Positions 1-64,000 of a stretch of DNA of 64,000 nt are shown piece by piece (within the stretch, counting starts at the first letter, position 1; each line of letters begins with the position of its first letter). Where the stretch lies: contig JAPJBO010000007.1 in the NCBI GenBank assembly GCA_030068145.1, forward strand, positions 1 through 64,000, read 5' to 3'. Both the position numbers and the translations under genes were made by a program. The DNA is from Diplonema papillatum. Lineage: Eukaryota > Euglenozoa > Diplonemea > Diplonemida > Diplonemidae. Under the pieces are notes generated by a model. That model did not search any database. It was given only the letters and a program-made list of their open reading frames with translations, and was not told the origin of the DNA.

Positions 1-40
1 GCGGACAGACAGTAGTAGCTATTTATTCACCGAGAGAAAA

Positions 41-129
41 GTCGTTTTCTTGCACGAGGTTTTCCAGATTGCCACGAGAGCCCGCAGGGCTCGAGTGGCA
101 ATCTGGAAAACCGAGTGCAAGAAAACGAC
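41..129. repeat. 89-nt near-perfect hairpin (43-bp arms, 3-nt loop)
   Basis: Left arm 41-83 and right arm 87-129 are reverse complements except at two trinucleotide sites, where GAG in the left arm faces the complement of TCG. The loop is GCA. No gene is recognised over it. Function is unknown; it could be a transposon end, a small-RNA precursor or a cloning/assembly fold-back. Confidence 0.9.
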
Positions 130-147
130 GTCTCGAGGTAAGAAGAT

Positions 148-731
148 TGCTTTACTGCCGCATCACCTGACTTTTCTGCGTCCGAGAGAGCTACGCACAG
201 GGTGTGGGAGACGCCGAAGGCCAAGAAAGATGGCGTGCCACACACCAGCTACTGGCCAAGTTCCTGTCGTGTACAACAGCACAGTCGGCTCACACAGTGT
301 ACGCTGCACGTCAGCATCCCAAGTTTCCATGGCACTGGCGGTCTCCGACTCCTGCTCCGCATCCTGCAACGAATGAGCTGGTCCTGCCATTCGAATCATT
401 CTTCCGTTCGCTCAGTAGTGTCAGATCATGCGCGTCAACCTTGTCCCTTGCTGTTCTTTGGCACTGTGACTTCCACAGGAATGCACCTGAATTGCCCACG
501 AAGACACCGGATTGCCCACGAATGCACCTGTATTGCCCACAAAAGCACCTGGAAACCAAAACTGCTATGCGTGCAAGAAAAGTAGTTATGCGTGCAAGAA
601 AGTAGTTATGCGTGCAAGAAAAGTAGTTATGCGTGCAAGAAAAGTAGTTATGCGTGCAAGAAAAGTAGCTATGCGTGTAAGAAAAGTAGCTCTCAAGGAT
701 GCAGAAAAGTCAGGTGACAGGCAGTAAAGTC
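148..731. repeat. Fold-back repeat carrying two minisatellites
   Basis: Segments 148-194 and 686-731 are inverted copies of each other (roughly 40 of 47 positions by eye). Between them lie about four copies of a 19-20-bp unit (core ATTGCCCACGAATGCACCTG, 479-552) and about six copies of a 20-21-bp unit (core TATGCGTGCAAGAAAAGTAG, 564-690). The second minisatellite resembles the stem of the hairpin at 41-129. No convincing coding sequence is present. Confidence 0.75.
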
Positions 732-1386
732 TTTTTTTCCCGGCTTTTTGGGGTACCAGGGAAAGCCTGCTACACGGGAGCCAAGCTTCACGTGTTCGGC
801 GGTACTGCAGAGCCACGGGCCTACGGGTCAAGTGGCTACCGATTTCCCAAACTAAAGCATCAAGGCGTGGCGCACCTTGGGGCTTGGCGCTTGCGCTGAA
901 CACAAGCTCGTCGAGACGGTCAGCCACAGGGCAGAGCGGACGGGGTTGTGGCACTGTGCTGCCTCCGACTCAAGCTTTGCAAGCTGTGGTTGACCGTCAC
1001 GTTCCTGGACCGGGAGCGGCCTTTTTCTTTTTTCTTTTCTTCTTCTTCTTTCCCGGCTTTTTGGACCTTTTCCGCACGTTCCGCATGTGAATTAAATTTG
1101 AGCCCAAAAGCATCGGAAACCATGCCCTTGATGCTATTTGTGTTTTTACTCGTTCTGAATTCATTTGCAGGGCGCTCATTATCGAAGCTCTCAAGTTCAT
1201 CGATTTCGTTCGAGTGATCATGCCAAGTGTATGTTTTCCCTTCCTCTTTTTTCGTAGTAACAATGCATTGTAAACACGAAAGAGAACGCTGGTAGCGTGT
1301 TTGGGAGAAGATTAGCCTAATGAGCATATTCACTCACTATCATCCTCTAGCAGGCTAATCCTCCCCCGGCACGTACAAACTAACAC
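732..1386. other. No gene recognised
   Basis: The interval contains a T/C-rich tract at about 1020-1055 and otherwise mixed sequence. The short open frames here have no recognisable domain or coding-like composition. Confidence 0.5.
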
Positions 1387-2845
1387 TGGTGTGGTCGGTG
1401 GGCCAGTTCCCCCGTAGTTCAACCTGGGGGGGGGGGGCGCCTTTTTTTGCTGAGTGCTTCGGGGATCCTGGGTCCCGGAGAGCATTTCTAAGCTGCCTTG
1501 CACCTTTTCGTCACAATAAGGACCATTTCAGGCAATTCGAGCGTATCAAGATCAGAAACCCCAGGGACAAAACACATGGTCCAGGCCAAAACCTGTCATT
1601 CTGTGACTCTCAGTCTGTCCTTCCTTCTCAATATATTCCTTCCTCTTCGGGGCACGCATAGCACAGGGCCGCTCTGCGCCAAGGTGGGCTCTCCCCCCGC
1701 CTTCGCCAGGGCCGACTGCAGGGAAAGTGGTCGCCACAAAGGAAATGCCTCGAAATTCGCCGGTAGTGACAGGATCAGCTGCGGCAAGGAGAGCAGGAAC
1801 GGTTCCACCAGAGGCGGTTGTGGTCGAAGACGGCAACCCCAGCGAGAGGAGTAAGGTTGATAACCAAAATGAGAACATGATTGTCTTGCTGAAGGCAGGG
1901 TTGCGGTGCAGGAGGAGGAACTGCTGCTTGGCCGAGGATGAGATGACTATGGCGGCAGGGACAGAACAGAGAGATAGAGAATCCTCCTTGTGTGGGGTAG
2001 TCACGCCTTCGCAGTCCCAGGGCCTCCACACACCTGCATACATCCGTTGACTGACCTTTCCCGAGAGGTCCGAGTTGGAATGCGGGTACCATCCCGAAGA
2101 GCTCCGGTTTCCCAGAGAAGAGGAGTTGCTGAAGCAGAGATCGTAAAGCAGCTTGCCCACAACAACATTAGCCCTGAATCGTATGCTTCGGGTGAGGGCA
2201 GGCAGTGTAGCAAGAAGTAACTTCTTATCAACTTCCCTTCCATGCAGACACGAGTCGGACTCAGCTTGCTGAGCAAGCACATCCTTTCGTCTGTGACTGT
2301 CCCTATCAAATCACCACGGGATCCTCTAGATTGCGTTCTGCCTGCCAATTGTGGGCTGTCCAAGATATTCTGCAGATCTCGATTGGTCGCCTCTGCCATC
2401 CGTCACGATAACGCGATGGTTTTCAAGCACCAGTACATGCACGCAATGATCGCGACTAGCTTTTCCTTCAGTCCTCTGGCGAACGTTGAAGGGGCCCCGT
2501 GTAGCGAGCTTTACTTAGGTTCCTGCAAGCGCGAGCCAACCGACTTTTGCGAGTAGCGTTCGAGTCTACTTTCTCAACGAATCCTTCATGCGCATTCCAC
2601 ACGGCGTCACGAAAGCACCACCCCGACGAACTAAGTGGAACTGGCCTTGGGGTGTCCTTTTTTTTTGTAGGGGAACCTTTTCAAACGCCACGCACCGGCG
2701 CCAAACCGGGAGCCTTGGAGTGACTTAAATAGTTTCTCTTGCTTGGGCCTTCCGCAGAAGGGCCAAACCTTTTGAAAAATGGAGCCTTCGGGGTGTCGGT
2801 GGACAGGGGGCCCCGTAGTTCCCCTTGGCTATACCGACCACGCCA
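1387..2845. mobile_element. Family-1 DNA transposon, copy A
   Basis: The element begins TGGTGTGGTCGGT at 1387 and ends with the near-complement ACCGACCACGCCA at 2845. It is flanked by direct 5-bp repeats AACAC (1382-1386 and 2846-2850), read as a target-site duplication. Subterminal GGGGAACTACGG-type motifs occur at the right end. It shares long stretches, in opposite orientation, with the element at 22219-24717. An internal segment of about 175 bp (about 1591-1773) is flipped relative to that copy. No transposase was recognised, so it is probably non-autonomous. The superfamily is not assigned: TG...CA ends with a 5-bp duplication would also fit an LTR-type element, but the 13-bp inverted ends favour a DNA transposon. 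Confidence 0.8.
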
Positions 2846-3069
2846 AACACACGCCTATTCTTTTTTCAGCTTGGGGGTTCGTCTCCCGCCACGCGGACAC
2901 AGGCATAACCACCACGACCCCGCAGGATTTTCACGTCTACCGCTGGATATTTGTGGACGCCGGAAAACGGTACCGAGGCGCGTCAGATGGTACAGCAGGC
3001 GCCTCGCGTGGATTTACGCCCCTGCTCGAGGGCTTTGCGGCTGCCCCGACGCACAACGAGGAAAGTACG

Positions 3070-3501
3070 ATGAGTATGATCACCGGCATGCGCGTGGAGC
3101 AGGAGTCGAAAGACGGCGCAAAGCTTGTGCCGCTTCTTTCGATTCCCGAAAGACTCTATGAAGAGGTTCTAACTACGCTTTCGACTGAAGACCTCGCGCA
3201 CGCCTTGCAAGTCGTATGCCGACGGGCGGAAGAAGACCAGAGAGTTCCTAGTGTGGCTGCTGCGCCGGATTTTGCATACATTGAGCGGTGCCTCGAAATG
3301 GATTTGTCCGAGCTGCATCTTCTGAGTTCTGCGAGCTACTTTAACAGTCTGCAAGTTGTCACCTCGATGCCCGCCATGGCTTTGATTCGACACGAAACTA
3401 CCTCTGCGACGTCAAGTAAAACCCCCAGCAAGCGTGCTAGCTACGCACAACGATCAGGCACCCCGCCCCCTGGTGGCATGCTAGTGCCACTTGCAGAGTG
3501 A
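3070..3501 (+). CDS. Hypothetical protein, 143 aa
   Basis: The frame is open from inside the preceding transposon, but composition looks coding from about 3060. The ATG at 3070 (MSMITGMRVEQESKDG) is therefore taken as start. The product has a helical, Leu-rich middle (LSIPERLYEEVLTTLSTEDL and following) and a Ser/Thr/Lys-rich tail that ends at a TGA. No domain is recognised. An upstream exon joined by splicing into this frame cannot be excluded. The neighbouring gene 1.4 kb downstream has the same orientation. The call rests on composition and an uninterrupted frame only. Confidence 0.4.
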   Translation: MSMITGMRVEQESKDGAKLVPLLSIPERLYEEVLTTLSTEDLAHALQVVCRRAEEDQRVPSVAAAPDFAYIERCLEMDLSELHLLSSASYFNSLQVVTSMPAMALIRHETTSATSSKTPSKRASYAQRSGTPPPGGMLVPLAE

Positions 3502-4936
3502 AAACTGACCAGAAGTCTTTATGTGTCTCGCTCACATGCCCTTTCTACGTTGTGGAATTCTGCGTTTGGAAAAAAACTCTCTCTGATGCTGGTGTCAAGT
3601 CAGGTCAGGCGTCGTTTCCCGTACCTGCGCTATCATCGGGTTGTGTGTGCTATTTAGAACCGTTCGGCCGCAACCCGTTGGTTTCTGCCACTTCGTTTGA
3701 ACGTGGGAATCTCCGGTCCGATGCTTTCAGGTGTTGGGGGTGACCGTATGCGGCACCGTTCGTCTCGCAAAATCGTTCTTGGCTCAAGGTTGCGAAGATC
3801 TCTTGAGGAAAGGCACTTTCTGCCAGCAAGCAGCTATTCCTTAAGGAGCATCTCGTTCTGAGAAACTTGCTTGTTTCCGTAGCGCTACAGCAAATCACGT
3901 CTGTCTTCCTTTCGTGATTCGACTTGGCGTTTGTTCCAAACGTGCATAGACGTAGGCGGCGCACCGACCATCTTGAGATGGGTGCTTCGCGATCCCTATG
4001 TGATTCGACCCAAGTGGTACAATTTTTTAAGCTTCAACCACGGCTCCTGGGTTCTGCGTAACTGAGTGGCGCGTGACAATGACCGCCGGACAATAAGCAT
4101 GCGTGTCTCGCAGAAACTGGGCAACCAACATGAACTCCAAATTCGCAAGAGCTTGCTTTTCATGGCTTCAGGGCTCGGTAGGCCTTCCAGGCCTTCTAAC
4201 TGTCGACACACAAAGCACGAAGTCTGAGTGCCACGAACGTTTTTTCTACCCGAAGAAATCCGCGGGGTTGTGTTCCAATTAGCAAACGTATGCCAAAGAG
4301 CAAATAAGATACTGACCTCAACCAAGTCAAACGAACCGATTCTGTTGCGTTGCCTTCGCTCCTTCGTTCCTCTTCTGCATGTGGTTCCACCGAGCGACGC
4401 CACCATTTCCGCTCGAAGTAGATTTGTTCGCCGAGGACCATCTTTTCTTTGAGTCCACAGTGGACGGGTACAAGGATGATTAGCTGATTACCTCCTCTTA
4501 CTAGCCTACTCCTTTTAGGTTCCCCTGGAGTCCGCTCACGATTGCTCCCGTTCACCGAAACCTCTCTGGTCTATTGACTTGCAAACCCGCACGTTGCCGC
4601 GCGAAATGTCCCCGGGCTCTAAACGGTGGTACGCAATGTCGCAAGGCTTCATTTTGCGGCAGTTTGGATGCAAGGTCGTGGGCTCATAAGGTACCGCATC
4701 ATTCCGATAGTAGTGAACGCCTGGATGCGTCACTGCAAAAGTTTGTTGTAAAAGTTGTAGTGCGTCATAATATCACCTCGGACAAGTCGCGAATATTTGA
4801 GCATCGAACGGCAAGCATGAACCGATTCTTCTACAACCATCAGGGGAACGAATACACCATATACTGCCGCAATTCCAGGGTTTCGGGTAAACCACGCGAG
4901 CAGCTGTGAGGTCCTGTCGGCCCTACCTCTCGTTCT
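3502..4936. other. No gene recognised
   Basis: About 1.4 kb between two co-oriented genes. It shows no strong coding composition, repeat structure or RNA gene. Open frames on either strand are short and lack recognisable motifs. Confidence 0.5.
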
Positions 4937-5500
4937 ATGATGCTGCGAGTCCTCAGGGTGCCCTTGCTCGCAAGGCAGCGCCGTTTCTGTGGCAAGACAG
5001 TGACGAGCAATGATCGCAGTGCTTTCGTAGAGGCTAACGGACCGACCCCCCGAGAAGTTGGCAACAGCACTGAAGCCGGCAAGGTCGAAGTAGTTTGGGA
5101 CAATTGCGACACGGCGGGGGACATCAAAGCCGAAATGGCAATGGAGGGGTTCGAAGACGTCGAGGTCAAGCCGGAGCACTACGCCCTGGCGGTGCGCGCC
5201 TTCGCGTACGGGACAATTGTTGCTGTGCTCATCGTGTCCGGGCTGAGCTACGTGGCCGGATGGTTCATTGGGGTTTCGGACTACCGCGAAGCCCTTGCTT
5301 ACATGCGCGACGCACCTCATCGGGAGGCGCAGGCCGCAATAGACCGCGGGGAGGCAACCTACCGGCATGAGATTGATCTCTTGAACCCTTCTTCATGGAA
5401 GGATGCCTGGAACGGAATCATTGTCGACTTGGAGAAAATTGAGCGGGAACATCGTGTTGCCGACGACAGCGAAAACGAAAACGAAAAGGCGTCAGTATGA
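4937..5500 (+). CDS. TMEM242-like mitochondrial membrane protein
   Basis: A 187-aa single-exon frame that starts at the first of two adjacent ATGs and ends in TGA. Residues 1-28 are rich in Arg and lack acids until residue 26, as in a mitochondrial targeting peptide. The central stretch AVRAFAYGTIVAVLIVSGLS, followed by a hydrophobic run and GVSDYREAL, resembles the conserved second half of TMEM242/DUF1358 proteins (ALRALGWGSLYAW then GVHSMNDF in human). In animals TMEM242 is an inner-membrane factor for ATP synthase assembly. Only one clear membrane span is visible here (about residues 92-112), where animal TMEM242 has two. The C-terminal part is acidic and has no match I recognise. The assignment is by eye and moderate; a generic single-pass mitochondrial protein is the alternative. 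Confidence 0.5.
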   Translation: MMLRVLRVPLLARQRRFCGKTVTSNDRSAFVEANGPTPREVGNSTEAGKVEVVWDNCDTAGDIKAEMAMEGFEDVEVKPEHYALAVRAFAYGTIVAVLIVSGLSYVAGWFIGVSDYREALAYMRDAPHREAQAAIDRGEATYRHEIDLLNPSSWKDAWNGIIVDLEKIEREHRVADDSENENEKASV

Positions 5501-6066
5501 GTGCAGGATGGCAAGCAGCCACCGGTGGCGGCAACGTCGTTGGCCGCCAGCTCTCGCTTCTGAAACCCAAGTCCGATCAGCCTTGCCCGCGCGTCGTCTG
5601 TTCCTCAAGCGTCCTATCCTTTCATAAGATGTGGTCTCGCGCCTCGTTCCCGGATCGGGATCTTCGATTCGTGCTGAAGTTATGCTTGAAAACGTTTGAC
5701 CATTTCGTCTAGCCTTGCTTGAAGTGCTCCTCCCGCGTGATAGAAACGTGTCTCGATATTTCGAGCTTCGGAGGGGTTCGAAAGGAAATACGCGTTTCAT
5801 TTTCTGCAATTATTCCTAAGGATGCCTTCCGTGGAAACCGCGACTTCACCACAGATATTGCGCCGCAGGCACCTAAAAATGGTGCTCCAGCCTCTTCGAG
5901 CGTTGTTCTCGGATTATTATTCACCGGTCCGTCCACCGCCAGCTGAATAGAAAAACGAAGAGGGGGGAAGGAAAGGAAAAGAAAAACGAGTTGCCGGTAC
6001 TAAAAGGGAACCCGCAACCATTCAGCGGTACGAGGGAAACCGCTTTCGCGCGGGTCGTCGGTCGCG
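5501..6066. other. Intergenic, nothing recognised
   Basis: Short spacer between two co-oriented genes. A purine-rich stretch at about 5946-5990 immediately precedes the next gene and may be part of its leader. Confidence 0.5.
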
Positions 6067-9000
6067 ATGTCGGCACACGACCTTGCCGCGATGATGAAGC
6101 AGCGAGAAGAAGAGCTGCGCAGGGCCGCCGAGCAGAGTCGCGTGAGGGCGCAGGCACATCGACAGCAGGCTCTTGCGGCTCATGAAGTGGTCGCTTCTCT
6201 GGTGGGAGGAGGGCAGTTTGCCACCGTGGTTGATCCCGTCGACCTCGCGTCGCAGCCGTCGTCAACTTCGATTCAGCAACCCGCGGCTGACCCTCAGCCG
6301 CTTCTCAACGAGGAGGCTTCCGCCACAGCGGAGTGTGTCATCTGCCAAGATCAAGCAGCCCACACCAAAAAAAAGCTTCCGCCCCCCCCTGTAGCGGAGC
6401 CCCCAGCGTCGGAAGGCGACCACGGCCTGTCTCTTTCCCCCGACACGGCGACCGACAACAACAAAATCATCATCACCAACAGTAGCTGCCACAGCAACAA
6501 CGACGGCAAGAACAATGCCACCGACAACGGCGACGATGACACTTCCATGAGGCCGCCTGACGAAGAGGCAGCTGTGCCGCGCAACCTTCGGTCGCCCCGC
6601 GAGCCAGCCACAGCTGGTAGTAGCAAGTCGAAGAAACGGTCCACCTCCGCGAGGGCTGGAGACGGCGCTTCAGGGAAGCAGAAGCGATCTGCCAGCAGCG
6701 GCAAACCTGGAACGGCGCGGCGGGCGTCGACTCCGGCTGGCGGAGCAGCGGGGCACGCGTTTCGGAGATCGGCCACGTCGAGGCCCACGTCGCCCGGGGT
6801 TGGAAAGGGCCCGAGAGCCGGGGGGCTGTCGCAGGGGATCAATCACGGGGATTGGCTCCGGGCGAAGAGGGAGGCGCTGAGGGAAATGAAGCACGAGAAA
6901 GAGAAAGAGCGAGGGATAGAACGAGAACGCGAGCAGCTTTCCCGCCGAAAGCCAATCGGCGAAGGCAAGCGAACCGAGAGAACCGACCGAACCGCGGCGA
7001 AGCGAGACGCCGCAACCAGCGCGCTGGGGAGCCCGCGCGTCCGGAGCAGAGATGACCACTGCATGCTTGACAACGCCTCTTCGGCCCCTTACGACCGCGG
7101 CTCTGAAGCCTCATCGGAGCGGTTGCGCCCGTGGGAGATGGGTGGGTACCCTGCGCCGACTGACGACGAGGTGACCCGCAAAAAGCAAGCGCGGCTCCCG
7201 GGCAACACGTCGCCGCGGTCGCCTCCGCACCGCCGCAAGTCCAATGCGTCGGTCATCTCCGAAGGTCGGTGCCCCACCTCCGGGTACCGATTCCCCCAGA
7301 CGGCGAGCTCGTACGTAGCCCACGCGGACACGTATGACGCAAGCTTCGATAGGACAGCCCCGATAGGTCAGAAGATGGTCGAGCGGCTAGAAGCGATGGA
7401 GAAGTCTGCGTCGCTGAAAGACACATCCGAGCTGACCCGGCGTCATGAAGAAGATGCGCGTCTGCGGAGACTCGAAGAGGACAACAGCCTCTTGAGGGAA
7501 CAGCTCACCGCGTTGCTAACAACCCACCCTCTAATCGCCGGCGCCGTCGATGATCATGCGGGGACGGAGCTGGATGCAGGAATGAATGCGTCATTCGCGG
7601 TCATGTCCTCGGTGTACGATGCGGCAGAGCAGGCCGCGTTGAACCCGTCGTTCCGAAGCGCTTTCGAGGCGAATTCACCCGTGTTCCAGCTGCCCACGGC
7701 CGCGAGTTTTTCGATGCATCCGCAGGTGAGCGGACCGGCCGGCGCCGCCTCCGCCGTTCCCCCCTCTTACCGCAGCCGTCCGCTGCCCGCGACGCCCCAC
7801 CAGACGCCGATGATTCCCGCGGCCGACTCGACAGTTCCCTCACGGCGCGCGTCTGTCGCCCAAGACGTGGGCCACCCGTTCCTCGTCAACCCGCCCGCCA
7901 CCGCGATGAGCCTGTCGTCGCCGCAGGCGAGCAAGCACGACAAGCTCCGCCTCAAGTCGTCGTTCGCGGCCACGCCCGTCTTCGGCAGCCAGGAGAAGCC
8001 AAAGAAAAAAACCCGCGCCCCCGACGAACCCGCCGGCACCACGTCGCCCAGAAGAAGGGGCCAACCGACGGCTCGTGCCATCCGCAAGCCGCTGGGCAGC
8101 CCGCCGGATCTCCGCCAGTTTGCCCTCAACGCTTCGAGGCACGTGACGAGCCCGGTGTTTCCCGGAAACGCGCCAGGGGCCCCGCCCGTGTTCGAGTCCG
8201 GCTGCGGCGACATGCTGAACGCCAACCCGGACTACCTCGAACCCGGCGCCGCCTCTTCGTCCGCGGCGCGGCCCCGCCCGCTCCCGCCGCCGCCGCCGCC
8301 GATGCACTACTTCGCGTGCCAAAACACGGCCGCCACGCCGTCGCCTCGCGGGCGGGGCGGCGGCCACTACACGCCGCCGCGGCAGCCCGCCGCCGACGCC
8401 GACCATCGGGTCACGCAGCCTGCGATACCCGCCCAATTCGTGCTGGCCGCGATCGCCGACTTGGAGAGCCAAACGCGGCTCCAGTTCGAAGTGACCGCAG
8501 CTTTTACGCTGAAGGGCATCCGCGCAGTAGCACGAGAGACAATGTACCGGCTTCGCTGCTTTGAGGCTGACACAGCCAACGCTGAAACGTCCCTCAGCGT
8601 GCTCGAACGACGCGTGTTCGACATGATGCAGGTCAACTACGGACACTCCGACTACCAAACCTCATTCAACCCCGACGCGCCGGGAGCAGCTGGTGCGCAA
8701 GACAGCGTGCTCCCGGTTGCCAGCCCAGCCGCGGGCAACATACTCTTGGCTGCTGCCAGTCCGGCCACGGATAACATATTCTTGGCTGCCGCCAGCCCAC
8801 CCACGGCAATGGCTCCGCAGGCGGGTGGTGGGGGTGCCTTAGTTTCGGTGCTGAGCCACGGCAGCCCGGCGGGGAAGCCGAAGAAGAAGGTGTCCGTGTC
8901 GCAGGAAGCGGTTCGGGCAGGCGACGCGAAGAGCGGCCGGCCGGACGCGGCGTCGACCGCGCCGCCTTTCCGCAATATGTCGATGTCGCCGGTGCGCGAG

Positions 9001-9275
9001 ACGGGCTCCCCGTACGAGCAGTCAACCGCGCGCTTCCGCCGGTCTCCGCCGCTGGACGCGAGCCCGGGGCCCCGCAAACAGGCGCTGTTCGCTGTGCATT
9101 CGCCGATCTCCATGGGAAGCCCGTCCTCGTGGGATGAGCGCACAGAGCTCATCCGCAGAATGCGCGAGACAGAGGAGGCGGAACTCGAAGTCGAAGAGCA
9201 AAACAGCCGCCTCCGCGCAGAGCTCGAGCGCGTCAGACACAAGCTTCACGGGCAGCACGCGCTGCCTTTCATGGG
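6067..9275 (+). CDS. Large low-complexity coiled-coil protein (first exon)
   Basis: An open frame of about 1,070 codons starting MSAHDLAAMMKQREEELRRA. The N-terminus is a predicted helix. Long Ser/Pro/Ala/Arg-rich disordered stretches follow, including a highly charged Lys/Glu/Arg helix near residues 270-320, a coiled coil at about 435-485 (MVERLEAMEKSASL onward), a polyproline run near 740, and a short in-protein repeat (NILLAAASPATDNIFLAAAS) near 890. It ends in a heptad-rich helix from about 1020. At 9276 the sequence reads GTATAT, a donor like the others in this window, so the frame probably splices onward; unspliced it stops at 9303. Composition and GC-rich third positions support real coding. 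No family is recognised; a cytoskeletal or scaffold role is only a guess. Confidence 0.65.
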
Positions 9276-9303
9276 GTATATCCTTAGCTGTTCCGTCTTT
9301 TAA

Positions 9304-11104
9304 TTTTCATCCCACCTCGCAGCAAGTGCACATAGGGTTCTTAGCCCGTCAAAAAGACACCCACCCTACCGAACAGCAACCACAGAGAGCACGTCGTCGC
9401 CAAGCTGCATGGCACATCACTTGTCCTGTCGGTCTTATGCCTTGCACATTACAGTCAAAAATGACCGGTTACCACGGGGGTTAAAGGGGTTCTAGCTGGG
9501 AGAATCATATTATCATACCGGCTTATTTGTTGTGATATTTGGCTGTGTACTTACCCTTTAAGAACCGGGGGGTTGCAGAGTTTTCTAATAGAGACCGAGG
9601 GCCGACGGCAACCGTGGTACTATAGACACGTCTAAGGGACAAGGGGCACTGAGAGGGTGGGAAACGTCTTCAGGTTTTAAAAAAGAAAGCCCTTGTTTGC
9701 CAGCGCCAGGCTGTGCTTGCCGCGTTTTACAGTCACCAACGAACAACAGGGTTCCCATTCCCGGAGTCGAAGATGACACACGGAGCTCCAGGGCTAGGTG
9801 AAGCGCTTCTTCTCACACGGCTGCCGAATGAAGCGCCTCCATCTGGATCACATTTTCATGTCACTGGAGACAGAGAGACAGCACATCGCAGCGGTCGTGC
9901 TTAAATGCATGACCAGCAACCGCGACGCCTCGCGAGCTCGCCCAACCGCGACGCCTCGTGAACATCGAAAGCTGAACCACCTGACTACAGCTTGGTTAGG
10001 AGACAGGGGTCGGGATGTGATGCGCTGGGGAACTGAGGCTTTCAACCAGAGTACATCCAGTGGTAGCATCACGGCATCGCCCCATCGAACCGGCAGGCAC
10101 TTTATATGGACTGCGAGGGCGTCTTTGCTCCCTGAAAATACGTGCAACGCTTCACGGTTGGTCACTTCCTCACTCTCCTCGAGGCACGCGCCCCCTGTTC
10201 TCGTGTGGGCCTGCTCGGGAATAGCAAAAGGGGTTCATTCCTGCCCTTAGTAAGATTCGGGCGCGCGAGACGAGATGGTGCCCTCTTAACATTGCCGGTG
10301 GGTCCGTGTGGGTCAGGCCGGGTTCGAGGGCTCAGGGGATTGCTGTGGCCGCTGAATTCGAGAGCACGGCGTCCGAACAGCCGCTCTTACCGGGAAACAG
10401 GAATCTCCCAGTTCTTGTCTCTTTCTTTTTTCCTTTTCTTTCACGTCTTCTTCAGTGCTCGTACGAAGGTCAATGCCGCAGCAGGTCATATTCGCGACAG
10501 ACGGTCTACGTGGCCCAACGGAACTTGGCGTTTTCCTCAACATCAAGCCTTCCACTGACCAAGGGTTGTCCCGAAGCTTCTTCTATTGCTTCCTTGGACA
10601 TCGGTGACTGTCTGGACCATTGTGCCAATGCGTTCTTAGCGCGAGCACTGCTCTTTTTCATTATGCATCGTGAAATTTTTTCTGTTTATACAGAGCAACA
10701 CTGCTCTGATGAAGAGGTGCTCCGGCACCCCGCACCGTTGTTGCTCAAAGGTTGCCTGTACAGAGCGTGAGTGAGGAAAAAAAAAGGAGAAACAAAACCA
10801 TGTATAACGGATGTGAATTACGAGCTGCGGGGAATCTTCCCCTTCTTTACCCTTTGCTTTCTTCTTCTTCACCTGCGCCGAAGAGTGAGCGAGTGGCTGG
10901 CGCCGACCTGACTGAGGCTGACACACCCAGTACGAACGAGCAGAGCCCCGCAGCTTAATGCATTATGGGAAACAGTTCCTTTTTCACCACATGCAATGTT
11001 TGAGGAAACTGAACCGCCCAAGTAGGACCCTCGGATCACACCTTGCGTCCAGTACTTGAGTACGGGGTAGGGCGGTCAACACGAAACACTCCCTTTTCCC
11101 CTTC
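9304..11104. other. No gene recognised; may hold further exons of the upstream gene
   Basis: The upstream gene seems to end in a splice donor at 9276, so one or more downstream exons are expected here. I could not identify them from composition or motifs. No tandem repeat or inverted repeat of note was seen. Confidence 0.4.
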
Positions 11105-11152
11105 GTTTCTCCTCCTTTCGCTGTGTATTTAAGGCGTTTTCTACAGTCTCCG

Positions 11153-11656
11153 TACTTTGCCTTCAACGGGGGCTTCGTTGTATTGTATCGCAACTCGAAA
11201 AAGAGGGGCAGTGGGGGAAGGGGGAAGGGGGACAGGGTGAAAGATAAGCGTGCCGCTCCCCGAAGCCGCGGACGCGCCGCTGGTCGCGCGCGTGAAGCGG
11301 AAGCGAGACGAAGGCGACGAGTCGCTCGAGAGCGCAGCCCGGCAACGCCGAGCCGGAAGGCCGCCGCAAAGCGGACGCCGAGGACCCGGCGCCGACGACG
11401 TCGCCGACCGTCCAGCAAGCGCAAACCGACAACCTCACGCAGCACGCGAGCAACCTGTCCCCCAGGCGCCGCTGACGCCGCCCCCCGACGACACCACCGA
11501 GGACCGCAATAAGTCGTCGGCCCGGAAGGCCCGCCCCAAGTGCGGAAAAGCCGGCAAGGCGCCGGTCCCCCGTAGTGCTCTCTAGTTTTCCCACAACAAC
11601 AAACCTACGCATTCCTTTCGTTTCTCCTACTTTCGCTGTGTTTTCTGGACTCGTCG
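11153..11656 (+). repeat. Degenerate copy 1 of the kinase gene 5' end
   Basis: This unit of about 504 bp repeats the leader of the downstream Tousled-like kinase gene plus roughly its first 125 codons. The position of the start codon reads ATA (11244-11246) instead of ATG. After the 36th codon or so it lacks four bases present in the gene, which shifts the frame, and two further stretches of about 20-25 bases are missing. It ends in a CCCGTAG...CTCTCTAG stretch not found in the gene. Confidence 0.9.
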
Positions 11657-12144
11657 TACTTTGCCTTCAACAGGGGGTTCGTTGCAACGTATCGCAACTC
11701 GAAAAGAGGGGGAAGGGGGACAGGGTGAAAGATAAGCGTGCCGCTCCCCGAAGCCGCGGACGCGCCGCCGGTCGCGCGCGTGAAGCGGAAGCGAGACGAA
11801 GGCGACGAGTCGCTCGAGAGCGCAGCCCGGCAACGCCGAGCCGGAAGGCCGCCGCAAAGCGGACGCCGAGGACCCGGCGCCGACGACGTCGCCGACCGTC
11901 CAGCAAGCGCAAACCGACAACCTCACGCAGCACGCGAGCAACCTGTCCCCCAGGCGCCGCTGACGCCGCCCCCCGACGACACCACCGAGGACCGCAATAA
12001 GTCGTCGGCCCGGAAGGCCCGCCCCAAGTGCGGAAAAGCCGGCAAGGCGCCGGTCCCCCGTAGTGCTCTCTAGTTTTCCCACAACAACAAACCTACGCAT
12101 TCCTTTCGTTTCTCCTACTTTCGCTGTGTTTTCTGGACTCGTCG
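11657..12144 (+). repeat. Degenerate copy 2 of the kinase gene 5' end
   Basis: A 488-bp unit nearly identical to copy 3 and closely similar to copy 1. It has the same ATA in place of the start codon and the same internal deletions relative to the gene. The shared lesions show that one damaged copy was amplified, not that the gene was copied three times. Confidence 0.9.
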
Positions 12145-12636
12145 TACTTTGCCTTCAACAGGGGGTTCGTTGCAACGTATCGCAACTCGAAAAGAGGGGG
12201 AAGGGGGACAGGGTGAAAGATAAGCGTGCCGCTCCCCGAAGCCGCGGACGCGCCGCTGGTCGCGCGCGTGAAGCGGAAGCGAGACGAAGGCGACGAGTCG
12301 CTCGAGAGCGCAGCCCGGCAACGCCGAGCCGGAAGGCCGCCGCAAAGCGGACGCCGAGGACCCGGCGCCGACGACGTCGCCGACCGTCCAGCAAGCGCAA
12401 ACCGACAACCTCACGCAGCACGCGAGCAACCTGTCCCCCAGGCGCCGCTGACGCCGCCCCCCGACGACACCACCGAGGACCGCAATAAGTCGTCGGCCCG
12501 GAAGGCCCGCCCCAAGTGCGGAAAAGCCGGCAAGGCGCCGGTCCCCCGTAGCGCTCTCTAGTTTTCCCACAACAACAAACCTACGTATTCCTTTCTCCTA
12601 CTTTCGCTGTTTGTACGGCGTTTTCTACACTCGTTG
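12145..12636 (+). repeat. Degenerate copy 3 of the kinase gene 5' end
   Basis: A 492-bp unit directly preceding the leader of the intact gene. It differs from copy 2 at only a few visible positions, for example CTG against CCG near 12256 and CGC against TGC near 12552. The lesions are the same as in copies 1 and 2. Confidence 0.9.
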
Positions 12637-12720
12637 TACTTTGCCTTCAACGGGGGGTTCGTTGCAACGTATCGCAACTCGAAAAGAGGGGGCAGTGGGG
12701 GAAGGGGGACAGGGTGAAAG

Positions 12721-15700
12721 ATGAGCGTGCCGCCCCCCGAAGCCGCGGACGCGCCGCTGGTCGCGCGCGTGAAGCGGAAGCGAGACGAAGGCGACGAGTC
12801 GCTCGAGAGCGCAGCCTGCCCGGCGACGCCGAGCCGGAAGGCCGCCGCAAAGCGGACGCCGAGGACCCCCCGGCCCGCGAAGAAGAGGGCGGGCGCCGAC
12901 GACGTCACCGAGGACACCGCCAGCACCGCGACCCCGTCCCGCAAGCGCAAACCGACGACCTCTCGCAGCACCGCGAGCAACCCGTCCCCCCGGGCGCCGC
13001 CGACGCCGCCCCCCGACGACACCACCGAGGACTGCAGCAAGTCGTCGGCCCGGAAGGCCCGCCCCAAGCGCGGCAGACCCGGCAAGGCGCCGGTCCCCGG
13101 GCAGCGCGCCATCGCGAGCTTCCAGCAGCCCGCCGACTCCAACAACAGCGCTTCCTTCGCCGGCCCGGCGGCGGTCGTGCCCTTCGACTCATACCCGGCC
13201 GACGGCAGCGAAGGAGGAAGCCACACCCAGGCGACGCCGCCCGCCGCGGCAAAAGAAGGCTCCGGCGCCAAACCAAACGGGGCCACGCCCGCCGGCCAGA
13301 GCGCCGGCAAAGGCGCGGGAGAGCCCGCGCCGAAAACGGGCAAACCCGAAGGGAACGGCGGCGCCGACGCCGCCCCGCGCGTGACCAAACCGGAGGGCGC
13401 GGTTAAGGCACAAAACGGCAAGCTGCCCGACGACCGCGGGCCGGTGAAGCCAACCGCAGACGCACCGCCAGCGCAGGAAGCACCCACTCCGCAAACCCAA
13501 GAACCCGCCACCTCTGCAGCATCGAGCCCGGTGCAGCCGGATCCTGTCCCGACGACGGCGCGTGCGCAGCCGGCAGCTCAGCAGAAGACTCCTGCAGCCC
13601 CTTCGACGTCTTGCCTCGCTACAAAATCGCGGCCGTCGTCTTCGACCCACACCGCCAAGCTCACCACGGTAACCACGCCGGTCCGCACGGTGCGCAAGCG
13701 CCCCGCCGATGCCAGCGTGAACCAAGCGGAGAGCCCCAAAGGAAAGCCGGTGCGAGCCCCGAGGAAAACGCCGACGAAAGGCCAGGACCAGCCGGCTTCG
13801 GAAAAGGCCAAAGACAAAGACGGCAAGGACACGGACAAAGACGCGTTGGCGGTCGGCGGGGGCGTGAGCGTGTCGAGTCTCCAGCGCAAACGTATCGCGC
13901 CGACGCACCTCGCGGGCATTGGGAAGTGGACGCGGCCGCGGAGGCCGTTTCAGACCGTAGTCAAAGTCGAGAAGAGCTTGCTGAAATGCTTGAACCTGGC
14001 AGAAGGCGACACCAACGATCTTCTGGACGCAAGCTCAGGGTCATCAGACGCACAAGCTCCGGGTGATTTCGAAGACTCGGAGGCGAGTGTGACGCAAGAA
14101 TCCAACGACGAAACCTCGTCGCAGTGCTCTGCTAATCACGGAGTGCCTCCGGGGACGCCGCTTCAGAAGGCGGTTGTGAAGTCGCCACACTCCAAGTCAG
14201 CGTGCAGTCCGCATCACCCGAAGGCAAGTGGCGCCGTCCAAACAACCCTCGCCGCTGCTTCAACTTCCTTCGGCCCCAGTCTCGGTACGGCCGACCACAC
14301 TTCTGCACGCAGCCACCCACCGCCGCCGCCGTTCCCGCCACGCCGCACTTCAGACGTTGCGGCTAGCGTATCCATCGGCGTCGATCACATTCGCGTCATT
14401 GCCACTATGACCGAGCAGCAAGCACTCAACCACAGCATTCCCCTTGCGTTCTGGAGCAAAGCGAACCATCTCTTAGAGCAGCACGACCAGTGGTGCACAC
14501 CTGACGATGTGTCGCAGTCGGCCAACGCCCTCTCGGTGCAAGAAGCTCGGTTGGTATGTTCGCCGTCTTTCTCGTTCCGTCGGAGGGCGTTCAAAAAGCA
14601 AGGCACGTAGTAAGACTCAGGACCGAGACTGGACTTCGGCGAGCGTAACACCTATCCACACACAGGTCGATCTTGTAGAGAAATCCGTCACGCGGAAAAC
14701 TGGCCTGAAGAGGCATCGCCTTCGCCGAGAGTCGGCACTGCGTCAGCTCGAGTTGGGAACGGCTGCGGTATGCTCAAGACAGAAAAGGACTGTGATGATG
14801 CTTGATGGTTGAGGTTAGAATGCAGAATATCTGTAGCGATGGCCTGCATTAGGCTTGGTGGCGTAAACAAGTGCGTGTCAGCGATATGCCATGCCTACGT
14901 CAAACGTAGATCCCGCATGATGAAAAAAACAACAATTGCAGGTCGACACTTTTGGTGAAGCGACTGACGGCACAGTATTGCGAGAACTCCGCCAAACGAT
15001 AGCTGACCTCGACGACCGAAAACGGGCCCTCGAGGTGTGCTGTTCTGTCCCTTTCCAGATTTACGAAAGACGATGAACAAGTCGCTGAGGACAACGAGGG
15101 TCCGTCAACAATTCGACACTGAAAAAAAGCCTGGCACGGGATGAACGCGCTGAGTCATTCAGTCACTCTGATGTGCCCTTAGTTGCACGTTCACACGAAT
15201 CGTTCATTCGCGGATGGCAGTTCTGCTGGATAAGATAAAAGTAGGCAAAGAAGAAGAAGATGCGACCGCAGTATTGATGCCCTTGTATTTTGCGTGCTCG
15301 TTCTTTGCACCGTGGCCGCAAATCGTGCCCTCAGCTCGCAACTCCTTCTCTTCTCCGTGTGGGACTTCAACCATTGCTCTGCACACGGCAACCCCAGCCC
15401 TGCGGACTTCGCAGTTTGCCACCGCGAAAAGGAGTCTCCCCCGATTCGGATTTGCCATGTGCTCTCGTCGACGAAGTACGAACAGCCGCTGGACGAACTC
15501 GACTCACATCGTTGTCCTGTCTGCAGACGCTGATTGCTCCGCACACGTGTGTCCGGACCGAAACGCGGTGCAGACAGGACCCAGTGTCCGGCACACGCCA
15601 CACCAGTCACCCTTGCATTTTCCCCTTCTCTAATGTCAAGGGCCGCCCAGACCAACCAACGAACAATCGACAGGCGTCCATCAACGCCCGCACGAAGCAG

Positions 15701-16840
15701 CTGGTGGAGGACGTCGGCGACGTCGCCGCGCAGGCGAACGGGGTCTGGGTGGAGCCCGACTTTGTGCAAGACGGGGCCGAGCGGCTGGAGCTGCAGCAGC
15801 TGCGGAAGGACATCGCGGAGCGGACGAAGGAGCTGGACCGCGCCGAGGCTGAGCGGAGCAGCGTCGCCCGGAAGGCGTACCTCTTCCGGGCCGAAGACGC
15901 GAGCGCGTTCGCAAACTTCCGGACGCTGAACGACCGGTACCTGATGGTCGAAATCCTCGGGAAAGGCGGCTACTCTGAGGTTTGGAAGGCGTTCGACAAG
16001 CGCGACCCGCGCATGGTCGCGGTGAAGGTGCACCAGCTCGAAGAGGCGTGGTCGCCGGAGAAGAAGGCGAACTACATCCGGCACGCCCGGAGGGAGTACA
16101 ACATCCAAAAGGAGCTGATCCACCCGCACATCGTGCGACTCTTCGACTGCTTCAACGTGAGCAGCGCGTCCTTCGCGACCGTGATGGAGATTTCAGGCCA
16201 CGGGGACTTGGCGGAGTACATGGAGAAGCACCGCACTGCCCGCGAGAAGGACGCAAGGATCATCATCCGCCAGGTGCTGTCAGCGCTAGAGCATCTGAAC
16301 AAAGGCGTGAATGAAGGGAAGAAGGTCATCCACTACGACGTCAAGCCTCAGAACGTGCTGTTCTTCGGCGAGCTCTTCGTGAAGCTTGCCGACTTCGGGC
16401 TCAGTAAGCTGATGGACTCAGATGTGGCGTCGATCGAGCTCACCTCCCACGGCGCGGGGACCAGATCTTACCTTCCCCCGGAGTGCTTTGCCGGCATGCC
16501 TGGCAGCCAACGGTGGATTTGTCCGAAGGTCGACATTTGGAGCACCGGCGTCATTTTCTTCCAGCTGCTGTTCGGAAAGAAGCCGTTCGAAACCGCCCGC
16601 GCCTCGTTCGTCGAGTCGCTGATCCCCGGCCAAGTCCCGCAGACCTTGGACGTCCCCTCGCAGCCGAAAGTGTCGAAGGCGGCGGTCGACATGGTCACGA
16701 GGATGCTGTCACGCGACCCCAGTGCGCGACCCTCTGTCACCGAGCTTCTCCAAGCTTTCCTTGACGAAGACGGCGTGCCTGCTCAGAGCGTCGACGGTCG
16801 ATCCGAAGAAGAGACGAAGGCGAAGAGCGACAAGAGCTGA
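12721..16840 (+). CDS. TLK: Tousled-like protein kinase (four exons)
   Basis: Exons inferred at 12721-14553, 14666-14767, 14942-15034 and 15674-16840. All three introns are phase 0, with donors GTATGT, GTATGC and GTGTGC and CAG acceptors. Exon 1 encodes a disordered, basic, Pro/Ala-rich region with several nuclear-localisation-like Lys/Arg clusters. Exons 2-4 encode the coiled coil typical of the family. The segment before the kinase domain, FANFRTLNDRYLMVEILGKG, and the following GYSEVWKAFD closely match animal TLKs ([20 protein letters not shown]). Catalytic features: glycine loop GKGGYSEV, VAVKVHQL lysine, HYDVKPQN loop, DFGLSK, and YLPPECF. TLKs are nuclear Ser/Thr kinases that phosphorylate the Asf1 histone chaperone and act in chromatin assembly; the same role here is inferred. 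A further small exon within 15035-15673 cannot be excluded. The start ATG is the one lost in the upstream repeat copies. Confidence 0.88.
15472..15605. repeat. Dispersed repeat inside kinase intron 3
   Basis: The sequence around TACGAACAGCCGCTGGACGA shares a patchy match of more than 100 bp with 34639-34830, including the block CCTGTCTGCAGAC and a GGACCGAAAC block. This marks a dispersed repeat family and argues that this part of the 639-bp intron is not exonic. Confidence 0.6.
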
Positions 16841-18399
16841 GAGCCGCGCTCACGCATTGCATCCCGCCGAACCTTCCTCAAAAGTGGGTACGCGGCTGGC
16901 GAACCGTCCCCGAAAGCTGCATCACAGCGATCACAGTGCCGTGGCTCTCGAAGTAGCCGATTCCTTGCTTTGCTCGGTTGCCGAGGAAAACTAGAGGGAG
17001 AAACGTCACATCGCTCTCGGACAACTGTGCCGATTTGTGTGCGATGTACATCATCCCATTGCGTGAACGCAGAAGCGTTACAACGAAGATCGCGCAAATG
17101 CAGCCGCCAAGAAAGGGAGTATCGTTCGGTACAAAGCTTAGGAATTGGATCCAGCGGGATGGGATGTAGGACACGCAAGCCCATAAACCACATGAACCAA
17201 CGTGAACCGTTCCTGTGGTGTCTGGGCTTGTGTGTCATACACCCGATCCCGCTGGATCCAAATCCCAAGCTTTTCTCAGTGAGACAGGTTCAAGGCCGCA
17301 AGCGTGGCTTTCCCGCTTCACGCCTTGGACAGTGTCACAATGTCGTGAAACTTTTCAAAGTCTTTTGTGTGAAAAATATGCTCTCACTGCGAAGAAGTCC
17401 CGTGGGAACGTGCCGTGCGAGATGTAAACATGTCAAAACAGTGCCCTGGCTCACACAAGCAAAACCCGGACATCTAATCGTTATCCGTTGCGTCGTCGCG
17501 GCATCAAGTCAGGGCACCCCGAGCCTCTGTGAAATCCTCAGGCTCGCGTCCCTGCGTGCCCTGAGGTAGACTGCTCACGGGACAGCAGATGCACAGAACG
17601 TTGCATCCACGGAGGGTCTTTCTCGCTTCTTTCTTCTTACTTTCGTAGACGCTCCCGACCCGCCCGTCGCCCGCAGACCTTGCCAGCAGAGAGGCCCTCC
17701 TGCAGCGGACGAGAGAGTCTCTTTTCTTTTCGAACCCGCGACCTGACCTTTTTGAAGGACGGGTTCCCGAAGACGAGACGAGGAAAAAGGCCGAATTGGG
17801 GAGCGCTTGCAGCCAGCAACGAACCGCGGCAGGAACCGGGCGCAGGCGTCTCCAACGAAAACAACATGTAGAACGTGGGGGGCCCAAGACAACACCCAAG
17901 GAATATACAGGAATATACTTGGTGTCGGTCACAAACAGTCCCGGACATGTGTAGTCACAACTCATAACGAACACCAAAACTCATATAGCCCTTTCTTGCC
18001 CTAAGAGAACCCATTTAACAACGGTCACACGGAGACCCTAAAATTCCGGAGTCTCAAGCGAACTTTAACTCTGAAAAGGGACTCGTTTTGGGGTTGCATT
18101 GTTTGCCCCCTGTAACTTCCGTCGGAATGAGTAACCGAACCTCCGAGTATTTGCATGCAGAAGGGCGCCAGGGGAGCGAATCGGAATCAGGGTCGACGAC
18201 CAAGCTAGTTTTGAAGTTCTGCAAACACGGTAACCAGCGCGCCTGTCTTTATAGGTGGATCCCTCGCACACAAAGAGATGCTGCGCATTTGTTCCGGCCA
18301 AACGCATTGTCTGCAATCCCTGCAGATAGAGAACCACGAGACTTACTTTTCCTTAGGAACAATCAGCAAAGTCGAGGAAAGGGAAAATACTCTTCCACG
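16841..18399. other. Intergenic region between kinase and hydroxylase 1
   Basis: No gene is recognised. The interval holds a long inverted repeat at 17133-17273 and, 340 bp before the next start codon, the motif GCGAACTTTAACTCTG (18058-18073) that recurs elsewhere in the window. The frame of the next gene stays open upstream to 18088, but that extension is not conserved in the duplicate gene, so it is treated as leader. Confidence 0.5.
17133..17273. repeat. Inverted repeat with 51-bp arms
   Basis: Arms 17133-17183 and 17223-17273 are imperfect reverse complements, including the blocks GGATCCAGCGGGAT and ATCCCGCTGGATCC. The loop of about 39 nt has a smaller ACCACA/TGTGGT stem inside it. It resembles a miniature inverted-repeat element, but no target duplication was identified. 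Confidence 0.8.
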
Positions 18400-21300
18400 A
18401 TGCAGCGCGTTCTTCTGAAGCAAGCCGATGGCCACAGCACGGTAGCCTTTCGCCGTTCTGCGACCGAGCAGCACTCGTTGATGCTGAGCAACGGCACCGT
18501 TGCGTCAGTGGTGGCTCGCGAGGGCGAGTTCATCAAAATCGTAACGAAAACGGGCGACGTCGGCTTCGTGAAAGCACGCAACGCGAAGCTCATCGTCGCG
18601 CCGACTGCGACCGCCGCGCCGAAGGCCACTCCCAAGCGGGCACCGTTGGCCGTCGAGGTGCAGCAAAAAGTTCCATCGGACAAGGCGGCTACTAAACAGA
18701 TCGTCTACGAGGACCAACCAACCGCGCAAGCAACTGCCGTCTGCACGTTCAATGTCAACGGAACGCAATACACGGTAGACACGAGCAAGGTTGACATGGA
18801 TCCCGAACTCTCGGTTCACGACTGGATGGCCGCAAATGTCCCCAATGTAGGCGTACGGCGTTCCTGCGGCGTCGGCCATTGTGGCGCGTGCGTGTCAATG
18901 CTGACGTATGCCGACACGACTACCGGGAAGACAACCAGCCGGTCATTCAATGCGTGCATCAGGCCAATTCTGGCGTGCAATGGCATGTCGATCACGACGT
19001 CGCGCGGCATCGGCAGTGAGCGCAACCCGAACGTGGTACAGTCGACGCTCGCCAACCTAGGCGGCTCGCAGTGCGGATTCTGCAGCGTTGGGATGATCAT
19101 GAACCTGTACGCGAAGTTGGCAGACGCGCCCGACGGCTTGACCGCTGCCGAGCTTGACAGCTCTCTCGACGGTAACCTGTGCAGATGCACTGGTTACCGT
19201 CCCATTGCGGAGGCGTACAAAACATTCGCGAAGGATCAGCCGTCAGCAGTGACCCCTCCGCCCGAAGGCAAGTACACTCACCTGAAGAAGACGCCTCAGC
19301 AGAAGGCTGTTGCAGTGCACCCTTCGTTGCCGAAGACGAAGGGGAATCTGAAAGCTGGCACACGTGCGCCGTGGTACGAGGTAACCACTGAGGCAGAGCT
19401 GGCAACGACGTTGCAGGCACTGCAGAAGCAGAACCCGCAGCCGAACGATATCTTCCTTGTTGCAGGACACACGACGAAAGGGATTTACACGACGAGGCAG
19501 CCGGACGCGCTGGTTTCGATCCACGCGATCTCGACACTGGCAGCATGTTCTGTGACGTCGAACGGAGTTGCCATTGGAAGTGCTACGACGATGACAGACG
19601 CGATTAAGTTCTTGGAAGGAGTTGTGACCTCCCAAGATGCTGTGAAAGTCACCGCCTTCAAACGCATGGCAGAGCATGCACACATCTCCCCCGGTAACAA
19701 CATCCGAAACACGGGAACGATCGGTGGCAACGTGATGATGATGTACGAGCATCAAACAGACGGTGCGTCGTTCCCAACGGAGTGGCCTGTCCTTCTGCAA
19801 ACTGCTGGCGCGACGCTTACCATCGTTGATACCACGGCGCAGACGCAGACTGATTATTCGATGGAAGACTTCTGGAGCATACCATCGATGAAGTTCAAGT
19901 ACATTCAAAGTATCAAGGTGCCCTTCTCATCTGCAGGTGACTTCTTCATGACGTACCGGTGCGCGCAGCGCAACGTATTCGCCGAATCATATCTCACGTC
20001 CGGCATGGCAACGAACGTGCAAAACGGGAAGATCACGCCGGGCTCCACCCGCCTCGTCTTCAGCAACATCGACACGAAGCCGATCCGCGTCACGACGATT
20101 GAATCGCGCATGGACAATATGGCTGTCAATGACGAGGCGGCCATGGTCTCCCTATGCACCGACATCCAAACGACAGTAAAGCCGCAAGGTGACTTCGGCG
20201 ATGTCGCCTACCGTACGGCGCTCACCGGATCTTTCCTGTACAAGTTCTTCCTCGCCCTGCAGCCGACGCTGCCCGCTTCTCTGCAGTCCGCGGCGCAGCC
20301 GTGGCTGCCGAAGGCACCGACCACCGGGTCACAGAAGTACCAAGCCGACCCCTCTGTGTATGCATTGTCTCCTCTCTCACTGGAAGTGTGCGCGCACGTC
20401 GTCTTGATTTGCTTGCAGGGTTCTTTCGAAGGATGGCAAAACGTTGCAGCCTGTCATCTTTTGTCCAATAACTTCCACCCAATCACACAGGGCCCCGCTG
20501 AGCATGCCCGTGCCGAAGATCGATGCCATTAAGCAGTGCACTGGCGAGGCCGAGTACGTGCAGGTATGTCCGCGCACAGCTGCTTTACGCATTATTGTGG
20601 GCGTTTTCTTGTGTGTGCATGCCTGCGATTGTGCACCCCTCGTCTTTTTTTTCCTACGAAAAAGCCACGCTCACATCAACGTTTGCGACGGGCACTGTCG
20701 CAGTTGTATGGTGCGTGTGCCACGACCACACGGTCTTCTGTACCACACCATGTTTGCTCCACTGTGTAGCATGAGGGGTAGCAATGCGGTACTGCATCCC
20801 GCGTCAGTTTCCTGTACCGGCTTCGGGCTCAGATACAGTGCTCCCGCTAAGGAAAAAACCGGAGGAATTCCTCAAAATAAAAAGGTGCTGAAAAATGCCC
20901 CGGAGGAATTCCTCCGGGGGGACCTGAGGAATTCCTCCGGCCTGGTACCTGGGGCGTAGGAGTGAACCCGTGTGGGTGTAGCTCGCGACTAGTACTGGTC
21001 ATGAAGTCTTTGCAGAATCTTTCTACCTCGACTTTGGCACCTGCGGCACGGACTGCTTCAAAAAACCGCGCCTGGGGCACAAGATGTGGCTGATGGTGCG
21101 AGCATGTTGTCACATTTTGCGTCAAAACTGACTGAGTCCACCACAAAACTGTGAAGAGGGAAGGACAGTGTCTATCCTCATGCTTACCAGGAGTTGTGCT
21201 CTCAAATACTCTTTGGGCAGACCGCTGTGTGTGACACCATGCCAGTTTTCGGGATCTTCGTACTGCCCCTGACAAGGCCTCCAATTTTTTTCCGCGCCTG

Positions 21301-24300
21301 CGGCGCAGGTATTCTTGACTATGTAGGACTATGTCTCGTTTCGTCCAAGTGTCCATGGGGAAGAGGCTCGGACACGAAATCTGCAAGTACTGCAATGCAG
21401 GAGTACCCGAAGACGAGCAGCACATGTGGTGGGAATCCACCAGATGGGCCGCAGTGAGGAGCGAGTATTCACACCTTCTCGCAAGCCGCCCGAACATGCC
21501 AAAATGTCTTGCTCTCTGTGACTGGTAGGACTACCCAGCTTGTGCACTGCACGAACAGCATGAAATTGCTGGTGTTTGTTTCCTCCGGCATGTCGGGGGG
21601 TTGGCGGTGGGATCCAATCTCAGAAGCTGGAGTCAAAGCTACAGTGAAAAAAGCGGGTGTGGTGCGGATTCACGCGCATTTTGGTTGTGGTGGAGCAACC
21701 CATCTAGCTCCAGCTCACCCTGGGAGCACTGACAGACACTGCTAGAAAAAGCGCGACACTGCGACAGCGCCAAAAAAAAAAAAAAACCTTTCCTGATTTA
21801 GGCTTCCTCCGGCATTTCGGAGGTAAGCGGGAGCACTGCTCAGATCAGTGCTCCCGCTAGCGAAAAAGTGCGAGGAATTCCTCAAAAAAAAAGAGGCTCG
21901 AAAAAAGAGGGTGAGGAATTCCTCATGAGGAATTCCTCACCTTTTTCCGATTGGTGGTATCGTCTAGCCAAAGCACTGCATCACGGTCTACTCTCTGCTG
22001 GGCATGGTGGGCTGGCGGGTAGAAGTTGGGGGCTGGAGCTGAGAAAGAGAGTCGAGGCTCAGAAGCAGCCCCGGATTTCTTGACAGATTCTCTCCGAGTC
22101 GACACAAGTGCCTTGTTCCATGTGATCTCTGGTCTGCATCTACTCGTGGCAATGATTTACCAGCACACAGTATCGAGTGGTGGTTGAATTTGAAATGGGC
22201 TGTTGCCTTCAGGAATGTTGGTGTGGTCGGTATAGCCTAGGGGAACTACGGGGGAACTACGGGGAACTGACCTTGGGGTGTCCTTTTTTTTTTTCCGTAG
22301 GGGAATTTTTTCAAACGCCACGCACCGGCGCAAAACCCGGAGCTTTGGAGTGACCAAAACGGTTCCTCTTGCTTGGGCCTTCCACAACAGGCGAAGCCTT
22401 TCGAAAAATAGAGCCTGTCGGTGGAAACGGGGCGCCGGGGGTGGTGCTTTCGTGCCGCCGTGGAATGCGCACGCGTGGAAGGATTTGTTGAAAAAGTAGA
22501 CTCGACCGCTATCGTAGGACTCGCAAAAGTCGGTTGCAGGAACCTAAGTAAAGCTCGCTACCGGCCCTTCAACGTTCGCCAGGAGACTGAAGGAAAAGCT
22601 CAGTTGCGACCATTGCGTGCTTGTACAGTTCCTTGAACATAATCGCGTTTTCGTGACGGATGGCAGAGGCCGATCGAGATCTAGGATATCTTGGACAGCC
22701 CACAGGTAAAATTGGTCGGCAGCACGCAATCAAGAGTCCCATGGTGATTTGATGAGGACAGTCATAGACGAAAGGATGTGCTTGCTCAGCAAGCTGAGTC
22801 CAACTTGTGTCTGCAAGGGAAGCTGAGTTACTTCTTGATAAACTGCATGCCCTCACCCGAAGCATGCGATTCAAGGCTAATGTTGTTGCGGGCAACCTGC
22901 TCTACGATCTCTGGAACAGAAGGATGCAGAGCCCGAAGAACCCAAGGCTTTCCAGCGTCCGAAATCTCCCTCCCGCCAGCGAAAGAAGCAAACAAGCCAA
23001 GAGCCTCTCCTGGCGCGCCATTCCGACACTCCAATCCCTCTTGGGTTTGGGCAAGAAGGTGATCCGCAATCACGTTCAGAGGCCCAGGTGGCGTTTGCTT
23101 CAGCTCCTCTACTCTGGGAGAAACCGGAAGCTCGCCATAGCCATCTTATCCTCGGCCAAGCACCAGTTTCTCCTCCTGCAACGCAACCTTGTCTTCAGCA
23201 TGGCCATTCTGACTGTCATTCTGGTTATCAACCTTACTCCTCGCTCGGGTTGCCGTCTTCGACCGCGACCGCCTCTGATAGTTTGGGTTAGAATGCAAAT
23301 AATCTGTGGCGATAGTTTGCATCGCCGGTGTCGCGATTATCTCTTCGTAGGTGATGTGTCATGGTTTCGCCTCTTTAGCTCGTCTTGATCGTCGCGCTCA
23401 GGCGCGCGTTTGGTGCCTCGCTTCTTCTTCGATTGCTCGTCCAGGTTCATCGGTTGCGCGTCGATTTCTGCTTCTTCAAGGCGCTAGGGCGATGACCGTG
23501 TTGCCTTCTGTGGGGTCGTCTGCCCGCTCAGCTTCTTCGCTTGCGCTTCGATGCGTCCTTTGCGCCTTTTGATACCGGCTCCGCCGCGGAGTCCGATTGC
23601 CGCTTCTTCGCTCGCGTTGGCGCCGTCTTCTCGACCTTCGCTCTCGGTGGCGATGAGGTTTCCCGCTCTTCGGTCCCATCTTCTCCCGCTGCTTCTGGGA
23701 GCGTTTTCCCTCTTCCACCTTCGGTGCAGAACGGGGCTCTCCGCCTTCTTCTTCTTTGCTGTCTTCTCCGCTCGCCAAGGCCGCCCGGTGGTGCCCCTTC
23801 CGACAGCACAGTTTGGGCCTTCGACTTCGCAAGTCCGCGCCGGCTCCACCACGGAAGATCGGCCTCATCTCGTACCCCGTGAGGCACGGCGGGGCTCCCG
23901 CCGTTCTCGGCAACCCTATCCTCTCCAGTTTCCTGCCTGGCAGAAGCGGTCCGTCGCCGTTTCGCTCCAGCGCATCCCCGACGGTTTTTAAAAGTTTTGC
24001 GAGTACCCTCGCACGCATGCTCAACGGTGTCCCGTCCGTCGTCGCTACGACACTGCCCGGAAGATCCAGTCCGGTGCACACTTCAAAGTCGACGGCGAGC
24101 TCCGCCGTCGAGACGTCACCACCGACCAGCACTTCCCATCCAGTCAATACTGCAGCGCCCGGAACTACCTCTCTCCTCCGACCGCCGCGAAGGTCTCCGG
24201 TCCCGCGATCGCTTCGAAACCCGGCCGGCGCGGGGCCTCTGATATGCTCTCCTTTTTGCCGCAGCTAATCCTGTCACTACCTGTCAAACCGTGACTCCCA

Positions 24301-27300
24301 GTCTGTCCTTCATCCTATTCGTTCCTCTTCGGGGCACGCATAGCACAGGGCCGCTCTGCGCAAGTTGGAGCCGCAGTGCTGCACCTTTGTAGCTCTTCCG
24401 TTCCACCTTCACCAGGGCCGACTGCAGGGGAAGTGGTCGCCACAAAGGAGTTCCCCCCCGAAATTCACCGATTTTGGCCTGGACCAGGTGGCTTGTCTCC
24501 TGGGGTTTCTGATCTTGAGACGCTCGAATTACCCGAAATTGTCCTTATTTTGTGACGCAAAAGTGCAAGGTAGCTTAGAAATGCTCTCCAGGACCCAAGG
24601 CTGCATCCCTGAAGCACTCAGCAAAAAAACAAGAAATGAAAAAAAAAAAAAAAAGACACCCCCCCCTCGTGTTGAACTACGGGGGAACTACGGGGAACTG
24701 GCCCACCGACCACACCAAATGTGCAGTGTTTATTGTTACAAACAGACTGAGAAGTGCAAACTTTCTCCACCTGTACCGTACCGTTCGCCGGGGGGCAGAC
24801 CCCCCGGACCCTCCTTGAAAGATTCTGGTGCTCCCCTGGAGAAAAGCTTCTCGGTCTCAGAGTTGGTCGAGAAACCGAGGCAGAAACGAAGCTAATAACC
24901 TGCGCAGCACAGGGGAAAAAAAACTGGGGTCACGAAAAAAAAAAAAGTCCAAAAGCAGGTTTTGGAATTCCTCACCAAAAGTGAGGTTAGCGGGAGCGCT
25001 GGCTCAGATATACAAAAAAATCATCAGCAATACAATAGTGGGACAGCGTATGGTAGCATTGGTGTACTACATGCAACTCCCGTCTCGGTAATCTGCGCCA
25101 GCTTCCGGTTCAGATGTGCAAAATCATCACTGGTAAAATCGTGGGACGGCGAGGAACTTACACGTCAGTCCCTTGCACTAGGATCGATTCAGAAGCATCG
25201 GCCAATCGTTTCAGTGAGAACGAGCTGAAGAACTTCAACCGCCACAGAACATCCCGGCCTCCAGAGGGACGCTTCACGGTGCCGCAGTTATCGGCTCGGC
25301 AATTGGTCAGTTTACAAGTATGCACACCATTCGAGTTTTGTAATCCGCAGCAGGGTTGTCGATTTATTGCAGCCGAGGCCTGGTTGCCTTGGGTGCAGGA
25401 GCCAACCACTACGTACGTCTGGATCTTCACGGGTTTGCTTCGTGCAAGACGGGCGGTGCCCCTCACACCTCGGCGCCTGTTCGGATGGTTTGGTGCTGTT
25501 ACGCACTCCAGCGCAGGTTATGCTACAACACGCAGTAGTGGTGCAGTCTGCAAGTTGTGGACTGTACATACAGACGTGTTTCTCGCCCTCGAGACTCATC
25601 CCACACACAGTTTCTGACGAAGGCGTCGCCGACTCGGTAGCTACGTACCAGGGAATGGTGGTGGCCAGCGACCTTCCCCCCAGCCAGACGATGCTGGCTT
25701 CAGGAAGCACCTCGTTTATCGGACAGCCTATAGCCATTGCGCTCGCCGGGACCCCTCAGGATGCCGCCAACGCTGCTGCAGCCATCACCATCACAGTAGC
25801 CAACCCGAAGACGTCACCGATCATTACTATCCCCGAGGCCATTGCGGCTGGCAACATCAACAGCACGAAGAAACTCTCCTGTGGTGACCCTGCAGGCGCT
25901 TTTGCATCGTGCGACAAGATCATTGAAAACCAGTGGAATCTGGGGCAGCAGTACCACTACCACATGGAAACACAGTCGGCTATGTGCGAAGTCTCGAGCG
26001 ACGGTATTTACACCGTCCACGCATCAACGCAGATGCCTACTATCACGGGGTCGTCGGTCTCTTCTGTCCTTGGGCTCGCTCAGTCTCAAGTGATCCTCAA
26101 GAACAAGAGGTGTGGTGGAGGCTTCGGCGGTAAGCTGACAAACTCCGTCGTTACGGCACAGCTGGCGGCTGCTGCATGTTACGCAAAGGGAGTCCCAGTT
26201 TCGCTGATTTGTGAGCTCGGCACGAACATGCTGAGTTACGGGTTGCGCCCACCGTTCTTGCTGAACCTGAAGATTGGGTACAACACCGACGGGACGATTC
26301 AAGTAGTACAGATAAGAGGGGCCCTCGATGCCGGGGCGTCTGCGGGTGACTCGGACTTTACGCAGCAAGCCTTCATGGGCGCGTTTGACAACTGCTACAA
26401 CATTCCGAACTGGGACGTTCAGTTGCAAAGCGTAAAAACAGATCTTCCGGCCAACACGTCGATGCGTGCACCTGGTTGGATGCCCGCCGTCTACACTGCT
26501 GAACGGATGATTACCACTGTAGCAACAGACTCCGGTCTTGACGCGATGACAATTCGTGAGAAGAACTTCTACCAGAAGAACGACGTCACACCGATGGGTA
26601 TGAAGCTTACCGGATGGACGATCACTGACCTGTGGCAGCAGACCATGGCCTCCGCAAACTTTACGAGCAGGTTGCAAAGCATCAAGCAATTCAACGCCAA
26701 CAACCGTTGGGTGAAGAAGGGCATTGCTATGGTACCAAGCAAGTTCAATGTGGGCGCTGGTAGTACGAATTCGTTCGACTGCTCGCTGATTGTGAATGCG
26801 GACGGCAGTGTGAACGTGATGACCGGCGGGACGGAAATCGGTCAAGGCTTGACGACAAAAGTGGTGCAGACGGTCGCGTACAACCTGAACATCCCAATGG
26901 GATTCATTACCATCTCGGAGCAGAGTACCGCAGTGCTTAAGGCAACCGACGCCACAGGTGGGAGTGTTTCCTCCGAACTCTCTTGCAGATCAGCGAAGAA
27001 CGCGTGCGAGAAGATCAACCAGGCACTCGCCACGATCAAGTCGCAGAATCCAGACGCCTCCTGGGCGCAATGGGTGGCAGAAGCTTACAGCAAGAAGGTG
27101 TCTCTGAATGTCATGGCCGACTGCGCGGGCGTCCCAGGCGGCGTCGACCCGGCTGGTGATATTTACAACACGTACGGAGTCGGCTGCCTTGAAGCCACCG
27201 TCGACATTCTGACAGGCCAAATCATGTTGGACCGTGCCGACATTACGTACGACCTCGGCCGCTCCGTCAACCCGTTTGTCGACATCGGCCAGGTGGAGGG

Positions 27301-27655
27301 TGCGTTCGTCATTGGCGTGGGACACGCGACTGTTGAGGAGTGTCAATACTACCCCAATGGGTCCCTTCAGTGGTACAATTACGTCATCCCGACACCTTGG
27401 GACACGCCTGCCGAAATGAACGTAACGCTTGCTACGGAGACGCCGAACCCATACACTGTCGGCGGCGGCAAGGCCATCGGCGAGCCAGCGGTCACGATGA
27501 CCTTCGTCGCCATCGAAGCCATTGAAATGGCGCTGAACGCTGCGCAAAAGGACGCCAACGCCACCGTGGTCCAGTCCGCCAGCGTCCCGCTCGCCATCCA
27601 GCAGCGCTTCTCCCTCGGCGCTGTGTCGGCGGCTGACTTCAAACTGCAGTCATAA
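18400..27655 (+). CDS. Molybdenum hydroxylase 1 (XDH/aldehyde oxidase family)
   Basis: Exons inferred: 18400-20357, 20491-20563, 25248-25317, one or two small uncertain exons in 25318-25610, and a last exon 25611-27655. Domains in order: an SH3-like N-terminal domain (residues about 4-65), a plant-type [2Fe-2S] domain (CGVGHCGAC), a second [2Fe-2S] domain (QCGFC and NLCRCTGYRP), a FAD domain (RNTGTIGGNVMM), the CO-dehydrogenase flavoprotein C-terminal domain, then the molybdopterin domains. The latter show GGFGGK, GGTEIGQGLTTK and the catalytic-Glu motif GGGKAIGEPA. The expected reaction is oxidative hydroxylation of a purine or aldehyde with NAD or oxygen as acceptor. The substrate is uncertain: Arg of the FRGFG motif is kept (MRAPG), but the position of bovine XDH Glu802 appears to be Thr. 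Intron 2 (20564-25247) is swollen by nested transposons. A tandem paralogue follows. Confidence 0.85.
20836..21838. mobile_element. hAT-like element C
   Basis: It begins CAGTGCTCCCGCTAAGG at 20836 and ends with the complement TAAGCGGGAGCACTG at 21838. The flanks are CTCAGATA (20828-20835) and CTCAGATC (21839-21846), an 8-bp duplication with one mismatch. CAGTG ends with 8-bp duplications are typical of hAT transposons. It contains palindromic GGAATTCC motifs near its left end and a reverse-transcriptase-like remnant. No hAT transposase is seen, so it is non-autonomous. It lies in intron 2 of hydroxylase 1. Confidence 0.75.
21331..21528 (+). pseudogene. Possible LINE reverse-transcriptase C-terminal remnant
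   Basis: A 65-codon frame containing CKYCNAGVPEDEQHMWWEST, a CxxC...ED..H.WW pattern found near the C-terminus of many non-LTR retrotransposon polyproteins. No polymerase motif lies upstream in any frame, so this is a fragment at most. It is carried inside hAT-like element C. The assignment is by motif pattern only. Confidence 0.4.
21846..25001. mobile_element. hAT-like element D, interrupted by family-1 copy B
   Basis: It begins CAGTGCTCCCGCTAG at 21846 and ends TTAGCGGGAGCGCTG at 25001. The exact 8-bp duplication GCTCAGAT lies at 21838-21845 and 25002-25009. Both ends carry GAGGAATTCCTC-type palindromes just inside the inverted repeats. Without the inserted element (22219-24717 plus one duplication) it would be only about 650 bp, the size of a non-autonomous hAT derivative. 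It abuts element C: the last base of C is the first base of D's duplication. Confidence 0.85.
22219..24717. mobile_element. Family-1 DNA transposon, copy B
   Basis: It begins TGGTGTGGTCGGT at 22219 and ends ACCGACCACACCA at 24717, flanked by exact 5-bp duplications AATGT (22214-22218 and 24718-24722). Subterminal GGGGAACTACGG motifs are present at both ends, doubled on each side. It is inverted relative to copy A and is about 1 kb longer; the extra sequence is GC-rich (about 23380-24250). In that extra part a minus-strand frame of 223 codons (23476-24147) has an Arg/Lys/Glu-rich C-terminal half but no recognised transposase motif. It is inserted within element D. Confidence 0.85.
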
Positions 27656-28448
27656 TCGGCAGCGCTAGCTTCTTCGATCAATGCCAACGATTCGTACAAT
27701 ATGAGCGTTTCGAAACAATGCCAGCGACACCAACAATACCCGGGGTCACCCCCTGTCGTGGAATTCCCCTACCCATTCCTTCCTCACACAGCTTCAGCTT
27801 TTCGGTGCGCGTCTCATTCTTTCGCTTTTATGGCCTCGAGTAGGAATAGATATCCTTCGGCGACGAGAATCTGTTCAGCACAGGAAATGGCGGCCGGTGG
27901 CCGCCGGCGGGAATCACTTTTTTGCTCCAGTCGCGCCAAAATGGCTGGAGGTCAGCACCCCAGCCCCACAGCCCCTCCAGCGCTTGGGTTTGAACTGAGG
28001 CCGCTCGGCCAACTCATTTATGCAGCGGTGCAGCGAATTCGTCACGCAGTTTCGCTCAAACGAGGAGCGAATGTATCCTCTAGGCATCGACATATCCTGT
28101 GCCAAAGTCTTCTGTTCGAACTAGTCAAGGCATTCCCTGAGTCCGGCAGAGGGGTGAGCCAGTCCCGCCGGTCCTTCACAAAATTGCACCAATTTGGTGC
28201 GCTATCCTCATACCTCGGAAGGTTGCTTCAAAAGCGAGTTTGATGTTTAGTTTAGTCTGGTCGTCTGGCACTAAAAATGATCCTTCGGCTGCTAAACCTT
28301 ACATATTACCCGAGACCATGCAGCGTGACACAATTGGCCGCCCTCTAGTAGTTCTGAGTGGATACGCGACACCCAACCGAGAGGGCAAGTATACTCACAA
28401 ACTATCCCTGCAGGTGCTACCAAAAACGGAAAAGGTAGACCCTCCACG
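27656..28448. other. Spacer between the two hydroxylase genes
   Basis: About 0.8 kb without a recognised gene. The sequence just before the second start codon resembles the first gene's leader only over the last few bases (CCACG before ATG), so the duplication boundary lies almost at the start codon. A small GC hairpin is present at about 27889-27910. Confidence 0.55.
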
Positions 28449-31400
28449 ATGCAGCGCGTGCTTCTGAAGCAAGCCGATGGCCACAGCACGGTGGCCTTTC
28501 GCCGGTCTGCGGCCGAGCAGCACTCGTTGATGCTGAGCAACGGTACCGTTGCGTCAGTGGTGGCTCGCGAGGGCGAGTTCATCAAAATCGTAACGAAAAC
28601 GGGCGACGTCGGCTTCGTGAAAGCACGCAACGCGAAGCTCATCGTCGCGCCGACTGCAACCGCCGCGCCGAAGGCCACTCCCAAGCGGGCACCGTTGGCC
28701 GTCGAGGCACAGAGAATACCATCGGACAAGGCGGCTACTAAACAGATCGTCTACGAGGACCAACCAACCGCGCAAGCAACTGCCGTCTGCACGTTCAATG
28801 TCAACGGAACGCAATACACGGTAGACACGAGCAAGGTTGACATGGATCCCGAACTCTCGGTTCACGACTGGATGGCCGCAAATGTCCCCAATGTAGGCGT
28901 ACGGCGTTCCTGCGGCGTCGGCCATTGTGGCGCGTGCGTGTCAATGCTGACGTATGCCGACACGACTACCGGGAAGACAACCAGCCGGTCATTCAATGCG
29001 TGCATCAGGCCAATTCTGGCGTGCAATGGCATGTCGATCACGACGTCGCGCGGCATCGGCAGTGAGCGCAACCCGAACGTGGTACAGTCGACGCTCGCCA
29101 ACCTAGGCGGCTCGCAGTGCGGATTCTGCAGCGTTGGGATGATCATGAACCTGTACGCGAAGTTGGCAGACGCGCCCGACGGCTTGACCGCTGCCGAGCT
29201 TGACAGCTCTCTCGACGGTAACCTGTGCAGATGCACTGGTTACCGTCCCATTGCGGAGGCGTACAAAACATTCGCGAAGGATCAGCCGTCAGCAGTGACC
29301 CCTCCGCCCGAAGGCAAGTACACTCACCTGAAGAAGACGCCTCAGCAGAAGGCTGTTGCAGTGCACCCTTCGTTGCCGAAGACGAAGGGGAACCTGAAGG
29401 CTGGCACACGTGCGCCGTGGTACGAGGTAACCACTGAGGCAGAGCTGGCAACGACGTTGCAGGCACTGCAGAAGCAGAACCCGCAGCCGAACGATATCTT
29501 CCTTGTTGCAGGACACACAACGAAAGGGATTTACACGACGAGGCAGCCGGACGCGCTGGTTTCGATCCATGCGATCTCGACACTGACAGCATGTTCTGTG
29601 ACGTCGAACGGAGTTGTCCTTGGAAGTGCTACGACGATGACAGACGCGATGGCGTTCTTGGAAGGAGTTGTTGCTTCCCAAGATGCCGCGAAAGTCACCG
29701 CCTTCAAACGCATAGCGGAGCATGCACACATTTCCCCCGGTAACAACATCCGAAACACGGGAACGATCGGTGGCAACGTGATGATGATGTACGAGCATCA
29801 AACAGACGGTGCGTCGTTCCCAACGGAGTGGCCTGTCCTTTTTCAAACTGCTGGCGCGACGCTTACCATCGTTGATACCACGGCGCAGACGCAGACTGAT
29901 TATTCGATGGAAGACTTCTGGAGCATACCATCGATGAAGTTCAAGTACATTCAAAGTATCAAGGTGCCCTTCTCATCTGCAGGTGACTTCTTCATGACGT
30001 ACCGGTGCGCGCAGCGCAACGTATTCGCCGAATCATATCTCACGTCCGGCATGGCAACGAACGTGCAAAACGGGAAGATCACGCCGGGCTCCACCCGCCT
30101 CGTCTTCAGCAACATCGACACGAAGCCGATCCGCGTCACGACGATTGAATCGCGCATGGACAATATGGCTGTCAATGACGAGGCGGCCATGGTCTCCCTA
30201 TGCACCGACATCCAAACGACAGTAAAACCACAAGGCGACTTCGGCGATGTCGCCTACCGTACGGCGCTCACCGGATCTTTCCTGTACAAGTTCTTCCTCA
30301 CCCTGCAGCCGACGCTGCCCGCTTCTCTGCAGTCCGCGGCGCAGCCGTGGCTGCCGAAGGCACCGACCACCGGGTCACAGAAGTACCAAGCCGACCCCTC
30401 TGTGTATGCATTGCCTCCTCCGATTTTACTGCGAGCTCCGGAGAACCCGAAGATGCCCGCCTTCTCGTCTGCTTACATTACGCCGCGTGACAAACGCGGT
30501 TCTCTCATCGTTTCAGCATCGCCTGTGCGCTTGCTAAGGAGCCTTCATCAAATCAAACAGGGCCCCGCTGAGCATGCCCGTGGCGAAGATCGATGCCATT
30601 AAGCAGTGCACTGGCGAGGTCGAGTACGTGCAGGTATGTCCGTGGCAGTTTGCGATGGGAGGCGGCAAGCCAAGTCAGTCATTTCTGCGCCCAATCGAGC
30701 CTGTTTGCCGCAGGTACAGCAAGGATGACGTACCTCACTCGTGTTGGTCCACAATTGTAGCCACAAGTTGTCGCTGAACTGTACTGGCTTCTCGGTGCCA
30801 GAACAATGTCACTTACACACTTTGAACGTGGACAAGGAAAGTTGCCAACTGGAGATGACAGAGGATCTGTTGCCACTGTAGTAACAACAGAGCCGTAGTC
30901 GAAGGCCCAACTGCCTCGTCAACTTGGGTTTGTAGCACCACTTGCATTCGGCAGGTGAATTGCTAGATCGATGCACATCATCAGATCCGAGGAGCTCTCC
31001 TCCGAGCGAAACCCGAAAGATTTTGTCGCCGGAGCGCCACTGACCCCTCTCGCAAAGCTTTCTCACGACACCTTACCGTCCAGAGATACGTGCGAAGAAA
31101 GAAAACTCAAAATTGCGTCCTATACAAGATGGGAGAAGGCGCCAAAAGTAAGCGAATTGTTGTCCGACAACGAAAAGTAAGAAAATCAAACAAAAGCTAT
31201 CGCGCGTCTCTGCCTGGCAACGCATAAAAAACTTGCACTCTAAACACTCGCGCTTCAACAAACCGCAGAACATCCCGGCCACCAACGCTACGCTTCACGG
31301 GGCTATCGTCGCCGCCTCGGCCATCGGCCAGTTCACGAGTATGCTCTTGTTTCCACGCAACGCAAATTCGCGTTTGTCTTTGGGGAATGAGAAAGGGCTC

Positions 31401-33910
31401 ACCGTGTTTGCTAAACCCTGTACACGTACCTCATGTACGCGGAAAAGCAAATCATGAACGAACCGAATTCTAGTACAATACACGGTAAGCGAAATCCTCT
31501 TTTAAAGATTAATTTTCTCTCAACTCCCTCTGACAGAAAAGGCAGTTGCCGTGGTGTCGCACTATTGCTCGACGTTAGCTGCGCTTACTACGCGTTGGGA
31601 AGTCGACGGCCCGGGTAAGCCGCTGGCCTGGAAATCTAGCAGGCCTGTTCTCGCCTTTCGATGCGAGGGAGTTGAGCTGGTGCTCTCGTCCAGCGTCCTT
31701 CGACGTCGCCGAGAGTTATCAGATAATTAATCTTCTTTCAATTCCATCTTGAGGGTTATCATTGAAATGTCAAGTACATAATATGCGTGAAGTGAATACC
31801 ACCCGTGAGGTAAGACGAGGCCGAAGGTTACCTCGTTAAACTACCCTGGACCAATCTACGCACAGTTTCTGACGATGGCGTGGCCGACTCGGTGGGAACG
31901 TACCAAGGAATGCTAGTGGCCAGCGATCTTCCTCCCAGCCAAAACATGCTGGCACGGGGAAGCACAACGAACATCGGGCAGCCTGTAGCAATTGCGCTGG
32001 CCGGGACCCCTCAAGATGCCGCCAATGCCGCTGCAGCCATCACCGTCACCATAGCCAACCCGAAGGCATCGCCAATCATTACTATCCCCGAGGCTATTGC
32101 GGCTGGCAACATCAACAGCACGGCGAAGTTTTCCTGCGGGAACCCTGCAGGCGCTTTTGCATCCTGCGACAAGACCGTTGAAAACCAGTGGAACATGGGG
32201 CAGCAGTACCACTACCACATGGAAACACAGTCGGCTATGTGCGAAGTCTCGAGCGACGGCATTTACACCGTCCACTCGTCAACGCAGATGCCCACCATCG
32301 TGCATGGTGCAGTCTCCTCTGCTCTGGGAGTCTCTCAGTCTCAAGTGGTCGTCAAGAACAAGAGGTGTGGTGGCGGCTTCGGCGGCAAGCTGACGAACTC
32401 CGCTGCCACAGCACAGCTGGCGGCTGCTGCATGTTACGCAAAGGGGGTGCCAGTTTCGCTGGTTTATGAGCTCGATACGAACATGCTGAGCTACGGGTTG
32501 CGCCCACCGTGGCTGATCAACCTGAAGATTGGGTACAGCACCGACGGGACGATTCAAGTAGTACAAGTGAGAGGAGCCGTAGATGCTGGGACTGCTGCTG
32601 GTGATACGAACGCCACGTTGCAGGCCTTCATGGGCGCGTTCGACAACTGCTACAACATTCCGAACTGGGACGTTCAGATGCAAAGCGTAAAAACAGATCT
32701 TCCGGCCAACACGTCGATGCGTGCACCTGGTTGGATGCCCGCCGTCTACACTGCTGAACGGATGATTACCACTGTAGCAACAGACTCCGGTCTTGACGCG
32801 ATGACAATTCGTGAGAAGAACTTCTACCAGAAGAACGACGTCACACCGATGGGTATGAAGCTGACCGGATGGACAATCACTGACCTGTGGCAGCAGACCA
32901 TGGCCTCCGCAAACTTTACGAGCAGGTTGCAGAGCATCAAGCAATTCAACGCCAACAACCGTTGGGTGAAGAAGGGCATTGCTATGGTACCAAGCAAGTT
33001 CAATGTGGGCGCTGGTAGTACGAATTCGTTCGACTGCTCGCTGATTGTGAATGCGGACGGCAGTGTGACCGTGATGACCGGTGGGACGGAAATCGGTCAA
33101 GGCTTGACGACAAAGGTGGTACAAACAGTCGCGTACAACCTGAACATCCCAATGGGATTCATTACCATCGCGGAGCAGAGTACGACAGTGCTCAAGGCAA
33201 CCGACGCCACAGGTGGGAGCGTCGGCTCCGAGCTGTCGTGCAGAGCTGCGAAGAACGCGTGCGAGAAGATCAACCAGGCACTCGCCACGATCAAGTCGCA
33301 GAATCCAGACGCCTCCTGGGCGCAATGGGTGGCAGAAGCTTACAGCAAGAAGGTGTCTCTGAATGTCATGGCCGACTGCGCGGGCGTCCCAGGCGGCGTC
33401 GACCCGGCTGGTGATATTTACAACACGTACGGAGTCGGCTGCCTTGAAGCCACCGTCGACATTCTGACAGGCCAAATCATGTTGGACCGTGCCGACATTA
33501 CGTACGACCTCGGCCGCTCCGTCAACCCGTTTGTCGACATCGGCCAGGTGGAGGGTGCGTTCGTCATTGGCGTGGGACACGCGACTGTTGAGGAGTGTCA
33601 ATACTACCCCAATGGGTCCCTTCAGTGGTACAATTACGTCATCCCGACACCTTGGGACACGCCTGCCGAAATGAACGTAACGCTTGCCACGGAGACGCCG
33701 AACCCATACACTGTCGGCGGCGGCAAGGCCATCGGCGAGCCAGCGGTCACGATGACCTTCGTCGCCATCGAAGCCATTGAAATGGCGCTGAACGCTGCGC
33801 AAAAGGACGCCAACGCCACCGTGGTCCAGTCCGCCAGCGTCCCGCTCGCCATCCAACAGCGCTTCTCCCTCGGCGCTGTGTCGGCGGCTGACTTCAAACT
33901 GCAGGCATAA
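28449..33910 (+). CDS. Molybdenum hydroxylase 2 (XDH/aldehyde oxidase family)
   Basis: Tandem paralogue of the preceding gene. Exons inferred: 28449-30403, 30561-30633, 31269-31338, one or two small uncertain exons in 31339-31865, and a last exon 31866-33910. Intron positions and phases match copy 1. Cys155/160/163/185 would bind the first [2Fe-2S] cluster and Cys224/227/260/262 the second. FAD and molybdopterin motifs are as in copy 1, including IGQGL and the catalytic AIGEPA. The iron-sulphur/FAD half and the last about 430 residues are almost identical to copy 1, while the segment from about 31880 to 32640 differs at many residues (for example LVYELDTNML against LICELGTNML). Intron 2 is only 635 bp here. 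Both copies look intact, so both could be expressed. The physiological substrate is unknown. Confidence 0.85.
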
Positions 33911-33998
33911 TCGGCAGTGCCGATTAATGCCCACAATTCGCACAATGGACAACGTTTCGAAGCAAAAACAGCACCAACACTGCCCCACTCCCTTCAAC

Positions 33999-34137
33999 TT
34001 TTTTGTATAAGCACCTGCTTTGTAGGAAATGCTTGCGGAGACTGCCAGATGCGATAGATCAAAGGAGGTAAATGTGCTGTAGCCCACACGAAACACAGGT
34101 AAATCTGGGTTTAGTGGCGGGCGTAAGCGTTCAACAA
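33999..34137. repeat. Dispersed repeat R, copy 1
   Basis: A 139-bp sequence starting with a T-run, then GTATAAGCACCTGCTTTG, and ending near GGCGTAAGCGTTCAACAA. Two further copies lie at 35109-35252 and 55614-55802. The short size and lack of a coding frame suggest a SINE-like or miniature element. Confidence 0.8.
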
Positions 34138-34363
34138 GCGCCATTCTCTTTCGTCGAGACTGCAGACCATCGTGCCTTTCACCAGCACTCGAGGAGCTTT
34201 GTCCGGAGAAGCATCTGCCCTCCTTCTTTTCCATTCAACATCTTCTTCGAAGAAGATCTGACTCCCGGCCTCAAGCATGCGTGAAAGGCAAATGGTCAGC
34301 CGAAACATTTAATTATGGGTTTCCCGCCCTCTCGCAGACATCAACCACGAGCCGCGACCAACC

Positions 34364-34397
34364 CCTGCGCGACCAACGGTACCGCTGGTCGCGCAGG
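34364..34397. repeat. 12-bp-arm GC hairpin
   Basis: CCTGCGCGACCA at 34364-34375 pairs with TGGTCGCGCAGG at 34386-34397 across a 10-nt loop that is itself partly palindromic (CGGTACCG). It lies in a gene-free interval. Confidence 0.8.
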
Positions 34398-34638
34398 CAC
34401 CATCTCTCCGAATTAAGAAGCGACTTTTCCCAACCGATCTTTGAGCCGATGCACCCAGGGTATCATTCGTTTGCACGATGGGGGCATGTGTCTCTCCCAC
34501 CAGAAGCTTTGCCTAGCGAGTCGCAGTCACAATCAGGGCGAGTGCCCTGAGTTTTTTAACTGATTGCTCAGACACGGTTGTAGGGGCCTTCTCCCCGTGA
34601 CGGATTCGCCTGTGCTCTAGTAGCACGGGTTGTCCTGG

Positions 34639-34830
34639 CTGTGACGAGCTACGAACAGCCGCCTGACAAACTAGACTCACACCGCAGTCCTGTCTGCAGA
34701 CACTCAGGTTCCGCGCTGATGGTGGTCCGCCTTATGTGCTTATGTGTCCGTGGCTTAAAGGACCGAAACACGGCGCAGACGGGACCAGTGCGGTGTTGAG
34801 CGCATACCCATTCCAAGCACGTTCTTGCAA
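34639..34830. repeat. Second copy of the kinase-intron repeat family
   Basis: Diverged match to 15472-15605, sharing TACGAACAGCCG, CCTGTCTGCAGAC and GGACCGAAAC blocks in the same order, with an extra insertion of some 35 bp here. Confidence 0.6.
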
Positions 34831-35108
34831 TCCCACCAGAAGCTTTGCGCGTCCTAGGCTGCTTCACTGTCTTCTGAGCCCGTGGCGATGCCGTAGCTCC
34901 TCAGGTGCGTGCGGAAAGTATTTGCATGGAAGGAAGCGCTTGTCATCATTTAGCGATGGCACGGCAGGGCCAATTCCACTCCCCATTCGTGTTCAGTGCT
35001 CGTCTCCCTCCCTTGCTACGAAAGAAAATCGTCGACACAAAAATCCCCTCACTGACGTCGAAGACAAAAGTAAATACCGTCTGCCTCGTCACGCGGGTTA
35101 TATATATA

Positions 35109-35252
35109 TTTGTATAAGCACCTGCTTTGTAGGAAATACTTGAGGTGGCTGCCAGCTGCAAAAGATCAAAGGAGGTAAATGTGCTGTGGCCCACACGAAC
35201 ACAGGTGAATCTGGGTTCAGTGGCGGGCTTGGCGGGCTTAAGCGTTCAACAA
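35109..35252. repeat. Dispersed repeat R, copy 2
   Basis: Same family and orientation as the copy 1.1 kb upstream. The central block AAAGGAGGTAAATGTGCTGT is shared exactly. Together the two copies bracket about 1 kb of unassigned sequence. Confidence 0.8.
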
Positions 35253-35753
35253 AAATCGGGAAAACTAGAAAGCAACATTTACTGGTTCATAAGAGAGATT
35301 AGAAACCACATACCGCAAAGGCCCGCCAAACAGTGGCATACCCCACGGACATCCTTGGAGTGACCTGCTGAGAAGAAGGTGGCTGTGTGTGCCCCAAGCC
35401 CATACCGTGTGGCCCGTACCGTGCGCCTGTGGCGCCGCTGAACGGGAACAATAGTTAACGGTTTAAGTGCACAAAAAGAGCCGCCGAACATTACAAGTAC
35501 CGATTCATGCAGCGGCCCATAACCTAAAAGTCGGACGGTGTCCGAAGTATTGAAAGAACCACGCCCAGCACAGCTGCCCTGCGGGCCGTGTGTTCCCCTT
35601 TCAACACGAAACAGTTTCATGATAAAGACCGGTCCACTGTTTTCTCCTCACTTGAAACCAGAAGAACCGGAACTGATGCTCAACGTCCTTGGCGTGACCC
35701 ACGTGTGCCGAATGCCGTTCTTAGCCAAATACCTCGTCTTGGTACGTCTAGGC

Positions 35754-35873
35754 GCGCGTGAATGACCTGTGAGAGTCGACTGCTGATTAACCAGGTAGGT
35801 CAATAGTGACAGAAGGACTCTCACAGGTCATTCACGCGCTGTCACTATTGACCTACCTGGTTAATCAGCAGTC
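35754..35873. repeat. Interleaved perfect inverted repeats (A-B-A'-B')
   Basis: Segment A is 35754-35777 (24 nt) and B is 35778-35812 (35 nt). After the 3-nt spacer AAG, A' (35816-35839) is the exact reverse complement of A, and B' (35839-35873) the exact reverse complement of B. A' and B' share one base. The order is A-B-A'-B', not the nested A-B-B'-A' of an ordinary hairpin, so a transcript would have pseudoknot topology. No gene overlaps it. Confidence 0.95.
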
Positions 35874-36631
35874 AAGGAACGGACTTAGCACATCGGTTTC
35901 AAAGAAGGCCTACCGACGTTTTGCGATAGAAATAATAATGCTGGGGTGTGAATTTGAAGCGCTGTTCCTGTTGTCGGGCTCCGCGTGGATTCTTCGGCCC
36001 CTTCCATCATAACATGTTTCGCGAACCCTTTCCCTGCCCTCGAAAGATGAAAGGAACCCCAAGCTCAAGCAACTTCCGCCGATCTGTGCCCATGAAGAAA
36101 CCAGCCGCCCTCCAGGGTGGGCTCGCCTGCCACTTGCTGCTCTTCGGGGGAACATCAATTTCTATCCGGCTGCGTTGTACCATACCGCGCGTGCAGTTGT
36201 TTGCCAGCAGTGACACCAGCTCTGGGCCCGCATGTCTCAGCACCTTGCTTCGAATCTCTTGTGTTTCAACCGTTCTCTCTGAAAGCAGGATGCCGAATTC
36301 CATGACCACCGCGAAGAAGGAGCCAGCGCTGGGACGTTCTCGTCGCACTCATACACGCGAAATGCGCTACGAGTCAGTTCACGCACTCCAATTGGAACTG
36401 GAGCAAAGCGTGCGGATACCGGGTTTCAGGAGAGTTCGGGCAGGCTGCAGCGGGACGAAGGTGGCGTCAGTCTTCCGCAGATGGCGAACGGTAGGTCCCC
36501 TACCACACGAGGTTCTTTTAGTGCTAACAATCTTGCGGTTGCCCTTCAATATATTGTGCAGGCTAAAAAGACGTAGGCAGCGTGTTTTGGTGGCTGATCA
36601 GATACACAGGGTAAATACAAGTGGGAAAACG
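35874..36631. other. No gene recognised
   Basis: A 268-codon open frame (35948-36754) covers this interval, but it has no recognisable domain, runs into the tandem repeats downstream and has unremarkable composition. It is not called as a gene. Confidence 0.45.
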
Positions 36632-37347
36632 ATCAACCGGCACGCACAAACAAACGATGGCGCCTGCCTTTTTTGCACTTCATGGCTATTCCATGCGCAG
36701 GAATGTTTGAGATCGCACACCGGTATTCTTGACGCACCACGCACAGAGCAGTAAAGCGGACCGCGTCGCAGGTGGCACAACCCGAAGGAGCCCGTGCGGC
36801 AGGGAGTGGAGACGAGGTGATACAAGACGAAGGAGAAGCGCGAAGCGACCAGCCCGGGCGGACCAGCAAGACGCAAGACCAGGGCGACCAAGAGAAGGAG
36901 GGGGACGCGACCCAGAGACCCGGGCTAAGTAGCCTGGAACTAGTGTGATGGACCTTTCTCCGGAGGGGCTCACGCACTCAAAAGTTCGACTTATACGCAC
37001 CACGCACAGATCCCCCCCCCCCCCCCCCCCCCCTCCCCGCCCCGTTCCCTCAAAACACCCATCAAAATTATCGGAATTGGGGTATGCCGCAGGAGGACGG
37101 GCTTCAAGCGAGCCCAGTCCATGACGAAGACGGAGAGTCATCTGACTTCAGCCTGCAGAGCCCGCCGGAGCTGCACCCGCGGGGCTTAAGCCCCGGGGGG
37201 TCGCAGGAGTGAGACGTGGGCACGCACAAACAAAACGAGGTGCCTGTCTTTTTCCACGGCGCAACGACTTGCGCCCGCCGTAGTAGTACGGGATAGTAGT
37301 GGGGCGACCGGATACTCCTCGGAGAGATGGTCCCTGCACTCTAACTC

Positions 37348-37389
<42 letters not shown>

Positions 37390-38312
37390 GCACTTCGCGG
37401 CTATTTCATGCGCAGGAGTGTTTATCCACGCCGAGGGGAGATCGCACGCCGGTATTCTTGACGCACCACGCACAGATCCCCCCCCCCCCCCCCTCCCCGC
37501 CCCGTTCCCTCAAAACACCCATCAAAATTATCGGAATTGGGGTATGCCGCAGGAGGACGGGCTTCAAGCGAGCCAGTCCATGACGAAGACGGAGAGTCAT
37601 CTGGCTTCAGCCTGCAGAGCCCGCCGGAGCTGCACCCGCGGGGCTTAAGCCCCGGGGGGTCGCAGGAGTGAGACGTGGGCACGCACAAACAAAACGAGGT
37701 GCCTGTCTTTTTTTGCACTTCGCGGCTATTTCATGCGCAGGAGTGTTTATCCACGCCGAGGAGATTCTTGACGCACCACGCACAGATCCTCCCACCCCCC
37801 CCCCCCCCCGCCCCGTTCCCTCAAAACACCCATCAAAATTATCGGAATTGGGGTATGCCGCAGGAGGACGGGCTTCAAGCGAGCCAGTCCATGACGAAGA
37901 CGGAGAGTCATCTGACTTCAGCCTGCAGAGCCCGCCGGAGCTGCACCCGCGGGGCTTAAGCCCCGGGGGGTCGCAGGAGTGAGACGTGGGCACGCACAAA
38001 CAAAACGAGGTGCCTGTCTTTTTTTGCACTTCGCGGCTATTTCATGCGCAGGAGTGTTTATCCACGCCGAGGGGAGATCGCACGCCGGTATTCTTGACGC
38101 ACCACGCACAGATCCTCCCACCCCCCCCCCCCTCCCCGCCCCGTTCCCTCAAAACACCCATCAAAATTATCGGAATTGGGGTATGCCGCAGGAGGACGGG
38201 CTTCAAGCGAGCCAGTCCATGACGAAGACGGAGAGTCATCTGACTTCAGCCTGCAGAGCCCGCCGGAGCTGCACCCGCGGGGCTTAAGCCCCGGGGGGTC
38301 GCAGGAGTGAGA
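36632..38312 (+). repeat. Four degenerate tandem copies of the SLC44 gene 5' end
   Basis: Units of about 290-580 bp repeat the leader of the SLC44-type gene (a TTTTTTGCACTTC block, a C-rich run, CCGTTCCCTCAAAACACC) and its first 40 or so codons. The positions equivalent to the start ATG are 37084, 37544, 37855 and 38183; the gene's own ATG is 38473. All copies end in a TTAAGCCCCGGGGGG... sequence with a TGA that is absent from the gene. Copies 2-4 also lack one C in the AGCCCAG stretch, shifting the frame. Copy 1 is interrupted by about 220 bp (36756-36975). Copy 2 holds an insert with a CT microsatellite (37349-37384). C-run lengths differ between copies. Confidence 0.9.
37084..37212 (+). 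pseudogene. 42-codon truncated SLC44 N-terminus in repeat copy 1
   Basis: Copy 1 of the array keeps the same frame as the gene from its ATG (MPQEDGLQASPVHDEDGESS...) and stops at a TGA after 42 codons. It could be a relic or a short upstream open frame if the array is transcribed. The other three copies are frameshifted within the first 12 codons. Confidence 0.6.
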
Positions 38313-38472
38313 CGTGGGCACGCACGAGGTGCCTGTCTTTTTTTGCACTTCGCGGCTATTTCATGCGCAGGACGCCGAGGAGATTCTTGACGCACCACGC
38401 ACAGATCCTCCCACCCCCCCCCTCCCCGCCCCGTTCCCTCAAAACACCCATCAAAATTATCGGAATTGGGGT

Positions 38473-40371
38473 ATGCCGCAGGAGGACGGGCTTCAAGCGA
38501 GCCCAGTCCATGACGAAGACGAAGAGTCGTCTGACTTCAGCCTGCAGAACCCGCCGGAGCTGCGCCCGCGGGGCTCCAGCCCCGTGGGCTCGTTCGAGTC
38601 CGACGTGCCGTCGGTAGTGAGAAGCGAGTCTCGATGTCCGAGTTTCGGGTTCGTCGGGATGCGTGACTTGTGGTTAGCGTTCGGGTGGTGCGCCTGCGTG
38701 GTGGTCGTCGTCTGGGTGGCCGGGCGGAAAATGGCGGTCGGGGACGTCTATTTCGCCGACACTGCGGACAAGGCGTTTACGTTCCTCGCAGCGACGAACG
38801 ACGCCTGCTGGATGGGAGACGAACTAACGGTGAACGCAACCGGCGAGTGCACGTCGATCGGGTCTCCGATCGGGTGGACGATGGCGGCGTGCGAGGGGGG
38901 CCACGTGCTGCTCGGGCGGCTGCTGGGCAGCGAAGAGGAGTGCCGGCAGCATTACTGCGACACGACCGCCCTTGCCAAGGATCCGTCGACCATTTGGATA
39001 CCCACTTCCAGCTTCGGCGGCCGGGCCCCGGAGCCGCCGTGCCAGTACGGGCAGTTCTCCTTGTACGACCACGTGCAGCTCCGGTCCGCGCCGTGCATGC
39101 TCCGCGACCGCCTCGCTCCCCTGCGCAAAGCCGTCAAGCTCGCCGCTGGCGGAGTTCTCGCGTCGACTGTCGCCGCAGTCGGCTTCCTGTACGCTCTCCG
39201 GCGCTTCCCGAGGGGCTCCGCTATCGCCGCGAGTGCCGCGGTTTCCATTTCGTTCGCGTGTCTCTCCGTCATCTTCGTGCCTTCGCGACCGGGTGTGAGC
39301 GTGCTCTACGGGACCTCTTGCGTCCTCGTCCTGGTTTTGCTGTACACCTCCCGGCACAAGCTTGCTTTTGCCGTTGACTGCGCGGCGTGTGCGGTGAGTG
39401 TGGCGTTGTCCCGGCGCGGCATCGTCGCGCACGCGCTGTGTTGGGTTGCGGGGCAAGCTGCTTTCGCGCTGCTCTGGGCGTGTGCCGTCGGCTCCGAGAA
39501 CTCTCTGATTGCGGTGAGGCACGGGGCGCTCGTCCCGTTTATGCTATCCTTCTTCTGGACAATTCAAGTCTGCAGGAACGTCGTGCACGTCTCTATGGCA
39601 GCGGTAACCTTTACTTACCTGGCGGACAACACGACTCCAACCAACGAACGTGATGATGACCCGAACCAGCAGGCGGGGTCTCTTCCGAGTCTGTCGACGC
39701 CCCCGCAAAGCAACGATCCACTCGGTACCGAGCTGCTTCAACAGACGCCTCAAAGCGCTTTCCCTGTGAATGACGCTTGTCGCCGTGCCTGCTTCAATTC
39801 CCTGGGTTCCATTTGCTTCGGATCGATTACCGTCACCTTCGTTTCTTCCGCCCACGCCTTCGTGCAAGTCCTTTGCGGCGCCGACCTCCCATTCTGTCAG
39901 GAAATGGCCTTCTCTTTGCTTCGCGCCCTTGAAGGACTCACGCGGTCTTGCAACTCCGGCGCGTACATTACCATCGCGCAGCAAGATCTCCCGTTCGTGG
40001 CCGCTTCGAGAAGTGCTTGGGACTCGCGCCGACGTGCCTCTGCGGCGGCCCTGGAGAGTGAGTCGTTGGTGGGGCAGGTTTGCGTCCTTTTCGGTTTGCT
40101 TGGTGGGCTCTTCACTGGGCTGGCTATCTTCATCGCAAGTGATGACACCTGGGCTTGGTTCGTGGTGGGCTTCTTCGGAGGGTTCCTCTCAGTCTCCATC
40201 TTCATGCGGCTGATCAGCTCCGGGTCTTGCACCATATTCGTACATTTCCAGCAAAATCCAGCACTGACGCGTGGAGTGCTCCCTCGGGCTCTCAGAGATG
40301 CTCCTTTCAGCGAGATGGCCGCTCGGGTTTCAGCCGGCATCTCCGACGACACGTCCGAACTCAGCGTGTAG
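38473..40371 (+). CDS. SLC44/CTL-family choline-transporter-like protein
   Basis: A single-exon frame of 632 codons from the ATG at 38473 (MPQEDGLQASPVHDEDEESS), chosen because the upstream part of the frame lies in the repeat array. An acidic N-terminal tail is followed by a first membrane span (about residues 60-80) and a Cys-containing extracellular-type loop of about 140 residues. Multiple spans come next. Motifs resembling PF04515 are FWTIQVCRNVVHVSMAA, FNSLGSICFGSITV (family: SLGSIAFGSL) and AYITIAQQDLPFVAASRSAW (family: iAi.G..fc.SA). Members sit in the plasma or mitochondrial membrane and move choline and related compounds; substrate here is inferred. The tail after the last span is short and Ser-rich. 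Its 5' end has been amplified upstream. Confidence 0.75.
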   Translation: MPQEDGLQASPVHDEDEESSDFSLQNPPELRPRGSSPVGSFESDVPSVVRSESRCPSFGFVGMRDLWLAFGWCACVVVVVWVAGRKMAVGDVYFADTADKAFTFLAATNDACWMGDELTVNATGECTSIGSPIGWTMAACEGGHVLLGRLLGSEEECRQHYCDTTALAKDPSTIWIPTSSFGGRAPEPPCQYGQFSLYDHVQLRSAPCMLRDRLAPLRKAVKLAAGGVLASTVAAVGFLYALRRFPRGSAIAASAAVSISFACLSVIFVPSRPGVSVLYGTSCVLVLVLLYTSRHKLAFAVDCAACAVSVALSRRGIVAHALCWVAGQAAFALLWACAVGSENSLIAVRHGALVPFMLSFFWTIQVCRNVVHVSMAAVTFTYLADNTTPTNERDDDPNQQAGSLPSLSTPPQSNDPLGTELLQQTPQSAFPVNDACRRACFNSLGSICFGSITVTFVSSAHAFVQVLCGADLPFCQEMAFSLLRALEGLTRSCNSGAYITIAQQDLPFVAASRSAWDSRRRASAAALESESLVGQVCVLFGLLGGLFTGLAIFIASDDTWAWFVVGFFGGFLSVSIFMRLISSGSCTIFVHFQQNPALTRGVLPRALRDAPFSEMAARVSAGISDDTSELSV

Positions 40372-43300
40372 GCTCTTCGGGTCAATCAAACCAACCAACA
40401 GACTGTGTAGAGCAAGATTGCGAGTACTTGGGAATCACATCTTTCGACCGTTTTTCGACGGGGTTCAGCATAGAAGCTTCTTTCTGAGAGGTGCAGCGTC
40501 CCAGCTCAGCGCGTGGGGCCGAGCCTGTGAGAGCCGTCCCCAATGCACGAGAACAACCTGGCTGATGCCCCTTGCTCGTACCACACAGGGGAAAGCCACA
40601 CGCGCTGTGGGCAACAGCACTCCCTCGAAAAGCCACGTGGTGGCATCGTTTTCCCGGGTTCTCAAGCGAACTCTCACTCTCAAAGTCCCAAAGTTCTCAA
40701 AGCTATCCTTCATCCTCCAACATACCCTCCCGCCCTTGAATCGGGAAACATTTTGGCAAACGAGGGTTTCTTCTAGACTCCTTGAGATCTGAAGCGGGGC
40801 CTTTCACCAGGGGTGCCATCGAAACAATTGCTCGATTGGAACCAGCTCCTGAATACAAATCCACACCAAGGTGGCCCGTCCTCTAGTACCGGTACTTTGC
40901 GACCGAACCCATCGAGTTTTCATTTGTGTCGTTTCTGTAAAAGTTCTCCTGCGAGTCAGCACTCAATGGCGCGGAACTAGTGGCGACTTGCCAACAATCA
41001 AAGCACACGTGTTTAAGCTGTTTCATACTCAGCTGCTCAATGATAACATGACCGGCGGCTCACGTACAAAGTATGCCGGGGCATTTCGCGCCTTGGGCGT
41101 TCGGGTCGCAGAGGAAAACCAAGAAGAATTCGGTCTGTGCGGGAGTGCGGTTGCTGTGCAGCAGCATGGGAGGCGCGGGTGACCGCCCGTGTCCGCTTAG
41201 CCAGCTCCACCCTCCCCTCCCGACGATTCCGCGGATTCGCGTAAACCTGGTTAGCAAGCGATCCCCTTGTCCCTGCCCTGGACGCTGCCAGGCTCGACGA
41301 TTTGTAAGATGCAGCAGCTGCGCCCCATGCGCTACCGATCACCTCTGGGCTGGGAGCGGGTCTTTTCAAGATCGTTTGGCACCCGAAATTTCGGGAGTCG
41401 CGATACCTACTGCGCGAGGTGAAACGGTGTTGGGACTGGCAGCGTACTAAAGCACCGTCGAGCCCGGCAGATGAAGCGTCCAAGGCCGGACTTTGGGTAG
41501 TGTAGATGACAGTGAGATATGTCTTCCATTGGTGCGTGCTCACTCCTCGACACAGCGGCATAGAGCTGCTGTTGTCGAATGCGTGTGTCACGCGGCCTGC
41601 TCGTGTCACGTGCGGAACCTTTTCCCCGCCTCTGTGAGCTCTGACGTTGCTGCGCAGCGTCAGAGCTCTTTTTTGCCAGCCTTCAGCTGGTTGTGGCATT
41701 TGTTCCATTGCTTTACAGTGTCACGCGACCGCGTTCATCGCCGCAGCTCGTAAGATGCTGCACGAGTGGCCTCCCCCCGGACCTCGGCCATCCGTTTGGA
41801 TCTCTACAGGATAAACTACCATTCAATCACCCAGAAACGAGTATACCGTCCGAGTACGCATTCGCGGCCCTCCATTTTCTTCTTCTAGCCGAACCAGTTT
41901 CCTAAATCTTTCCAGTTTTCTTGTCGAAACTACGACAGGATTGCCACAACATTGTACATACGTGTTGTCGACTGAACATCCGCATTACGAGCGGGCTGCG
42001 TGCGGAATACGCAACGTCCGGTTACACGGCAGGGCGCACAACCCGCAAAACACCATTTCCGCGGTATTTTTGATGTTGGTTGTTCATTCGTTTCACCAGA
42101 TCATTTAAGGACACCAATTCACTTTCGGAACTATTCCCGAATTGTTTGTCGAACCCACCCCATCTAATATCGTCCTGTGGTTAGTACATATACCCCGTGT
42201 ATGTAGTATGGTCTCAGAAACCACTACTCTTGACCGTTTTCAACTTCTTTAGATGTCATCGTAAATCTGCTGGTTCATCGGACTTCAGTGTGTTCATCGG
42301 AGTTCAGTGGCAGCCAGACAGCACCGATACTACGACTCAGCGTGTGCATCCTTTTGCCGAACTGACTGTGTGCAAGCAACACGATACCAGCAGATACGGA
42401 ATGTGACTGGTGACGGGCTCTGATGCCTTCACCTCCTGACGACCCTAGCATTACAAAGGATCCCCTCCCTATCCCCCCGAACTCATATCTGACGAACGAA
42501 ACAGCTTGCGCACACACAGCTACTGTGGCGACCCACGGCGGATGAAATTCATTCGCCGGCTGGAAGAGTCCGGTAAAATGCTGTATACAATTGGTTGGTG
42601 TGTGGTGCGGCAGGTATCACCTCAAGATACATCTGCTACGTTCCGAAAATGAGGAATCCGGGGACTGTCTTGGACTGAATTAAGGCATATCAAATCATCC
42701 ACAACGATTGGCTACAAACAACGTAGGGGATTACCAGCAACCAAACACGGTGCACATCGTGTACAGAGAGGATGGAAGATTGTTACCATCCGGAATTGGA
42801 TTCCGAACTCACGGCCAAGCACATAGTCTATTATCGCTGTGCCCGCTCGAACTGTTACCGATCCTTCCGGACAAGGCAGCGCATTCCAGGACGCCATCAA
42901 ACTAAAGAGCCGCGCCTAGTGAAGAAAGAGGGTGAACGTCTCAGGGTTTCTTGTATTCCTACTCAGCCGCCGGCACATGAAAAAACCGTGCCCAATGGAG
43001 AAAATGAAGCATACCGTGAAGCACCCAACCCTTTCTTGTGTGAATTTTCTCGTGTCCGATGAGGAAACCGAGAAGCATTTCTCACGTCCCTCGCCCCAGA
43101 ACGCCATCAAACCACAACACGAAAAAGAAAAAAACCATTGAGGAAAAGTAGTGGCGCTGTTCGGTTCCTTGTGTAATGGTCACCATCCTGTCCCTGATGG
43201 ACCTGCCAGCCGCCATGGGAAAAGTCCTTTGGCCATCAGCCGTAGACGATCATATTGGGCAGAGCCTGTGCAGAGAACCAAAGTAAGGCAACACGAGAAC

Positions 43301-44860
43301 GACGAATGCGTGCTCCCCACGTTCTCCTGTTGTTGCCACCTACGCCGTGGCGCAGTCAGTGAAGAGCAGCTACCCCTCTCAAGGCTAGGGGGTGCACGAC
43401 AACCCCAGACCGACGATTTGGACAGGGGAAAACGAGCTCTTTCCCCCCGAGATGCGCAGTTCGAACTGCGTCTGGGAGAATCGAGCCAACTTGGCCGGGC
43501 TCTCGTCCTTTTCGTTGGAACGGGTCAATTGGGACAGCGCTCCTCGCCACCCCTTCAAGGGTCAACCCACCAGGATCCTGTAAAACGCAAAGCCGAACAG
43601 AAAACAGACTACCCACTTTACAAACAAACGCGCTTACATGCACGGTCCCCTTTTCTATCCATTGGTCCACATTACTTGTTTTTCTTTTCTAAAGGACACC
43701 ACCCCCCGCCTCGCATGCCTACCGGCTTCCGAACACAGAACCGGTCTAGAGAACCCGTTGAACGAAAACCATTCGGAGTATAAAAACCCCCACAACAAGT
43801 TCACAGCAGTTCTGGGCTAGCACCTTGGATGGGACACTGTTTTGCCGCTTTTCGGAGTTCCGCTGGAAGTATCACCTCACGTTGTGTGCCCCGAATGGCT
43901 CAAACAGAAGCTTTCGAATGCATCCGGAGCTGATGGAAACAGTTGATCCACATGTCGGCGTGTGCCCAGGACAGGGTCGGCTTCTTTGGTCTTGGTCGCG
44001 TCTTAGATTTCACTCATGTAGATCCTGCGTATGGGGATCACTTATCTGGCTTTTATCGGCAGTGTTTTGCTCGGCGTTTCGCGGAGAAAGCGACGTCGAC
44101 AATAGATAGGCCTTAACCCTTCATGGCTTTAGGGGACCAGCCCTCGAAATTGTCTGTCGAGCCCCCCCAAAGCTGGATTCTGCAGGTCTGCGGCCCGTCC
44201 TTTCCTCAAAGCAACTAATTACTTAACAAGCCACCGGGTTAAGTGTGGCAGCGAGAGTTTCCAAGGTTCTGAAAAGGTCGTGCGCCCACAGTCCTTCGGC
44301 TCTCGCTTGGAGAGAGCGGGTGCCTGTGTGTGGACTTCCCTTGATCCTGAGAGCGCATAGTACGCGTTGTGTATTGAACCCAAAGTGAACACTAGTACAT
44401 CTCTGTGCCCACCTCCCTCGCCGCACCTCCTTCACTTAAGAGAACCCTTCCGCTTGCTCGGCTGGTTGTAACGTTGACCCGCCGAAATGAGTAGTTTCAC
44501 TTCGTTTTGTAACCTTGCGGCTGTATCGACAACCCGGAAGAGCATATCCCAAACTCGTGCAGACTTGACAGCCGTGCTTTCTCACAGAAGAGCGAACTTT
44601 AACTCTGACAATCGGAAATTGCCGGCTGTGTCATTTTACTCTTGAAAAGGCACGCATTTTAGTACGCCAGCAGCGTGCTGGGACAAAGCTTTCTCTATTT
44701 TCACTGCACTGCATCAAAACTCATTTACAAGGTCGCATCCCAACAATTAGTTTGCCACCCGAGATCGACAGGTAATACACAGCAGGGGAAGACCCGCGAA
44801 AGGGAAACAGCCACCTCCGGCGTCGGTGTGGGAAGGTGGGCAGGTGGACCGATACGTTCA
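40372..44860. other. 4.5-kb gene-poor interval
   Basis: No gene, RNA gene or transposon end was recognised. Noted items: the motif GCGAACTCTCACTCTC at 40666-40681 and its stronger match GCGAACTTTAACTCTG at 44592-44607, about 270 bp before the next gene; and a stem-loop at 41636-41668 (11-bp arms GAGCTCTGACG/CGTCAGAGCTC) directly followed by six T. Open frames are short and without motifs. Confidence 0.5.
41636..41668. repeat. 11-bp-arm stem-loop followed by a T-run
   Basis: GAGCTCTGACG at 41636-41646 pairs exactly with 41658-41668 and is followed by T6. In bacteria this would look like a terminator. In this eukaryotic setting no role can be assigned. Confidence 0.7.
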
Positions 44861-46561
44861 ATGGCCTCTGAAGTGTCTGCTTCAGATCTTGAAGTCATCC
44901 GGGTAGTCGCTCAGCTGGACTATGCGAGTCGGGGCTTGGAGGCGGGTGACGTTGTCCGGCTAGGCTGCTTGTTGTTGTGGGAACAGGGCGAGCACGCAAG
45001 GAGCGACGAAAACGTCGTATTCGGTCCCTGGAAGATCGCTTCGGGCGCTGAAGACGGCCCGCTGGAGTCCTGGGAGAGCTTGGCAACGGGGCGCGGCGCT
45101 GCCGGGGGGCTGCTCGTCGTTCTGGAGGTGCAGTCGGGGAGCACCGGCGGCGGCGCCGCTCCCGTCGAAACGTATGCCGGCGACGTCTCGCCCGTCTGCG
45201 AGGTCTTGCGGAAGGGCCGGCACGTGTTGGGGTCGAAGATTCTCCGCAAAGTCCGCCCGGGAGCCACCCTACGCACGTTCCTCGGCGAAACCACCGATGC
45301 ACAGCCCACGCGCGAGGTGAGTGAACCGTGCGGTGAGAACGCGGCTGCCGGTGGGGTTCGCCTGAGGTTGGTGGTGGACCATGAACACATCAACCTCAAC
45401 GAGCTGGTCGGTCGGCGTGCATCCAAGCACAGCGGCGCACCATGCGCGCACGTCAGGGAAAAGTCGCTCGGCAAAGAGACCCCGGGGGCTGTGTACGAAA
45501 AGCTCTGCCGCGCATGGCGGATCGCGCCCCACGCGGACGTGCGCGCGCTGCTCGGCGGCCCGCCGCGGTGCCGGGCGTGCGGCGACGAGGCCGCTGCGGG
45601 CGGTGGCGCCGGGCCGCTTCGGGACGGCGAGCTTGACTTGCTCGACTTCCGCAAGTGCTACCTCCCCGGGGCAGCCGGGCGGGCGGCGGTGTGGGCGGCG
45701 GCCGTCAGCGAAGAGGCGGCGAGCCTGCGGGTGCTGCTGCTCGACGGGGTGAAGCTGGGCGAGGAGTCGCTGGCGGTCCTCGCGCAGTGCGTCACGCGGT
45801 TCCCGCTGTTGCACACCGTGTCGCTGCAGGACAACGGCTTGAACGAGCTTGCCGGCACGCACGTCCTCCGCATGGCGCAACGGTCGCGCAGCATCGTGCA
45901 CCTGCCGTGCCACAGGGGAAACCGCCTTTCCCGCTACCTCGCGAACCGCGTCGACAACGCGGTGGCTGCCAACAGCAGCCACCACCCCCGCCTCTCCCTG
46001 CAAGCGCCCCAACCGGGCGGCCGCGGCGGCAACCCGCTCCTGCCGTCGGAGGTGTCGGTGTTGTCGTGCCTGTGGGCGGAGCTTAGCGCGCCGCCGTACG
46101 TGCCGCCCGAGACGGCGCGGTTGAGTGCGAAGTTCGACGTGTTCATGCGCTCGGTGAGTGACGGGATGATGAGGTACAAGAGCCAAGGGGCGCGCATCCT
46201 GCTGAAGCCGCGGGTTGACGACCGCCCCGTGGAGCCGAAGTTGACGTCTGCCAACGACGTGTCGTTCCGCACGTCGGTTTTCGGCGCTGTCTTCCTCTCG
46301 GTCACTGCCCTGACCAATCCGGCGCCCGGGACCTGGGACCGCATAGCCGCCGACGTGCTTCCTGTTCTCGGGGACTTTTACGGGGCCTTCGGTCTTCGGG
46401 AGTATCACCTGACCGACTTCATCGCAGCCTCGTCCCGCTGCCTCTTCGCGGATGGCTTGCTTGAGGAACCGGAGAATGCGACGCGGGAAGCTCGCTCGGT
46501 GTGGGAAAAGACACTTTCCTACGTTTTCGGTCTCTTGGTTCGGTCGCCGTACCCTGTGTGA
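44861..46561 (+). CDS. LRR protein with a possible globin-like C-terminal domain
   Basis: A 566-aa single-exon frame; the ATG at 44861 (MASEVSASDLEVIRVVAQLD) was chosen as the first in the GC-rich part of the frame. Residues 1-250 are unassigned and include a possible Cys pair (CRAC, about 237). Residues about 258-360 fit leucine-rich repeats of the RI type (LRVLLLDGVKLGEESLAVLA; LLHTVSLQDNGLNELAG). Residues about 415-562 are helical and resemble the last helices of a globin: VLGDFYGAFGLREYHLTDFI and then ARSVWEKTLSYVFGLLV match the usual LG..H..yGV...hy and AW.k.y..v patterns. The position of the proximal haem His appears to be Tyr507, so haem binding is doubtful. The LRR part is moderately sure and the globin-like part tentative. 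Function is unknown. Confidence 0.65.
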   Translation: MASEVSASDLEVIRVVAQLDYASRGLEAGDVVRLGCLLLWEQGEHARSDENVVFGPWKIASGAEDGPLESWESLATGRGAAGGLLVVLEVQSGSTGGGAAPVETYAGDVSPVCEVLRKGRHVLGSKILRKVRPGATLRTFLGETTDAQPTREVSEPCGENAAAGGVRLRLVVDHEHINLNELVGRRASKHSGAPCAHVREKSLGKETPGAVYEKLCRAWRIAPHADVRALLGGPPRCRACGDEAAAGGGAGPLRDGELDLLDFRKCYLPGAAGRAAVWAAAVSEEAASLRVLLLDGVKLGEESLAVLAQCVTRFPLLHTVSLQDNGLNELAGTHVLRMAQRSRSIVHLPCHRGNRLSRYLANRVDNAVAANSSHHPRLSLQAPQPGGRGGNPLLPSEVSVLSCLWAELSAPPYVPPETARLSAKFDVFMRSVSDGMMRYKSQGARILLKPRVDDRPVEPKLTSANDVSFRTSVFGAVFLSVTALTNPAPGTWDRIAADVLPVLGDFYGAFGLREYHLTDFIAASSRCLFADGLLEEPENATREARSVWEKTLSYVFGLLVRSPYPV

Positions 46562-47722
46562 CCGTGCCCGCAAGTATGTGCCAGCAACCGACCGCGCGCG
46601 GCCCCAAGCGTTGTCGATAGCTCGACCGTAGACAATTCGACTGGACTGCTTCCATTTCCGCGCCTTCATGCGAGGACTACCCTGATGATGATCACAGGCA
46701 GGTGCGCAAGCCGTCTTGCATTGACGCCTGCGTGCGTTGCAGATTGTGAATCCGACAATGTACGCGGTCCTACGGCAACCAGGGGGGGGTTTGGGCGACT
46801 CTGAAAACGAGAACGAGGCAGAAACTCGTCGGAATTCTTTTGCACATAGTCTCAGTCGTCTGGTCAGCTATTTTTGCCATTGTTCGCTATTTATAGCTGA
46901 GAATAGCTAGCTGACCCAATAGCTAGCTAAGTCTTCCACTGGTCTTGTCGAGTGGTGGTACGGAGACTGTCATCGGGATGATGCGCTTGTAGGCGCTTTT
47001 CTGCATTCGCAAAACCAGTGGTCGTGCTGACAATCGTGGAGGATACGCCGTTTGTGTAGATCCTTTGGCTTCCTTAAAGCGACGGGATCGTCCCGTGCCG
47101 TCGTGCGCCGGCGCTGTCTTCTCTTGCGTCTCGGCTCCCTTTCGCCGAAAGGCTCCGTCTTTGCTTTCCATTTACACATCGTGAATCCAGTAGGAGTCCG
47201 GGTTCTTTTCCCAACCACATGCTGCGTTTGCCATTTCCTGCCACTACCGAAATCGGACGCGAGCGCGCCCGCGTGACCCGCCGAAGGCGTATTCCCTTTG
47301 CGTCCAGGTGTACCGAAGTCCTTTCCTTCGTAAACTGATCGTATCCGGTAGCTGTGAAGAGGTGGCTCGTCGGAGGAAATACGAGACACTCTTTTAATCG
47401 ACGCCAGCTGCGCCCCAAGCCTCTTGAGGGCTCTGCGCTTGAGTTTGCACGGCTCATATGCAACCCGGTCCGTTGCGAAACCCGTTTTGTATTAACCCCA
47501 TCCACCAGCAATCTACTCTTTCCAAAACGTTCCTGGCGAACACCAAAGCTGTAAATCGCATTTTTGGTATGGTGCCAATTGTTTCTGGCTGTTTTCACCA
47601 ACTCGTGACATCACGACAGGAAGGGCGGTCCTAAAGGGGCGTGGTGGGCGGCGCTGTGACGGAGAAGGCGTCACGTTTTAGCTCGGCACGCCGCGTCTCG
47701 AACTGGGCCAGCTTGGGGAGCG
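46562..47722. other. Intergenic, no gene recognised
   Basis: Contains AT-rich sequence at about 46860-46930 with repeated AATAGCTAGCT and an inverted GGTCAGCTATT/AATAGCTAGCTGACC pair. Minus-strand open frames of up to 175 codons lack domains and are not called. Confidence 0.5.
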
Positions 47723-49886
47723 ATGTTCACCGTTCTCGTCTGCGCGGACCTGTACGGGAGCAAGGTGAACCTTGAGATCCCGTTTCCCAATGCGCCCCCA
47801 GTGCCGTCGATCAACGAGCTGACGAGGACCATTGAGCAGATCTTCGAGCAAGAGGCGCACTATTTGAAGCCGCCGGGCTACCCTCTGACCGAGGTGAAGG
47901 TGTCGCGGATCCAGATCTACGACGACACGTACTTGAACTGGATGGACCTCGTCAACTCGTCTCAGCTGCACGAATACGACCAGCTGTACATCTTCCAACC
48001 CCAGAGTCGATGGCACGTCGACCTTCAAAAGGACCTGCCCGCGCCTCGCCCCCCATCCATGCCCATGGGCGTGCCGGTGCAGACCGTGAGCCACACAGGC
48101 TACGGGCAGCAAAGCAACCCGACGCCGTACAGCGCGGCGGCGGCGGCGCCCCCGCAGCCGCCGAGCATCGGCAGCTACCTGGCGCAGCCCCCGCCGCAGC
48201 AGCAGCAGAGCTCCGCCGCCGTCGTGCCGTTCGGGGGCTACTCCGCGTCTCCGTCGCTCAACGCGGTGAACACGCCGTACTACCAGCAGCCGCAGTACGC
48301 GCAGGTGGCCAGCCGGGGTCCGTCGTTTCCGGCCTCGAGCCTGCCGCAGCCGACGGGCGCCGCCGCGATGGCGCGCGAGCGGCCGAACATCCCGAAGGAG
48401 CAGAAGGCGCAGCAGGTCTTCCGCGACCTCGACCTGCAGCAGCGGGGCTGGATCGACCTCACCGACATGGAGCGCGGGTTCAGGGCCAGGGGCATTGACT
48501 TCTCCACGAACACCGTGCAAGAGCTGTTCATGAAAGGTATCCACTCCGACGCGTGCGTTTTTTACACAAGCGCTAGGTGGTGTAAGCGAAGAACAAATCA
48601 GATTGTGTTTGCATTGTATTTGCCCCTTACCTCCATATTTCCTCCCTTCCATTCGGAGTCGAAGCAGCGACGTCGAGTATTCTCTGGAACAACCAATTTC
48701 TGCCAGTATTTGTGTGCAGTATTTGTGACAGCTAATAGAACGTTCGAGTGGTTGAAACCAGACCATGTAGGTTAAATCGCACAAACAAAAAAGCGAACTT
48801 TCACTCTAAAACGCCAAGATGCCGGGTGGCCACTCAGCCCAGCGGTTCGGCGATCGTTGGGACCGAGTTGCGTGAACTGGGCATCCAGCGTTATTTGCGG
48901 TTCACCTTCTTTATCATCTTTCAGAAGTTGCTCCAGACACAAACGCAGATGGCTGACTGTCAGTCAGTTGGCTTACAGCAATCACTGAAGCCTTTCCTTT
49001 TGCGCACCCGCAAAGTGGGAAACTATCCTTCTTTATTCCTGAGGTTGCATCCACATGAAAGATACCCGGGCATGCAGACCTGCAGACGCGTCTGCGTCTG
49101 TGCATTCAAAATCTGCAGACGCAGACGCGCGTCCGCACCTCTGCAGACAACGCTGGACTCTAGGAGGGGGGGGTGTCTTTGTTGGAACCAGTCCTCTCCT
49201 GAGTGGGCCGCTTCTAACATGCGGGGCTCTGGCTGGCGCGGGATACAGAGCCGAGAGCTGGGGTTTAAGACGAAATGTTCGCTCTTGCTGCCGAACGGAA
49301 AGGCTTCCCAGCAAGGGCGGGGCTTTCTCGCTACACCCTTAGCAACCCTCACGAAACAGGAGACGCGAATCAGGACTCGAGAATAGATTGGAACGAATGG
49401 GTTTCGTGGTGCGAACTGTACGCGAACACGCTGGAGGTGATGTACTACCGAGGCCGAGAAGCTCTCGACGAAGACCAGCTGGCCAGGGAAAAGCAGCAGA
49501 CCCAGGAAGCCCTCGAGAGGAACAGGCAGCGCGAGTCCGAGCTCAGACGGCAGCTGGAAGAAGTCGGCCACGAGTTCCAGACGCTGCAGCAGCAGCTGGC
49601 CGAGATGGACGCCCGGGGCCGCGAGGCGGTCACCCGGCGCAATCTGATGGAGCAGCAGGAGCGCGATCTCCTCGAGCAGGAAATCAAGCTCGAGCGGCAG
49701 AAGGACCAACTCCGCGCCTCTCAGCACCGGTTCCAAGAGGTCGCGCAGACCTTCGACACGAGTGCCGTCGGCCATGGGTCGCCACGACGGTTTGCTCCCC
49801 CCCCCCAACACCCCCGCCACCAGACTTGTCCACCAATTGTGTTCATTGCCAGGTTTAGATATCATACATTGCTTCCATCGTGCTAA
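47723..49886 (+). CDS. EF-hand coiled-coil protein with BILBO1-like N-terminus
   Basis: Exon 1 is 47723-48536 and exon 2 starts at 49360. Donor GTATCC and an ACAG acceptor join a phase-1 split codon to give FMK-GDANQDSRIDWNEW, a complete EF-hand loop (D-A-N-Q-D-S-R-I-D-W-N-E). A first, degenerate EF-hand (DLDLQQRGWIDLTDME) ends exon 1. Residues 1-105 form a compact domain with YDDTYLNWMDLVNSSQL and LYIFQPQSRWHVDLQKD. This is like the N-terminal domain of the trypanosome flagellar-pocket-collar protein BILBO1, which has the same order of NTD, EF-hands and coiled coil. A Pro/Gln/Tyr-rich linker lies between. A coiled coil of about 100 residues follows the EF-hand. The unspliced frame stops at 49886; composition suggests splicing after about 49775, perhaps to coding-like sequence near 50170-50265. 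A calcium-regulated cytoskeletal role is inferred. Confidence 0.7.
49085..49132. repeat. Intronic inverted repeat
   Basis: CGCGTCTGCGTCTG within 49085-49100 pairs with CAGACGCAGACGCG at 49115-49128 over a 14-nt loop. It lies in the 823-bp intron of the EF-hand gene and could help or hinder splicing. Confidence 0.7.
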
Positions 49887-51445
49887 GTACGCGTCGAGGC
49901 CTTTTCTCTTCGCTGCCTCACAGCAGTGTTGCTATTGGTTATTTGCGCACCTGCTCCTGAGATGTGGTAGCACCCTGTTGGGCGTCAGGCACCATCGATT
50001 GACCACCCTTCGGAGAGAGTCAAACAGCCCGACACTGACTGGCGAAGTGACAAGTGGGCTGTGCTTCGCTTCAGACGCTATCCACTTTAACACACACCCA
50101 CAGGGCGCTGCAAAGCCAGATTCACGAATTCCGATGACCGCCAGCTAGCTTGATCCGTGTTCGTCACCATGGCGTCTAGCGCGGGCGAGACGACGCCCAT
50201 CAACCCGTCCGCGATGACCCCCATTGGCTACGCGCACATACCCCCGTCTCGCTGCTGCAGTAGACCCCCTTCTCCAACCTTAGAACACCACCCCCCTCCC
50301 GCCGAATGCGCATCAAACAAAAGGTTAGCGTTTCCGGGCTTCTTCGAAGCGTCTTCGTTGTTCCTCTTCCTCGAGAGCCACCCGTATTTACCTCGAGTGT
50401 TTGTCAAGTGTCTGACGAGCCCCGCCCCGACCGCCAGTGCCGGGTCTCAGGAAATGTGCACGGCCACACCAGGCAGTCGTGCGGAATCCGAGCCGACTGC
50501 GGGGAAGGGATGATGGGGCATCCTTCACTTCCAAGGGCCGAACGTTTGTTGGCCCGAGGGTCGGCTTGAGCGAGCTGTTCCGCTCAGTAGATAGCACAAG
50601 CAAAAATTGCCGGCCGAAGCATCAAGGCTCAGCTGCAGGCAGCCGTCTGGCTTCGTCCACACCGTCTAGTTTTGTATCATCTCCAGCAACCGCCCCCGCT
50701 TGTGTACATCTTCACCTTCCCCCACCTGTCCCCCTTACCTACCTGAATGCTAGATAGACAACCTTGTGAGCACCGTTCGCTTTTAGTCTTTTGTTTGGCA
50801 TCCGCGAAGGCCTGGCGCATTGCAGGCGGGAACTCCAACTTCGTGCAGCATCACGGCACTGTCTGATCGAACAACCGTAGATACAAGGGACTGTAAACAA
50901 GGTTTCCTCTCGTACTACGTGTTATTATCGGAATGCACTGGCCGACAAGCTCTCTCTCCATCAGGGTAACGCCGAAGCTCATGCTCCCTGATAGTGGGTG
51001 AACATTCCAACGACTATCTGCTTGTTTCGGTTAGAAAGAGCCGACATCCAAGGTATCGAAAATCAACGTCGCCATCAACGCGCTAGCTGCCACGCGGCCA
51101 GTTTCATCCCTCAGAAGAAGTCGAGCAAGACGCTCTCCCCACATGCCTTGGCGTAGACCTTGCGTCCGTCAGCGACGCTTCACGAGGCAGTAAGCCAGTG
51201 GACCTTTCTACTGCGTTGTTGAGGATCCCACGTTCAGGGCTTCCTTCTCAGATGAGGTTGCCGCTGTCTGAAGTCTGAAAGTTTGTCTTCAGTCTGCAAA
51301 TGCTGCATTTTTGATAAGTCTGACGGGGTGTGGCGTTCCGATTCGGTCCGAGACACGCAGTGACGTCTTCGCACTCACCTGCGGCGCGCGCAGCGGTTGA
51401 GCATTTCCCCACGAAGCTGCCACAAATGTATGAAGGGGGGGCAGC
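49887..51445. other. Mostly intergenic; possible last exon of the EF-hand gene
   Basis: Sequence at about 50170-50265 has coding-like composition (MASSAGETTPINPSAMTPIG then YAHIPPSR) in an otherwise non-coding stretch. It may be a terminal exon of the upstream gene, but I could not place its splice sites. The rest, to 51445, shows no gene or repeat. Confidence 0.35.
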
Positions 51446-52288
51446 ATGGTAGTGACGACGAAGGCCCAGCGCGCGGCTTCGAATGCGAAGCACCGCGGCG
51501 GGACGCAAACGCACGTCTTGCGCGACGGGAGCATCATGCAAAGCGCCGATTCGGGGATCCTCGCCGCGTGTAAGGCCGGGGACTTGGCGGACGTGCAGAG
51601 GTGTCTCGAGGGGGGGGCGGACGTCGTATCGAAGACGATCGACCGGCACGGGTCGACGGCCTTGCATTGGGCCGCTGGCAGTGGCCACTTGGATATCTGC
51701 CAAGCGCTGGTCACCGCCGTGGGCGACTCATTCACTCGCAAACGCAACAAAGACGGCCGAAACGCGTTGCATTGGGCCGCGCGAAACGGTCACGTGCCTG
51801 TCGTCGCATGGCTCCTCGACGAGGCACACGCCGACATCGACGCGGCCACCCACAGCGGCAACACGGCGTTGCACTGGGCGATATGGGGAGGGCAGCTGGA
51901 CATGTGCCGGTATCTTATCGACCGGGGAGCCGACCTGCACATCGAGAATCAAACGAACTGCACGGCGGTGCACTGGGCGGCGGCGAAGGGGAGCGTCGAC
52001 ATCTGCCGGTTTCTCCACTCGCTCGGGGCGGACTTCCGCGTCATAAACAGCGCGGGGCACGGCTGCGTGACGAAGGCGGCGTGGCCGGGCCACGAAGAGC
52101 TCGTCTTCTGGCTTCTGGAGTCGCTGGACCTCGGGTATCAACTCGAGCTGGTGGACGTCCACGGCCTGACGACCAAAGACCTCGCCGAGCAGAACGGCCA
52201 CGAGCTGCTTGCCGAGAGGCTGCGCGAATGGGAAGAAGGCAAGCGCAGCAGCTCCGGGGTGATTCACCCGTCGGCGGGTCCTGTTTAG
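51446..52288 (+). CDS. Ankyrin-repeat protein, 280 aa
   Basis: A single-exon frame from ATG 51446 to TAG 52288. After a basic N-terminus (MVVTTKAQRAASNAKHRGGT) come about six ankyrin repeats: GILAACKAGDLADVQRCLEG, HGSTALHWAAGSGHLDICQA, GRNALHWAARNGHVPVVAWL, GNTALHWAIWGGQLDMCRYL, NCTAVHWAAAKGSVDICRFL, and a final one with GHGCVTKAAWPGHEELVFWL. The repeated HWAA core is typical of stand-alone ankyrin proteins in algae and oomycetes. The C-terminus is a charged helix (LAERLREWEEGKR). Ankyrin repeats bind other proteins, and no partner can be inferred. No signal peptide or membrane span is seen. Confidence 0.85.
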   Translation: MVVTTKAQRAASNAKHRGGTQTHVLRDGSIMQSADSGILAACKAGDLADVQRCLEGGADVVSKTIDRHGSTALHWAAGSGHLDICQALVTAVGDSFTRKRNKDGRNALHWAARNGHVPVVAWLLDEAHADIDAATHSGNTALHWAIWGGQLDMCRYLIDRGADLHIENQTNCTAVHWAAAKGSVDICRFLHSLGADFRVINSAGHGCVTKAAWPGHEELVFWLLESLDLGYQLELVDVHGLTTKDLAEQNGHELLAERLREWEEGKRSSSGVIHPSAGPV

Positions 52289-53756
52289 CGGGCGGGATTC
52301 CGACCTACCCAGATGGGCGCAGTGCGGGCGTCCCTTGCCATCAGTCACTTGCTGCCTACCGATACGTGCACGACTTCTCAAGAGACTGCATGTTTGCAAA
52401 GTCAAAGAGTTTGAGGAAGCTCATCATGGTCCCCAACTTCCTGCATACAGCACTGTGTACAGACGGACACGCGCACGACCTGTGGTTGCATGCGACTTGA
52501 AGCCTTCAGACTCAAACTATCTTCTGGACATCGAAGCCCAAGTCCGATTGAGAAAGCTCGTCATGTTTCCCATCTCCTGAACGGGGCTCATCTTCAAGCA
52601 CGAGATTCTCAGAGGTCCGAACGTCGCGTTGGACGACAGGTCTCGATCCCCATCCCAGTCATGCGAAGAACCTTCCAGGTCGACTCGATGAGCAGCTCGT
52701 GCCCGGAAGAAAAGCTGCGAAAGAGTCTACCTGCGGTGGTACGCACCTCTTCCCCTCGGCGAGCAACGCCGTTCTTGGCCTTGCTCGCCGCTCCGACATG
52801 AACTGCTCTTTCCTCTGTCTGGTTCTAGCTCACGATCAGATCATTTCCTCCTCCGGCCTTCCTTGTTGCAGATTCGTGTGTTTATGGACTCGTTGCATAC
52901 CTTGCAGATTTGTGCATTTGAGGACTTGTTGCTTAAAATGTCACTTACGTATCACGAAAGAGAGGCACTGGGATCACGAACCGGCAGATTCGATACACCT
53001 GTGGTTGTGCGTCTTTGAGCCAAAGCTCAAGGTCAGACCACCGGCAAATCTTCAATGCTGCGAGTCTTTGACCAATACTGAGATTGTTCGAGGTTTGAGG
53101 CTTGGCTGTGGCATGGTCCCGGACAACGGGATGCCGAGAGTAGGGGAATGAAAGAGTACAACTGAATTATTCGCGCTTTGATGCCCCGTTACACATTGTT
53201 CAGAATCATTTCTAGCTCCACAAGTGCCGTCGCTTAGCCCACGCAATGCAAGCACGTGTCCTTGTGAAAGTTGCTGAAGGATGAAGGTTTAACAAACAAC
53301 ATGTCGCACAGGGCGCTCGTGTCGTGAGAAAGGAAACACGTCCAGAATCCCATCGCGCTTCCCGCAACGAAAAAGGAAAAAAAAAATCCGCCCATAAGGG
53401 ATCGTCGGAATCACAAAAAAAGCAAACCCAAAAACGGAGGTGAAGAAAACCCTCCCCATTCCTCCGTAGTGGTGGTCGATCGTCCCCGCAGTTCTTCGCA
53501 GTAATAGCCGACAAACCAAAACGTTGTCCGTTATACCGCACAAAGCCGCCCTCCCCGATCCGGCGAGGCTCCTCACCCGAGACGCCAGTGCGGGAAAGAA
53601 AGAGTAGGTAGCCTCCGGGCACCACATTCTACCCTCGGGTGACCATCGCGAGTCTCTCCAGCGCTGTTCGTCGGAGTTGCAAAAAGGGGAGCAAACAAAT
53701 AGAAAAGGAAGGTGTGGGAGAGGATTCTCAAGCCGGATCGTGATAGCACCAGCCAA
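52289..53756. other. Intergenic, no gene recognised
   Basis: About 1.5 kb between two co-oriented genes. A run of eight A lies near 53380. A minus-strand frame of 229 codons (53289-53978) overlaps the next gene's start and has no domain. The purine-rich stretch at 53690-53715 may belong to the leader of the next gene. Confidence 0.5.
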
Positions 53757-55426
53757 ATGGGGCACACGAGGTATGGAACGGAGGCTGAAGAGTTCGACGG
53801 GGCTGAGGTGCCAAACGGGTACCGGGCTAGTTTGAAGAGCGTGAAGAGTGCGACGAGTCGGTTTAGTAGAAAGAGTCTGGTGAGCCCAGTGGTGCCTATG
53901 TTCGATGATGCGGCAGGGGAGACGTGGAACATGGACGTGGCCAGCTGCCGGTCTATGATGAGGGAGGACTCTGACCACTATCTGACATCCGACGAAGAAG
54001 ACGTGCCGGGCGCTGACAATCCGCTGTGCGCTTCACTGAAAGCTATGGATGCCCCGCCCGAACCCGCGAGGACAGAGGTAGTTGATGAGCTGTTGTGCGC
54101 GCAGAACAAGAGAATCCGTGAGTTGTGGACGTCGCCGGACTGGCATGCGGTTTGGATCGGATCGTTCAACTTCCTCCTGGTGGCACTTCTCTCGTTCTTC
54201 TACCCGTACGCCGAGAACGACAACGCACGAGACTGGCTACTGCCTCGGCCAAAGAGGTGGTCCGGCAACCCGCTCGACGCGTTTTCACTGTACAACGGGG
54301 TCGGGCTGGTCGTCGTTTTCACCTCGATGCTCGTGCCGTTCTGCCTCTCGCAGTACGTGCTGGGGAAGTTCACGCCGTCGATGATCCCGTCGTTCACAAT
54401 CTGCTTCTTCTTGGCCCTGTTCTCGTTCTTCCTCGGCAGCCACGAGGGGCTCCGCGACTTCGGGATCGGGTACGCTGTGATCGCGATCGCGAGCGGGCTC
54501 ATCATAGCGAATGTGGTCTCGCTGGTGGTCGACGTGTCGTACCTCAACCCGATGGCTGCCAGCGGCGAGTTTTTTATCAAGTGCTCGCTGGTCCTGATGG
54601 CGGTCGAGCTCCGAACGATCGAATCGTACGGCCCGCCCGGCATTCTCGTCGGCTGGGTGACCTCTCCGATCAGCATCGCGTTCACGTACCTCTTCACGCA
54701 CCGCGTCCTGAAGTGTGAGAACAAGCACCTGTGCATGCTGCTGGGCGTCGGGGTCAGCTGGTGCGGCGCGTCGGCTATCACGGCGGTGGCCCCGGTTATC
54801 AAAGCGAAGCCGGCCGATGTCTCCGTCAGCATCGGGCTGGTGTGCCTCTTCGTGATCGCGTGGACCTTCATCCTGCCGTACTTCGCCCTCGCGGTCGGGA
54901 TGGACGACAACGTGGCGGGGGCCTGGCTGGGCGGCAGCGTCGACCAAACGGCGAACGTCGTCGTGGCGGCGGCGATCGTGTCGGAAGAGTGCAAAGAGGT
55001 CGCGGCGACCGTCAAGATGATTCTCAACGCCGGACTCGGCGCCATGTGCGTCGCGATCTCGATCATCTGGATCATGTTCATCGAGAAGGACCCCGGGCAG
55101 AAGATGCCCACTGCGATGACCCTTTGGGACAAGTTCCCGAAGTTTGTACTCGGGTTCCTCGTCCTCTCGTTGGTACTGTCCCTCATCATCTCGAAGTCGA
55201 ACGACGAGTACAGATCAGACTGCTTCGCAGCCTCGGTCATGGAGTCATCCAATTGGTGGGCGGCAATGGGGTTCATCGGCATTGGCATCAACACCAACGT
55301 CAAGGCGCTCATGAGTAAGGTGCAGAGAGGCCCCGTCATAGGCGGTTACTTCGTTGGCGGGATCTTCGACATCTTGATAACGTGGATTGCCGCGTACGTG
55401 TTCTTCAGCGGACTCACTTTCAGCAC
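53757..55426 (+). CDS. UPF0324 (YeiH-like) multi-pass membrane protein
   Basis: The frame is open from 53712, but its first ATG is 53757 (MGHTRYGTEAEEFDGAEVPN). An acidic/Ser-rich cytosolic tail of about 125 residues precedes some 11-12 hydrophobic spans. Family signatures: SWCGASAITAVAPVI (bacterial GASAIAAVAPVI), AGAWLGGSVDQTANVVVAAA (bacterial G.siHEvaqVvaAg) and MGFIGIGINTNVKALMSK (bacterial GI.td...l). UPF0324 proteins are mostly bacterial inner-membrane proteins of uncertain function. The N-terminal tail is an addition not usual in them. At 55427 the sequence reads GTATGC, a donor like those of the other genes, after TFST. The last exon was not found, but the membrane part is nearly complete. 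Unspliced, the frame would run Pro-rich to 55652 into repeat R, which argues for splicing. Confidence 0.75.
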
Positions 55427-55613
55427 GTATGCCACCCATCCCCCCCGCCACCCCCCTTCTCCATTTTTCCGCGTCTTGCAACGGGCCGTGCCAGCATCAT
55501 CTGCACCTGTTCGGGCCGCCGCTGTGACCCGACAGGGCACGATCTCGGCCCCGTGGGACCCTCGCCCTCCCCACAATCCCCCTTCTTTCTTCACAACCGC
55601 CGTTCCTCGTTTC

Positions 55614-55802
55614 TTTTTTTGTATAAGCACCTGCTTTGCAGGAATTACTTGAAGCTGCCAGTTGCGAAATCTCAAAGGAGGAAAATATGTGTGGTACTCA
55701 TCAGCATGCTGATGACTCCCCACTGACGCAACAACAATTTGCTTTAGCTCACACGAACCACAGGTAAATCTGTGGCTTAGTGACGGGCGTAAGCGTAACA
55801 AT
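55614..55802. repeat. Dispersed repeat R, copy 3
   Basis: Same family as 33999-34137 and 35109-35252, again starting in a T-run followed by GTATAAGCACCTGCTTTG. This copy carries an extra stretch of about 50 bp in the middle (around CTCATCAGCATGCTGATGA, itself a palindrome). It lies about 190 bp downstream of the last recognised exon of the UPF0324 gene and may be in its intron or 3' region. Confidence 0.8.
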
Positions 55803-57240
55803 GAATTGTAAACCCGAAAGAGATTGGATACTGTATTTTATGCCGGACGCAAGCTGCGGAGGACCGTACCTCCTCGGTCTTGTTCTTTCCCAAGACCCTT
55901 ACCGGACGTGAACTTGATGTCGGTCACAAATAGTCCCGAACTGGCTACCCAACTATAGTAAATTAAATGAAATTTCAGTTTAGAATTAATGCATTGCCAA
56001 GTTTTGAATTCGACTCATTACACTTCGAAAAAAAAAATAGACTTACCGTACTGGGAAAAAAGACCTACCGGAACAATTCCGTACCCGAAATAAGACGTAC
56101 CGGAAAAAAGATGTACCAGCGGGTCTCAGGGAAAAACTTTGTGACTGTTTCCGCTTGGTTGGGATCTGCTGGAATTTGTCATAGAGTGCTTGCGCAACTG
56201 CCTTTCCTGCAACAGCCACATCCAGGATCAAACCAAGACAACCATACAATATGCTGCGTTTTTCTTCGAGATTCCGCTGCTGATTATGCTGCCCCAATCC
56301 TGCCAGCTCAGCAAATCGCGCCGGCTGAACAGGCCGGCAGATGAAGTTGTGGCAGATGCCTCCCGACGCAAGAACAACACGAGGTCTCTACCAAACCGTG
56401 GGCCGGCTCGTAGCTCTGCATGGACTCACCAATGCAGTGTCGTTGTGGAATCGACACAGTGTGGGCCGCACCGACCTCCGCATCGGTGCGGGCGCACCGG
56501 TGCGCTTTTCGGTGCGCCATCAAGTCCCTTGTCGGGGAGATTTTCTTGCTGGTCCACGTAGCAGGCCTTTTCGTTGAATTTGTGCTCACGTTCTGCTCCG
56601 ATGCAGAAACTCGGGGAATTGATTATGTCACCTGACAGGCAGTGTAACAATCTGAAATGAATCTTGATATCCACGATCTCCATTTCCACGTGGATCCACA
56701 TCCCGAACTCTGGATCCACATCCCGAACTCTGGTGGGACGAACCGCGTACATATTTTCTGGTCCCCGGGTCTATTTTCCGCAGATCTCTTCATCGGAGCT
56801 GATCTCGAGCAAAATATTGTCGAAAAAGGCCTGCATCGTGGACCAGCGAGAAACAGTCCAAAAATGGCCACTCCGTGCATTGTACCAGCGCACCGCACCG
56901 CCCCGCCCGTCGCCCACACTGCTAAAAAACCCCCGACAAAATGCCCCCACAAATAACGCTAAAATGATGTTCACGAGGGAGCCATGTTCGACGAGTCACA
57001 GGCAAAACGGTTGAACCGCGTCCATGGAATCAGATATTGAATTCGATACTCATCGTGTGTTCTTGTGCCGATGCGGATTGCCAGAGCGCCACGGTAGCAC
57101 GGCAGGTGGCCGGCGTATCTAGAGAAGTGTAGCGAGGCTCCGGACGAAGAAGCGAAGAGGGCGTACGAAGTCGAACGCCAGTAGCAGGGGAAAATAGTTC
57201 CTCCGAGTTTCAGAATTATTATGTACCGGAAAAAATTATG
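55803..57240. other. Repeat-rich, no gene recognised
   Basis: Contains several ACGTACCGGAAAAAAG-type motifs (56040-56120, 57220-57235) shared with 58751-58820, a direct repeat of a 20-bp unit (GGATCCACATCCCGAACTCT, about 56692-56731), and the inverted repeat listed separately. Open frames are short and lack motifs. Confidence 0.55.
56549..56846. repeat. Fold-back with ~58-bp imperfect arms
   Basis: Arms 56549-56606 and 56790-56846 are inverted copies, sharing CTGGTCCACG, GCAGGCC and GCTCCGATG blocks in complementary order. The loop of about 180 bp contains the 20-bp direct repeat. It is probably a miniature inverted-repeat element. Confidence 0.7.
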
Positions 57241-57338
57241 TACACTCCAGTCCGTAATTAATCAATTTCTAATTCGTGAAGACTGCCAAATCAGGGATTT
57301 ATACGCTGGTCTAGATGGGCGGGTCACCCGTCCATCCT

Positions 57339-57379
<41 letters not shown>

Positions 57380-58751
57380 CACGGGCTGGCGGGTGTGGGT
57401 AGGCTACCACAGCAGTCATAGGGGGTCATGGGGGGGCCCATAGGGGGTCCATAGGGGGGTCATGGGGGGGTCCATAGGGGGTCCCAGGGGGGTCATAGGG
57501 GGGGGGGGTCATGGAGGCGAGCAAGCGGCCCAACCCGGCGTCAACCTCACGCGCCCTTTGCCGGACAACTGCTGGTTCTCCCACCTCTCTGCTGCACCCT
57601 CCACCCTCTGGAACATCTGGCTCGGAATCTATACACGGTGCGCAGTGATGCACGGTGATGCACAGTGATCCACGCTAGTGCGGTGTGCACAGTGACACGA
57701 TAGCGCATGGTGGTGCATAGTGATCCACAGTGGAGGACAGTGGTGGCACTAATTTTCGGGCCCTCAACGACTTTGCAGGGCTGGCTGGGGTGGCTGGACA
57801 GGCTGGACCACCACTGGGGGGGGGGTCGTTGTTGTTGGTGATGGTCTTGTGGGATGAAGTAGGGGAAAGGAAATTTCTTTTTGCGGTGGTCTCCGCTGGC
57901 CTGGTAGTCCGTGCTACCTCCTTTCCACTGGGGGGGGGGGGGGGGGGGGGGGGGGGTCTGGGGGGTCGACAAACACGTGCTCGGCACCCCGGTGCAAAAG
58001 ACGGGTACCCGTCCATCTACATGGACTATTGCTCTAGGCCGAAATCCCCTTATAAATCCCTGTGCCAAATCCATAAAAAAAAAATTAATTCCTTCACGAA
58101 ACAGAAATTCACAAAACACATGTTCATGATTTACGGACCCCCAAAAGCACCCCCTGAACCCGCTCTTTGCGCTGGCAGCTGTCCGGAAGCAGGACCAAGA
58201 GATCGTCGAAAGTACAGCCCCCGCAGTGGCTCATCACCGATCGTGCCGAACCGCTCGGTGTTGTTCAAGCGGACATCGTGCGTTCGTGGGATGTGGAGCA
58301 CCCCAACAAAACCGTGGACGTGGCTGTGGTGTCCAGGTGCGTGAACTACAAGCGCGAGCACAACGAGTACTTTTTCCCAGGCAGCGCGGCCCGAAGCCGC
58401 TGCTGACTCTCCGCCGTCTCGGGTGGCCGGTAACGGCCAATCGATTTGCCGCGCTCGCGAGGGGAGCAACGAAGGCGCGTGGCGCGGCTGCTGTCCTGTG
58501 TGTTCCTGGGGTGCACATGTACTCGCACAGCTGGGGTATATGTGATTGCTGCGTGGTTGTTCTGCCTCCCTCATCTGGCTTTTTCACCCGCAACCGCACT
58601 GTGGCCTGCCGGACCGGGGGACTCCAGCAAAAACAAATTTAAACCCCCTAGAAGCGCCCATCAGAAAAAATAATTAGTTCCTTCACGAAATAGCTCTTCA
58701 CAAAATACAATTTCACAAAATATTACTTGATTAATTACGGACTGGAGTGTA
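57241..58751. mobile_element. Element with exact 25-bp terminal inverted repeats
   Basis: The 25 bases at 57241-57265 (starting TACACTCCAGTCCG) are the exact reverse complement of 58727-58751. Inside are a run of 38 A (57340-57377), a GGGGGTCATA-type minisatellite (about 57418-57512), a run of 27 G (57930-57956) and a second, diverged inverted end at about 58083-58137, suggesting nested or duplicated ends. A stretch at 58226-58400 has coding-like composition (ADIVRSWDVEHPNKTVDVAV) but no recognised family, and may be a captured gene fragment. No transposase was recognised. Confidence 0.65.
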
Positions 58752-58820
58752 AGACGTACCGGAAAAAAGATGTACCCGCGGGCTCTGGGGAAGGTTTTGT
58801 GACTTTTTCCGGTACGTCTT
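58751..58820. repeat. 70-bp perfect-ended hairpin element
   Basis: AAGACGTACCGGAAAAA at 58751-58767 is the exact complement of 58804-58820, with a 36-nt loop. The same left end plus loop sequence occurs near 56092-56150, so it is a repeated element. Confidence 0.75.
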
Positions 58821-58991
58821 TTTTACAAATACGGTAATCCATAGTTCCTTTTTCGAGACTGGAGGTCCTATGAACATGCAATGTGAATAGCCTCTATTCG
58901 AGCCAACCCCACTTTTCTCCAGTAAAAAAGTGTATTGTTTTTGGACTGGATTATAGTGCGGAGCTAGGGTTTTCCTCCCTGCCGATCTGCG

Positions 58992-59060
58992 TACGGGTGG
59001 CAGAGTGGTTGGGCGAAGGCCTTCGGGCATGGTGGCCCGGGTTCGAACCCCGCCCGTGAC
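58992..59060 (+). repeat. tRNA-derived (SINE-like) sequence, left arm
   Basis: Contains an A-box-like TGGCAGAGTGGTTGGG and a consensus B box GGTTCGAACCC at tRNA-like spacing, with a partial acceptor pairing (ACGGGT/GCCCGT). No CCA tail or clear anticodon loop is seen, and the same sequence recurs in the right arm, so this is a repeat derived from a tRNA and not a working tRNA gene. Confidence 0.7.
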
Positions 59061-59379
59061 ATTTTTCCGGTCGGGGATTGTTTTCGAGGTTTGTTGCGTT
59101 CCGGGGTCTAATGTGCCCGAAATTTGCGTTTTTTGCGGAGTTTCTCAGTATCTCGCGGTATTTGGGTCACCCCGTCGCCCCGGGAGAGGGGGGGACGGGC
59201 GGGAAAAGGCTGCCCCAGGGGGGCGGCGGGGGGGGTCCGGGGGGGGCGCCCCACCTGGGTACGAGCGCCAAACTTTACCCGTGCTCGGTGGGTCCGAGGG
59301 GTGTCCCCCCCCGGGCACGAGCACCGACCTCGGCTTCACCCGGACTTTACCACCCTGGCCGAACTTCGCTTCGTGCCCG

Positions 59380-59545
59380 AACTTTTTTTTAGTACCAGCG
59401 CAGCCTGTGCGAGCGCTTAGCACCACTGCCACCAGAACTTAGCAACGCCCGAACTTAGCATCACTCGAACTTTGCTTCACCAGAACTTAGCATTGCCCGA
59501 ACTTAGCTTCGCCCGAACTTTGCTGTTCCCCGAACTTTAACTGCT
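59380..59545. repeat. GAACTTAGC/GCCCGAACTT minisatellite, left part
   Basis: Short degenerate copies of CGCCCGAACTTAGCTTC. This is the reverse-complement version of the larger array at 61170-61870, consistent with the fold-back layout. Confidence 0.8.
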
Positions 59546-59804
59546 GCCTCCAGTCTCGCCACGCGCCGGCCTTAGCCGAGCGCACGTACTTTCTCTTTCA
59601 GAAGAAGAGGACAAATTTTCGGGGGGGGGAGGGAAGACTTTTCTTGTGTGTAAAGTTTGCCGTCTGTTTTCTTGACCAAGCTTGTGCACGGGCTAAGGTG
59701 GGGACACCGCGCGCAGTTAGAGGGCTTTGTGACCAGTCGCTGTATCCACGCATCTGCAGAAGACCAAAACCTGCCCGGCACCTTGTGTATTATGAAAGAC
59801 AAGC

Positions 59805-60083
59805 ATGCCAACGAGACCAAGATGCAACTCTTCTGAAGAGACGTCCAGTGCAAGTGAGGTAGAAGAAGCAGAAGAGGACGAAGGGAGCGAGTTCGAACCC
59901 GGGCCTACGACGTTCCAAGTGATAAAGAAGACGAAGACAAGCCCGTCGCCGACAACGCTCAGGCGTAATACAAGTATTGGTATGGAGAAAGAAGCGTGCG
60001 GGAAAGGAGGCTCTGGAGCAGGTTGCGTTTTTGAGGTTGGGTTTCTGACAAACCGTACCCTGGGACGACCGATAGGCTGGTGA
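59805..60083 (+). CDS. Acidic open frame inside the fold-back element
   Basis: A 92-codon frame starting MPTRPRCNSSEETSSASEVE followed by an Asp/Glu-rich run and a Lys/Thr-rich stretch. No family is recognised. The 18 bases GTTCGAACCCGGGCCTAC in this frame also occur at 62063-62080 in the tRNA-like part of the right arm, so part of the frame may derive from that repeat. It could be the start of an element-encoded protein or chance. Confidence 0.25.
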   Translation: MPTRPRCNSSEETSSASEVEEAEEDEGSEFEPGPTTFQVIKKTKTSPSPTTLRRNTSIGMEKEACGKGGSGAGCVFEVGFLTNRTLGRPIGW

Positions 60084-60427
60084 CCGTTTGATTCGGCATG
60101 AAATCGTGCAGTGTAGTGCCAGAAAGAAGAAGGAAAAGGTGATCCAGGCTCTGTTCCAGCTTTCGCAGGCTCCTCGCCTACCGACGCGGTAGACAGCAAT
60201 CCGGGGCGGACCGGCCAAGCTGTACCAGCATATTTGCGTTGGATGCCGCGCTTCCAGTAGCCTCGTAGAATCTCGACTGAGGAATGGGAGGAGTACGAAC
60301 ATTTGTCTTCGCCGCGACAGCTTTTTCAGCGTTGCAAAAGAGGTGACCCAACACATGCCGAACAGCACGGGTCGAACTTGCGAGGTCGCCTGCTTTCACT
60401 GAGCCAACAGGGCTGCCAATAATCATT

Positions 60428-60800
60428 GGTTCGAGAGGCTTCCCCCACATTGTTCACGAGCAACAGGGCTGCCAAGAATTCATTGGCTCGAGAGGCTTCC
60501 CCCACATTGTTCACGAGCAACAGGGCTGCCAAGATTTCATTGGTTCGAGAGGCTTCCCCCACATTGTTCACGAGCAACAGGGCTGCCAAGAATTCATTGG
60601 TTCGAGAGGCTTCCCCCAATTGTTCACGAGCAACAGGGCTGCCAAGAGTTCATTGGTTCAGAGGCTTCCCCCACATTGTTCACGAGCAACAGGGCTGCCA
60701 AGAATTCATTGGTTCGAGAGGCTTCCCCCACATTGTTCACGAGCAACAGGGCTGCCAAGATTTCATTGGTTCGAGAGGCTTCCCCTACATTGTTCACGAG
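60428..60800. repeat. 57-bp tandem repeat, about 6.5 copies
   Basis: The unit contains GAGGCTTCCCCCACATTGTT and GAGCAACAGGGCTGCCAAGA. The period is 57 bp (19 codons), with two units of 56. The first part is open in frame on both strands: + strand EASPTLFTSNRAAKNSLVR, - strand GEASRTNEFLAALLLVNNV. Indels break the frame in later units. Which strand, if either, is translated is unknown. Confidence 0.85.
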
Positions 60801-61169
60801 GAAGACGCTGACTTTGACGATGACTGTGACAAGCTTAATGTCAAAATCAGCACGTTCGACGCACGCTCGGCCTTTTTGAAATGAAATTCAGCTCGTTCAT
60901 CCTAAAACCATCGGCGCACAAATAGCGTAAGCTTTGTTCACTTTTTACCGCGATTTATCATTTTACATGTATGAGCTTTCTTTCACATCTATGCAGTCAC
61001 CAAAAAATCGACTATATTTTTACAAAAGAAAAAGTCTTTCTATTTTCGAAAGTGAAAAGAAGAAGATTATTTCCCGCCGCTCAATTTTTCCTATTGAAGA
61101 ATCTTTCGGTAATCCACTGCTCAAGTTCATTTGCGCCGGTAAAGACCGGCGCCCAGCGAGACTAGAGGC

Positions 61170-61870
61170 AGCAGTTAAAGTTCGGGAAACAGTAAAGTTC
61201 TGGCGAAGCAAAGTTCTGGTGAAGCTAAGTTCGGCGAAGCTAAGTCAAAGCAAAGTTCAGGTGAAGCTAAGTTCTGGTGAAAGCAAAGTTCGGGCGAAGC
61301 AAAGCAAAGTTCAGGTGAAGCTAAGTTCTGGTGAAGGCAAAGTTCGGCAGCAAAGTTCGGGCGATGCTAAGTTCTGGTGAAGCTAAGTTCGGCGAAGCTA
61401 TGTCAGCAGCAAAGTTCGGGTGAAGCTGAGTTCGGGCAAGCAAAGTTCGGGTGAAGCTAAGTTCTGGTGAAAGCAAAGTTCGGGCGATGCTAAGTTCTGG
61501 TGAGTCAAGTTCGGGCGAAGCTAAGTCAAAGCAAAGTTCGGGTGAAGCTAAGTTCTGGGGAGGCTAAGTTCTGGTGAAGCAAAGTTCGGGCGAAGCTAAG
61601 TTCGGGCGAAGCTAAGTTCGGGTGAAGCAAAGTTCGGGCGAAACTATGTTCTGGCGAAGCCAAGTTCGGGCGAAACAAAGTTCGGGCGAAGCTAAGTTCG
61701 GGTGAAGCAAAGTTCTGGTGAAGCAAAGTTCGGGCGCAGCTAAGTTCTGGGTGAAGCAAAGTTCGGGCGAAGCTAAGTTCGGGCGAAGCTCAGTTCGGAC
61801 GAAACAAAGTTCGGGCGAAGCTAAGTTCGGGTGAAGCAAAGTTCTGGTGAAGCAAAGTTCGGGTTCTGGT
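61170..61870. repeat. AAGTTCGGGCGAAGCT minisatellite
   Basis: Dozens of degenerate 14-17-bp units, alternating AAGTTCGGGCGAAGC and AAGTTCTGGTGAAGC types. It has the same family and opposite orientation as 59380-59545. It lies between the centre and the right arm of the fold-back element. Confidence 0.9.
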
Positions 61871-62052
61871 GATGCTGAGTTCGACGTGTGGTAGCAAGTT
61901 CGGCGCCACAGTACCCGGAGGGGAGACCCCCCGACCTCCCCCGACTCCGTTTCCCGGGGTGCCCAAATACCGCGGGATACTAAGACACTCCGCAAAAAAC
62001 GCAAATTTCGGAACGCAACAAACGTCGAAAACAATCCTCGACCGGAAAAGTG

Positions 62053-62121
62053 TCATGGGCGGGGTTCGAACCCGGGCCTACCGGCCTGAAGGCCGAAGCC
62101 AGCTCACTCTGCCACCCATAT
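62053..62121 (-). repeat. tRNA-derived (SINE-like) sequence, right arm
   Basis: On the minus strand: GGGTGGCAGAGTGAG..., then GGGTTCGAACCCCGCCCATGAC. It aligns with the left-arm copy through both promoter boxes and the following tail. The middle part differs, and neither copy folds into a convincing full tRNA. Confidence 0.7.
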
Positions 62122-62268
62122 GCTTTTGGGCAGGGGGGAAAAGCTTAGCTCCCCACTAAATCCAGTCAAAAGCAATACACTTTCAAACTCGTTTACAGAA
62201 AAGTGGGGTTGGCTCGAATAGAGACTATTCACATTGCATGTTCATAGGACCTCCAGTCTCGAAAAATT

Positions 62269-63484
62269 TATTAGACTTAGGGAAAACGACAAAGTGGATT
62301 CTATATAGCTGGATTACGACAAAGTGGGTTATAATCCACTTTGTCGCCAATCCACTTTGTCGCCCCGTATGGGGCATTTGTGGGGAGTTACAGGGGTACC
62401 TCAGGGGCCTTCCGAGGGGGTCATTGAGACCATGGGGGGGCGATATATGCGAGCACCGAATCCTTGTTGTCGTCAACACGGTAACCAACACTGCCATCTC
62501 GTTCACTTTGCAAGTTTCTTCCGTAACTGAACATGAACTTGGCATCACTCTTCATCGCCTCTGATCAGCGGAATTGGAATACTGGAATCGAAGTGCGGAC
62601 AAGTGCTGGAAGCAAAGGGTGGCAAACCCGAAAATGCCTTCGATCAGTGTAATTTGAATGATGAAAGGAAAGTGCGAACGAATGCCAGTACCCACTTTCC
62701 AGGCTCACGCGATACAACTGTCAGAATCTCCCCGACCGCAAACGCGAGTCTCTCCAGTTCGGTGCCAGTGCCAATACGAGCGACCAACTGCTCTGTCGCT
62801 CCCGCATCTTTGTTCCTCGTTTGATTTAGCTGGTGGTACTTTGAAGTAGTTAGGCGCACACACAATCTCTTGTTCAAATGTGCTGGACTAAGAATCGAAG
62901 GCACCCTTCTTACTACGTCTCCTTTCACGAAGGAAAATGTGGATTCAACCTTGCATATATCTCTGTGGTCTTGTCCCTTTGTCCACTTCTAGGCCCCCAG
63001 GTATCCGTGACCCGTGCGCGACAGCGTGAATTGTGAAGACGAAAGGCCCCATTTCTCACGTTTGAGAGTCTCAAATAAATGGGAAAATCTTTTGAAAGGG
63101 TGCCCCCAACACAATTTGTGAACCGCGACGAAGTTGGACGAGTGGCGCAAAATTTTGTGATGTCGTTTCGCGGTGAAAAGACGGACCTATACTCACTTTC
63201 GATGGCTTCAACGAACTTAAACAGCTCAAAATATTCACTTTCCCTGTGGGGAACTTTTTGTGAAAGGGTCCCCCTGTACAGTTCGTGCCAGTTGCCAGAA
63301 GCGACAAAGTGGATTATCAAAAGCGACAAAGTAATTTATTACTGAATTATAATCCACTCACAATCCACTTCGTCGCGACAAAGTGGATTATAATCCAGTT
63401 TGTCGCGACGAAGTGGATTATAAATCCACTTTGTCGTTATCCAGTTATATAGAATCCGTTTTGTCGTTGACCCTAGACTTAATA
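62269..63484. mobile_element. 1.2-kb fold-back element with CGACAAAGTGGATT ends
   Basis: The left end (TATTAGACTTAGGG, then AACGACAAAGTGGATTCTAT) and the right end (complement of TATTAAGTCTAGGG, then AACGACAAAACGGATTCTAT) are inverted copies over about 60-70 bp. Further palindromic CGACAAAGTGGATTATAATCC units follow on both sides (62320-62360 and 63300-63440). The centre shows no recognisable gene. It starts directly after the preceding fold-back element. Confidence 0.75.
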
Positions 63485-64000
63485 CATGCACCTGAGGAGT
63501 GAATTTCTGGGTACTTTTGTGGGTGTGACAGATCCCAGCTTGTGCAGACAAGCCAAAATCTCAGCTTGCACACGCGAAAATCTCAGATTGACCGTTGAGA
63601 AAGGCAGGCAGCCAAACACAAATACTCTGGAAATGGTACCCACCCCCACCCCCACACACAATCATGTGCTCCTGTACAGACGAAATCTGAGCGTTGCTAT
63701 ATTTGAACACACTGAATTTCGGGCCCCACACTTTTGAGCAGACAAAACTTGAGTGCTGCGAAATTTGAAGACACTGAAATTGGGATCCCCTACACTGACA
63801 TCCACTGTAGCCTGAAAGCGATCTCTCTTGATACAATTTTAAGCTCCGGTGCAATCACCAAAGCCAACTTTTCCGCAAACAGGAAATCTCAGGCTGTGCA
63901 GTCATCCAAAAATCTCAGTGCAAATCTCAGATTGTGCGGTTTCCTCGAAAACTGGGGAGATTTTTGGGTCTGCCCAATCTGGAATTTTGCTCTTAAGAAA
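63485..64000. repeat. AAATCTCAG-type degenerate repeats to the window end
   Basis: Several AAATCTCAG(A/C)TTG units at 63556-63592 and 63884-63940. Two roughly 56-bp direct repeats lie at about 63672-63790, each with a GACAAA/GACGAAAT start and an ACACTGAAATT-type end. No gene is seen, and the sequence runs off the window. Confidence 0.6.

Follow-up and report, generated by a model that had tools for sequence, protein, structure and literature searches.

Upstream of two unrelated genes of Diplonema papillatum, one for a Tousled-like kinase (TLK) and one for a choline-transporter-like (CTL) protein, the leader and the first codons of the gene are repeated in tandem, and the question raised by this locus is whether such arrays mark a process directed at the 5′ ends of genes. 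Both arrays lie in the first 64,000 nucleotides of contig JAPJBO010000007.1 (assembly GCA_030068145.1), the whole of which was analysed and is referred to below as the window. A preliminary description of this DNA had regarded them as 5′-end amplifications, inactivated as coding sequence, that might have arisen by replication slippage or template switching at promoters or by selection for multiplied leaders.

Sequences and survey sample

The assembly searched comprised 271,365,524 bases in 2910 contigs and is probably the published D. papillatum assembly (280,293,864 bp in 6181 contigs; PMC10161547, cited throughout for a part of its text) without the small contigs of the latter. The survey of gene borders covered the window and the next 200 kb of the same contig, a contiguous sample of 264 kb (0.1% of the genome), in which tandem pairs were listed and coding segments were called by codon-pair score. 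The border counts omit minus-strand segments, arrays with a period of less than 100 bp and three coding segments that were recognised as spare copies and taken out by hand. Two arrays of protein repeats, one at 116-123 kb and one at 200.5-203.5 kb, were likewise taken out by hand from the border counts, the shift test and the identity cuts. The tally of random points still includes the array at 116-123 kb, which adds one 5′ copy upstream, one 5′ copy downstream and one 3′ copy upstream. For the analysis of decay, ten copies were aligned with their genes, comprising one unit for each 5′ case (n = 5) and five 3′ copies, two of the ten being supplied by the ANK gene. The gene labels ANK, AAA and RCC were read from translations.

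Anatomy of the two arrays

The likeness among the repeats was far above chance (a self-alignment of 1517 bp at 91%). Self-alignment placed the units of each array head-to-tail and in the sense direction, directly upstream of the gene and 5′ of the ATG that opens an intact ORF, and each unit carried the leader and the first 45-126 codons of its own gene (Table 1). What is copied, its placement and the intactness of the downstream gene were thus as the preliminary description had given them.

Array 1, at 11099-12587, begins slightly upstream of the start first given for it and contains three units of about 488 bp, unit 1 being 515 bp owing to its longer leader. Identical ungapped positions numbered 474 of 488 between units 1 and 2, 483 of 486 between units 2 and 3, and 425 of 460 between unit 1 and the TLK gene copy; for unit 3 and the gene copy the figure was 419 of 442, in an alignment that had 113 gap columns. 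The start codon, ATG in the gene, is ATA in all three units, which also have five CDS deletions (4, 23, 22, 1 and 1 bp) in common, and these cancel (4 + 23 and 22 + 1 + 1) to leave a frame that is open though devoid of the ATG. Because ATA and all five deletions are common to the three units, decay preceded amplification or the units were homogenised. From its position and strand, we infer that the ORF 3′ of this array, which gave no Pfam match, is part of the kinase gene.

Genome-wide, neither the TLK units nor the copy within the gene matched anything but this locus (one candidate, scored). An earlier genome search had given a 60-base likeness to the TLK query on C83, and by eye the sequence at about 10985-11125, just 5′ of the array, resembles that flanking the C83 match; part of the TLK leader may derive from a repeated element. 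A second TLK-like kinase gene was seen at C353:28034-29005 (47% identical over query residues 165-488).

Array 2, at 36641-38318, contains four units, of which two measure 311-327 bp and the two with inserted elements 461 and 579 bp. The element in unit a lies between 15-bp direct repeats, ACGCACCACGCACAG (36732-36746 and 36995-37009), is missing from the other units and has at least 58 genome matches including itself (the best 40 of 3948 first-look candidates were scored). Units b to d keep the ATG, have a 1-bp deletion in common and reach a stop after 34 codons; unit a, free of this deletion, runs for 42 codons before its stop. In genome searches beyond the array, the CTL units matched by their leader only, over about 36-51 bases around 37974-38038 and at 39 places or more (the best 40 of 335 candidates were scored). 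This short dispersed motif opens the CTL units (GGCACGCACAAACAAAACGAGGTGCCTGTC...) and may be where a mobile element ends, at the border of the unit. Among the matches scored, no second place held whole units of either array, and both arrays appear private to their loci, part of the CTL leader being the dispersed motif. A search of the window against Rfam gave no family at or above its gathering score. A 16-bp unit is repeated about 42 times, with 76% matches, at 61195-61863.

Table 1. Repeat units, associated genes and border copies on the contig (TLK, Tousled-like kinase; CTL, choline-transporter-like)
Feature	Position	Strand	Description	Basis
Array 1, unit 1	11099..11613	+	TLK leader copy and decayed first ~126 codons; leader most divergent among units	self-alignment
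Array 1, unit 2	11614..12101	+		self-alignment, pairwise alignment
Array 1, unit 3	12102..12587	+		self-alignment, pairwise alignment
TLK gene's own copy of the repeated segment	12588..13098	+	leader and codons 1-126	self-alignment, pairwise alignment
Intact ORF 3′ of array 1	12721..14610	+	read as first coding exon of TLK gene	
TLK kinase exon	15629..16840	+		best solved match 5o0y_A, tousled-like 2, E 1.9e-75
Array 2, unit a	36641..37219	+	CTL leader copy and CDS start, 42 codons to stop; interrupted by inserted element	
SINE-like dispersed element inside unit a	36747..36994	+	248 bp, between 15-bp direct repeats	
Array 2, unit b	37220..37680	+	insert of ~124 bp at about 37254-37377, ending in TC repeats	
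Array 2, unit c	37681..37991	+		self-alignment, pairwise alignment
Array 2, unit d	37992..38318	+		self-alignment, pairwise alignment
CTL gene's own leader and first 45 codons	38319..38607	+		pairwise alignment
Intact choline-transporter-like gene	38473..40371	+		PF04515, E 1.5e-22
5′-end copies upstream, ANK gene	87548-88911			
5′-end copies upstream, AAA gene	114059-115118			
5′-end copies upstream, RCC gene	192796-193677			
3′-end copies downstream	C7:79711-80065		scored	
3′-end copies downstream	C7:89608-90025		scored	
3′-end copies downstream	C7:112464-113158		scored	
3′-end copies downstream	C7:176120-177103		scored	
3′-type copy	142519-142755		outside border counts, among the ten copies aligned	by eye only

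Three origins could be judged from this anatomy. Wrong duplication or collapse of repeats during assembly might be suspected from TLK units 2 and 3, which are 99.4% alike, but units and gene differ by shared as well as private changes, with private insertions among them, and one such array was checked with long reads by the genome's authors (PMC10161547), so that an artefact is hardly credible. The units might also be remnants of whole-gene tandem duplicates, the upstream copies having lost their 3′ parts. A xanthine-dehydrogenase-like gene nearby does form an apparent whole-gene tandem pair (18394-27655 and 28443-33910; from repeats and translations, with Pfam on one member); the three TLK units, however, all end at one position, where the next leader begins at once, and no later part of the gene was found between units in the alignments, which makes this origin improbable. 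Copying by way of mRNA was rejected: the gene-side repeats reach about 130-280 bases 5′ of the ATG (alignment coordinates), well beyond the usual 5′UTR of about 70 bp in D. papillatum (PMC10161547), and DNA rather than mRNA was therefore copied.

Correspondence to repeat-bounded gene structures

The preliminary description knew of no named system of this kind. Such a feature has in fact been published for the same genome, since Valach et al. (2023) describe "repeat-bounded gene structures" in the text and the Fig. 2 legend of PMC10161547. These occur at 5′ ends and at the 3′ ends of exons or genes, and the 5′ region is repeated in "many" cases; the example, DIPPA_19968, has 12-13 copies in an array that is supported by long reads and absent from the mature mRNA. 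The published structures have part of the 5′UTR and CDS in tandem upstream of an intact gene, with degenerate copies, and at other genes repeats of an exon's 3′ end that extend into the intron or 3′UTR; here, likewise, tandem copies of 5′UTR and CDS were found beside an intact gene and 3′-end repeats at other genes. They differ in that the published example is another gene and in that rates, a shift test and an analysis of decay are absent from the section on nuclear gene structure. Within the diplonemid literature the wording of the figure was found in PMC10161547 alone, and a further wording-based search returned nothing relevant, as judged by title and the start of the abstract. The observation itself is already known, and the arrays of the window are an independent rediscovery with first numbers.

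Decay of the copies

In the CDS part of the 5′ copies (all five cases), 12 deletions and no insertions were counted relative to the gene, and in the five 3′ copies 9 deletions and 8 insertions. In the leaders belonging to these five 5′ copies the balance was inverted, 20 gaps falling in the gene and 8 in the copy, which means that sequence was lost from the gene's leader as well or was gained by the copies. Differences between gene and copy fell on codon positions 1, 2 and 3 in numbers of 24, 32 and 35 (ten copies), that is, with no third-position excess. Divergence was unevenly spread, amounting in ANK to 16.7% in the leader and 0.9% in the CDS and in CTL to 0.7% and 9.7%, which suggests conversion or local constraint. 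The ATG and an open frame are kept in three of the five 5′ copies, over 180, 121 and 81 codons, although deletions put part of the second out of frame with the gene. Inactivation as coding sequence therefore applies to both arrays of the window but not to these three further cases in the next 200 kb.

The same alignments bear on selection for multiplied leaders, by which additional acceptors or short upstream frames would serve in gene regulation, perhaps as decoys or by insulating the gene from upstream read-through. The open frames just mentioned would agree with it, as would the CTL leaders of unit d and the gene, which differ at 1 of 153 aligned bases (plus four gaps). Against these stand the codon-position counts, the ANK leader, which has diverged more than the rest of its copy, and the published example, whose array does not enter the mature mRNA (PMC10161547). 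Selection of this kind, suggested in the preliminary description, thus found no clear support, and we regard it as very doubtful.

Gene order and trans-splicing

A 20-mer that we take to be the 3′-terminal part of the diplonemid spliced leader matched the genome 624 times (328 + 296), as against no match for the reversed pattern, and in the four loci inspected it was preceded each time by the same 17 bases. No GT follows directly in three of these four loci. The 624 exact matches exceed the 110 SL RNA genes given in PMC10161547; many of them may be relics in retroposed mRNAs. A scan for acceptors by pyrimidine tract found no AG after the best tract in four of the five CTL leaders, where it had picked poly-C runs.

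Within the 264 kb, 57 of the 61 coding segments lie on the plus strand, and three of the other four lie together at 165920-170030. This agrees with PMC10161547, where the genes of D. papillatum are described as one-strand arrays that are likely co-transcribed and essentially all mRNAs as carrying spliced leaders. Because of this gene order and of the co-transcription and spliced leaders inferred there, a cause based on promoters, including slippage at promoters, fits poorly and is unlikely.

Frequency of copies at gene borders

Copies of the 5′ edge lay upstream of 5 of the 48 plus-strand coding segments and copies of the 3′ edge downstream of 4; the reverse placements (5′ edge downstream, 3′ edge upstream) were each found at none of the 48. 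Circular shifts of the gene map gave an expectation of about 1.5 per border type, and the sum was 9 as against about 3. The observed values were reached in 33 (5′), 246 (3′), 3 (sum) and 1848 (5′-minus-3′ difference) of 5000 shifts, so that borders carry more copies than shifted maps would predict, and the two kinds of border cannot be told apart. With a looser segment threshold (54 segments) the counts were again 5 and 4, and the shifts reaching the 5′ value, the 3′ value and the sum numbered 69, 358 and 11 of 5000. A comparison like the one that had been proposed, of 5′ ends with 3′ ends and here with shifted positions, thus yielded on 264 kb an excess at borders and, over all identities, none specific to 5′ ends, and location at 5′ ends is not established as the defining feature.

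Tandem copies covered 4.2-4.4% of random noncoding points and, with the protein arrays included, 6.8% and 5.4% of random points inside coding segments, which is above the noncoding level. After the filters, 32 clusters of tandem duplication were counted in the 264 kb. The ANK gene (C7:87548-90025) has both a 5′-end copy upstream and a 3′-end copy downstream.

When the copies were sorted by identity, upstream 5′ copies and downstream 3′ copies numbered 5 and 2 at 80% or more, 5 and 0 at 85% or more and 3 and 0 at 90% or more, cuts that were chosen after the data had been seen and that concern one contig. Such figures would be expected if 5′ ends were hotspots, that is, if the trans-splice acceptor and first codons were duplicated more often (R-loops, stalled forks or breaks close to processing sites being possible causes) and recent duplications were consequently 5′-biased. 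At 85% or more, the five upstream copies compare with a shift mean of 0.82-0.89 (reached in 1 or 2 of 5000), and the published statement that the 5′ region is repeated in "many" cases (PMC10161547) points the same way. The near-equal counts over all identities, the post hoc choice of cut on a single contig and the 23 of 32 clusters that have no scored coding edge weigh against a hotspot, which we consider unlikely, if worth keeping in view; younger copies may be 5′-biased.

Proposed origin of the arrays

The arrays are probably instances of the published repeat-bounded structures that arose by ordinary tandem duplication and decay, were tolerated at gene borders and were later re-amplified. 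Tandem duplication of a few hundred bases would be frequent in this genome, and where it spanned a gene border the outer copy would be harmless because each mRNA is cut out of a long co-transcript and trans-spliced on its own. The spliced leader would be joined at the acceptor beside the intact gene, so that an upstream copy would stay outside the mature mRNA, and a downstream copy would fall in the 3′UTR or an intron. The spare copy would then decay, and decayed units would be re-multiplied or homogenised by unequal exchange, slippage or conversion into near-identical dead units. This account is supported by the anatomy of the arrays, by their decay and its being common to the units, by the lack of a second locus with whole units among the matches scored, by the one-strand gene order and by the similar copies at 3′ edges; we infer neutrality, the mechanism of exchange and acceptor use at the TLK and CTL genes.

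A model of borders that is symmetric may be incomplete, given the 5 vs 0 copies at 85% identity or more, and the border excess may be more than tolerance alone would give, although constraint on one copy keeps a pair recognisable for longer. Taken further, gene borders would actively attract short tandem duplication, the recent events lying on the 5′ side, and trans-splice sites would serve both as hotspots of duplication and as a breeding ground for short upstream frames, so that UTRs and gene ends were steadily remade; this we judge distinctly unlikely.

Minisatellites grow by unequal crossing-over or slippage, and the near-identical inner units and more diverged outer unit seen here are like theirs; unlike them, the units include coding sequence and probably a spliced-leader acceptor. 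Introns can arise by tandem genomic duplication between two AGGT sites, as described in the part of PMC3443670 used here, and there too a short genic tandem duplication is made harmless by RNA processing. In the exon-end array at 112464-113158, GTA follows three of the four repeats of the exon-end motif. The process in PMC3443670 differs in placing a new intron inside the CDS, whereas both arrays of the window precede the start codon and do not call for a new cis-intron.

Significance

An anatomy that looks striking at a single locus is common in this genome, and a first rate, from a small sample, can be put at 5 upstream and 4 downstream border copies per 48 coding segments in 264 kb. As decay is common to all units, it came before amplification or went with homogenisation, which gives an order of events. 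For gene prediction such copies are a practical warning, as the genome's authors note (PMC10161547). If the 5′ bias of young copies should be true genome-wide, trans-splicing would be linked to where duplications arise or survive.
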